Assembly (NCBI GenBank): GCA_023634235.1
Contig: JAMKCF010000003.1
Location: 18,694,742 to 18,758,741 of the forward strand
Direction of reading: 5' to 3'
Source of the DNA: Pisaster brevispinus
Taxonomy: Eukaryota; Echinodermata; Asteroidea; Forcipulatida; Asteriidae
Length of the DNA stretch: 64,000 nt
Below are positions 1-64,000 of the stretch, in pieces. Positions within the stretch are counted from its first letter, which is position 1. Every line of letters begins with the position of its first letter. A model generated the notes under the pieces. That model was not told where the DNA came from. It saw only the letters and a list, made by a program, of their open reading frames with translations, and ran no database searches. The position numbers and the translations under genes are program-made.

Positions 1-3000
1 TCTGAGTCTAAAGATTTGAATCATGATTTCACTTATGAGGTAGGAATTTCGCATGTCTTTGCGTGGAACAGATAGCCCAGTGGTTGGGCGATAGTTTCTG
101 GTGGATCGGGACCACGGTACGAATCCCGGCATGGTCCTTGATTCACAATTTCTTTTGTCTAGTTCTTTTGATTTGAATCATGATTTCACTTTTGAGGTAG
201 GAATTTCGGTTGTCTTTGCGTGGAACAGATATCCCAGTGGTTGCGAGATAGTTTCTGGTGGATCTAGACCCCGATTCGAATCCCGGCAGTGTCTTGGATC
301 TTATTTTTCTTTTTTTTCCGAGTCTAAGGATTTGAATCATGATTTCACTTATGACGTATGAATTTCGCTTGTCTTTGCGTGGAACACATAGCCCAGTGGT
401 TGGGAGATAGTTTCTGGTGGATCGGGACCACGGTTCGAATCCCAGCAAAGTCCTAGATTCACTTTTTCTTTTTTCTGAGTCTAAAGATTTGAATCATGAT
501 TTCACTTATTAGGTAGGAATTTCGCATGTCTTTGCGTGGAACAGATAGCCCAGTGGTTGGGAGATAGTTTCTGGTGGATCGGGACCACGGTTCGAATCCC
601 GGCATGGTCCTTGATTCACAATTTCTTTTGTCTAAGTCTTTAGATTTGAATCATGATTTCACTTTTGAGGTAGGAATTTTGCTTGTCTTTGCGTGGAACA
701 CATAGCCCAGTGGTTGAAAGATAGTTTCTTGTGGATCAGGACCACGGTTCGAATCCCGGCATGGTCCTTGATTCACAATTTCTTTTGTCTAAGTCTTTAG
801 ATTTGAATCATGATTTCACTTTTGAGGTAGGAATTTTGCTTGTCTTTGCGTGGAACACATAGCCCAGTGGTTGAAAGATAGTTTCTTGTGGATCAGGACC
901 ACGGTTCGAATCCCGACAAGGTCCTAGATTCACTTTTTCTTTTTTCTGAGTCTAAAGATTTGAATCATGATTTCACTTATGGCTTAGAAATTTCGCTTGT
1001 CTTTGCGTGGAACAGATAGCCCAGTGGTTAGGAGATAGTTTCTGGTGGATCGGGACCACGGTTCGAACACCGACAAGGTACTTCATTCACTTTTTCTTTT
1101 TTCTGAGTCTAAAGATTTGAATCATGACTTCACTTATGAGATAGGAATGTCGCTTGTCTTTGCGTGGAACAGATAGCCCAGTGGTTGGGAGATAGTTTCT
1201 GGTGGATCGGGACCACGGTTCGAATCCCAGCAAAGTCCTAGATTCACTTTTTCTTTTTTCTGAGTCTAAAGATTTGAATCATGATTTCACTTATGAGGTA
1301 GGAATTTCGCATGTCTTTGCGTGGAACAGATAGCCCAGTGGTTGGGCGATAGTTTCTGGTGGATCGGGACCACGGTACGAATCCCGGCATGGTCCTTGAT
1401 TCACAATTTCTTTTGTCTAGTTCTTTTGATTTGAATCATGATTTCACTTTTGAGGTAGGAATTTCGGTTGTCTTTGCGTGGAACAGATATCCCAGTGGTT
1501 GCGAGATAGTTTCTGGTGGATCTAGACCCCGATTCGAATCCCGGCAGTGTCTTGGATCTTATTTTTCTTTTTTTTCCGAGTCTAAGGATTTGAATCATGA
1601 TTTCACTTATGACGTATGAATTTCGCTTGTCTTTGCGTGGAACACATAGCCCAGTGGTTGGGAGATAGTTTCTGGTGGATCGGGACCACGGTTCGAATCC
1701 CAGCAAAGTCCTAGATTCACTTTTTCTTTTTTCTGAGTCTAAAGATTTGAATCATGATTTCACTTATTAGGTAGGAATTTCGCATGTCTTTGCGTGGAAC
1801 AGATAGCCCAGTGGTTGGGAGATAGTTTCTGGTGGATCGGGACCACGGTTCGAATCCCGGCATGGTCCTTGATTCACAATTTCTTTTGTCTAAGTCTTTA
1901 GATTTGAATCATGATTTCACTTTTGAGGTAGGAATTTTGCTTGTCTTTGCGTGGAACACATAGCCCAGTGGTTGAAAGATAGTTTCTTGTGGATCAGGAC
2001 CACGGTTCGAATCCCGACAAGGTCCTAGATTCACTTTTTCTTTTTTCTGAGTCTAAAGATTTGAATCATGATTTCACTTATGGCTTAGAAATTTCGCTTG
2101 TCTTTGCGTGGAACAGATAGCCCAGTGGTTAGGAGATAGTTTCTGGTGGATCGGGACCACGGTTCGAACACCGACAAGGTACTTCATTCACTTTTTCTTT
2201 TTTCTGAGTCTAAAGATTTGAATCATGACTTCACTTATGAGATAGGAATGTCGCTTGTCTTTGCGTGGAACAGATAGCCCAGTGGTTGGGAGATAGTTTC
2301 TGGTAGATCGGTACCACGGTTCGAATCCCGGTAGGGTCCTTGATCCACTCTTCTTTTTTCTGAGTCTAAAGATTTTAATATTGATTTCACCTATGAGGTA
2401 GGAATTTCGCTTGTCTTTGCGTGGGACAAATAGCCCAGTGGTAGGGAGATAGTTTCTGGTGGATCGGGACCACGGTTCGAATCCCAGCAAAGTCCTAGAT
2501 TCACTTTTTCTTTTTTCTGAGTCTAAAGATTTGAATCATGATTTCACTTATTAGGTAGGAATTTCGCATGTCTTTGCGTGGAACAGATAGCCCAGTGGTT
2601 GGGAGATAGTTTCTGGTGGATCGGGACCACGGTTCGAATCCCGGCATGGTCCTTGATTCACAATTTCTTTTGTCTAAGTCTTTAGATTTGAATCATGATT
2701 TCACTTTTGAGGTAGGAATTTTGCTTGTCTTTGCGTGGAACACATAGCCCAGTGGTTGAAAGATAGTTTCTTGTGGATCAGGACCACGGTTCGAATCCCG
2801 ACAAGGTCCTAGATTCACTTTTTCTTTTTTCTGAGTCTAAAGATTTGAATCATGATTTCACTTATGGCTTAGGAATTTCGCTTGTCTTTGCGTGGAACAG
2901 ATAGCCCAGTGGTTGAAAGATAGTTTCTTGTGGATCAGGACCACGGTTCGAATCCCGACAAGGTCCTAGATTCACTTTTTCTTTTTTCTGAGTCTAAAGA

Positions 3001-3660
3001 TTTGAATCATGATTTCACTTATGGCTTAGAAATTTCGCTTGTCTTTGCGTGGAACAGATAGCCCAGTGGTTAGGAGATAGTTTCTGGTGGATCGGGACCA
3101 CGGTTCGAACACCGACAAGGTACTTCATTCACTTTTTCTTTTTTCTGAGTCTAAAGATTTGAATCATGACTTCACTTATGAGATAGGAATGTCGCTTGTC
3201 TTTGCGTGGAACAGATAGCCCAGTGGTTGGGAGATAGTTTCTGGTAGATCGGTACCACGGTTCGAATCCCGGTAGGGTCCTTGATCCACTCTTCTTTTTT
3301 CTGAGTCTAAAGATTTTAATATTGATTTCACCTATGAGGTAGGAATTTCGCTTGTCTTTGCGTGGGACAAATAGCCCAGTGGTAGGGAGATAGTTTCTGG
3401 TGGGTCGGGACCACGGTTCGAATCCCGGCAGTGTCCTCGATTCACTTGTTTTTCTGAGTCTAAAGATTTGAATCATGATTTCACTTATGAGGTAAGATTT
3501 TCGCATGTATTTGCATGGAACAGATAGCCGAGTTGTTGGGAGATAGTTTCTGGTGGATCGGAACCACGGTTCGAATCCCGGCAAAGTCCTTGATTCACTT
3601 TGTTTTTTTCTGAGTCTAAAGATTTGAATCATGATTTCACTTATGAGGTAGGAATTTCGC
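1..3660 (+). repeat. Array block A: 8-, 7- and 6-monomer repeats
   Basis: The sequence from position 1 recurs from 1259, a shift of 1,258 bp (8 monomers). Copy 1 has one more monomer of the GTTGAAAGATAG type than copy 2, so after about 760 the shift becomes 1,101 bp. A marker with a damaged B box, GTTCGAACACCG, sits at 1061, 2162 and 3103, giving shifts of 1,101 and 941 bp. These steps of one monomer point to unequal exchange. Confidence 0.8.
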
Positions 3661-6250
3661 TTGTCTTTGCGTGGAACACAAAGCTCAGTGGTTGGGAGAC
3701 ATTTTCTGTTGGATCGGGACCACGGTTCTAATCCCGGCAGGGTCCTTGATTCACTTTTTCTTTTTTTGAAGTCTTTAGATTTTAATAATGATTTCACCTA
3801 TGAGGTAGGAATTTCGCTTGTCTTTGCGTGGAACAGACAGCCCAGTTGTTGGGACACAGTTTCTGGTGGATCGGCACCCCGGTTCGAATCCCGGCAGGGT
3901 CCTTGATTCACTTTAGCTTTTTTCTAAGTCTTTAGATTTGAATCTTGATTTCACTTATGAGGTAGGAATTTCGCTTGTCTTTGCGTGGAACAGATAGCCC
4001 AGTGGTTGGGCGATAGTTTCTTGTGGATCGGGACCACGGTTCGAATCCCGGCATGGTCCTTGATTCACAATTTATTTTGTCTAAGTCTTTAGATTTGAAT
4101 CATGATTTCACTTTTGAGGTAGGAATTTCGCTTGTCTTTGCGTGGAACACATAGCCCAGTGGTTGGGAGATAGTTTCTTGTGGATCAGGACCACGGTTCG
4201 AATCCCGACAAGGTCCTAGATTCACTTTTTCTTTTTTCTGAGTCTAAAGATTTGAATCATGATTTCACTTATGGCTTAGGAATTTCGCTTGTCTTTGCGT
4301 GGAACAGATAGCCCAGTGGTTGGGAGACAGTATCTGGTGGATCGGGGCCCCGGTTCGAATCCCGGCCGGGTTCTTGATTCACCTTTTCTTTTTTCTGAGT
4401 CTAAAGATTTGAATCATGATTTCACTTATGAGGTAGGAATTTCGCTTGTCTTTGCGTGGAACAAATATCACAGTGGTTGGGACATAGTTTCTGGTGGGTC
4501 GGAACCCCGGTTCGAATCCCGGCAGTGTCCTTGGTTCACTTTTTCTTTTTTTCTGAGTCTAAAGATTTGAATCATGATTTCACTTTTGAGGTAGGAATTT
4601 CGCTTGTCTTTGCGTGGAACAAATAGCCCAGTGGTTGGGAGATAGTTTCTGGTGGGTCGGGACCCCGGTTCGAATCCCGGCAGTGTCCTTGATCCACTTT
4701 TTCTTTTTTCTGAGTCTAAAGATTTGAATCATGATTTCACTTATGAGGTAGGAATTTCGCTTGTCTTTGCCTGGAACAAATAGCACAGTGGTTGGGACAT
4801 AGTTTCTGGTGGGTCGGAACCCCGGTTCGAATCCCGGCAGTGTCCTTGGTTCACTTTTTCTTTTTTTCTGAGTCTAAAGATTTGAATCATGATTTCACTT
4901 TTGAGGTAGGAATTTCGCTTGTCTTTGCGTGGAACAAATAGCCCAGTGGTTGGGAGATAGTTTCTGGTGGGTCGGGACCCCGGTTCGAATCCCGGCAGTG
5001 TCCTTGATCCACTTTTTCTTTTTTCTGAGTCTAAAGATTTGAATCATGATTTCACTTATGAGGTAGGAATTTCGCTTGTCTTTGCGTGGAACACAAAGCT
5101 CAGTGGTTGGGAGACGTTTTCTGGTGGATCGGGACCACGGTTCTAATCCCGGCAGGGTCCTTGATTCACTTTTTCTTTTTTTGAAGTCTTTAGATTTTAA
5201 TAATGATTTCACCTATGAGGTAGGAATTTCGCTTGTCTTTGCGTGGAACAGACAGCCCAGTGGTTGGGACACAGTTTCTGGTGGATCGGCACCCCGGTTC
5301 GAATCCCGGCAGGGTCCTTGATTCACTTTAGCTTTTTTATAAGTCTTTAGATTTGAATCTTGATTTCACTTATGAGGTAGGAATTTCGCTTGTCTTTGCG
5401 TGGAACAGATAGCCCAGTGGTTGGGCGATAGTTTCTGGTGGATCGGGACCACGGTTCGAATCCCGGCATGGTCCTTGATTCACAATTTATTTTGTCTAAG
5501 TCTTTAGATTTGAATCATGATTTCACTTTTGAGGTAGGAATTTCGCTTGTCTTTGCGTGGAACACATAGCCCAGTGGTTGGGAGATAGTTTCTTGTGGAT
5601 CAGGACCACGGTTCGAATCCCGACAAGGTCCTAGATTCACTTTTTCTTTTTTCTGAGTCTAAAGATTTGAATCATGATTTCACTTATGAGGTAGGAATTT
5701 CGCTTGTCTTTGCGTGGAACACAAAGCTCAGTGGTTGGGAGACGTTTTCTGGTGGATCGGGACCACGGTTCTAATCCCGGCAGGGTCCTTGATTCACTTT
5801 TTCTTTTTTTGAAGTCTTTAGATTTTAATAATGATTTCACCTATGAGGTAGGAATTTCGCTTGTCTTTGCGTGGAACAGACAGCCCAGTGGTTGGGACAC
5901 AGTTTCTGGTGGATCGGCACCCCGGTTCGAATCCCGGCAGGGTCCTTGATTCACTTTTGCTTTTTTCTAAGTCTTTAGATTTGAATCTTGATTTCACTTA
6001 TGAGGTAGGAATTTCGCTTGTCTTTGCCTGGAACAAATAGCACAGTGGTTGGGACATAGTTTCTGGTGGGTCGGAACCCCGGTTTGAATCCCGGCAGTGT
6101 CCTTGGTTCACTTTTTCTTTTTTTCTGAGTCTAAAGATTTGAATCATGATTTCACTTTTGAGGTAGGAATTTCGCTTGTCTTTGCGTGGAACAAATAGCC
6201 CAGTGGTTGGGAGATAGTTTCTGGTTGGTCGGGACCCCGGTTCGAATCCC
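3661..6250 (+). repeat. Array block B: upstream copy of a ~7.57-kb-spaced duplication
   Basis: This stretch matches 11234-13790 with a nearly constant shift of 7,573-7,574 bp. It includes the CCCCGG-type monomers and the AAAGCTCAGTGG A-box variant. The copies differ at scattered bases, for example the tail near 5337 and the B box near 6074 (GGTTTGAATCC here, GGTTCGAATCC in the partner). Within the block, a 628-bp step (4 monomers) links 5076-5321 to 5704-5949. Confidence 0.8.
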
Positions 6251-6737
6251 GGCAGTGTCCTTGATCCACTTTTTCTTTTTTTCTGAGTCTAAAGATTTGA
6301 ATCATGATTTCACTTATGAGGTAGGAATTTCGCTTGTCTTTGCGTGGAACAGATAGCCCAGTGGTTGGGAGACAGTATCTGGTGGATCGGGGCCCCGGTT
6401 CGAATCCCGGCAGGGTTCTTGATTCACCTTTTCTTTTTTCTGAGTCTAAAGATTTGAATCATGATTTCACTTATGAGGTAGGAATTTCGCTTGTCTTTGC
6501 GTGGAACACAAAGCTCAGTGGTTGGGAGACGTTTTCTGGTGGATCGGGACCACGGTTCTAATCCCGGCATTGTCCTTCATCTTCTTTTTTTTCTGAGTCT
6601 AAGGATTATAATCATGATTTCTCTTATGACGTTAGAATTTCGGTTGTCTTTGCGTGGAACAGATATCCCAGTGGTTGCGAGATAGTTTCTGGTGGATCGA
6701 GACCCCGATTCGAATCCCGGCAGTGTCTTGGATCTTA

Positions 6738-6750
6738 TTTTTTTTTTTTT
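6738..6750 (+). repeat. T13 homopolymer in a monomer tail
   Basis: Related copies near 302 and 1560 have a C that breaks this run (ATTTTTC then eight T). Here the run is pure T. It is a stronger version of the pol III stop signal or a sequencing artefact. Confidence 0.8.
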
Positions 6751-7220
6751 CCGAGTCTAAGGATTTGAATAATGATTTCACTTATGACGTATGAATTTCG
6801 CTTGTCTTTGCGTGGAACACATAGCCCAGTGGTTGGGACACAGTTTCTGGTGGATCGGCACCCCGGTTCGAATCCCGGCAGGGTCCTTGATTCACTTTAG
6901 CTTTTTTCTAAGTCTTTAGATTTGAATCTTGATTTCACTTATGAGGTAGGAATTTCGCTTGTCTTTGCGTGGAACAGATAGCCCAGTGGTTGGGCGATAG
7001 TTTCTGGTGGATCGGGACCACGGCTCGAATCCCGGCATGGTCCTTGATTCACAATTTATTTTGTCTAAGTCTTTAGATTTGAATCATGATTTCACTTTTG
7101 AGGTAGGAATTTCGCTTGTCTTTGCGTGGAACACATAGCCCAGTGGTTGGGAGATAGTTTCTGGTGGGTCGGGACCACGGTTCGAATCCGGACAAGGTCC
7201 TTGATTCACTTTTTCTTTTT

Positions 7221-7319
7221 GCTGAGTCTAAAGATAGCCTAGTGGTTGGGAGATAGTTTCTGGTGGATCGTGACCACGGTTCGAATCCCGGCAGTGTCCT
7301 TGACTCACTCTTTCTTTGT
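7221..7319 (+). repeat. 99-bp truncated monomer, copy 1
   Basis: This unit lacks 58 bp of spacer. AAAGAT is joined straight to AGCCTAGTGG, and the missing stretch is bounded by GAT on both sides, as expected of a deletion between short direct repeats. The A box, B box and T-rich tail remain. Confidence 0.85.
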
Positions 7320-7592
7320 TCTAAGTCTTTAGATTTGAATTATGATTTCACTTATGAGGTATAGATTGCGCTTGTCTTTGCTTGGAACAAATAGCCCAGT
7401 GGTTGGGATATAGTTTCTGGTGGATCGGGACCACGGTTCGAATCCGGGCGGTGTCCTTGATTCACTTTTTCTTTTTTTCTGAATCTAAAGTTTTGAATCA
7501 TGATTTCACTAATGAGGTAGATATTTCGCTTGTCTTTGCGTGGAACAAATAGCCCAGTGGTTGGGAGATAGTTTCTGGTGGGTCGGCACCAC

Positions 7593-7603
7593 GGTTCTAA
7601 TCC
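7593..7603 (+). promoter_or_regulatory. Example of the variant B box (G57 to T) subfamily
   Basis: This monomer reads GGTTCTAATCC in place of GGTTCGAATCC. The change falls on a purine position that is invariant in normal B boxes, and it destroys the TTCGAA site. The variant is a stable subfamily rather than scattered noise. It usually goes with CAGTGTCC downstream and often with GTCGGCACCAC upstream, and it recurs many times between about 7.5 and 47 kb. Such copies would be expected to bind TFIIIC poorly. Confidence 0.75.
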
Positions 7604-7652
7604 CGGCAGTGTCCTTGATTCACTTTTTCTTTTTTCTAAGTTTTTAGATTTG

Positions 7653-7662
7653 AATCATGATT
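7653..7662. repeat. Conserved 10-bp palindrome in the spacer
   Basis: AATCATGATT is a perfect palindrome found in most spacers, about 54 bp upstream of the A box. It lies in a less perfect inverted context, TTGAATCATGATTTCA. Variants include AATCGTGATT, AATCTTGATT and AATAATGATT. It may be a protein-binding site, but nothing in the sequence shows which protein. Confidence 0.6.
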
Positions 7663-7706
7663 TCACTTATGAGGTAGGAATTTCGCTTGTCTTTGCGTGG
7701 AACAAA

Positions 7707-7717
7707 TAGCCCAGTGG
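7707..7717 (+). promoter_or_regulatory. Pol III A box (internal promoter), reference copy
   Basis: TAGCCCAGTGG matches the eukaryotic tRNA-gene A-box pattern TRGYNNARNNGG over its core. The same element, or TAGCCTAGTGG, is present in most monomers. Recurrent damaged forms are TATCCCAGTGG (for example near 17010), AAGCTCAGTGG (near 5096), TAGCCCAGCGG (near 19650), and a one-base loss near 36919. Confidence 0.85.
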
Positions 7718-7749
7718 TTGGGAGACAGTTTCTGGTGGATCGGGACCAC

Positions 7750-7760
7750 GGTTCGAATCC
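7750..7760 (+). promoter_or_regulatory. Pol III B box (TFIIIC site), reference copy
   Basis: GGTTCGAATCC is an exact match to the tRNA-gene B-box consensus GGTTCGANTCC, the main contact site of TFIIIC. It starts 43 bp after the A-box start, which is normal tRNA spacing. It contains TTCGAA, so intact monomers share this 6-bp palindromic site. A large subfamily carries GGTTCTAATCC instead. Confidence 0.88.
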
Positions 7761-7780
7761 CGGCAGGGTCCTTGATTCAC

Positions 7781-7792
7781 TTTTTCTGTTTT
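7781..7792 (+). terminator. Pol III T-run terminator, reference copy
   Basis: A T5 run at 7781-7785 and a T4 run at 7789-7792 follow the tRNA-like body by about 10 and 18 bp. Most monomers read CTTTTTCTTTTTTCT here, that is T5 then T6. Nearly every copy I read keeps at least one run of four or more T, even where the tail is rearranged (CTTTGTTTTTGC, TTACATTTTTTC, ATTTATTTTGTC). Runs of T4 or more on the coding strand stop RNA polymerase III. Confidence 0.72.
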
Positions 7793-9205
7793 CTAAGTCT
7801 TTAGATTTGAATCATGATTTCACTTATGAGGTAAGAATTTCGCTTGTCTTTGCGTGGAACAGATAGCCCAGTGGTTGGAAGAAAGTTTCTGGTGGGCCGG
7901 GACCATGGTTCGAATCCCGGCAGTGTCCTTGATTCACTTTGTTTTTGCTGAGTCTAAGGATTTGAATCATGATTTCACATATGAGGTAGGAATTTCGCTT
8001 GTCTTTGCTTGGAACAGATAGCCCAGTAGTTGGGACACAGTTTCTGGTGGATCGGGACCCCGCTTCGAATCCCGGCAGGGTCCTTGATTCACTTTGTCTT
8101 TTTTTCTAAGTCTTTAGAATTGAATAATGATTTAACTTATGAGGTACATATTTCGCTTGTCTTTGCGTGGAACAGATAGCCCAGTGGTTGGGAGATAATT
8201 TTTCGTGGGTCGGGACCACGGTTCGAATCCCGGCAGTGTCCTCGATTCACTTTTTCCTTTTTCTGAGTCTAAAGATTTGAATCATGATTTCACTTATGTG
8301 GTCGGAATTTTGCTTGTCTTTGCGTGGAACACATAGCCCAGTGGTTGGGAAATAGTTTCTGGTGGGTCGGGACCACGTTTCTAACCAGGCAGTTTCCTTG
8401 ATTCACTTTTGCTTTTTTCTAAGTCTTTAGATTTGAATCTTGATTTCACTTATGAGGTAGGAATTTCGCTTGCCTTTGCCTGGAACAAATAGCACAGTGG
8501 TTGGGACACAGTTTCTGGTGGATCGGGACCCCGCTTCGAATCCCGGCAGGGTCCTTGATTCACTTTTTTCTTTTTTCTAAGTCTTTAATTTGAATAATGA
8601 TTTAACTTATGAGGTACATATTTCGCTTGTCTTTGCGTGGAACAGATAGCCCAGTGGTTGGGAGATAGTTTCTCGTGGGTCGGGACCACGGTTCGAATCC
8701 CGGCAGTGTCCTCGTTTCACTTTTTCCTTTTTCTGAGTCTAAATATTTGAATCATGATTTCACTTATGAGGTATAGATTGCGCTTGTCTTTGCTTGGAAC
8801 AAATAGCCCAGTGGTTGGGAAATAGTTTCTGGTGGGTCGGGACTACGGTTCGAATCCGGACAAGGTCCAGGATTCACTTTTTTTCTTTTTTCTAAGTCTT
8901 TAGATTTGAATCATGATTTCACTTATGAGGTAGGAATTTCGCTTGTCTTTGCGTGGAACAAATAGCCCAGTGGTTGGGAGACAGTTTCTGGTGGATCGGG
9001 ACTATGGTTCGAATCCCGGCAGGGTCCTTGATTCACTTTTTCTTTTTTCTAAGTCTTTAGATTTGAATCATGATTTCACTAATGAGGTTATAGATTGCGC
9101 TTGTCTTTGCGTGGAACAAATAGCCCAGTGGTTGGGAGATAGTTTCTGGTGGGTCGGGACCACGGTTCGAATCCGGACAAGGTCCTTGATTCACTTTTTC
9201 TTTTT

Positions 9206-9304
9206 GCTGAGTCTAAAGATAGCCTAGTGGTTGGGAGATAGTTTCTGGTGGATCGTGACCACGGTTCGAATCCCGGCAGTGTCCTTGACTCACTCTTTCT
9301 TTGT
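9206..9304 (+). repeat. 99-bp truncated monomer, copy 2
   Basis: Same 58-bp deletion and same tail (CACTCTTTCTTTGTTC) as the copy at 7221, 1,985 bp away. The shared breakpoint shows one deletion that was later duplicated. Confidence 0.85.
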
Positions 9305-9932
9305 TCTAAGTCTTTAGATTTGAATCATGATTTCACTTATGAGGTATAGATTGCGCTTGTCTTTGCTTGGAACAAATAGCCCAGTGGTTGGGATATAGTT
9401 TTTGGTGGATCGGGACCACGGTTCGAATCCGGGCGGTGTCCTTGATTCACTTTTTCTTTTTTTCTGAATCTAAAGTTTTGAATCATGATTTCACTTATGA
9501 GGTAGATATTTCGCTTGTCTTTGCGTGGAACAAATAGCCCAGTGGTTGGGAGATAGTTTCTGGTGGGTCGGCACCACGGTTCTAATCCCGGCAGTGTCCT
9601 TGATTCACTTTTTCTTTTTTCTAAGTTTTTAGATTTGAATCATGATTTCACTTATGAGGTAGGAATTTCGCTTGTCTTTGCGTGGAACAAATAGCCCAGT
9701 GGTTGGGAGACAGTTTCTGGTGGATCGGGACCACGGTTCGAATCCCGGCAGGGTCCTTGATTCATTTTTTCTGTTTTCTAAGTCTTTAGATTTGAATCAT
9801 GATTTCACTTATGAGGTAAGAATTTCGCTTGTCTTTGCGTGGAACAGATAGCCCAGTGGTTGGAAGAAAGTTTCTGGTGGGCCGGGACCATGGTTCGAAT
9901 CCCGGCAGTGTCCTTGATTCACTTTGTTTTTT

Positions 9933-12900
9933 CCGAGTCTAAGGATTTGAATCATGATTTCACTTATGACGTATGAATTTCGCTTGTCTTTGCGTGGAAC
10001 ACATAGCCCAGTGGTTGGGAGATAGTTTCTGGTGGATCGGGACCACGGTTCGAATCCCAGCAAAGTCCTAGATTCACTTTTTCTTTTTTCTGAGTCTAAA
10101 GATTTGAATCATGATTTCACTTATTAGGTAGGAATTTCGCATGTCTTTGCGTGGAACAGATAGCCCAGTGGTTGGGAGATAGTTTCTGGTGGATCGGGAC
10201 CACGGTTCGAATCCCGGCATGGTCCTTGATTCACAATTTCTTTTGTCTAAGTCTTTAGATTTGAATCATGATTTCACTTTTGAGGTAGGAATTTTGCTTG
10301 TCTTTGCGTGGAACACATAGCCCAGTGGTTGAAAGATAGTTTTTTGTGGATCAGGACCACGGTTCGAATCCCGACAAGGTCCTAGATTCACTTTTTCTTT
10401 TTTCTGAGTCTAAAGATTTGAATCATGATTTCACTTATGGCTTAGGAATTTCGCTTGTCTTTGCGTGGAACAGATAGCCCAGTGGTTAGGAGATAGTTTC
10501 TGGTGGATCGGGACCACGGTTCGAACACCGACAAGGTACTTCATTCACTTTTTCTTTTTTCTGAGTCTAAAGATTTGAATCATGACTTCACTTATGAGAT
10601 AGGAATTTCGCTTGTCTTTGCGTGGAACAGATAGCCCAGTGGTTGGGAGATAGTTTCTCGTAGATCGGTACCACGGTTCGAATCCCGGTAGGGTCCTTGA
10701 TCCACTCTTCTTTTTTCTGAGTCTAAATATTTTAATATTGATTTCACCTATGAGGTAGGAATTTCGCTTGTCTTTGCGTGGGACAAATAGCCCAGTGGTA
10801 GGGAGATAGTTTCTGGTGGGTCGGGACCACGGTTCGAATCCCGGCAGTGTCCTCGATTCACTTTTTTTTCTGAGTCTAAAGATTTGAATCATGATTTCAC
10901 TTATGAGGTAAGATTTTCGCATGTATTTGCATGGAACAGATAGCCGAGTTGTTGGGAGATAGTTTCTGGTGGATCGGAACCACGGTTCGAATCCCGGCAA
11001 AGTCCTTGATTCACTTTGTTTTGTTCTGAGTCTAAAGATTTGAATCATGATTTCACTTATGTGGTAGGAATTTCGCTTGTCTTTGCGTGGAACAGATAGC
11101 CCAGTGGTTGGGAGACAGTATCTGGTGGATCGGGGCCCCGGTTCGAATCCCGGCAGGGTTCTTGATTCACCTTTTCTTTTTTCTGAGTCTAAAGATTTGA
11201 ATCATGATTTCACTTATGAGGTAGGAATTTCGCTTGTCTTTGCGTGGAACACAAAGCTCAGTGGTTGGGAGACGTTTTCTGGTGGATCGGGACCACGGTT
11301 CTAATCCCGGCAGGGTCCTTGATTCACTTTTTCTTTTTTTGAAGTCTTTAGATTTTAATAATGATTTCACCTATGAGGTAGGAATTTCGCTTGTCTTTGC
11401 GTGGAACAGACAGCCCAGTGGTTGGGACACAGTTTCTGGTGGATCAGCACCCCGGTTCGAATCCCGGCAGGGTCCTTGATTCACTTTAGCTTTTTTCTAA
11501 GTCTTTAGATTTGAATCTTGATTTCACTTATGAGGTAGGAATTTCGCTTGTCTTTGCGTGGAACAGATAGCCCAGTGGTTGGGCGATAGTTTCTTGTGGA
11601 TCGGGACCACGGTTCGAATCCCGGCATGGTCCTTGATTCACAATTTATTTTGTCTAAGTCTTTAGATTTGAATCATGATTTCACTTTTGAGGTAGGAATT
11701 TCGCTTGTCTTTGCGTGGAACACATAGCCCAGTGGTTGGGAGATAGTTTCTTGTGGATCAGGACCACGGTTCGAATCCCGACAAGGTCCTAGATTCACTT
11801 TTTTCTTTTTTCTGAGTCTAAAGATTTGAATCATGATTTCACTTATGGCTTAGGAATTTCGCTTGTCTTTGCGTGGAACAGATAGCCCAGTGGTTCGGAG
11901 ACAGTATCTGGTGGATCGGGGCCCCGGTTCGAATCCCGGCCGGGTTCTTGATTCACCTTTTCTTTTTTCTGAGTCTAAAGATTTGAATCATGATTTCACT
12001 TATGAGGTAGGAATTTCGCTTGTCTTTGCGTGGAACAAATAGCACAGTGGTTGGGACATAGTTTCTGGTGGGTCGGAACCCCGGTTCGAATCCCGGCAGT
12101 GTCCTTGGTTGACTTTTTCTTTTTTTCTGAGTCTAAAGATTTGAATCATGATTTCACTTTTGAGGTAGGAATTTCGCTTGTCTTTGCGTGGAACAAATAG
12201 CCCAGTGGTTGGGAGATAGTTTCTGGTGGGTCGGGACCCCGGTTCGAATCCCGGCAGTGTCCTTGATCCACTTTTTCTTTTTTCTGAGTCTAAAGATTTG
12301 AATCATGATTTCACTTATGAGGTAGGAATTTCGCTTGTCTTTGCCTGGAACAAATAGCACAGTGGTTGGGACATAGTTTCTGGTGGGTCGGAACCCCGGT
12401 TCGAATCCCGGCAGTGTCCTTGGTTCACTTTTTCTTTTTTTCTGAGTCTAAAGATTTGAATCATGATTTCACTTTTGAGGTAGGAATTTCGCTTGTCTTT
12501 GCGTGGAACAAATAGCCCAGTGGTTGGGAGATAGTTTCTGGTGGGTCGGGACCCCGGTTCGAATCCCGGCAGTGTCCTTGATCCACTTTTTCTTTTTTCT
12601 GAGTCTAAAGATTTGAATCATGATTTCACTTATGAGTTAGGAATTTCGCTTGTCTTTGCGTGGAACACAAAGCTCAGTGGTTGGGAGACGTTTTCTGGTG
12701 GATCGGGACCACGGTTCTAATCCCGGCAGGGTCCTTGATTCACTTTTTCTTTTTTTGAAGTCTTTAGATTTTAATAATGATTTCACCTATGAGGTAGGAA
12801 TTTCGCTTGTCTTTGCGTGGAACAGACAGCCCAGTGGTTGGGACACAGTTTCTGGTGGATCGGCACCCCGGTTCGAATCCCGGCAGGGTCCTTGATTCAC

Positions 12901-14590
12901 TTTAGCTTTTTTCTAAGTCTTTAGATTTGAATCTTGATTTCACTTATGAGGTAGGAATTTCGCTTGTCTTTGCGTGGAACAGATAGCCCAGTGGTTGGGC
13001 GATAGTTTCTGGTGGATCGGGACCACGGTTCGAATCCCGGCATGGTCCTTGATTCACAATTTATTTTGTCTAAGTCTTTAGATTTGAATCATGATTTCAC
13101 TTTTGAGGTAGGAATTTCGCTTGTCTTTGCGTGGAACACATAGCCCAGTGGTTGGGAGATAGTTTCTTGTGGATCAGGACCACGGTTCGAATCCCGACAA
13201 GGTCCTAGATTCACTTTTTCTTTTTTCTGAGTCTAAAGATTTGAATCATGATTTCACTTATGAGGTAGGAATTTCGCTTGTCTTTGCGTGGAACACAAAG
13301 CTCAGTGGTTGGGAGACGTTTTCTGGTGGATCGGGACCACGGTTCTAATCCCGGCAGGGTCCTTGATTCACTTTTTCTTTTTTTGAAGTCTTTAGATTTT
13401 AATAATGATTTCACCTATGAGGTAGGAATTTCGCTTGTCTTTGCGTGGAACAGACAGCCCAGTGGTTGGGACACAGTTTCTGGTGGATCGGCACCCCGGT
13501 TCGAATCCCGGCAGGGTCCTTGATTCACTTTTGCTTTTTTCTAAGTCTTTAGATTTGAATCTTGATTTCACTTATGAGGTAGGAATTTCGCTTGTCTTTG
13601 CCTGGAACAAATAGCACAGTGGTTGGGACATAGTTTCTGGTGGGTCGGAACCCCGGTTCGAATCCCGGCAGTGTCCTTGGTTCACTTTTTCTTTTTTTCT
13701 GAGTCTAAAGATTTGAATCATGATTTCACTTTTGAGGTAGGAATTTCGCTTGTCTTTGCGTGGAACAAATAGCCCAGTGGTTGGGAGATAGTTTCTGGTG
13801 GGTCGGGACCACGGTTCGAATCCGGACAAGGTCCTTGATTCACTTTTTCTTTTTGCTGAGTCTAAAGATAGCCTAGTGGTTGGGAGATAGTTTCTGGTGG
13901 ATCGTGACCACGGTTCGAATCCCGGCAGTGTCCTTGACTCACTCTTTCTTTGTTCTAAGTCTTTAGATTTGAATCATGATTTCACTTATGAGGTATAGAT
14001 TGCGCTTGTCTTTGCTTGGAACAAATAGCCCAGTGGTTGGGATATAGTTTCTGGTGGATCGGGACCACGGTTCGAATCCGGGCGGTGTCCTTGATTCACT
14101 TTTTCTTTTTTTCTGAATCTAAAGTTTTGAATCATGATTTCACTTATGATGTAGATATTTCGCTTGTCTTTGCGTGGAACAAATAGCCCAGTGGTTGGGA
14201 GATAGTTTCTGGTGGGTCGGCACCACGGTTCTAATCCCGGCAGTGTCCTTGATTCACTTTTTCTTTTTTCTAAGTTTTTAGATTTGAATCATGATTTCAC
14301 TTATGAGGTAGGAATTTCGCTTGTCTTTGCGTGGAACAAATAGCCCAGTGGTTGGGAGACAGTTTCTGGTGGATCGGGACCACGGTTCGAATCCCGGCAG
14401 GGTCCTTGATTCATTTTTTCTGTTTTCTAAGTCTTTAGATTTGAATCATGATTTCACTTATGAGGTAAGAATTTCGCTTGTCTTTGCGTGGAACAGATAG
14501 CCCAGTGGTTGGAAGAAAGTTTCTGGTGGGCCGGGACCATGGTTCGAATCCCGGCAGTGTCCTTGATTCACTTTGTTTTTGCTGAGTCTA
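9933..14590 (+). repeat. Array block A'B'C': downstream copies of blocks A, B and C
   Basis: From 9933 the sequence follows block A (start near 318 and the GTTCGAACACCG marker at 10519, 7,416 bp after 3103). From about 11060 it follows block B with a shift near 7,574 bp. At about 13800 it jumps to the block C segment that carries the 99-bp monomer. The join at 13800 lies inside a monomer and keeps the register. Confidence 0.75.
13855..13953 (+). repeat. 99-bp truncated monomer, copy 3
   Basis: Same breakpoint and tail as the copies at 7221 and 9206. It lies 4,649 bp after copy 2, inside the downstream duplicate of block C. Confidence 0.85.
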
Positions 14591-16571
14591 AGGATTTGAA
14601 TCATGATTTCACTTATGAGGTAGGAATTTCGCTTGTCTTTGCGTGGAACAAATAGCCCAGTGGTTGGGCAATAGTTTCTGGTGGGTCGGGACTACGGTTC
14701 GAATCCCGGCAGGGTCCTTGATTCACTTTTTCTTTTTTCTAAGTCTTTAGATTTGAATCATGATTTCACTTATGAGGTAGGAATTTCGCTTGTCTTTGCG
14801 TGGAACAAATAGCCCAGTGGTTGGGAGACAGTTTCTGGTGGATCGGGACTACGGTTCGAATCCCGGCAGGGTCCTTGATTCACTTTTTCTGTTCTAAGTC
14901 TTTAGATTTGAATCATGATTTCACTTATGAGGTTATAGATTGCGCTTGTCTTTGCGTGGAACAAATAGCCCAGTCGTTGGGAGATAGTTTCTGGTGGGTC
15001 GTGACCACGGTTCGAATCCGGACAAGGTCCTTGATTCACTTTTTCTTTTTGCTGAGTCTAAGGATTTGAATCGTGATTTCACTTATGATGTAAGAATTTC
15101 GCTTGTCTTTGCGTGGAACAGATAGCCTAGTGGTTGGGAGATAGTTTCTGGTGGATCGTGACCACGGTTCGATACCCGGCAGTGTCCTTGACTCACTTTT
15201 TCTTTTTTCTAAGTCTTTAGATTTGAATCATGATTTCACTTATGAGGTAAGAATTTCGCTTGTCTTTGCGTGGAACACATAGCCCAGTGGTTGGGAAATA
15301 GTTTCTGGTGGGTCGGGACTACGCTTCGAATCCCGGCAGGGTCCTTGATTCACTCTTTCTTTTTTCTAAGTCTTTAGATTTGAATCATGATTTCACTTAT
15401 GAGGTATAGATTGCGCTTGTCTTTGCTTGGAACAAATAGCCCAGTGGTTGGGAGACAGTTTCTGGTGGGTCGGGACCACCGTTAGAATCCGGGCGGTGTC
15501 CTTGATTCACTTTTTCTTTTTTCTGAGTCTAAAGATTTGAATCATGATTTCACTTATGAGGTAGATATTTCGCTTGTCTTTGCGTGGAACAAATAGCCCA
15601 GTGGTTGGGAGATAGTTTCTGGTGGGTCGGCACCACGGTTCTAATCCCGGCAGTGTCCTTGATTCACTTTTTCTTTTTTCTAAGTTTTTAGATTTGAATC
15701 ATGATTTCACTTATGAGGTAGGAATTTCGCTTGTCTTTGCGTGGAACAAATAGCCCAGTGGTTGGGAGACAGTTTCTGGTGGGTCGGGACCACCGTTTGA
15801 ATCCGGGCGGTGTCCTTGATTCACTTCTTCTTTTTTCTGAGTCTAAAGATTTGAATCATGATTTCACTATGAGGTAGATATTTCGCTTGTCTTTGCGTGG
15901 AACAAATAGCCCAGTGGTTGGCAAATAGTTTCTGGTGGGTCGGCACCACGGTTCTAATCCCGGCAGTGTCCTTGATTCACTTTTTCTTTTTTCTAAGTTT
16001 TTAGATTTGAATCATGATTTCACTTATGAGGTAGGAATTTCGCTTGTCTTTGCCAGGAACAAATAGCCCAGTGGTTGGGAGACAGTTTCTGGTGGATCGG
16101 GACCACGGTTCGAATCCCGGCAGGGTCCTTGATTCACTTTTTCTGTTTTCTAAGTCTTTAGATTTGAATCATGATTTCACTTATGAGGTTATAGATTGCG
16201 CTTGTCTTTGCGTGGAACAAATAGCCCAGTGGTTGGGAGATAGTTTCTGGTGGGTCGGGACCACGGTTCGAATCCGGACAAGGTCCTTGATTCACTTTTT
16301 CTTTTTGCTGAGTCTAAGGATTTGAATCGTGATTTCACTTATGATGTAAGAATTTCGCTTGTCTTTGCGTGGAACAGATAGCCCAGTGGTTGGGAGATAT
16401 TTTCTGGTGGGTCGGCACCACGGTTCTAATCCCGGCAGTGTCCTTGATTCACTTTTTATTTTTTCTAAGTTTTTAGATTTGAATCATGATTTCACTTATG
16501 AGGTAGGAATTTCGCTTGTCTTTGCGTGGAACAAATAGCCCAGTGGTTGGGAGACAGTTTCTGGTGGGTCG

Positions 16572-16600
16572 GGACCACCGTTCGAATCCGGGCGGTGTCC
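16572..16600 (+). other. Strong hairpin variant around the B box
   Basis: In this subfamily GGA and CACCG pair with CGGTG and TCC, giving eight base pairs with one bulged C and a 12-nt loop holding TTCGAATCC. The same form occurs near 15472, 17503, 18288, 20320 and 20628, some copies with an extra change. The B box itself is altered to CGTTCGAATCC. Confidence 0.6.
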
Positions 16601-17091
16601 TTGATTCACTTCTTCTTTTTTCTGAGTCTAAAGATTTGAATCATGATTTCACTTATGAGGTAGATATTTCGCTTGTCTTTGCGTGGAACAAATAGCCCAG
16701 TGGTTGGGAGATAGTTTCTGGTGGGTCGGCACCACGGTTCTAATCCCGGCAGTGTCCTTGATTCACTTTTTCTTTTTTCTAAGTTTTTAGATTTGAATCA
16801 TGATTTCACTTATGAGGTAGGAATTTCGCTTGTCTTTGCGTGGAACAAATAGCCCAGTGGTTGGGAGACAGTTTCTGGTGGGTCGGGACCAACGTTCGAA
16901 TCCGGGCGGTGTCCTTGATTCACTTTTTCTTTTTTCTAAGTCTTTAGATTTGAATCATGATTTCAAATATGAGGTAAAGATTGCGCTTGTCTTTGCGTGG
17001 AACAAATATCCCAGTGGTTGGGAGACAGTTTCTGGTTGATCGTGACCACGGTTCGAATCCCGGCAGTGTCCTTGACTCACTTTGTCTTTTT

Positions 17092-17234
17092 TCTAAGTCT
17101 TTAGATTTGAATCATGATTTCACTTATGAGGTAAGAATTTCGCTTGTCTTTGCCCAGTGGTTGGGAAATAGTTTCTGGTGGGTCGGGACTACGGTTCGAA
17201 TCCCGGCAGGGTCCTTGATTCACTTTTTCTTTTT
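17092..17234 (+). repeat. 143-bp monomer with broken A box, copy 1
   Basis: Fourteen bases are missing between TTTGC and CCAGTGG. The deletion removes the start of the A box (TAGC) and the last part of the spacer, and it is flanked by GC on both sides. The B box and tail remain. Confidence 0.87.
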
Positions 17235-19274
17235 TCTAAGTCTTTAGATTTGAATCATGATTTAACTTATGAGGTATAGATTGCGCTTGTCTTTGCGTGG
17301 AACAAATAGCCCAGTGGTTGGGAGATAGTTTCTGGTTGATCGTGACCACGGTTCGAATCCCGGCAGGGTCCTTGATTCACTTTTTCTTTTTTCTAAGTTT
17401 TTAGATTTGAATCATGATTTCACTTATGAGGTAGGAATTTCGCTTGTCTTTGCGTGGAACAAATAGCCCAGTGGTTGGGAGACAGTTTCTGGTGGGTCGG
17501 GACCACCGTTCGAATCCGGGCGGTGTCCTTGATTCACTTTTTCTTTTTTCTGAGTCTAAAGATTTGAATCATGATTTCACTTATGAGGTAGATATTTCGC
17601 TTGTCTTTGCGTGGAACAAATAGCCCAGTGGTTGGGAGATAGTTTCTGGTGGGTCGGCACCACGGTTCTAATCCCGGCAGTGTCCTTGATTCACTTTTTC
17701 TTTTTTCTAAGTTTTTAGATTTGAATCATGATTTCACTTATGAGGTAGGAATTTCGCTTGTCTTTTCGTGGAACAAATAGCCCAGTGGTTGGGAGACAGT
17801 TTCTGGTGGATCGGGACCACGGTTCGAATCCCGGCAGGGTCCTTGATTCACTTTTTCTGTTTTCTAAGTCTTTAGATTTGAATCATGATTTCACTTATGA
17901 GGTAAGAATTTCGCTTGTCTTTGCGTGGAACAGATAGCCCAGTGGTTGGAAGAAAGTTTCTGGTGGGCCGGGACCATGGTTCGAATCCCGGCAAAGTCCT
18001 TGATTCACTTTGTTTTTGCTGAGTCTAAGGATTTGAATCATGATTTCACTTATGAGGTAGATATTTCGCTTGTCTTTGCGTGGAACAAATAGCCCAGTGG
18101 TTGGGAGATAGTTTCTGGTGGGTCGGCACCACGGTTCTAATCCCGGCAGTGTCCTTGATTCACTTTTTCTTTTTTCTAAGTTTTTAGATTTGAATCATGA
18201 TTTCACTTATGAGGTAGGAATTTCGCTTGTCTTTGCGTGGAACAAATAGCCCAGTGGTTGGGAGACAGTTTCTGGTGGGTCGGGACCACCGTTCGAATCC
18301 GGGCGGTGTCCTTGATTCACTTCTTCTTTTTTCTGAGTCTAAAGATTTGAATCATGATTTCACTTATGAGGTAGATATTTCGCTTGTCTTTGCGTGGAAC
18401 AAATAGCCCAGTGGTTGGGAGATAGTTTCTGGTGGGTCGGCACCACGGTTCTAATCCCGGCAGTGTCCTTGATTCACTTTTTCTTTTTTCTAAGTTTTTA
18501 GATTTGAATCATGATTTCACTTATGAGGTAGGAATTTCGCTTGTCTTTGCCAGGAACAAATAGCCCAGTGGTTGGGAGACAGTTTATGGTGGATCGGGAC
18601 CACGGTTCGAATCCCGGCAGGGTCCTTGATTCACTTTTTCTGTTTTCTAAGTCTTTAGATTTGAATCATGATTTCACTTATGAGGTTATAGATTGCGCTT
18701 GTCTTTGCGTGGAACAAATAGCCCAGTGGTTGGGAGATAGTTTCTGGTGGGTCGGGACCACGGTTCGAATCCGGACAAGGTCCTTGATTCACTTTTTCTT
18801 TTTGCTGAGTCTAAGGATTTGAATCGTGATTTCACTTATGATGTAAGAATTTCGCTTGTCTTTGCGTGGAACAGATAGCCTAGTGGTTGGGAGATAGGTT
18901 CTGGTGGATCGTGACCACGGTTCGAATCCCGGCAGTGTCCTTGACTCACTTTTTCTTTTTTCTAAGTCTTTAGATTTGAATCATGATTTCACTTATGAGG
19001 TAAGAATTTCGCTTGTCTTTGCGTGGAACAAATATCCCAGTGGTTGGCAAATAGTTTCTGGTGGGTCGGGACCACGGTTCGAATCCCGGCAGGGTCCTTG
19101 ATTCACTTTTTCTTTTTTCTAAGTCTTTAGATTTGAATCATGATTTCAAATATGAGGTAAAGATTGCGCTTGTCTTTGCGTGGAACAAATATCCCAGTGG
19201 TTGGGAGACAGTTTCTGGTTGATCGTGACCACGGTTCGAATCCCGGCAGTGTCCTTGACTCACTTTGTCTTTTT

Positions 19275-19417
19275 TCTAAGTCTTTAGATTTGAATCATGA
19301 TTTCACTTATGAGGTAAGAATTTCGCTTGTCTTTGCCCAGTGGTTGGGAAATAGTTTCTGGTGGGTCGGGACTACGGTTCGAATCCCGGCAGGGTCCTTG
19401 ATTCACTTTTTCTTTTT
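19275..19417 (+). repeat. 143-bp monomer with broken A box, copy 2
   Basis: Identical 14-bp deletion to the copy at 17092. It marks the first full 2,341-bp unit. Confidence 0.87.
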
Positions 19418-21615
19418 TCTAAGTCTTTAGATTTGAATCATGATTTAACTTATGAGGTATAGATTGCGCTTGTCTTTGCGTGGAACAAATAGCCCAGTGG
19501 TTGGGAGATAGTTTCTGGTGGATCGGGACCACGGTTTGAATCCCGTCAGGGTCCTTGATTCACTTTTTCTTTTTTCTAAGTCTTTAGATTTTAATCATGA
19601 TTTCACTTATGAGGTAAGAATTTCGCTTGTCTTTGCGTGGAACACATAGCCCAGCGGTTGGGAAATAGTTTCCGGTGGGTCGGGACCACGGTTCTAATCC
19701 CGGCAGTGTCCTTGATTCACTTTTTTCTTTTTTCTAAGTCTTTAGATTTGAATCGTGATTTCACTTATGATGTAAGAATTTCGCTTGTCTTTGCGTGGAA
19801 CAGATAGCCTAGTGGTTGGGAGATAGTTTCTGGTTGATCGTGACCACGGTTCGAATCCCGGCAGTGTCCTTGACTCACTTTGTCTTTTTTCTAAGTCTTT
19901 AGATTTGAATCATGATTTCACTTATGAGGTAAGAATTTCGCTTGTCTTTGCGTGGAACACATAGACCAGTGGTTGGGAAATAGTTTCTGGTGGGTCGGGA
20001 CTACGGTTCGAATCCCGGCAGGGTCCTTGATTCACTCTTTCTTTTTTCTAAGTCTTTGGATTTGAATCATGATTTCACTTATGAGGTATAGATTGCGCTT
20101 GTCTTTGCGTGGAACAAATAGCCCAGTGGTTGGGAGATAGTTTCTGGTGGATCGTGACCACGGTTCGAATCCCGGCAGGGTCCTTGATTCACTTTTTCTG
20201 TTTTCTAAGTCTTTAGATTTGAATCATGATTTCACTTATGAGGTAGGAATTTCGCTTGTCTTTGCGTGGAACAAATAGCCCAGTGGTTGGGAGACAGTTT
20301 CTGGTGGGTCGGGACCACCGTTCGAATCCGGGCGGTGTCCTTGATTCACTTTGTTTTTGCTGAGTCTAAGGATTTGAATCATGATTTCACTTATGAGGTA
20401 GATATTTCGCTTGTCTTTGCGTGGAACAAATAGCCCAGTGGTTGGGAGATAGTTTCTGGTGGGTCGGCACCACGGTTCTAATCCCGGCAGTGTCCTTGAT
20501 TCACTTTTTCTTTTTTCTAAGTTTTTAGATTTGAATCATGATTTCACTTATGAGGTAGGAATTTCGCTTGTCTTTGCGTGGAACAAATAGCCCAGTGGTT
20601 GGGAGACAGTTTCTGGTGGGTCGGGACCACCGTTCGAATCCGGGCGGTGTCCTTGATTCACTTCTTCTTTTTTCTGAGTCTAAAGATTTGAATCATGATT
20701 TCACTTATGAGGTAGATATTTCGCTTGTCTTTGCGTGGAACAAATAGCCCAGTGGTTGGGAGATAGTTTCTGGTGGGTCGGCACCACGGTTCTAATCCCG
20801 GCAGTGTCCTTGATTCACTTTTTCTTTTTTCTAAGTTTTTAGATTTGAATCATGATTTCACTTATGAGGTAGGAATTTCGCTTGTCTTTGCCAGGAACAA
20901 ATAGCCCAGTGGTTGGGAGACAGTTTATGGTGGATCGGGACCACGGTTCGAATCCCGGCAGGGTCCTTGATTCACTTTTTCTGTTTTCTAAGTCTTTAGA
21001 TTTGAATCATGATTTCACTTATGAGGTTATAGATTGCGCTTGTCTTTGCGTGGAACAAATAGCCCAGTGGTTGGGAGATAGTTTCTGGTGGGTCGGGACC
21101 ACGGTTCGAATCCGGACAAGGTCCTTGATTCACTTTTTCTTTTTGCTGAGTCTAAGGATTTGAATCGTGATTTCACTTATGATGTAAGAATTTCGCTTGT
21201 CTTTGCGTGGAACAGATAGCCTAGTGGTTGGGAGATAGGTTCTGGTGGATCGTGACCACGGTTCGAATCCCGGCAGTGTCCTTGACTCACTTTTTCTTTT
21301 TTCTAAGTCTTTAGATTTGAATCATGATTTCACTTATGAGGTAAGAATTTCGCTTGTCTTTGCGTGGAACAAATATCCCAGTGGTTGGCAAATAGTTTCT
21401 GGTGGGTCGGGACCACGGTTCGAATCCCGGCAGGGTCCTTGATTCACTTTTTCTTTTTTCTAAGTCTTTAGATTTGAATCATGATTTCAAATATGAGGTA
21501 AAGATTGCGCTTGTCTTTGCGTGGAACAAATATCCCAGTGGTTGGGAGACAGTTTCTGGTTGATCGTGACCACGGTTCGAATCCCGGCAGTGTCCTTGAC
21601 TCACTTTGTCTTTTT

Positions 21616-21758
21616 TCTAAGTCTTTAGATTTGAATCATGATTTCACTTATGAGGTAAGAATTTCGCTTGTCTTTGCCCAGTGGTTGGGAAATAGTTTCT
21701 GGTGGGTCGGGACTACGGTTCGAATCCCGGCAGGGTCCTTGATTCACTTTTTCTTTTT
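21616..21758 (+). repeat. 143-bp monomer with broken A box, copy 3
   Basis: Identical deletion, exactly 2,341 bp after copy 2. Confidence 0.87.
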
Positions 21759-22530
21759 TCTAAGTCTTTAGATTTGAATCATGATTTAACTTATGAGGTA
21801 TAGATTGCGCTTGTCTTTGCGTGGAACAAATAGCCCAGTGGTTGGGAGATAGTTTCTGGTGGATCGGGACCACGGTTTGAATCCCGTCAGGGTCCTTGAT
21901 TCACTTTTTCTTTTTTCTAAGTCTTTAGATTTTAATCATGATTTCACTTATGAGGTAAGAATTTCGCTTGTCTTTGCGTGGAACACATAGCCCAGCGGTT
22001 GGGAAATAGTTTCCGGTGGGTCGGGACCACGGTTCTAATCCCGGCAGTGTCCTTGATTCACTTTTTTCTTTTTTCTAAGTCTTTAGATTTGAATCGTGAT
22101 TTCACTTATGATGTAAGAATTTCGCTTGTCTTTGCGTGGAACAGATAGCCTAGTGGTTGGGAGATAGTTTCTGGTTGATCGTGACCACGGTTCGAATCCC
22201 GGCAGTGTCCTTGACTCACTTTGTCTTTTTTCTAAGTCTTTAGATTTGAATCATGATTTCACTTATGAGGTAAGAATTTCGCTTGTCTTTGCGTGGAACA
22301 CATAGACCAGTGGTTGGGAAATAGTTTCTGGTGGGTCGGGACTACGGTTCGAATCCCGGCAGGGTCCTTGATTCACTCTTTCTTTTTTCTAAGTCTTTGG
22401 ATTTGAATCATGATTTCACTTATGAGGTATAGATTGCGCTTGTCTTTGCGTGGAACAAATAGCCCAGTGGTTGGGAGATAGTTTCTGGTGGATCGTGACC
22501 ACGGTTCGAATCCCGGCAGGGTCCTTGATT

Positions 22531-24900
22531 CACTTTTTCTTTTTTCTAAGTCTTTAGATTTTAATCATGATTTCACTTATGAGGTAAGAATTTCGCTTGT
22601 CTTTGCGTGGAACACATAGCCCAGCGGTTGGGAAATAGTTTCCGGTGGGTCGGGACCACGGTTCTAATCCCGGCAGTGTCCTTGATTCACTTTTTTCTTT
22701 TTTCTAAGTCTTTAGATTTGAATCGTGATTTCACTTATGATGTAAGAATTTCGCTTGTCTTTGCGTGGAACAGATAGCCTAGTGGTTGGGAGATAGTTTC
22801 TGGTTGATCGTGACCACGGTTCGAATCCCGGCAGTGTCCTTGACTCACTTTGTCTTTTTTCTAAGTCTTTAGATTTGAATCATGATTTCACTTATGAGGT
22901 AAGAATTTCGCTTGTCTTTGCGTGGAACACATAGACCAGTGGTTGGGAAATAGTTTCTGGTGGGTCGGGACTACGGTTCGAATCCCGGCAGGGTCCTTGA
23001 TTCACTCTTTCTTTTTTCTAAGTCTTTGGATTTGAATCATGATTTCACTTATGAGGTATAGATTGCGCTTGTCTTTGCGTGGAACAAATAGCCCAGTGGT
23101 TGGGAGATAGTTTCTGGTGGATCGTGACCACGGTTCGAATCCCGGCAGGGTCCTTGATTCACTTTTTCTGTTTTCTAAGTCTTTAGATTTGAATCATGAT
23201 TTCACTTATGAGGTTATAGATTGCGCTTGTCTTTGCGTGGAACAAATAGCCCAGTGGTTGGGAGATAGTTTCTGGTGGGTCGGGACCACGGTTCGAATCC
23301 GGACAAGGTCCTTGATTCACTTTTTCTTTTTGCTGAGTCTAAGGATTTGAATCGTGATTTCACTTATGATGTAAGAATTTCGCTTGTCTTTGCGTGGAAC
23401 AGATAGCCTAGTGGTTGGGAGATAGGTTCTGGTGGATCGTGACCACGGTTCGAATCCCGGCAGTGTCCTTGACTCACTTTTTCTTTTTTCTAAGTCTTTA
23501 GATTTGAATCATGATTTCACTTATGAGGTAAGAATTTCGCTTGTCTTTGCGTGGAACAAATATCCCAGTGGTTGGCAAATAGTTTCTGGTGGGTCGGGAC
23601 CACGGTTCGAATCCCGGCAGGGTCCTTGATTCACTTTTTCTTTTTTCTAAGTCTTTAGATTTGAATCATGATTTCAAATATGAGGTAAAGATTGCGCTTG
23701 TCTTTGCGTGGAACAAATATCCCAGTGGTTGGGAGACAGTTTCTGGTTGATCGTGACCACGGTTCGAATCCCGGCAGTGTCCTTGACTCACTTTGTCTTT
23801 TTTCTAAGTCTTTAGATTTGAATCATGATTTCACTTATGAGGTAAGAATTTCGCTTGTCTTTGCCCAGTGGTTGGGAAATAGTTTCTGGTGGGTCGGGAC
23901 TACGGTTCGAATCCCGGCAGGGTCCTTGATTCACTTTTTCTTTTTTCTAAGTCTTTAGATTTTAATCATGATTTCACTTATGAGGTAAGAATTTCGCTTG
24001 TCTTTGCGTGGAACACATAGCCCAGCAGTTGGGAAATAGTTTCCGGTGGGTCGGGACCACGGTTCTAATCCCGGCAGTGTCCTTGATTCACTTTTTTCTT
24101 TTTTCTAAGTCTTTAGATTTGAATCGTGATTTCACTTATGATGTAAGAATTTCGCTTGTCTTTGCGTGGAACAGATAGCCTAGTGGTTGGGAGATAGTTT
24201 CTGGTTGATCGTGACCACGGTTCGAATCCCGGCAGTGTCCTTGACTCACTTTGTCTTTTTTCTAAGTCTTTAGATTTGAATCATGATTTCACTTATGAGG
24301 TAAGAATTTCGCTTGTCTTTGCGTGGAACACATAGCCCAGCAGTTGGGAAATAGTTTCCGGTGGGTCGGGACCACGGTTCTAATCCCGGCAGTGTCCTTG
24401 ATTCACTTTTTTCTTTTTTCTAAGTCTTTAGATTTGAATCGTGATTTCACTTATGATGTAAGAATTTCGCTTGTCTTTGCGTGGAACAGATAGCCTAGTG
24501 GTTGGGAGATAGTTTCTGGTTGATCGTGACCACGGTTCGAATCCCGGCAGTGTCCTTGACTCACTTTGTCTTTTTTCTAAGTCTTTAGATTTGAATCATG
24601 ATTTCACTTATGAGGTAAGAATTTCGCTTGTCTTTGCGTGGAACACATAGACCAGTGGTTGGGAAATAGTTTCTGGTGGGTCGGGACTACGGTTCGAATC
24701 CCGGCAGGGTCCTTGATTCACTCTTTCTTTTTTCTAAGTCTTTGGATTTGAATCATGATTTCACTTATGAGGTATAGATTGCGCTTGTCTTTGCGTGGAA
24801 CAAATAGCCCAGTGGTTGGGAGATAGTTTCTGGTGGATCGTGACCACGGTTCGAGTCCCGGCAGTGTCCTTGACTCACTTTGTCTTTTTTCTGAGGCTAA
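22531..24900 (+). repeat. Array block E: short local duplications of the 2.3-kb family
   Basis: A run starting with AGATTTTAATCATG and CAGCGGTTGGG recurs 629 bp apart (21922 and 22551). A CAGCAGTTGGG form then appears twice about 315 bp apart, near 24022 and 24337. These are 4-monomer and 2-monomer duplications. Confidence 0.7.
23803..23945 (+). repeat. 143-bp monomer with broken A box, copy 4
   Basis: Identical deletion, 2,187 bp after copy 3. The shift is shorter by 154 bp, about one monomer, so this unit has lost or exchanged a monomer. Confidence 0.87.
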
Positions 24901-27900
24901 AGATTTGAATCATGATTCACTTATGAGGTAGATATTTCGCTTGTCTTTGCGTGGAACAAATAGCCCAGTGGTTGGGAGATAGTTTCTGGTGGGTCGGTAC
25001 CACGGTTCTAATCCCGGCAGTGTCCTTGATTCACTTTTTCTTTTTTCTAAGTTTTTAGATTTGAATCATGATTTCACTTATGAGGTAGGAATTTCGCTTG
25101 TCTTTGCGTGGAACAGATAGCCTAGTGGTTGGGAGATAGTTTCTGGTTGATCGTGACCACGGTTCGAATCCCGGCAGTGTCCTTGACTCACTTTGTCTTT
25201 TTTCTAAGTCTTTAGATTTGAATCATGATTTCACTTATGAGGTAAGAATTTCGCTTGTCTTTGCGTGGAACACATAGACCAGTGGTTGGGAAATAGTTTC
25301 TGGTGGGTCGGGACTACGGTTCGAATCCCGGCAGGGTCCTTGATTCACTCTTTCTTTTTTCTAAGTCTTTGGATTTGAATCATGATTTCACTTATGAGGT
25401 AGATATTTCGCTTGTCTTTGCGTGGAACAGATAGCCCAGTGGTTGGGAGATAGTTTCTGGTGGGTCGGCACCACGGTTCTAATCCCGGAAGTGTCCTTGA
25501 TTCACTTTTTCTTTTTTCTAAGTCTTTAGATTTGAATCATGATTTCACTTATGAGGTAGGAATTTTGCTTGTCTTTGCGTGGAACAAATAGCCCAGTGGT
25601 TGGGAGATAGTTTCTGGTGGGTCGGGACCACGGTTCGAATCCCGGCAAAGTCCTTGATTCACTTTTTCTTTTCTCTGAGTCTAAAGATTTGAATCATGAT
25701 TTCACTTATGAGGTAAGAATTTCGCTTGTCTTTGCGTGAAACATATAGCCCAGTGGTTGGGAGATAGTTTCTGGTGGGTCGGGACCACGGTTCTAATCCC
25801 GGCAGTGTCCTTGATTCACTTTTTCTTTTTTCTAAGTCTTTAGATTTGAATCTTGATTTCACTTATGAGGTAAGAATTTCGCTTGTCTTTGCGTGGAACA
25901 CATAGCCCAGTGGTTGGGAAATAGTTTCTGGTGGGTCGGGACCACGGTTCTAATCCCGGCAGTGTCCTTGATTCACTTTTTCTTTTTTCTAAGTCTTTAG
26001 ATTTGAATCATGATTTCACTTATGAGGTAGGAATTTTGCTTGTCTTTGCGTGGAACAAATAGCCCAGTGGTTGGGAGATAGTTTCTGGTGGGTCGGGACC
26101 ACGGTTCGAATCCCGGCAAAGTCCTTGATTCACTTTTTCTTTTGTCTGAGTCTAAAGATTTGAATCATGATTTCACTTATGAGGTAAGAATTTCGCTTGT
26201 CTTTGCGTGAAACAGATAGCCCAGTGGTTGGGAGATAGTTTCTGGTGGGTCGGGACCACGGTTCTAATCCCGGCAGTGTCCTTGATTCACTTTTTTCTTT
26301 TTTCTAAGTCTTTAGATTTGAATCATGATTTCACTTATGAGGTAGGAATTTTGCTTGTCTTTGCGTGGAACAAATAGCCCAGTGGTTGGGAGACAGTTTC
26401 TGGTGGATCGGGACCACGGTTCGAATCCCGTCAGGGTCCTTGATTCACTTTTTTCTTTTTTCTAAGTTTTTAGATTTGAATCATGATTTCACTTATGAGG
26501 TAGGAATTTTGCTTGTCTTTGCGTGGAACAAATAGCCCAGTGGTTGGGAGATAGTTTCTGGTGGGTCGGGACCACGGTTCTAATCCCGGCAAAGTCCTTG
26601 ATTCACTTTTTCTTTTGTCTGAGTCTAAAGATTTTAATCATGATTTCACTTATGAGGTAAGAATTTCGCTTGTCTTTGCGTGGAACACATAGCCCAGTGG
26701 TTGGGAAACAGTTTTTGGTGGGTCGGGACAACGGTTCTAATCCCGGCAGTGTCCTTGATTCACTTTTTCTTTTTTCTAAGTCTTTAGATTTGAATCATGA
26801 TTTCACTTATGAGGTAGGAATTTTGCTTGTCTTTGCGTGGAACAAATAGCCCAGTGGTTGGGAGAAAGTTTCTGGTGGATCGGGACCACGGTTCGGATCC
26901 CGTCAGGGTCCTTGATTTACTTTTTCTTTTGTCTGAGTCTAAAGATTTGAATCATGATTTCACTTATGAGGTAAGAATTTCGCTTGTCTTTGCGTGGAAC
27001 ACATAGCCCAGTGGTTGGGAAATAGTTTCTGGTGGGTCGGGACTACGGTTCGAATCCCGGCAGGGTCCTTGATTCACTTTTTCTTTTTTCTAAGTCTTTA
27101 GATTTGAATCATGATTTCACTTATGAGGTATAGATTGCGCTTGTCTTTGCGTGGAACAAATAGCCCAGTGGTTGGGAGATAGTTTCTGGTGGGTCGGGAC
27201 CACGGTTCGAATCCGGACAAGGTCCTTGATTCACTCTTTCTTTTTGCTGAGTCTATGGATTTGAATCGTGATTTCCCTTATGAGGTAAGAATTTCGCTTG
27301 TCTTTGCGTGGAACAGATAGCCTAGGTGTTGGGAGATAGTTTCTGGTGGATCGTGACCACGGTTCGAATCCCGGCAGTGTCCTTGACTCACTTTGTATTT
27401 TTTCTGAGTCTAAAGATTTGAATCATGATTTCACTTATGAGGTAGATATTTCGCTTGTCTTTGCGTGGAACAGATAGCCCAGTGGTTGGGAGATAGTTTC
27501 TGGTGGGTCGGCACCACGGTTCTAATCCCGGCAGTGTCCTTGATTCACTTTTTCTTTTTTCTAAGTTTTTATATTTGAATTATGATTTCACTTATGAGGT
27601 AGGAATTTCGCTTGTCTTTGCGTGGAACACATAGCCCAGCGGTTGGGAAATAGTTTCCGGTGGGACGGGACCACGGTTCTAATCCCGGCAGTGTCCTTGA
27701 TTCACTTTTTTCTTTTTTCTAAGTCTTTAGATTTGAATCATGATTTCACTTATGAGGTAGGAATTTTGCTTGTCTTAGCGTGGAACAAATAGCCCAGTGG
27801 TTGGGAGATAGTTTCTGGTGGGTCGGGACCACGGTTCGAATCCCGGCAAAGTCCTTGATTCACTTTTTCTTTTGTCTGAGTCTAAAGATTTGAATCATGA

Positions 27901-30900
27901 TTTCACTTATGAGGTAAGAATTTCGCTTGTCTTTGCGTGGAACAGATAGCCCAGTGGTTGGGAGATAGTTTCTGGTGGGTCGGGACCACGGTTCTAATCC
28001 CGGCAGTGTCCTTGATTCACTTTTTCTTTTTTCTAAGTCTTTAGATTTGAATCTTGATTTCACTTATGAGGTAAGAATTTCGCTTGTCTTTGCGTGGAAC
28101 ACATAGCCCAGTGGTTGGGAAATAGTTTCTGGTGGGTCGGGACCACGGTTCGAATCCGGACAAGGTCCTTGATTCACTCTTTCTTTTTGCTGAGTCTATG
28201 GATTTGAATCGTGATTTTACTTATGAGGTAAGAATTTCGCTTGTCTTTGCGTGGAACAGATAGCCTAGTGGTTGGGAGATAGTTTCTGGTGGATCGTGAC
28301 CACGGTTCGAATCCCGGCAGTGTCCTTGACTCACTTTGTATTTTTTCTGAGTCTAAAGATTTGAATCATGATTTCACTTATGAGGTAGATATTTCGCTTG
28401 TCTTTGCGTGGAACAGATAGCCCAGTGGTTGGGAGATAGTTTCTGGTGGGTCGGCACCACGGTTCTAATCCCGGCAGTGTCCTTGATTCACTTTTTCTTT
28501 TTTCTAAGTTTTTAGATTTGAATTATGATTTCACTTATGAGGTAGGAATTTCGCTTGTCTTTGCGTGGAACACATAGCCCAGCGGTTGGGAAATAGTTTC
28601 CGGTGGGACGGGACCACGGTTCTAATCCCGGCAGTGTCCTTGATTCACTTTTTTCTTTTTTCTAAGTCTTTAGATTTGAATCATGATTTCACTTATGAGG
28701 TAGGAATTTTGCTTGTCTTTGCGTGGAACAAATAGCCCAGTGGTTGGGAGATAGTTTCTGGTGGGTCGGGACCACGGTTCGAATCCCGGCAAAGTCCTTG
28801 ATTCACTTTTTCTTTTGTCTGAGTCTAAAGATTTTAATCATGATTTCACTTATGAGGTAAGAATTTCGCTTGTCTTTGCGTGGAACACATAGCCCAGTGG
28901 TTGGGAAACAGTTTTTGGTGGGTCGGGACCACGGTTCTAATCCCGGCAGTGTCCTTGATTCACTTTTTCTTTTTTCTAAGTCTTTAGATTTGAATCATGA
29001 TTTCACTTATGAGGTAGGAATTTTGCTTGTCTTTGCGTGGAACAAATAGCCCAGTGGTTGGGAGACAGTTTCTGGTGGATCGGGACCACGGTTCGAATAC
29101 CGTCAGGGTCCTTGATTTACTTTTTCTTTTTTCTAAGTCTTTAGATTTGAATCATGATTTCAATTATGAGGTAAGAATTTCGCTTGTCTTTGCGTGGAAC
29201 ACATAGCCCAGCGGTTGGTAAATAGTTTCTGGTGGGTCGGGACCACGGTTCTAATCCCGGCAGTGTCCTTGATTCACTTTTTTCTTTTTTCTAAGTCTTT
29301 AGATTTGAATCATGATTTCACTTATGAGGTAGGAATTTTGCTTGTCTTTGCGTGGAACAAATAGCCCAGTGGTTGGGAGATAGTTTCTGGTGGGTCGGGA
29401 CCACGGTTCGAATCCCGGCAAAGTCCTTGATTCACTTTTTCTTTTGTCTGAGTCTAAAGATTTGAATCATGATTACACTTTTGAGGTAGATATTTCGCTT
29501 GTCTTTGCGTGGAACACATAGCCCAGTCGTTGGGAGACAGTTTCTGGTGGATCGGGACCACGGTTCGAATCCCGGCAGGGTTTTTGATTCACGTTTTCTT
29601 TTTGCTGAGTCTAAGGATTTGAATCGTGAATTCACTTATGAGGTAAGAATGTTGCTTGTCTTTGCGTGGAACAGATAGCCTAGTGGTTGGGAGATAGTTT
29701 CTGGTGGGTCGGCACCACGGTTCGAATCCCGGCAGTGTCCTTGATTCACTTTTTCTTTTTTCTAAGTTTTTAGATTTGAATCATGATTTCACTTATGAGG
29801 TAGGAATTTCGCTTGTCTTTGCGTGGAACAAATAGCCCAGTGGTTGGGAGATAGTTTCTGGTGGATCGGGACCACGGTTCGAATCCCGTCAGGGTCCTTG
29901 ATTCACTTTTTCTTTTTTCTAAGTCTTTAGATTTGAATCATGATTTCACTTATGAGGTAAGAATTTCGCTTGTCTTTGCGTGGAACACATAGCCCAGTGG
30001 TTGGGAAATAGTTTCTGGTGGGTCGGGACTACGGTTCGAATCCCGGCAGGGTCCTTGATTCACTTTTTCTTTTTTCTAAGTCTTTAGATTTGAATCATGA
30101 TTTCACTTATGAGGTATAGATTGCGCTTGTCTTTGCGTGGAACAAATAGCCCAGTGGTTGGGAGATAGTTTCTGGTGGGTCGGGACCACGGTTCGAATCC
30201 GGACAAGGTCCTTGATTCACTCTTTCTTTTTGCTGAGTCTATGGATTTGAATCGTGATTTCACTTATGAGGTAAGAATTTCGCTTGTCTTTGCGCGGAAC
30301 AGATAGCCTAGGTGTTGGGAGATAGTTTCTGGTGGATCGTGACCACGGTTCGATTCCCGGCAGTGTCCTTGACTCACTTTGTATTTTTTCTGAGTCTAAA
30401 GATTTGAATCATGATTTCACTTATGAGGTAGATATTTCGCTTGTCTTTGCGTGGAACAGATAGCCCAGTGGTTGGGAGATAGTTTCTGGTGTGTCGGGAC
30501 CACGGTTCTAATCCCGGCAGTGTCCTTGATTCACTTTTTTCTTTTTTCTAAGTCTTTAGATTTGAATCTTGATTTCACTTATGAGGTAGGAATTTTGCTT
30601 GTCTTTGCGTGGAACACATAGCCCAGTGGTTGGGAAATAGTTTCTGGTGGGTCGGGACCACGGTTCTAATCCCGGAAGTGTCCTTGATTCACTTTTTTCT
30701 TTTTTCTAAGTCTTTAGATTTGAATCATGATTTCACTTATGAGGTAGGAATTTTGCTTGTCTTTGCGTGGAACAAATAGCCCAGTGGTTGGGAGACAGTT
30801 TCTGGTGGATCGGGACCACGGTTCGAATCCCGTCAGGGTCCTTGATTCACTTTTTTCTTTTTTCTAAGTTTTTAGATTTGAATCATGATTTCACTTATGA

Positions 30901-32640
30901 GGTAGGAATTTTGCTTGTCTTTGCGTGGAACAAATAGCCCAGTGGTTGGGAGATAGTTTCTGGTGGGTCGGGACCACGGTTCGAATCCCGGCAAAGTCCT
31001 TGATTCACTTTTTCTTTTGTCTGAGTCTAAAGATTTTAATCATGATTTCACTTATGAGGTAAGAATTTCGCTTGTATTTGCGTGGAACACATAGCCCAGT
31101 GGTTGGGAAACAGTTTTTGGTGGGTCGGGACCACGGTTCTAATCCCGGCAGTGTCCTTGATTCACTTTTTCTTTTTTCTAAGTCTTTAGATTTGAATCAT
31201 GATTTCACTTATGAGGTAGGAATTTTGCTTGTCTTTGCGTGGAACAAATAGCCCAGTGGTTGGGAGACAGTTTCTGGTGGATCGGGACCACGGTTCGAAT
31301 ACCGTCAGGGTCCTTGATTTACTTTTTCTTTTTTCTAAGTCTTTAGATTTGAATCATGATTTCAATTATGAGGTAAGAATTTCGCTTGTCTTTGCGTGGA
31401 ACACATAGCCCAGCGGTTGGTAAATAGTTTCTGGTGGGTCGGGACCACGGTTCTAATCCCGGCAGTGTCCTTGATTCACTTTTTTCTTTTTTCTAAGTCT
31501 TTAGATTTGAATCATGATTTCACTTATGAGGTAGGAATTTTGCTTGTCTTTGCGTGGAACAAATAGCCCAGTGGTTGGGAGATAGTTTCTGGTGGGTCGG
31601 GACCACGGTTCGAATCCCGGCAAAGTCCTTGATTCACTTTTTCTTTTGTCTGAGTCTAAAGATTTGAATCATGATTACACTTTTGAGGTAGATATTTCGC
31701 TTGTCTTTGCGTGGAACACATAGCCCAGTCGTTGGGAGACAGTTTCTGGTGGATCGGGACCACGGTTCGAATCCCGGCAGGGTTTTTGATTCACGTTTTC
31801 TTTTTGCTGAGTCTAAGGATTTGAATCGTGAATTCACTTATGAGGTAAGAATGTTGCTTGTCTTTGCGTGGAACAGATAGCCTAGTGGTTGGGAGATAGT
31901 TTCTGGTGGGTCGGCACCACGGTTCGAATCCCGGCAGTGTCCTTGATTCACTTTTTCTTTTTTCTAAGTTTTTAGATTTGAATCATGATTTCACTTATGA
32001 GGTAGGAATTTCGCTTGTCTTTGCGTGGAACAAATAGCCCAGTGGTTGGGAGATAGTTTCTGGTGGATCGGGACCACGGTTCGAATCCCGGCAGGGTCCT
32101 TGATTCACTTTTTCTTTTTTCTAAGTCTTTAGATTTGAATCATGATTTCACTTATGAGGTATAGATTGCGCTTGTCTTTGCGTGGAACAAATAGCCCAGT
32201 GGTTGGGAGATAGTTTCTGGTGGGTCGGGACCACGGTTCGAATCCGGACAAGGTCCTTGATTCACTCTTTCTTTTTGCTGAGTCTATGGATTTGAATCGT
32301 GATTTCACTTATGAGGTAAGAATTTCGCTTGTCTTTGCGTGGAACAGATAGCCTAGGTGTTGGGAGATAGTTTCTGGTGGATCGTGACCACGGTTCGATT
32401 CCCGGCAGTGTCCTTGACTCACTTTGTATTTTTTCTGAGTCTAAAGATTTGAATCATGATTTCACTTATGAGGTAGATATTTCGCTTGTCTTTGCGTGGA
32501 ACAGATAGCCCAGTGGTTGGGAGATAGTTTCTGGTGTGTCGGCACCACGGTTCTAATCCCGGCAGTGTCCTTGATTCACTTTTTCTTTTTTCTAAGTTTT
32601 TAGATTTGAATTATGATTTCACTTATGAGGTAGGAATTTC
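24901..32640 (+). repeat. Array block F: GGAATTTTGC-type monomers with 6- and 14-monomer repeats
   Basis: Monomers with GAGGTAGGAATTTTGC and CGGCAAAGTCC dominate. The GCTGAGTCTATGG marker at 27246 and 28189 shows a 943-bp step. About 28640-29880 recurs at 30840-32080 with a shift of 2,202 bp (14 monomers), and this includes a shared odd B-box context (GAATACCGTCAGG) in both copies. Confidence 0.75.
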
Positions 32641-35600
32641 GCTTGTCTTTGCGTGGAACAAATAGCCCAGTGGTTGGGAGATAGTTTCTGGTGGGTCGGG
32701 ACCACGGTTCGAATCCCGGCAAAGTCCTTGATTCACTTTTTTTTTTGTCTGAGTCTAAAGATTTGAATCATGATTTCACTTATGAGGTAAGAATTTCGCT
32801 TGTCTTTGCGTGGAACAGATAGCCCAGTGGTTGGGAGATAGTTTCTGGTGGGTCGGGACCACGGTTCTAATCCCGGCAGTGTCCTTGATTCACTTTTTCT
32901 TTTTTCTAAGTCTTTAGATTTGAATCTTGATTTCACTTATGAGGTAAGAATTTCGCTTGTCTTTGCGTGGAACACATAGCCCAGTGGTTGGGAAATAGTT
33001 TCTGGTGGGTCGGGACCACGGTTCTAATCCCGGCAGTGTCCTTGATTCACTTTTTTTCTTTTTTCTAAGTCTTTAGATTTGAATCATGATTTCACTTATG
33101 AGGTAGGAATTTTGCTTGTCTTTGCGTGGAACAAATAGCCCAGTGGTTGGGAGACAGTTTCTGGTGGATCGGGACCACGGTTCGAATCCCGTCAGGGTCC
33201 TTGATTCACTTTTTTCTTTTTTCTAAGTCTTTAGATTTGAATCATGATTTCACTTATGAGGTAGGAATTTTGCTTGTCTTTGCGTGGAACAAATAGCCCA
33301 GTGGTTGGGAGATAGTTTCTGGTGGGTCGGGACCACGGTTCGAATCCCGGCAAAGTCCTTGATTCACTTTTTCTTTTGTCTGAGTCTAAAGATTTGAATC
33401 ATGATTTCACTTATGAGGTAAGAATTTCGCTTGTCTTTGCGTGGAACACATAGCCCAGTCGTTGGGAGACAGTTTCTGGTGGATCGGGACCACGGTTCGA
33501 ATCCCGGCAGGGTTTTTGATTCACGTTTTCTTTTTGCTGAGTCTAAGGATTTGAATCGTGAATTCACTTATGAGGTAAGAATGTTGCTTGTCTTTGCGTG
33601 GAACAGATAGCCTAGTGGTTGGGAGATAGTTTCTGGTGGGTCGGCACCACGGTTCGAATCCCGGCAGTGTCCTTGATTCACTTTTTCTTTTTTCTAAGTT
33701 TTTAGATTTGAATCATGATTTCACTTATGAGGTAGGAATTTCGCTTGTCTTTGCGTGGAACAAATAGCCCAGTGGTTGGGAGATAGTTTCTGGTGGATCG
33801 GGACCACGGTTCGAATCCCGGCAGGGTCCTTGATTCACTTTTTCTTTTTTCTAAGTCTTTAGATTTGAATCATGATTTCACTTATGAGGTATAGATTGCG
33901 CTTGTCTTTGCGTGGAACAAATAGCCCAGTGGTTGGGAGATAGTTTCTGGTGGGTCGGGACCACGGTTCGAATCCGGACAAGGTCCTTGATTCACTCTTT
34001 CTTTTTGCTGAGTCTATGGATTTGAATCGTGATTTCACTTATGAGGTAAGAATTTCGCTTGTCTTTGCGTGGAACAGATAGCCTAGGTGTTGGGAGATAG
34101 TTTCTGGTGGATCGTGACCACGGTTCGATTCCCGGCAGTGTCCTTGACTCACTTTGTATTTTTTCTGAGTCTAAAGATTTGAATCATGATTTCACTTATG
34201 AGGTAGATATTTCGCTTGTCTTTGCGTGGAACAGATAGCCCAGTGGTTGGGAGATAGTTTCTGGTGTGTCGGCACCACGGTTCTAATCCCGGCAGTGTCC
34301 TTGATTCACTTTTTCTTTTTTCTAAGTTTTTAGATTTGAATTATGATTTCACTTATGAGGTAGGAATTTCGCTTGTCTTTGCGTGGAACACATAGCCCAG
34401 CGGTTGGGAAATACTTTCCGGTGGGACGGGACCACGGTTCTAATCCCGGCAGTGTCCTTGATTCACTTTTTTCTTTTTTCTAAGTCTTTAGATTTGAATC
34501 ATGATTTCACTTATGAGGTAGGAATTTTGCTTGTCTTTGCGTGGAACAAATAGCCCAGTGGTTGGGAGATAGTTTCTGGTGGGTCGGGACCACGGTTCGA
34601 ATCCCGGCAAAGTCCTTGATTCACTTTTTTTTTTGTCTGAGTCTAAAGATTTGAATCATGATTTCACTTATGAGGTAAGAATTTCGCTTGTCTTTGCGTG
34701 GAACAGATAGCCCAGTGGTTGGGAGATAGTTTCTGGTGGGTCGGGACCACGGTTCTAATCCCGGCAGTGTCCTTGATTCACTTTTTCTTTTTTCTAAGTC
34801 TTTAGATTTGAATCTTGATTTCACTTATGAGGTAAGAATTTCGCTTGTCTTTGCGTGGAACACATAGCCCAGTGGTTGGGAAATAGTTTCTGGTGGGTCG
34901 GGACCACGGTTCTAATCCCGGCAGTGTCCTTGATTCACTTTTTTTCTTTTTTCTAAGTCTTTAGATTTGAATCATGATTTCACTTATGAGGTAGGAATTT
35001 TGCTTGTCTTTGCGTGGAACAAATAGCCCAGTGGTTGGGAGACAGTTTCTGGTGGATCGGGACCACGGTTCGAATCCCGTCAGGGTCCTTGATTCACTTT
35101 TTTCTTTTTTCTAAGTCTTTAGATTTGAATCATGATTTCACTTATGAGGTAGGAATTTTGCTTGTCTTTGCGTGGAACAAATAGCCCAGTGGTTGGGAGA
35201 TAGTTTCTGGTGGGTCGGGACCACGGTTCGAATCCCGGCAAAGTCCTTGATTCACTTTTTCTTTTGTCTGAGTCTAAAGATTTTAATCATGATTTCACTT
35301 ATGAGGTAAGAATTTCGCTTGTTTTTGCGTGGAACACATAGCCCAGTGGTTGGGAAACAGTTTTTGGTGGGTCGGGACCACGGTTCTAATCCCGGCAGTG
35401 TCCTTGATTCACTTTTTCTTTTTTCTAAGTCTTTAGATTTGAATCATGATTTCACTTATGAGGTAGGAATTTTGCTTGTCTTTGCGTGGAACAAATAGCC
35501 CAGTGGTTGGGAGACAGTTTCTGGTGGATCGGGACCACGGTTCGAATCCCGTCAGGGTCCTTGATTTACTTTTTCTTTTTTCTAAGTCTTTAGATTTGTA

Positions 35601-38100
35601 TCATGATTTCACTTATGAGGTAAGCATTTCGCTTGTCTTTGCGTGGAACACATAGCCCAGCGGTTGGTAAATAGTTTCTGGTGGGTCGGGACCACGGTTC
35701 TAATCCCGGCAGTGTCCTTGATTCACTTTTTTCTTTTTTCTAAGTCTTTAGATTTGAATCATGATTTCACTTATGAGGTAGGAATTTTGCTTGTCTTTGC
35801 GTGGAACAAATAGCCCAGTGGTTGGGAGATAGTTTCTGGTGGGTCGGGACCACGGTTCGAATCCCGGCAAAGTCCTTGATTCACTTTTTCTTTTGTCTGA
35901 GTCTAAAGATTTGAATCATGATTTCACTTTTGAGGTAGATATTTCGCTTGTCTTTGCGTGGAACACATAGCCCAGTCGTTGGGAGACAGTTTCTTGTGGA
36001 TCGGGACCACGGTTCGAATCCCGGCAGGGTTTTTGATTCACTTTTTCTTTTTGCTGAGTATAAGGATTTGAATCGTGATTTCACTTATGAGGTAAGAATG
36101 TTGCTTGTCTTTGCGTGGAACAGATAGCCTAGTGGTTGGGAGATAGTTTCTGGTGGATCGTCACCACGGTTCGAATCCCGGCAGTGTCCTTGACTCACTT
36201 TGTCTTTTTTCTGAGTCTAAAGATTTGAATCATGATTTCACTTATGAGGTAGATATTTCGCTTGTCTTTGCGTGGAACAAATAGCCCAGTGGTTGGGAGA
36301 TAGTTTCTGGTGGGTCGGCACCACGGTTCTAATCCCGGCAGTGTCCTTGATTCACTTTTTTCTTTTTTCTAAGTCTTTAGATTTGAATCATGATTTCACT
36401 TATGAGGTAGGAATTTTGCTTGTCTTTGCGTGGAACAAATAGCCCAGTGGTTGGGAGATAGTTTCTGGTGGGTCGGGACCACGGTTCGAATCCCGGCAAA
36501 GTCCTTGATTCAATTTTTCTTTTGTCTGAGTCTAAAGATTTGAATCCTGATTTCACTTATGAGGTAAGAATTTCGCTTGTCTTTGCGTGGAACAGATAGC
36601 CCAGTGGTTGGGAGATAGTTTCTGGTGGGTCGGGACCACGGTTCTAATCCCGGCAGTGTCCTTGATTCACTTTTTCTTTTTTCTAAGTCTTTAGATTTGA
36701 ATCTTGATTTCACTTATGAGGTAAGAATTTCGCTTGTCTTTGCGTGGAACACATAGCCCAGTGGTTGGGAAATAGTTTCTGGTGGTTCGGGACCACGGTT
36801 CTAATCCCGGCAGTGTCCTTGATTCACTTTTTTCTTTTTTCTAAGTCTTTAGATTTGAATCATGATTTCACTTATGAGGTAGGAATTTTGCTTGTCTTTG
36901 CGTGGAACAAATAGCCCAGTGTTGGGAGACAGTTTCTGGTGGATCGGGACCACGGTTCGAATCCCGTCAGGGTCCTTGATTCACTTTTTTCTTTTTTCTA
37001 AGTCTTTAAATTTGAATCATGATTTCACTTATGAGGTAGGAATTTTGCTTGTCTTTGCGTGGAACAAATAGCCCAGTGGTTGGGAGATAGTTTCTGGTGG
37101 GTCGGGACCACGGTTCGAATCCCGGCAAAGTCCTTGATTCACTTTTTCTTTTGTCTGAGTCTAAAGATTTTAATCATGATTTCACTTATGAGGTAAGAAT
37201 TTCGCTTGTCTTTGCGTGGAACACATAGCCCAGTGGTTGGGAAACAGTTTTTGGTGGGTCGGGACCACGGTTCTAATCCCGGCAGTGTCCTTGATTCACT
37301 TATTCTTTGTTCTAAGTCTTTAGATTTGAATCATGATTTCACTTATGAGGTAGGAATTTTGCATGTCTTTGCGTGGAACAAATAGCCCAGTGGTTGGGAG
37401 ACAGTTTCTGGTGGATCGGGACCACGGTTCGAATCCCGTCAGGGTCCTTGATTTACTTTTTCTTTTTTCTAAGTCTTTAGATTTGAATCATGATTTCACT
37501 TATGAGGTAAGAATTTCGCTTGTCTTTGCGTGGAACACATAGTCCAGCGGTTGGGAAATAGTTTCTGGTGCGTCGGGACCACGGTTCTAATCCCGGCAGT
37601 GTCCTTCATTCACTTTTTTCTTTTTTCTAAGTCTTTAGATTTGAATCATGATTTCACTTATGAGGTAGGAATTTTGCTTGTCTTTGCGTGGAACAAATAG
37701 CCCAGTGGTTGGGAGATAGTTTCTGGTGGATCGGGACCACGGTTCGAATCCCGGCAGGGTTTTTGATTCACTTTTTCTTTTTGCTGAGTCTAAGGATTTG
37801 AATCGTGATTTCACTTATGAGGTAAGAATGTTGCTTGTCTTTGCGTGGAACAGATAGCCTAGTGGTTGGGAGATAGTTTCTGGTGGATCGTCACCACGGT
37901 TCGAATCCCGGCAGTGTCCTTGACTCACTTTGTCTTTTTTCTGAGTCTAAAGATTTGAATCATGATTTCACTTATGAGGTAGATATTTCGCTTGTCTTTG
38001 CGTGGAACAAATAGCCCAGTGGTTGGGAGATAGTTTCTGGTGGGTCGGCACCACGGTTCTAATCCCGGCAGTGTCCTTGATTTTTTTTTTTTTTTTCTAA
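32641..38100 (+). repeat. Higher-order repeat, ~1,888-bp unit (12 monomers), with an overlapping 1,730-bp (11-monomer) repeat
   Basis: Markers starting at 32733 recur at 34621 and 36510, shifts of 1,888 and 1,889 bp. Separately, 31634 and 33364 are 1,730 bp apart. The third unit is shortened near 37720, where two monomers seem to be fused into one. The segment near 37400-38750 is also related to about 41020-42370 with a shift near 3,620 bp. Confidence 0.75.
38081..38096 (+). repeat. T16 homopolymer replacing the normal tail
   Basis: The usual tail of this monomer type is 17 bases with three non-T positions, as in the related copy near 41700. Here it is a pure run of 16 T. Slippage is possible; so is a consensus error in a low-complexity tract. 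Confidence 0.85.
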
Positions 38101-39349
38101 GTTTTTAGATTTGAATCATGATTTCACTTATGAGGTAGGAATTTCGCTTGTCTTTGCGTGGAACGAATAGCCCAGTGGTTGGGAGACAGTTTCTGGTGGA
38201 TCGGGACCACGGTTCGAATCCCGTCAGGGTCCTTGATTCACTTTTTCTTTTTTCTAAGTCTTTAGATTTGAATCATGATTTCACTTATGAGGTAAGAATT
38301 TCGCTTGTCTTTGCGTGGAACACATAGCCCAGTGGTTGGGACATAGTTTCTGGTGGCTCGGGACCACGGTTCGAATCCCGACAAGGTCCTTGATTCACTT
38401 TTTCTTTTAGCTGAGTCTAAAGATTTGAATCATGATTTCACTTTTGAGGTAGATATTTCGCTTGTCTTTGCGTGGAACACATAGCCCAGTGGTTGGGACA
38501 TAGTTTCTGGTGGCTCGGGACCACGGTTCGAATCCCAACAAGGTCCTTGATTCACTTTTTCTTTTAGCTGAGTCTAAGGATTTGAATCATGATTTCACTT
38601 ATGAGGTAAGAATTTCGCTTGTCTTTGCGTGGAACACATAGCCCAGTGGTTGGGAAACAGTTTTTTGGTGGGTCGGGACCACGGTTCTAATCCCGGCAGT
38701 GTCCTTGATTCACTTTTTCTTTTTTCTAAGTCTTTAGATTTGAATCATGATTTCACTTATGAGGTATAAATTTCGCTTGTCTTTGCGTGGAACACATAGC
38801 CCAGCGGTTGGGAAATAGTTTCTGGTGGGTCGGGACCACGGTTCTAATCCCGGCAGTGTCCTTGATTCACTTTTTTCTTTTTTTCTAAGTCTTTTAATTT
38901 GAATCATGATTTCACTTATGAGGTAGGAATTTCGCTTGTCTTTGCGTGGAACAAATAGCCCAGTGGTTGGGAGACAGTTTCTGGTGGATCGGGACCACGG
39001 TTCGAATCCCGTCAGGGTCCTTGATTCACTTTTTCTTTTTTTCTAAGTCTTTAGATTTGAATCATGATTTCACTTATGAGGTAAGAATTTCGCTTGTCTT
39101 TGCGTGGAACACATAGCCCAGTGGTTGGGACATAGTTTCTGGTGGCTCGGGACCACGGTTCGAATCCCGACAAGGTCCTTGATTCACTTTTTCTTTTAGC
39201 TGAGTCTAAGGATTTGAATCATGATTTCACTTATGAGGTAAGAATTTCGCTTGTCTATGCGTGGAACAGATAGCCCAGTGGTTGGGAGATAGTTTCTGGT
39301 GGGTCGGGACCACGGTTCTAATCCCGGCAGTGTCCTTGATTCACTTTTT
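38101..39349 (+). repeat. Array block G: linker between two HOR domains
   Basis: These are ordinary monomers, several with GTGGCTCGGGACC and a CTTTTAGCTGAG tail. The same types reappear inside both 4,091-bp units that follow (near 42000 and 46080), so this block looks like a source or remnant of that HOR. Confidence 0.65.
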
Positions 39350-42300
39350 TCTTTTTTCTAAGTCTTTAGATTTGAATCATGATTTCACTTATGAGGTAAT
39401 AATTTCGCTTGTCCTTGCGTGGAACACATAGCCCAGTGCTTGGGAGACAGTTTCTGGTGGATCGGGACCACGGTTCGAATCCCGGCAGGGTCCTTGATTC
39501 ACTTTTTCTTTTTTCTAAGTCTTTAGATTTGAATCATGATTTCACTTATGAGGTAAGAATTTCGCTTGTCTTTGCGTGGAACACATAGCCCAGCGGTTGG
39601 GAAATAGTTTCTGGTGGGTCGGGACCACGGTTCTAATCCCGGCAGTGTCCTTGATTCACTTTTTTCTTTTTTTCTAAGTCTTTTAATTTGAATCATGATT
39701 TCACTTATGAGGTAGGAATTTTGCTTGTCTTTGCGTGGAACAAATAGCCCAGTGGTTGGGAGATAGTTTCTGGTGGGTCGGGACCACGGTTCGAATCCCG
39801 GCAAAGTCCTTGATTCACTTTTTCTTTTGTCTGAGTCTAAAGATTTGAATCATGATTTCACTTTTGAGGTAGATATTTCGCTTGTCTTTGCGTGGAACAC
39901 ATAGCCCAGTCGTTGGGAGACAGTTTCTGGTAGATCGGGACCACGGTTCGAATCCCGGCAGGGTTTTTGATTCACTTTTTCTTTTTGCTGAGTCTAAGGA
40001 TTTGAATCGTGATTTCACTTATGAGGTAAGAATGTTGCTTGTCTTTGCGTGGAACAGATAGCCTAGTGGTTGGGAGATAGTTTCTGGTGGATCGTCACCA
40101 CGGTTCGAATCCCGGCAGTGTCCTTGACTCACTTTGTCTTTTTTCTGAGTCTAAAGATTTGAATCATGATTTCACTTATGAGGTAGATATTTCGCTTGTC
40201 TTTGCGTGGAACAAATAGCCCAGTGGTTGGGAGATAGTTTCTGGTGGGTCGGCACCACGGTTCTAATCCCGGCAGTGTCCTTGATTCACTTTTTCTTTTT
40301 TCTAAGTTTTTAGATTTGAATCATGATTTCACTTATGAGGTAGGAATTTCGCTTGTCCTTGCGTGGAACACATAGCCCAGTGCTTGGGAGACAGTTTCTG
40401 GTGGATCGGGACCACGGTTCGAATCCCGGCAGGGTCCTTGATTCACTTTTTCTTTTTTCTAAGTCTTTAGATTTGAATCATGATTTCACTTATGAGGTAA
40501 GAATTTCGCTTGTCTTTGCGTGGAACACATAGCCCAGCGGTTGGGAAATAGTTTCTGGTGGGTCGGGACCACGGTTCTAATCCCGGCAGTGTCCTTGATT
40601 CACTTTTTTCTTTTTTTCTAAGTCTTTTAATTTGAATCATGATTTCACTTATGAGGTAGGAATTTTGCTTGTCTTTGCGTGGAACAAATAGCCCAGTGGT
40701 TGGGAGATAGTTTCTGGTGGGTCGGGACCACGGTTCGAATCCCGGCAAAGTCCTTGATTCACTTTTTCTTTTGTCTGAGTCTAAAGATTTGAATCATGAT
40801 TTCACTTTTGAGGTAGATATTTCGCTTGTCTTTGCGTGGAACACATAGCCCAGTCGTTGGGAGACAGTTTCTGGTAGATCGGGACCACGGTTCGAATCCC
40901 GGCAGGGTTTTTGATTCACTTTTTCTTTTTGCTGAGTCTAAGGATTTGAATCGTGATTTCACTTATGAGGTAAGAATGTTGCTTGTCTTTGCGTGGAACA
41001 AATAGCCCAGTGGTTGGGAGACAGTTTCTGGTGGATCGGGACCACGGTTCGAATCCCGTCAGGGTCCTTGATTTACTTTTTCTTTTTTCTAAGTCTTTAG
41101 ATTTGAATCATGATTTCACTTATGAGGTAAGAATTTCGCTTGTCTTTGCGTGGAACACATAGCCCAGCGGTTGGGAAATAGTTTCTGGTGCGTCGGGACC
41201 ACGGTTCTAATCCCGGCAGTGTCCTTCATTCACTTTTTTCTTTTTTCTAAGTCTTTAGATTTGAATCATGATTTAACTTATGAGGTAGGAATTTTGCTTG
41301 TCTTTGCGTGGAACAAATAGCCCAGTGGTTGGGAGATAGTTTCTGGTGGATCGGGACCACGGTTCAAATCCCGGCAGGGTTTTTGATTCACTTTTTCTTT
41401 TTGCTGAGTCTAAGGATTTGAATCGTGATTTCACTTATGAGGTAAGAATGTTGCTTGTCTTTGCGTGGAACAGATAGCCTAGTGGTTGGGAGATAGTTTC
41501 TGGTGGATCGTCACCACGGTTCGAATCCCGGCAGTGTCCTTGACTCACTTTGTCTTTTTTCTGAGTCTAAAGATTTGAATCATGATTTCACTTATGAGGT
41601 AGATATTTCGCTTGTCTTTGCGTGGAACAAATAGCCCAGTGGTTGGGAGATAGTTTCTGGTGGGTCGGCACCACGGTTCTAATCCCGGCAGTGTCCTTGA
41701 TTCACTTTTTCTTTTTTCTAAGTTTTTAGATTTGAATCATGATTTCACTTATGATGTAGGAATTTCGCTTGTCTTTGCGTGGAACGAATAGCCCAGTGGT
41801 TGGGAGACAGTTTCTGGTGGATCGGGACCACGGTTCGAATCCCGTCAGGGTCCTTGATTCACTTTTTCTTTTTTCTAAGTCTTTAGATTTGAATCATGAT
41901 TTCACTTATGAGGTAAGAATTTCGCTTGTCTTTGCGTGGAACACATAGCCCAGTGGTTGGGACATAGTTTCTGGTGGCTCGGGACCACGGTTCGAATCCC
42001 GACAAGGTCCTTGATTCACTTTTTCTTTTAGCTGAGTCTAAAGATTTGAATCATGATTTCACTTTTGAGGTAGATATTTCGCTTGTCTTTGCGTGGAACA
42101 CATAGCCCAGTGGTTGGGACATAGTTTCTGGTGGCTCGGGACCACGGTTCGAATCCCAACAAGGTCCTTGATTCACTTTTTCTTTTAGCTGAGTCTAAGG
42201 ATTTGAATCATGATTTCACTTATGAGGTAAGAATTTCGCTTGTCTTTGCGTGGAACACATAGCCCAGTGGTTGGGAAACAGTTTTTTGGTGGGTCGGGAC

Positions 42301-45300
42301 CACGGTTCTAATCCCGGCAGTGTCCTTGATTCACTTTTTCTTTTTTCTAAGTCTTTAGATTTGAATCATGATTTCACTTATGAGGTAGGAATTTTGCTTG
42401 TCTTTGCGTGGAACAAATAGCCCAGTGCTTGGGAGACATTTTCTGGTGGATCGGGACCACGGTTCGAATCCCGTCAGGGTCCTTGATTTACTTTTTCTTT
42501 TTTCTAAGTCTTTAGATTTGAATCATGATTTCACTTATGAGGTAAGAATTTCGCTTGTCTTTGCGTGGAACACATAGCCCAGCGGTTGGGAAATAGTTTC
42601 TGGTGGGTCGGGACCACGGTTCTAATCCCGGCAGTGTCCTTGATTCACTTTTTTCTTTTTTTCTAAGTCTTTTAATTTGAATCATGATTTCACTTATGAG
42701 GTAGGAATTTTGCTTGTCTTTGCGTGGAACAAATAGCCCAGTGGTTGGGAGATAGTTTCTGGTGGGTCGGGACCACGGTTCGAATCCCGGCAAAGTCCTT
42801 GATTCACTTTTTCTTTTGTCTGAGTCTAAAGATTTGAATCATGATTTCACTTTTGAGGTAGATATTTCGCTTGTCTTTGCGTGGAACACATAGCCCAGTC
42901 GTTGGGAGACAGTTTCTGGTAGATCGGGACCACAGTTCGAATCCCGGCAGGGTTTTTGATTCACTTTTTCTTTTTGCTGAGTCTAAGGATTTGAATCGTG
43001 ATTTCACTTATGAGGTAAGAATGTTGCTTGTCTTTGCGTGGAACAGATAGCCTAGTGGTTGGGAGATAGTTTCTGGTGGATCGTCACCACGGTTCGAATC
43101 CCGGCAGTGTCCTTGACTCACTTTGTCTTTTTTCTGAGTCTAAAGATTTGAATCATGATTTCACTTATGAGGTAGATATTTCGCTTGTCTTTGCGTGGAA
43201 CAAATAGCCCAGTGGTTGGGAGATAGTTTCTGGTGGGTCGGCACCACGGTTCTAATCCCGGCAGTGTCCTTGATTCACTTTTTCTTTTTTCTAAGTTTTT
43301 AGATTTGAATCATGATTTCACTTATGAGGTAGGAATTTCGCTTGTCTTTGCGTGGAACAAATAGCCCAGTGGTTGGGAGACAGTTTCTGGTGGATCGGGA
43401 CCACGGTTCGAATCCCGTCAGGGTCCTTGATTCACTTTTTCTTTTTTTCTAAGTCTTTAGATTTGAATCATGATTTCACTTATGAGGTAATAATTTCGCT
43501 TGTCCTTGCGTGGAACACATAGCCCAGTGCTTGGGAGACAGTTTCTGGTGGATCGGGACCACGGTTCGAATCCCGGCAGGGTCCTTGATTCACTTTTTCT
43601 TTTTTCTAAGTCTTTAGATTTGAATCATGATTTCACTTATGAGGTAAGAATTTCGCTTGTCTTTGCGTGGAACACATAGCCCAGCGGTTGGGAAATAGTT
43701 TCTGGTGGGTCGGGACCACGGTTCTAATCCCGGCAGTGTCCTTGATTCACTTTTTTCTTTTTTTCTAAGTCTTTTAATTTGAATCATGATTTCACTTATG
43801 AGGTAGGAATTTTGCTTGTCTTTGCGTGGAACAAATAGCCCAGTGGTTGGGAGATAGTTTCTGGTGGGTCGGGACCACGGTTCGAATCCCGGCAAAGTCC
43901 TTGATTCACTTTTTCTTTTGTCTGAGTCTAAAGATTTGAATCATGATTTCACTTTTGAGGTAGATATTTCGCTTGTCTTTGCGTGGAACACATAGCCCAG
44001 TCGTTGGGAGACAGTTTCTGGTAGATCGGGACCACGGTTCGAATCCCGGCAGGGTTTTTGATTCACTTTTTCTTTTTGCTGAGTCTAAGGATTTGAATCG
44101 TGATTTCACTTATGAGGTAAGAATGTTGCTTGTCTTTGCGTGGAACAGATAGCCTAGTGGTTGGGAGATAGTTTCTGGTGGATCGTCACCACGGTTCGAA
44201 TCCCGGCAGTGTCCTTGACTCACTTTGTCTTTTTTCTGAGTCTAAAGATTTGAATCATGATTTCACTTATGAGGTAGATATTTCGCTTGTCTTTGCGTGG
44301 AACAAATAGCCCAGTGGTTGGGAGATAGTTTCTGGTGGGTCGGCACCACGGTTCTAATCCCGGCAGTGTCCTTGATTCACTTTTTCTTTTTTCTAAGTTT
44401 TTAGATTTGAATCATGATTTCACTTATGAGGTAGGAATTTCGCTTGTCCTTGCGTGGAACACATAGCCCAGTGCTTGGGAGACAGTTTCTGGTGGATCGG
44501 GACCACGGTTCGAATCCCGGCAGGGTCCTTGATTCACTTTTTCTTTTTTCTAAGTCTTTAGATTTGAATCATGATTTCACTTATGAGGTAAGAATTTCGC
44601 TTGTCTTTGCGTGGAACACATAGCCCAGCGGTTGGGAAATAGTTTCTGGTGGGTCGGGACCACGGTTCTAATCCCGGCAGTGTCCTTGATTCACTTTTTT
44701 CTTTTTTTCTAAGTCTTTTAATTTGAATCATGATTTCACTTATGAGGTAGGAATTTTGCTTGTCTTTGCGTGGAACAAATAGCCCAGTGGTTGGGAGATA
44801 GTTTCTGGTGGGTCGGGACCACGGTTCGAATCCCGGCAAAGTCCTTGATTCACTTTTTCTTTTGTCTGAGTCTAAAGATTTGAATCATGATTTCACTTTT
44901 GAGGTAGATATTTCGCTTGTCTTTGCGTGGAACACATAGCCCAGTCGTTGGGAGACAGTTTCTGGTAGATCGGGACCACGGTTCGAATCCCGGCAGGGTT
45001 TTTGATTCACTTTTTCTTTTTGCTGAGTCTAAGGATTTGAATCGTGATTTCACTTATGAGGTAAGAATGTTGCTTGTCTTTGCGTGGAACAAATAGCCCA
45101 GTGGTTGGGAGACAGTTTCTGGTGGATCGGGACCACGGTTCGAATCCCGTCAGGGTCCTTGATTTACTTTTTCTTTTTTCTAAGTCTTTAGATTTGAATC
45201 ATGATTTCACTTATGAGGTAAGAATTTCGCTTGTCTTTGCGTGGAACACATAGCCCAGCGGTTGGGAAATAGTTTCTGGTGCGTCGGGACCACGGTTCTA

Positions 45301-47690
45301 ATCCCGGCAGTGTCCTTCATTCACTTTTTTCTTTTTTCTAAGTCTTTAGATTTGAATCATGATTTAACTTATGAGGTAGGAATTTTGCTTGTCTTTGCGT
45401 GGAACAAATAGCCCAGTGGTTGGGAGATAGTTTCTGGTGGATCGGGACCACGGTTCGAATCCCGGCAGGGTTTTTGATTCACTTTTTCTTTTTGCTGAGT
45501 CTAAGGATTTGAATCGTGATTTCACTTATGAGGTAAGAATGTTGCTTGTCTTTGCGTGGAACAGATAGCCTAGTGGTTGGGAGATAGTTTCTGGTGGATC
45601 GTCACCACGGTTCGAATCCCGGCAGTGTCCTTGACTCACTTTGTCTTTTTTCTGAGTCTAAAGATTTGAATCATGATTTCACTTATGAGGTAGATATTTC
45701 GCTTGTCTTTGCGTGGAACAAATAGCCCAGTGGTTGGGAGATAGTTTCTGGTGGGTCGGCACCACGGTTCTAATCCCGGCAGTGTCCTTGATTCACTTTT
45801 TCTTTTTTCTAAGTTTTTAGATTTGAATCATGATTTCACTTATGATGTAGGAATTTCGCTTGTCTTTGCGTGGAACGAATAGCCCAGTGGTTGGGAGACA
45901 GTTTCTGGTGGATCGGGACCACGGTTCGAATCCCGTCAGGGTCCTTGATTCACTTTTTCTTTTTTCTAAGTCTTTAGATTTGAATCATGATTTCACTTAT
46001 GAGGTAAGAATTTCGCTTGTCTTTGCGTGGAACACATAGCCCAGTGGTTGGGACATAGTTTCTGGTGGCTCGGGACCACGGTTCGAATCCCGACAAGGTC
46101 CTTGATTCACTTTTTCTTTTAGCTGAGTCTAAAGATTTGAATCATGATTTCACTTTTGAGGTAGATATTTCGCTTGTCTTTGCGTGGAACACATAGCCCA
46201 GTGGTTGGGACAAAGTTTCTGGTGGCTCGGGACCACGGTTCGAATCCCAACAAGGTCCTTGATTCACTTTTTCTTTTAGCTGAGTCTAAGGATTTGAATC
46301 ATGATTTCACTTATGAGGTAAGAATTTCGCTTGTCTTTGCGTGGAACACATAGCCCAGTGGTTGGGAAACAGTTTTTTGGTGGGTCGGGACCACGGTTCT
46401 AATCCCGGCAGTGTCCTTGATTCACTTTTTCTTTTTTCTAAGTCTTTAGATTTGAATCATGATTTCACTTATGAGGTAGGAATTTTGCTTGTCTTTGCGT
46501 GGAACAAATAGCCCAGTGCTTGGGAGACAGTTTCTGGTGGATCGGGACCACGGTTCGAATCCCGTCAGGGTCCTTGATTTACTTTTTCTTTTTTCTAAGT
46601 CTTTAGATTTGAATCATGATTTCACTTATGAGGTAAGAATTTCGCTTGTCTTTGCGTGGAACACATAGCCCAGCGGTTGGGAAATAGTTTCTGGTGGGTC
46701 GGGACCACGGTTCTAATCCCGGCAGTGTCCTTGATTCACTTTTTTCTTTTTTTCTAAGTCTTTTAATTTGAATCATGATTTCACTTATGAGGTAGGAATT
46801 TTGCTTGTCTTTGCGTGGAACAAATAGCCCAGTGGTTGGGAGATAGTTTCTGGTGGGTCGGGACCACGGTTCGAATCCCGGCAAAGTCCTTGATTCACTT
46901 TTTCTTTTGTCTGAGTCTAAAGATTTGAATCATGATTTCACTTTTGAGGTAGATATTTCGCTTGTCTTTGCGTGGAACACATAGCCCAGTCGTTGGGAGA
47001 CAGTTTCTGGTAGATCGGGACCACAGTTCGAATCCCGGCAGGGTTTTTGATTCACTTTTTCTTTTTGCTGAGTCTAAGGATTTGAATCGTGATTTCACTT
47101 ATGAGGTAAGAATGTTGCTTGTCTTTGCGTGGAACAGATAGCCTAGTGGTTGGGAGATAGTTTCTGGTGGATCGTCACCACGGTTCGAATCCCGGCAGTG
47201 TCCTTGACTCACTTTGTCTTTTTTCTGAGTCTAAAGATTTGAATCATGATTTCACTTATGAGGTAGATATTTCGCTTGTCTTTGCGTGGAACAAATAGCC
47301 CAGTGGTTGGGAGATAGTTTCTGGTGGGTCGGCACCACGGTTCTAATCCCGGCAGTGTCCTTGATTCACTTTTTCTTTTTTCTAAGTTTTTAGATTTGAA
47401 TCATGATTTCACTTATGAGGTAAGAATTTCGCTTGTCTATGCGTGGAACAGATAGCCCAGTGGTTGGGAGATAGTTTCTGGTGGGTCGGGACCACGGTTC
47501 TAATCCCGGCAGTGTCCTTGATTCACTTTTTCTTTTTTCTAAGTCTTTAGATTTGAATCATGATTTCACTTATGAGGTAATAATTTCGCTTGTCCTTGCG
47601 TGGAACACATAGCCCAGTGCTTGGGAGACAGTTTCTGGTGGATCGGGACCACGGTTCGAATCCCGGCAGGGTCCTTGATTCACTTTTTCT
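39350..47690 (+). repeat. Higher-order repeat, 4,091-bp unit (26 monomers), two copies plus a partial third
   Basis: Copy 1 is about 39350-43440 and copy 2 about 43441-47530. A marker ATGAGGTAATAATTT lies at 39391, 43482 and 47572. Segments starting at 39523, 40467 and 42512 recur at 43614, 44558 and 46603, always 4,091 bp away. By eye I found only three base differences in the parts I compared (41365/45456, 42122/46213, 42439/46530). Odd features are shared, such as ACAGTTCGAATCC near 42932 and 47023. Each unit also contains an internal 944-bp (6-monomer) duplication. Confidence 0.9.
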
Positions 47691-48290
47691 TTTTGCTGAG
47701 TCTAAGGATTTGAATCATGATTTCACTTATGAGGTAAGAATTTCGCTTGTCTTTGCGTGGAACAGATAGCCCAGTGGTTGGGAGATAGTTTCTGGTGGAT
47801 CGGGACCACGGTTCGAATCCCGGCAGGGTCCTTGATTCACTTTTTCTTTTTCTAAGTCTTTAGATTTGAATCATGCTTTCACTTATGAGGTATAGATTGC
47901 GCTTGTCTTTGAGTGGAACGAATAGCCCAGTGGTTGGGAGATAGTTTCTGGTGGATCGGGACCCCGGTTCGAATCCCGACAAGGTCCTAGATTCACTTTT
48001 TATTTTTCCTAAGTCTTTAGATTTGAATCATGATTTCACTTATGAGGTAGGAATTTCGCTTGTCTTTGCGTGGAACAAATAGCCCAGTGGTTGGGAGATA
48101 GTTTGTGGTGGATCGGGACCCCAGTTCGAATCTCGTCAGTGTTCTTGATTCACTTTTTTTCTTTTTCTGAGTCTAACGATTTGAATCATGATTTCACTTA
48201 TGACGTAGGAATTTCGCTAGTCTTTGCGTGGAACACATAGCCCAGTGGTTGGGAGATAGTTTGTGGTGGATCGGGACCCCAGTTCGAATC
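47691..48290 (+). repeat. Array block H: transition to the right-hand family
   Basis: A few monomers bridge the 4,091-bp HOR and the 3,288-bp HOR. New traits start here: GTTTGTGGTGG in place of GTTTCTGGTGG, CCCCAGTTCGAATC at the B box (GG changed to AG), and TGAGTCTAACGAT at the monomer start. Confidence 0.65.
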
Positions 48291-51200
48291 CCGGCAGGGT
48301 CCTTGATTCACTTTTTCTTTGTTCTAAGTCTTTAAAATTGAATCATGATTTCACTTATGAGGTAGGAATTTCGCTTGTCTTTGCGTGGAACAAATAGCCC
48401 AGTGGTTTGAAACTAGTTTGTGGTGGGTCGGGACCACGGTTCGAATCCCGGCAGTGTCCTTGATTCACTTTTTCTTTTTTCTAAGTCTTTAGATTTGAAT
48501 CATGATTTCACTTATGAGGTAATAATTTCGCTTGTCCTTGCGTGGAACACATAGCCCAGTGCTTGGGAGACAGTTTCTGGTGGATCGGGACCACGGTTCG
48601 AATCCCGGCAGGGTCCTTGATTCACTTTTTCCTTTTTCTGAGTCTAAGGATTTGAATCATGATTTAACTTATGACGTATGAATTTCGCTTGTCTTTGCGT
48701 GGAACAGATAGCCCAGTGGTTGGGAGATATTTTCTGGTGGATCGGGACCACGGTTCGAATCCCGAAAAGCTACTTGATTCACTTTTTCTTTTTTCTGAGT
48801 CTAAAGATTTGAATCATGATTTCACTTATGAGGTAAGAATTTCGCTTGTCTTTGCGTGGAACAGATAGCCCAGTGGTTGGGAGATAGTTTCTGGTGGATC
48901 GGGACAACGGTTCGAATCCCGGCAAAGTCCTTGATTACCTTTTTTTCTGAGTCTAAAGATTTGAATCATGATTTCACTTATGACGTATGAATTTCGCTTG
49001 TCTTTGCGTGGAATAGATAGCCCAGTGGTTGGGAGATAGTTTCTTGTGGATCAGGACCACGGTTCGAATCCTGGTAGGGTCTTTGATCCCCTTACATTTT
49101 TTCTGAGTCTAAAGATTTGAATCATGATTTCACTTATGAGGTAGGAATTTCGCATGTCTTTGCGTGGAACAGATAGGCCAGTGGTCGGGAGATAGTTTCT
49201 GGTGGATCGGGACCACGGTTCGAATCCCGGCAGTGTCCTTGATTAACTTTTTTTCTTTTTCAGAGTCTAAAGATTTTAATCATGATTTCACTTATGATGT
49301 AGGAATTTCGCTTGTCTTTGAGTGGAACACATAGCCCAGTGGTTTGGGAGATAGTTTCTGGTGGAGCGGGACCACGGTTCGAATCCCGACAAGGTACTTC
49401 ATTCACTTTTGTTTTCTGAGTCTAAAGATTTGAATCATGACTTCACTTATGAGGTAGGAATTTCGCTTGTCTTTGCGTGGAACAGATAGCCCAGTGGTTG
49501 GGAGATAGTTTCTGGTGGATCGGGACCACGGTTCGAATCCCGACAAAGTACTTGATTCACTTTTTCTTTTTTCTAAGTCTTAAGATTTGAATCATGACTT
49601 CTCTTATGATGTAGGAATTTCGCTTGTCTTTGCGTGAAACAGATAGCCCAGTGGTTTCGGAGATAGTTTCTGGTGGATCGGGACCCTGGTTCGAATCCCG
49701 GCAGTTACCTTGATCTTCTTTTTATTTTTTCTGAGTCTAAGGATTTGAATCATGATTTCACTTATGACGTATGAATTTCGCTTGTCTTTTCGTGGAACAG
49801 ATATCCCAGTGGTTGGGAGATAGTTTCTGGTGGATCGGGATCCCGGTTCGAATCCCGGCAGGTTCCTTGATATACTTTTTCTTTTTTCTAAGTCTTTAAA
49901 TTTGAATCATGATTTCACTCATGAGGTAGGAATTTCGCTTGTCTTTGCGTGGAACAGATAGCCCAGTGGTTGGGAGATAGTTTCTGGTGGATCGGGACCC
50001 CGGTTCGAATCCCGGCAAGGTCCTAGATTCACTTTTTCTTTATTTTGAGTCTAAAGATTTGAATCATGATTTCACTTATGAGGTAGGAATTTCGCTTGTC
50101 TTTCCGTGGAACAGATAGCCCAGTGGTTGGGAGATAGTTTCTTGTGGATCAGAACCACGGTTCGAATCAGGTAGGATCCTTGATCCCCTTACCTTTTTTC
50201 TGAGATCTAAAGATCTGAATCATGATTTTACTTATGAGGTAGGAATTTCGCATGTCTTTGCGTGGAACACATAGCCCAGTGGTTGTGAGAAAGTTTATGG
50301 TGGATCGGGACCACGGTTCGAATCCCGGCAAAGTCCTTGATTAACTTCTTTTTTTTCTGAGTCTAAGGATTTGAATCATGATTTAACTTAAGACGTATGA
50401 ATTTCGCTTGTCTTTGCGTGGAACAGATAGCCCAGTGGTTGGGAGATAGTTTCTGGTGGATCGGGACCACGGTTCGAATACCGGCAAAGTCCTTGATTTA
50501 CTTTTTCTTTTTTCTCAGTCTTTAGATTTGAATCATGATTTCACATATGAGGTAGGAATTTCGCTTGTCTTTGCGTGGAACAAATAGCCCAGTGGTTGGG
50601 AGATAGTTTGTGGTGGATCGGGACCCCAGTTCGAATCTCGTCAGTGTTCTTGATTCACTTTTTTCTTTTTCTGAGTCTAACGATTTGAATCATGATTTCA
50701 CTTATGACGTAGGAATTTCGCTAGTCTTTGCGTGGAACACATAGCCCAGTGGTTGGGAGATAGTTTGTGGTGGATCGGGACCCCAGTTCGAATCCCGGCA
50801 GGGTCCTTGATTCACTTTTTCTTTGTTCTAAGTCTTTAAAATTGAATCATGATTTCACTTATGAGGTAGGAATTTCGCTTGTCTTTGCGTGGAACAAATA
50901 GCCCAGTGGTTTGAAACTAGTTTGTGGTGGGTCGGGACCACGGTTCGAATCCCGTCAGTGTTCTTGATTCACTTTTTCCTTTTTCTGAGTCTAACGATTT
51001 GAATCATGATTTCACTTATGTGGTAGGAATTTCGCTTGTCTTTGCGTGGAACAAATAGCCCAGTGGTTGGGAGATATTTTCTGGTGGATCGGGACCACGG
51101 TTCGAATCCCGAAAAGCTACTTGATTCACTTTTTCTTTTTTCTGAGTCTAAAGATTTGAATCATGATTTCACTTATGAGGTAAGAATTTCGCTTGTCTTT

Positions 51201-54200
51201 GCGTGGAACAGATAGCCCAGTGGTTGGGAGATAGTTTCTTGTGGATCAGGACCACGGTTCGAATCCTGGTAGGGTCTTTGATCCCCTTACATTTTTTCTG
51301 AGTCTAAAGATTTGAATCATGATTTCACTTATGAGGTAGGAATTTCGCATGTCTTTGCGTGGAACAGATAGGCCAGTGGTCGGGAGATAGTTTCTGGTGG
51401 ATCGGGACCACGGTTCGAATCCCGGCAGTGTCCTTGATTCACTTTTTTCTTTTTCAGAGTCTAAAGATTTTAATCATGATTTCACTTATGATGTAGGAAT
51501 TTCGCTTGTCTTTGCGTGGAACAGATAGCCCAGTGGTTGGGAGATAGTTTCTGGTGGATCGGGACCACGGTTCGAATCCCGGCAGGGTCCTTGATTCACT
51601 TTTTCTTTGTTCTAAGTCTTTAAAATTGAATCATGATTTCACTTATGAGGTAGGAATTTCGCTTGTCTTTGCGTGGAACAAATAGCCCAGTGGTTTGAAA
51701 CTAGTTTGTGGTGGGTCGGGACCACGGTTCGAATCCCGGCAGTGTCCTTGATTCACTTTTTCTTTTTTCTAAGTCTTTAGATTTGAATCATGATTTCACT
51801 TATGAGGTAATAATTTCGCTTGTCCTTGCGTGGAACACATAGCCCAGTGCTTGGGAGACAGTTTCTGGTGGATCGGGACCACGGTTCGAATCCCGGCAGG
51901 GTCCTTGATTCACTTTTTCCTTTTTCTGAGTCTAAGGATTTGAATCATGATTTAACTTATGACGTATGAATTTCGCTTGTCTTTGCGTGGAACAGATAGC
52001 CCAGTGGTTGGGAGATATTTTCTGGTGGATCGGGACCACGGTTCGAATCCCGAAAAGCTACTTGATTCACTTTTTCTTTTTTCTGAGTCTAAAGATTTGA
52101 ATCATGATTTCACTTATGAGGTAAGAATTTCGCTTGTCTTTGCGTGGAACAGATAGCCCAGTGGTTGGGAGATAGTTTCTGGTGGATCGGGACAACGGTT
52201 CGAATCCCGGCAAAGTCCTTGATTACCTTTTTTTCTGAGTCTAAAGATTTGAATCATGATTTCACTTATGACGTATGAATTTCGCTTGTCTTTGCGTGGA
52301 ATAGATAGCCCAGTGGTTGGGAGATAGTTTCTTGTGGATCAGGACCACGGTTCGAATCCTGGTAGGGTCTTTGATCCCCTTACATTTTTTCTGAGTCTAA
52401 AGATTTGAATCATGATTTCACTTATGAGGTAGGAATTTCGCATGTCTTTGCGTGGAACAGATAGGCCAGTGGTCGGGAGATAGTTTCTGGTGGATCGGGA
52501 CCACGGTTCGAATCCCGGCAGTGTCCTTGATTAACTTTTTTTCTTTTTCAGAGTCTAAAGATTTTAATCATGATTTCACTTATGATGTAGGAATTTCGCT
52601 TGTCTTTGAGTGGAACACATAGCCCAGTGGTTTGGGAGATAGTTTCTGGTGGAGCGGGACCACGGTTCGAATCCCGACAAGGTACTTCATTCACTTTTGT
52701 TTTCTGAGTCTAAAGATTTGAATCATGACTTCACTTATGAGGTAGGAATTTCGCTTGTCTTTGCGTGGAACAGATAGCCCAGTGGTTGGGAGATAGTTTC
52801 TGGTGGATCGGGACCACGGTTCGAATCCCGACAAAGTACTTGATTCACTTTTTCTTTTTTCTAAGTCTTAAGATTTGAATCATGACTTCTCTTATGATGT
52901 AGGAATTTCGCTTGTCTTTGCGTGAAACAGATAGCCCAGTGGTTTCGGAGATAGTTTCTGGTGGATCGGGACCCTGGTTCGAATCCCGGCAGTTACCTTG
53001 ATCTTCTTTTTATTTTTTCTGAGTCTAAGGATTTGAATCATGATTTCACTTATGACGTATGAATTTCGCTTGTCTTTTCGTGGAACAGATATCCCAGTGG
53101 TTGGGAGATAGTTTCTGGTGGATCGGGATCCCGGTTCGAATCCCGGCAGGTTCCTTGATATACTTTTTCTTTTTTCTAAGTCTTTAAATTTGAATCATGA
53201 TTTCACTCATGAGGTAGGAATTTCGCTTGTCTTTGCGTGGAACAGATAGCCCAGTGGTTGGGAGATAGTTTCTGGTGGATCGGGACCCCGGTTCGAATCC
53301 CGGCAAGGTCCTAGATTCACTTTTTCTTTATTTTGAGTCTAAAGATTTGAATCATGATTTCACTTATGAGGTAGGAATTTCGCTTGTCTTTCCGTGGAAC
53401 AGATAGCCCAGTGGTTGGGAGATAGTTTCTTGTGGATCAGAACCACGGTTCGAATCAGGTAGGATCCTTGATCCCCTTACCTTTTTTCTGAGATCTAAAG
53501 ATCTGAATCATGATTTTACTTATGAGGTAGGAATTTCGCATGTCTTTGCGTGGAACACATAGCCCAGTGGTTGTGAGAAAGTTTATGGTGGATCGGGACC
53601 ACGGTTCGAATCCCGGCAAAGTCCTTGATTAACTTCTTTTTTTTCTGAGTCTAAGGATTTGAATCATGATTTAACTTAAGACGTATGAATTTCGCTTGTC
53701 TTTGCGTGGAACAGATAGCCCAGTGGTTGGGAGATAGTTTCTGGTGGATCGGGACCACGGTTCGAATACCGGCAAAGTCCTTGATTTACTTTTTCTTTTT
53801 TCTCAGTCTTTAGATTTGAATCATGATTTCACATATGAGGTAGGAATTTCGCTTGTCTTTGCGTGGAACAAATAGCCCAGTGGTTGGGAGATAGTTTGTG
53901 GTGGATCGGGACCCCAGTTCGAATCTCGTCAGTGTTCTTGATTCACTTTTTTCTTTTTCTGAGTCTAACGATTTGAATCATGATTTCACTTATGACGTAG
54001 GAATTTCGCTAGTCTTTGCGTGGAACACATAGCCCAGTGGTTGGGAGATAGTTTGTGGTGGATCGGGACCCCAGTTCGAATCCCGGCAGGGTCCTTGATT
54101 CACTTTTTCTTTGTTCTAAGTCTTTAAAATTGAATCATGATTTCACTTATGAGGTAGGAATTTCGCTTGTCTTTGCGTGGAACAAATAGCCCAGTGGTTT

Positions 54201-54866
54201 GAAACTAGTTTGTGGTGGGTCGGGACCACGGTTCGAATCCCGTCAGTGTTCTTGATTCACTTTTTCCTTTTTCTGAGTCTAACGATTTGAATCATGATTT
54301 CACTTATGTGGTAGGAATTTCGCTTGTCTTTGCGTGGAACAAATAGCCCAGTGGTTGGGAGATATTTTCTGGTGGATCGGGACCACGGTTCGAATCCCGA
54401 AAAGCTACTTGATTCACTTTTTCTTTTTTCTGAGTCTAAAGATTTGAATCATGATTTCACTTATGAGGTAAGAATTTCGCTTGTCTTTGCGTGGAACAGA
54501 TAGCCCAGTGGTTGGGAGATAGTTTCTTGTGGATCAGGACCACGGTTCGAATCCTGGTAGGGTCTTTGATCCCCTTACATTTTTTCTGAGTCTAAAGATT
54601 TGAATCATGATTTCACTTATGAGGTAGGAATTTCGCATGTCTTTGCGTGGAACAGATAGGCCAGTGGTCGGGAGATAGTTTCTGGTGGATCGGGACCACG
54701 GTTCGAATCCCGGCAGTGTCCTTGATTCACTTTTTTCTTTTTCAGAGTCTAAAGATTTTAATCATGATTTCACTTATGATGTAGGAATTTCGCTTGTCTT
54801 TGCGTGGAACAGATAGCCCAGTGGTTGGGAGATAGTTTCTGGTGGATCGGGACCACGGTTCGAATC
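48291..54866 (+). repeat. Higher-order repeat, 3,288-bp unit (21 monomers), two copies
   Basis: About 48291-51578 recurs at 51579-54866. Checked markers include 48671/51959, 49081/52369, 49573/52861 and 50621/53909, all exactly 3,288 bp apart. Distinct monomers include one with a B box cut to GGTTCGAATCAGG (near 50160 and 53448) and one with ATAGGCCAGTGGTCGGG in the A-box region. Tails such as CCCCTTACATTTTTTC still keep a T6 run. Confidence 0.87.
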
Positions 54867-57530
54867 CCGACAAAGTACTTGATTCACTTTTTCTTTTTTC
54901 TAAGTCTTAAGATTTGAATCATGACTTCTCTTATGATGTAGGAATTTCGCTTGTCTTTGCGTGAAACAGATAGCCCAGTGGTTTCGGAGATAGTTTCTGG
55001 TGGATCGGGACCCTGGTTCGAATCCCGGCAGTGTCCTTGATCTTCTTTTTATTTTTTCTGAGTCTAAGGATTTGAATCATGATTTCACTTATGACGTATG
55101 AATTTCGCTTGTCTTTTCGTGGAACAGATATCCCAGTGGTTGGGAGATAGTTTCTGGTGGATCGGGATCCCGGTTCGAATCCCGGCAGGTTCCTTGATAT
55201 ACTTTTTCTTTTTTCTAAGTCTTTAAATTTGAATCATGATTTCACTCATGAGGTAGGAATTTCGCTTGTCTTTGCGTGGAACAGATAGCCCAGTGGTTGG
55301 GAGATAGTTTCTGGTGGATCGGGACCCCGGTTCGAATCCCGGCAAGGTCCTAGATTCACTTTTTCTTTATTTTGAGTCTAAAGATTTGAATCATGATTTC
55401 ACTTATGAGGTAGGAATTTCGCTTGTCTTTGCGTGGAACAGATAGCCCAGTGGTTGGGAGATAGTTTCTTGTGGATCAGAACCACGGTTCGAATCAGGTA
55501 GGATCCTTGATCCCCTTACCTTTTTTCTGAGATCTAAAGATCTGAATCATGATTTTACTTATGAGGTAGGAATTTCGCATGTCTTTGCGTGGAACACATA
55601 GCCCAGTGGTTGTGAGAAAGTTTATGGTGGATCGGGACCACGGTTCGAATCCCGGCAAAGTCCTTGATTAACTTTTTTTTTTCTGAGTCTAAGGATTTGA
55701 ATCATGATTTAACTTATGACGTATGAATTTCGCTTGTCTTTGCGTGGAACAGATAGCCCAGTGGTTGGGAGATATTTTCTGGTGGATCGGGACCACGGTT
55801 CGAATCCCGAAAAGCTACTTGATTCACTTTTTCTTTTTTCTGAGTCTAAAGATTTGAATCATGATTTCACTTATGAGGTAAGAATTTCGCTTGTCTTTGC
55901 GTGGAACAGATAGCCCAGTGGTTGGGAGATAGTTTCTGGTGGATCGGGACAACGGTTCGAATCCCGGCAAAGTCCTTGATTACCTTTTTTTTCTGAGTCT
56001 AAAGATTTGAATCATGATTTCACTTATGACGTATGAATTTCGCTTGTCTTTGCGTGGAACAGATAGCCCAGTGGTTGGTAGATAGTTTCTGGTGGATCGG
56101 GACCACGGTTCGAATCCGGCAGGGTCGTTGATTCGCTTTTTTTCTTTTGTCTAAGTCTTTAGATTTGAATCATGATTTCACTTATGAGGTAGGAATTTCG
56201 ATTGTCTTTGCGTGGAATAGATAGCCCAGTGGTTGGGAGATAGTTTCTTGTGGATCAGGACCACGGTTCGAATCCTGGTAGGGTCTTTGATCCCCTTAAA
56301 TTTTTTCTGAGTCTAAAGATTTGAATCATGATTTCACTTATGAGGTAAGAATTTCGCTTGTCTTTGCGTGGAACAGATAGGCCAGTGGTCGGGAGATAGT
56401 TTCTGGTGGATCGGGACCACGGTTCGAATCCCGGCAGTGTCCTTGATTCACTTTTTTCTTTTTCAGAGTCTAAAGATTTTAATCATGATTTCACTTATGA
56501 TGTAGGAATTTCGCTTGTCTTTGCGTGGAACAGATAGCCCAGTGGTTGGGAGATAGTTTCTGGTGGATCGGGACCACGGTTCGAATCCCGACAAAGTACT
56601 TGATTCACTTTTTCTTTTTTCTAAGTCTTAAGATTTGAATCATGACTTCTCTTATGATGTAGGAATTTCGCTTGTCTTTGCGTGAAACAGATAGCCCAGT
56701 GGTTTCGGAGATAGTTTCTGGTGGATCGGGACCCTGGTTCGAATCCCGGCAGTGTCCTTGATCTTCTTTTTATTTTTTCTGAGTCTAAGGATTTGAATCA
56801 TGATTTCACTTATGACGTATGAATTTCGCTTGTCTTTTCGTGGAACAGATATCCCAGTGGTTGGGAGATAGTTTCTGGTGGATCGGGATCCCGGTTCGAA
56901 TCCCGGCAGGTTCCTTGATATACTTTTTCTTTTTTCTAAGTCTTTAAATTTGAATCATGATTTCACTCATGAGGTAGGAATTTCGCTTGTCTTTGCGTGG
57001 AACAGATAGCCCAGTGGTTGGGAGATAGTTTCTGGTGGATCGGGACCCCGGTTCGAATCCCGGCAAGGTCCTAGATTCACTTTTTCTTTATTTTGAGTCT
57101 AAAGATTTGAATCATGATTTCACTTATGAGGTAGGAATTTCGCTTGTCTTTGCGTGGAACAGATAGCCCAGTGGTTGGGAGATAGTTTCTTGTGGATCAG
57201 AACCACGGTTCGAATCAGGTAGGATCCTTGATCCCCTTACCTTTTTTCTGAGATCTAAAGATCTGAATCATGATTTTACTTATGAGGTAGGAATTTCGCA
57301 TGTCTTTGCGTGGAACACATAGCCCAGTGGTTGTGAGAAAGTTTATGGTGGATCGGGACCACGGTTCGAATCCCGGCAAAGTCCTTGATTAACTTTTTTT
57401 TTTCTGAGTCTAAGGATTTGAATCATGATTTAACTTATGACGTATGAATTTCGCTTGTCTTTGCGTGGAACAGATAGCCCAGTGGTTGGGAGATATTTTC
57501 TGGTGGATCGGGACCACGGTTCGAATCCCA
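54867..57530 (+). repeat. 1,721-bp (11-monomer) repeat of the right-hand family
   Basis: At about 54866 the sequence jumps back to the monomers found near 49550 and 52840. The segment 54540-55805 recurs at about 56261-57526 with a shift of 1,721 bp (for example 54900/56621 and 55716/57437). The register of monomers is kept at the jump. Confidence 0.8.
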
Positions 57531-60500
57531 GCAGGGTCCTTGCTTCACTTTTTTTGTCTAAGTCTTTAGATTTGAATCATGATTTCACATATGAGGTAGG
57601 AATTTCGCTTGTCTTTGCGTGGAACAAATAGCACAGTGGTTGGGAGATAGTTTGTGGTGGGTCGGGACAACGGTTCGAATCCCGTCAGTGTTCTTGATTC
57701 ACTTTTTCCTTTTTCTGAGTCTAACGATTTGAATCATGATTTCACTTATGTGGTAGGAATTTCGCTTGTCTTTGCGTGGAACAGATAGCCCAGTGGTTGG
57801 GAGATAGTTTCTGGTGGATTGGGACCCCGCTTCGAATCCCGGCAGTGTCCTTGATTCACTCTTTCTTTTTCCTAAGTCTTTAGATTTGAATCGTGATTTC
57901 ACTTATGACGTAGGAATTTCGCTAGTCTTTGCGTGGAACAGATAGCCCAGTGGTTGGGAGATAGTTCGCGGTGGATCGGGACCACGGTTCGAATCCCGAC
58001 AAGGTCCTTGGTTCACTTTGTTTGTCTGAGTCTAATGATTTGAATCCTGATTTCAGTTATGAGGTAGGAATTTCGCTTGTCTTTGCGTGGACCAGATAGC
58101 CCAGTGGTTGGGAGATAGTTTCTGGTGGATCGGGACCCCGGTTCGAATCCCGACAAGGTCCTAGATTCACTTTTTTATTTTCCTAAGTCTTAAGATTTGA
58201 ATCATGATTTCACTTATGAGGTATAAATTTCGCTTGTCTTTGCGTGGAACAAATAGCCAAGTGGTTGGGAGATAGTTCGGGTGGGTCGGGACCACGGTTC
58301 GAATCCCGGCAGTGTTCTTGATTCACTTTTTCCTTTTTCTGAGTCTAAAGATTTGAATCATGATTTCACTTATGTGGTAGGAATTTTCCTTGTCTTTGCG
58401 TGGAACAGATAGCCCAGTGGTTGGGAGATAGTTTCTGGTGGATCGCGATCACGGTTCGAATCCTGACAGTGTCCTTCATCTTCTTTTTCTTGTTTAATGA
58501 GTCTAATGATTTGAATCATGATTTCACTTATGTGGTAGGAATTTCGCTTGTCTTTGCGTGGAACAGATAGCCCTGTGGTTGGAGATAGTTTCTGGTGGAT
58601 CGGGACCACGGTTCGAATACCGGCAAAGTCCTTGATTTACTTTTTCTTTTTTCTCAGTCTTTAGATTTGAATCATGATTTCACATATGAGGTAGGAATTT
58701 CGCTTGTCTTTGCGTGGAACAAATAGCCCAGTGGTTGGGAGGTAGTTTGTGGTGGATCGGGACCCCAGTTCGAATCCCGGCAGGGTCCTTGATTCACTTT
58801 TTCTTTGTTCTAAGTCTTTAAAATTGAATCATGATTTCACTTATGATGTAGGAATTTCGCTTGTCTTTGCGTGGAACAAATAGCCCAGTGGTTTGAAAAT
58901 AGTTTGTGGTGGGTCGGGACCACGGTTCGAATCCCGTCAGTGTTCTTGATTCACTTTTTCCTTTTTCTGAGTCTAAAGATTTGAATCATGATTTCAGTTA
59001 TGTGGTAGGAATTTCGCTTGTCTTTGCGTGGAACAGAAAGCCCAGTGGTTGGGAGATAGTTCGGGTGGGTCGGGACCACGGTTCGAATCCCTGCAGTGTT
59101 CTTGATTCACTTTTTCCTTTTTCTAAGTCTTTAAATTTGAATCATGATTTCACTTATGAGGTAGGAATTTCGCTTGTCTTTGCGTGGAACAGATAGCCCA
59201 GTGGTTGGGAGATAGTTTCTGGTGGATCGGGACCACGGTTCGAATCCGGCAGGGTCCTTGATTCGCTTTTTTTCTTTTGTCTAAGTCTTTAGATTTGAAT
59301 CATGATTTCACTTATGAGGTAGGAATTTCGATTGTCTTTGCGTGGAATAGATAGCCCAGTGGTTGGGAGATAGTTTCTTGTGGATCAGGACCACGGTTCG
59401 AATCCTGGTAGGGTCTTTGATCCCCTTACATTTTTTCTAAGTCTTAAGATTTGAATCATGATTTCACTTATGAGGTATAAATTTCGCTTGTCTTTGCGTG
59501 GAACAAATAGCCAAGTGGTTGGGAGATAGTTCGGGTGGGTCGGGACCACGGTTCGAATCCCGGCAGTGTTCTTGATTCACTTTTTCCTTTTTCTGAGTCT
59601 AAAGATTTGAATCATGATTTCACTTATGTGGTAGGAATTTCCCTTGTCTTTGCGTGGAACAGATAGCCCAGTGGTTGGGAGATAGTTTCTGGTGGATCGC
59701 GATCACGGTTCGAATCCTGACAGTGTCCTTCATCTTCTTTTTCTTGTTTAATGAGTCTAATGATTTGAATCATGATTTCACTTATGTGGTAGGAATTTCG
59801 CTTGTCTTTGCGTGGAACAGATAGCCCTGTGGTTGGGAGATAGTTTCTGGTGGATCGGGACCACGGTTCGAATACCGGCAAAGTCCTTGATTTACTTTTT
59901 CTTTTTTCTCAGTCTTTAGATTTGAATCATGATTTCACATATGAGGTAGGAATTTCGCTTGTCTTTGCGTGGAACAAATAGCCCAGTGGTTGGGAGGTAG
60001 TTTGTGGTGGATCGGGACCCCAGTTCGAATCCCGGCAGGGTCCTTGATTCACTTTTTCTTTGTTCTAAGTCTTTAAAATTGAATCATGATTTCACTTATG
60101 AGGTAGGAATTTCGCTTGTCTTTGCGTGGAACAAATAGCCCAGTGGTTTGAAAATAGTTTGTGGTGGGTCAGGACCACGGTTCGAATCCCGTCAGTGTTC
60201 TTGATTCACTTTTTCCTTTTTCTGAGTCTAACGATTTGAATCATGATTTCACTTATGTGGTAGGAATTTCGCTTGTCTTTGCGTGGAACAAATAGCCCAG
60301 TGGTTGGGAGATAGTTTGTGGTGGATCGGGACCCCGGTTCGAATCCCGGCAGGGTCCTTGATTCACTTTTTCCTTTTTCTGAGTCTAAAAATTTGAATCA
60401 TGATTTCACTTTTGAGGTAGATAATTCGCTTGTCTTTGCGTGGAACAGAAAGCCCAGTGGTTGGGAGATAGTTTCTGGTGGAGCGGGACCACGGTTCGAA

Positions 60501-62295
60501 TCCCTGCAGTGTTCTTGATTCACTTTTTCCTTTTTCTAAGTCTTTAAATTTGAATCATGATTTCACTTATGAGGTAGGAATTTCGCTTGTCTTTGCGTGG
60601 AACAGATAGCCCAGTGGTTGGGAGATAGTTTCTGGTGGATCGGGACCACGGTTCGAATCCGGCAGGGTCCTTGATTCGCTTTTTTTCTTTTGTCTAAGTC
60701 TTTAGATTTGAATCATGATTTCACTTATGAGGTAGGAATTTCGATTGTCTTTGCGTGGAATAGATAGCCCAGTGGTTGGGAGATAGTTTCTTGTGGATCA
60801 GGACCACGGTTCGAATCCTGGTAGGGTCTTTGATCCCCTTTCATTTTTTCTGAGTCTAAAGATTTGAATCATGATTTCACTTATGAGGTAGGAATTTCGC
60901 ATGTCTTTGCGTGGAACAGATAGGCCAGTGGTCGGGAGATAGTTTCTGGTGGATCGGGACCACGGTTCGAATCCCGGCAGTGTCCTTGATTCACTTTTTT
61001 CTTTTTCAGAGTCTAAAGATTTTAATCATGATTTCACTTATGATGTAGGAATTTCGCTTGTCTTTGAGTGGAACACATAGCCCAGTGGTTTGGGAGATAG
61101 TTTCTGGTGGAGCGGGACCACCGTTCGAATCCCGACAAGGTCCTAGATTCACTTTTTCTTTTTTCTGAGTCTAAAGATTTGAATCATGATTTCACTTATG
61201 ACTTATGAATTTCGCTTGTCTTTGCGTGGAACAGATAGCCCAGTGGTTGGGAGATAGTTTCTGGTGGATCGGGACCACGGTTCGAATACCGGCAAAGTCC
61301 TTGATTTACTTTTTCTTTTTTCTCAGTCTTTAGATTTGAATCATGATTTCACATATGAGGTAGGAATTTCGCTTGTCTTTGCGTGGAACAAATAGCCCAG
61401 TGGTTGGGAGATAGTTTGTGGTGGATCGGGACCCCAGTTCGAATCTCGTCAGTGTTCTTGATTCGCTTTTTTTCTTTTGTCTAAGTCTTTAGATTTGAAT
61501 CATGATTTCACTTATGAGGTAGGAATTTCGATTGTCTTTGCGTGGAATAGATAGCCCAGTGGTTGGGAGATAGTTTCTTGTGGATCAGGACCACGGTTCG
61601 AATCCTGGTAGGGTCTTTGATCCCCTTTCATTTTTTCTGAGTCTAAAGATTTGAATCATGATTTCACTTATGAGGTAGGAATTTCGCATGTCTTTGCGTG
61701 GAACAGATAGGCCAGTGGTCGGGAGATAGTTTCTGGTGGATCGGGACCACGGTTCGAATCCCGGCAGTGTCCTTGATTCACTTTTTTCTTTTTCAGAGTC
61801 TAAAGATTTTAATCATGATTTCACTTATGATGTAGGAATTTCGCTTGTCTTTGAGTGGAACACATAGCCCAGTGGTTTGGGAGATAGTTTCTGGTGGAGC
61901 GGGACCACCGTTCGAATCCCGACAAGGTCCTAGATTCACTTTTTCTTTTTTCTGAGTCTAAAGATTTGAATCATGATTTCACTTATGACTTATGAATTTC
62001 GCTTGTCTTTGCGTGGAACAGATAGCCCAGTGGTTGGGAGATAGTTTCTGGTGGATCGGGACCACGGTTCGAATCCGGCAGGGTCCTTGATTCGCTTTTT
62101 TTCTTTTGTCTAAGTCTTTAGATTTGAATCATGATTTCACTTATGAGGTAGGAATTTCGATTGTCTTTGCGTGGAATAGATAGCCCAGTGGTTGGGAGAT
62201 AGTTTCTTGTGGATCAGGACCACGGTTCGAATCCTGGTAGGGTCTTTGATCCCCTTTCATTTTTTCTGAGTCTAAAGATTTGAATCATGATTTCA
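57531..62295 (+). repeat. Array block I: 4-, 5-, 8- and 9-monomer duplications
   Basis: A marker GATTCGCT in the tail lies at 56130, 59260, 60673, 61460 and 62089; the last four are separated by 1,413, 787 and 629 bp (9, 5 and 4 monomers). The segment near 58190-58970 recurs near 59440-60230 with a shift close to 1,254 bp. Copies with GGTTCGAATCCGGC have lost one C and form a cleaner 3-bp CGG/CCG stem. Confidence 0.75.
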
Positions 62296-64000
62296 CTTAT
62301 GAGGTAAGAATTTCGCTTGTCTTTGCGTGGAACAAATATCCCAGTGGTTGGCAAATAGTTTTTGGTGGGTCGGGACCACGGTTCGAATCCCGGCAGGGTC
62401 CTTGATTAACTTTTTCTTTTTTCTAAGTCTTAACATTTGAATCATGATTTCACTTATGAGGTATAGATTGCGCTTGTCTTTGCGTGGAACAAATATCCCA
62501 GTGGTTGGGAGACAGTTTCTGGTGGATCGGGACCACGGTTCGAATCCCGGCAGGGTCCTTGATTTACTTTTTCTTTTTTCTAAGTCTTTAGATTTGAATC
62601 GTGATTTCACTTATGAGGTAAGAATTTCGTTCGAATCCCGGCAGTGTTCTTGACTCACTTTTTCTTTTTTCTGAGTCTTAAGATTTGAATCATGATTTCC
62701 CTTATGAGGTAGATATTTTGCTTGTCTTTGCGTGGAACAAATATCCCAGTGGTTGGGAGACAGTTTCTGGTGGATCGGGACCACGGTTCGAATCCCGGCA
62801 GGGTCCTTGATTCACTTTTTCTTTTTTCTAAGTCTTTAGATTTGAATCATGATTTCACTTATCAGGTAAGAATTTCGTTTGTCTTTGCGTGGAACACATA
62901 GCCCAGTGGTTGGGAGATAGTTTCTGGTGGGTCGGGACTACGGTTCGAATCCCGGCAGGGTCCTTGATTCACTTTTTCTTTTTTCTAAGTCTTTAGATTT
63001 GAATCATGATTTCACTTATGAGGTATAGATTGCGCTTGTCTTTGCGTGGAACAAATAGCCCAGTGGTTGGGAGATAGTTTCTGGTGGGTCGGGACCACGG
63101 TTCGAATCCGGACAAGGTCCTTGATTCACTTTTTCTTTTTGCTGAGTCTAAGGATTTGAATCGTGATTTCACTTATGAGGTAAGAATGTCGCTTGTCTTT
63201 GCGTGGAACAGATAGCCTAGTGGTTGGGAGATAGTTTCTGGTGGATCGTGACCACGGTTCGAATCCCGGCAGTGTCCTTGACTCACTTTGTCTTTTTCTG
63301 AGTCTAAAGATTTGAATCATGATTTCACTTATGAGGTAGATATTTCGCTTGTCTTTGCGTGGAACAAATAGCCCAGTGGTTGGGAGATAGTTTCTGGTGG
63401 GTCGGCACCACGGTTCTAATCCCGGCAGTGTCCTTGATTCACTTTTTCTTTTTTCTAAGTTTTTAGATTTGAATCATGATTTCACTTATGAGGTAAGGAA
63501 TTTCGCTTGTCTTTGCGTGGAACAAATAGCCCAGTGGTTGGGAGACAGTTTCTGGTGGATCGGGACCACGGTTCGAATCCTGTCAGGGTCCTTGATTCAC
63601 TTTTTCTTTTTTCTAAGTCTTTAGATTTGAATCATGATTTCACTTATGAGATAAGAATTTCGCTTGTCTTTGCGTGGAACACATAGCCCAGTGGTTGGGA
63701 CATAGTTTCTGGTGGGTCGGGACCACGGTTCGAATCCCGACAAGGTCCTTGATTCACTTTTTCTTTTAGCTGAGTCTAAGGATTTGAATCATGATTTCAC
63801 TTATGAGGTAAGAATTTCGCTTGTCCTTGCGTGGAACACATAGCCCAGTGGTTGGCAAATAGTTTCTGGTGGGTCGGGACTACGGTTCGAATCCCGGCAG
63901 GGTCCTTGATTCACTTTTTCTTTTTTCTAAGTCTTTAGATTTGAATCATGATTTCACTTATGAGGTATAGATTGCGCTTGTCTTTGCGTGGAACAAATAG
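62296..64000 (+). repeat. Array block J: return of the 14-24 kb monomer family (partial)
   Basis: From about 62296 the types GGTATAGATTGCGC, GGTAGATATTTCGC, AGCCTAGTGG and the GGTTCTAATCC B-box variant reappear after being absent from the right-hand HORs. The order near 63000-63640 resembles that near 21000 and 23200. The window ends within a monomer. Confidence 0.75.
62579..62669 (+). repeat. 91-bp truncated monomer lacking the A box
   Basis: AATTTCG of the spacer is joined directly to TTCGAATCCC of the B box, removing 66 bp including the whole A box. TTCG is present on both sides of the missing stretch. The tail is intact. I saw only one such unit in the window. Confidence 0.87.

Follow-up and report, generated by a model that had tools for sequence, protein, structure and literature searches.

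There are already reports, from amphibians, reptiles and a mollusc, of satellites whose units are tRNA-like and of pol III type; the question they pose is whether the pol III signals assist a repeat in becoming a satellite or only ride along. The window analysed here, a stretch of 64 000 nucleotides from the sea star Pisaster brevispinus, offers a good test case, since its array is long and pure, and more than half of the units retain the A box, the B box and a tract resembling a terminator. The explanation that we favour, and consider probable, is that a tRNA-derived sequence turned satellite, expanded through block exchange to about 410 copies of 157 bp and kept its pol III signals as relics.

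Extent and units of the array

The entire window (positions 1-64000, + strand) is one head-to-tail array that extends past both window edges. An nhmmer profile matched 411 units or fragments, all of them on the + strand; the longest run without unit coverage is 11 bp and nothing else is interspersed. The preliminary description of the window as a single array of about 400 monomers with a 157-bp unit is borne out on both points, 157 bp being the modal length (272 of the 411 units), and a long head-to-tail array of one unit, on one strand throughout the window, is what defines a satellite. The 411 units comprise 250 distinct sequences, and full-length monomers (398, the basis of all motif counts below) share a mean pairwise identity of 89%. 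The monomer at 1103-1259 (+ strand, consensus columns 1-157), whose A box, B box and T tract are all intact, serves as the example throughout. A truncated unit of 91 bp at 7230-7320 (+ strand) lacks approximately the first 66 columns and includes the boxes, with further copies at 9215-9305 and 13864-13954.

An internal duplication of the unit was considered on account of a stretch resembling the B box at a distance of about 54/103 bp, and was rejected as 81 of 100 shuffles scored equally. The top peak of WW dinucleotide periodicity fell at 12.1 bp, near a harmonic of 157, and no period of about 10 bp was found among the eight peaks listed.

Pol III promoter motifs

Three motifs are present in the consensus: the A box is TAGCCCAGTGG, the B box, an exact one, is GGTTCGAATCC and lies at tRNA spacing from it, and a T5CT6 tract follows. 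Together they make up the motif set of a pol III type 2 promoter, as long as the A box is read with a loosened pattern in which residue 17 may be missing and C or T is accepted at position 11. This pattern was adopted after a stricter one, with residue 17 required, fitted none of the 398 full monomers, nor the consensus. In the example monomer the A box lies at 1174-1184 (columns 72-82), the B box at 1217-1227 (columns 115-125) and the T5CT6 tract, which resembles a pol III terminator, at 1248-1259 (columns 146-157), all on the + strand. The unit had been called pol III-type, which the consensus confirms; every monomer had also been said to carry both boxes and a T-run on one strand, and this is correct for the consensus and the orientation but not for the individual copies. 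The loosened A pattern was found in 321 full monomers, the B-box pattern in 292 and a run of T4 or longer in 396, while all three (again with the loosened A pattern) occur together in only 229 of the 398.

For transcript prediction the start was placed, as an assumption, 7 nt upstream of the A box, and boxes were located with up to three mismatches allowed. The median predicted length is 86 nt, taken from the 395 full monomers (out of 398) in which it was measurable, and the example monomer yields a predicted transcript of the same length (1167-1252, + strand). Monomers with intact boxes could, as predicted from these motifs, bind TFIIIC and give rise to an RNA of about 86 nt.

Likeness to tRNA

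ARAGORN at default settings detected 0 tRNA genes in the whole window, and a comparison of bases 1-6000 and 1165-1260 (out of 64 000) with the Rfam tRNA model was negative at E up to 10; we therefore rejected a functional tRNA gene array. Relaxed ARAGORN settings on a doubled consensus produced low-scoring 'tRNA-???' calls on both strands, which were not counted as evidence. The best Rfam match was mascRNA in both stretches, below threshold in each case (27.8 bits in bases 1-6000, where the gathering score is 42.5, and 13.3 bits in bases 1165-1260), and we read these sub-threshold matches as likeness to a T-arm.

Since no tRNA model matches, the case for tRNA descent rests on the promoter motifs. 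In the consensus the box spacing fits tRNA numbering and three D-stem pairs are possible (GCCC/GGGA), so the claim that the unit is tRNA-derived has the boxes, their spacing and this potential stem on its side, against the lack of a match by ARAGORN and by the Rfam tRNA model. The same lack of a match, together with the need to loosen the A pattern, is what speaks for a chance resemblance of the A and B boxes in an unrelated satellite. An exact B box, an A box, tRNA spacing, a possible D stem and a T tract would then all have to coincide, however, and an A box followed by a B box at a gap of 20-45 arose by itself just once when the consensus was dinucleotide-shuffled 100,000 times (loosened A pattern, read on both strands), which makes such a coincidence very improbable. 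A tRNA-derived origin of the unit is likely on these motifs, and the starting point may have been the head of a SINE or a tRNA pseudogene.

Conservation of the boxes

Divergence in the A box (0.031) and the B box (0.036) is below the unit average (0.069), and 57% of distinct monomers agree with the consensus at every A and B position, compared with a mean of 35% under rotation. When the pattern of A and B columns was rotated along the unit, 25 of the 157 offsets, with the true one counted, gave equal or better conservation; the boxes are conserved above average yet do not stand out. The best-conserved block of 20 columns lies directly 5' of the A box (columns 50-69; 1152-1171 on the + strand), and values as low as its own were reached in 3 of 5000 column permutations, or 43 of 5000 by ranks. 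Decay of CpG was not seen, with C-to-T changes at 0.034 for six CpG sites and 0.042 for other C, nor was it seen on the G side (G-to-A 0.021 vs 0.039).

Monomers with an intact promoter are no more amplified than broken ones, the copies per distinct monomer being 1.65 where A and B boxes are intact (n = 139) and 1.63 where they are broken (n = 103; Mann-Whitney p = 0.48). Judged from sequence alone, this equality leans towards pol III signals that are merely 'carried along', and the tests made gave no clear sign of promoter boxes kept for a purpose.

Box conservation, retention of the T tract and the conserved block beside the A box do leave room for a selected role. The corresponding alternative is a working pol III domain, with many monomers transcribed to tRNA-sized RNA or bound by TFIIIC and so organising chromatin (as a boundary, by clustering or as heterochromatin), and it also accords with the 229 full monomers that carry all three motifs and the 396 with a T4 run. 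It is nevertheless unlikely, given the equal amplification of intact and broken monomers, the 25 rotated patterns conserved equally well and a G-to-T change within the B box (column 120) in 79 of the 398 full monomers. Nor does the predicted transcript fold unusually well (z = -1.04; 35 of 200 shuffles equally good), and RNAalifold, given 242 distinct monomers (columns 62-157), predicted no structure, with an energy of 0.0 that all 60 of 60 column shuffles equalled or bettered; the test is of little power here because most shuffles can yield no structure either. Still a little less probable is the fullest version, in which hundreds of pol III promoters, spaced one to each nucleosome-sized unit, would be live across 64 kb or more, TFIIIC would bind the domain as a block, an 86-nt RNA would be made and the conserved 20-bp element next to the start site would serve as a further factor site; if it were true, the chromatin identity of a satellite would be set by the pol III machinery. 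Under the relic explanation, which we prefer, the pol III signals of the array are probably remnants and would have been carried along without a selected function.

Block structure of the array

The HOR organisation previously attributed to the array was not recovered. No multi-monomer unit in fixed register was found, and mean identity over the whole array is flat across lags 1-40 (0.881 to 0.896), so that a regular HOR was rejected in favour of local duplicated blocks, despite the higher scores that TRF gives to periods of 471 bp and 314 bp than to 157. The excess of lags 2 and 3 over lag 1 is no more than 0.007 within a central domain and absent overall; local peaks occur in single stretches, for example at lag 21 within 47.7-59.4 kb (0.918 vs about 0.87). 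The central domain (13955-47695, + strand) is somewhat more homogeneous, and of the 79 full monomers whose B box has T at column 120 it contains 68.

The multimer periods of TRF and the local lag peaks are compatible with irregular block duplications, among them a tandem duplication at 48282-54869 (+ strand), whose 3,288-bp block holds about 21 monomers and which is exact over 3,300 bp, and one at 39352-47422 (+ strand) with a lag of 4,091 bp (26 monomers) and exact pieces of 2,014, 755 and 892 bp. Exact repeats of at least 200 bp form 279 pairs covering 80% of the window, and the 40 longest of these pairs have lags of 4 to 49 monomers. We infer that, once the tRNA-derived sequence had become tandem, the array would have grown by unequal exchange of multi-monomer blocks. 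Assembly may instead have inflated the array size or the long exact blocks in part, a rather unlikely effect that would be compatible with the favoured explanation; the 21-monomer block, duplicated without a mismatch over 3,300 bp although the pairwise identity of full monomers is 89% on average, could be such an artefact, but the 250 distinct sequences among 411 units and the widely varying lengths and lags of the exact repeats argue against it.

Relatives and known systems

Three unit patterns had no exact match in viral contigs, and window positions 480-1100 had no blastn match in plasmids and phages, in collections that may omit records of the source genome itself. Two 20-mer matches in genome contigs had at best 20 and 22 bp in common with the unit and look like chance. 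None of six unit stretches was found printed in published full texts, which is weak evidence because sequence is rarely printed in papers.

The class was said to have precedents, and closer ones are described in PMC10702118 and PMC11121367. The former names four amphibian families of tandem pol III repeats and judges their SINE link inconclusive. Rana/polIII of green frogs is, like the present unit, tandem and tRNA-like, with a longer unit when the two are compared by description (about 250 nt, 64% tRNA similarity over 64 nt), and makes up as much as 10% of some genomes. Cynops PolIII/TAN (Hirt) has a tRNA-like sequence in a tandem unit of about 360 nt, as against 157 bp here, with no similar SINE identified according to the same paper (PMC10702118); it can be transcribed in vitro, whereas transcription of the present unit is predicted. 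Xenopus OAX (satellite 1) is a tandem repeat with a tRNA-derived segment (PMC10702118, PMC9659126), in a unit that the first source considers too long for a proper satellite and without a confirmed SINE link. Hy/polIII of Hydromantes salamanders, a tandem repeat of about 200 nt named for pol III (same two sources), lacks box B and is of questionable tRNA origin in the account of PMC10702118, in contrast to the exact B box found here. Entamoeba has tandem arrays of pol III units (PMC2652664) that hold tRNA genes, unlike the present array, where ARAGORN detected none.

A narrower form of our explanation would make the unit, its 64-bp upstream part included, a fragment of a SINE dispersed in that genome. 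Such satellites are known from 56 squamate genomes, where the tandem units (sSats) derive from tRNA-related SINEs (PMC10702118), and in part from the limpet Patella caerulea, whose 179-bp AT-rich PcH-sat has a segment like the tRNA-type Nin-SINE and, according to PMC11121367, is without boxes A and B, both of which the present unit retains. The T5CT6 tract would be expected to halt a SINE transcript between head and body, however, and the consensus, as read by eye, has no apparent A-rich tail or LINE-like end; we regard a strict SINE origin as plausible, at somewhat less than an even chance. The main snake sSat unit (67 nt) consists of box B and part of the SINE body, and its parent SINE is known, in contrast to that of the present unit. 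Points of likeness to the present array are the 89% mean similarity of sSat monomers in a cobra sample, their alternating subvariants and their loci of up to nearly 950 units (PMC10702118).

Array structure and growth

A single tandem array spans the entire window, in which periods of 157, 314 and 471 bp were detected by TRF. The profile of the 157-bp unit matched 411 times, always on the + strand, and the longest stretch without unit coverage was 11 bp, which bears out the preliminary description of the whole window as one head-to-tail satellite. The array continues past both window ends, which makes its assembled length of 64 kb a minimum. The modal unit length was 157 bp (272/411 units), and 250 of the 411 units were distinct exact sequences. 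Full monomers, defined as units of 150–162 bp (398/411), showed a mean identity of 93% to the consensus and 89% to one another. Shortened units of 91 bp lie at 7230–7320, 9215–9305 and 13864–13954, each after a unit of 165–166 bp, lacking the upstream part and covering the promoter boxes. Linked haplotypes at monomer columns (consensus positions) 3, 9 and 10, G..AA (181/411 units) and A..TT (204/411; 26 others), are intermixed with no evident fixed period. The sole ORFs of at least 120 amino acids in the window, at 3129–3797 (222 amino acids) and 10545–11048 (167 amino acids), run across satellite units on the − strand and are likely chance open frames.

The higher-order repeat organisation claimed previously is not array-wide, since mean monomer identity was level across lags (distances counted in monomers) of 1–40, ranging from 0.881 to 0.896 over the whole array. 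TRF scored both 471 and 314 bp above 157, and local identity peaks occur in single stretches (e.g. 0.918 at lag 21 versus a background of approximately 0.87 at 47.7–59.4 kb); block duplication accounts for both. Exact repeats of at least 200 bp form 279 pairs together covering 80% of the window, the longest measuring 3,300 bp (lag of about 21 monomers), 2,204 bp (about 15) and 2,014 bp (about 26). Unequal exchange would leave such in-register duplicated blocks, with gene conversion or replication-based amplification as possible alternative sources. The tandem duplication of a 3,288-bp block at 48282–54869, exact over 3,300 bp, either arose very recently or was introduced by the assembly.

Promoter motifs

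The consensus reads TAGCCCAGTGG at columns 72–82, GGTTCGAATCC at columns 115–125 and TTTTTCTTTTTT at columns 146–157, which we take to be, respectively, the A box, B box and terminator-like T tract of a pol III type 2 promoter. Box spacing agrees with tRNA numbering provided that residue 17 is absent from the D loop, a feature of some tRNAs, and three D-stem pairs are possible between GCCC and GGGA. When the consensus was dinucleotide-shuffled 100,000 times and read on both strands, A followed by B turned up once. This count used a loosened A pattern, adopted after a strict version that demands residue 17 had matched neither the consensus nor any of the 398 full monomers. ARAGORN found no tRNA genes across the window, and a search of bases 1–6000 and 1165–1260 with the Rfam tRNA model was negative at E up to 10. 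Boxes at tRNA spacing but negative results in these tRNA searches indicate that the unit has a promoter-like core and is not a recognisable tRNA gene.

Every monomer had been credited with an A box, a B box and a T-run, which is correct for the consensus but not for all monomers: the three motifs occur together in 229/398 full monomers (138/242 distinct ones). Singly, the A pattern is present in 321/398 (196/242 distinct), the B pattern in 292/398 (174/242) and a run of T4 or longer in 396/398 (240/242), while 27/398 full monomers contain an early T4 run between the boxes. The most frequent B-box defect is G to T at column 120 (79/398), a position at which B boxes carry a purine; 68 of these 79 monomers are concentrated at 14–47.5 kb.

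Tests for selection on the promoter boxes

Several results counted against selection on the promoter. Mean copy number was 1.65 for the 139 distinct types with both boxes intact versus 1.63 for the 103 others (p = 0.48), and monomers with all three motifs made up an equal share of the distinct and of all full monomers, a comparison amounting to roughly the same test. When the A+B column pattern was rotated round the monomer, 25 of the 157 offsets, counting the true one, were conserved equally well or better (30 for A alone; 71 for B alone). RNAalifold, a low-power test here, returned no consensus structure in the monomers, and predicted transcript folding gave z = −1.04, with 35/200 shuffles equally good. 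Counted in favour were the lower divergence of the boxes (0.031 for A and 0.036 for B versus a unit average of 0.069), the consensus-like A+B positions in 57% of distinct monomers versus a rotation mean of 35%, and the conservation of columns 50–69 (e.g. window 1152–1171). The latter, directly 5′ of the A box, form the most strongly conserved 20-column block of the unit (3/5000 column permutations as low; 43/5000 by ranks), a result that is only suggestive because the test takes no account of the monomers' shared ancestry; they may represent a candidate protein-binding site, or that ancestry itself. On balance, these results give no clear indication that the promoter is under selection, though it may be, and it seems improbable that the array is a live pol III domain. 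The consensus also contains a perfect palindrome, AATCATGATT, at columns 18–27 (e.g. window 19–28); the 12 columns best conserved by rank begin there, a level that 329/5000 permutations reached.

Relatives and known satellites

Scans of viral contigs (three patterns), genome contigs (one pattern), plasmids and phages, in collections some of which exclude records of the window's own genome, yielded no matches to the unit apart from two 20-mers in genome contigs, which look chance-like. A full-text search of one literature library found no occurrence of any of six stretches of the unit.

The class of satellites with pol III-, SINE- or tRNA-related units is established by published cases. SINE-derived satellites have been described from the genomes of 56 squamates, alongside a review of four tandem pol III families reported earlier in amphibians (Cynops PolIII/TAN, Xenopus OAX, Rana/polIII and Hy/polIII), their SINE connection being rated inconclusive and the tRNA origin of Hy/polIII doubted (PMC10702118). 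Elsewhere, Xenopus satellite 1 and Hy/Pol III are tabulated as derived from tRNA-related regions of SINE-like elements (PMC9659126). Catfish satellites with portions from SINEs and tRNA genes have been mentioned (PMC11955569), and Entamoeba has arrays of tRNA genes (PMC2652664). The 179-bp limpet satellite PcH-sat carries a Nin-SINE-like segment and is described as lacking boxes A and B (PMC11121367), whereas the Pisaster consensus has both. The preliminary observation is real, was correctly described only in part and belongs to a kind already known; the Pisaster array stands out by its length, its purity and the fact that over half of its units retain both boxes together with the T tract. CpG sites of the unit show no decay relative to other sites, a hint that the host germ line may have little CpG methylation.
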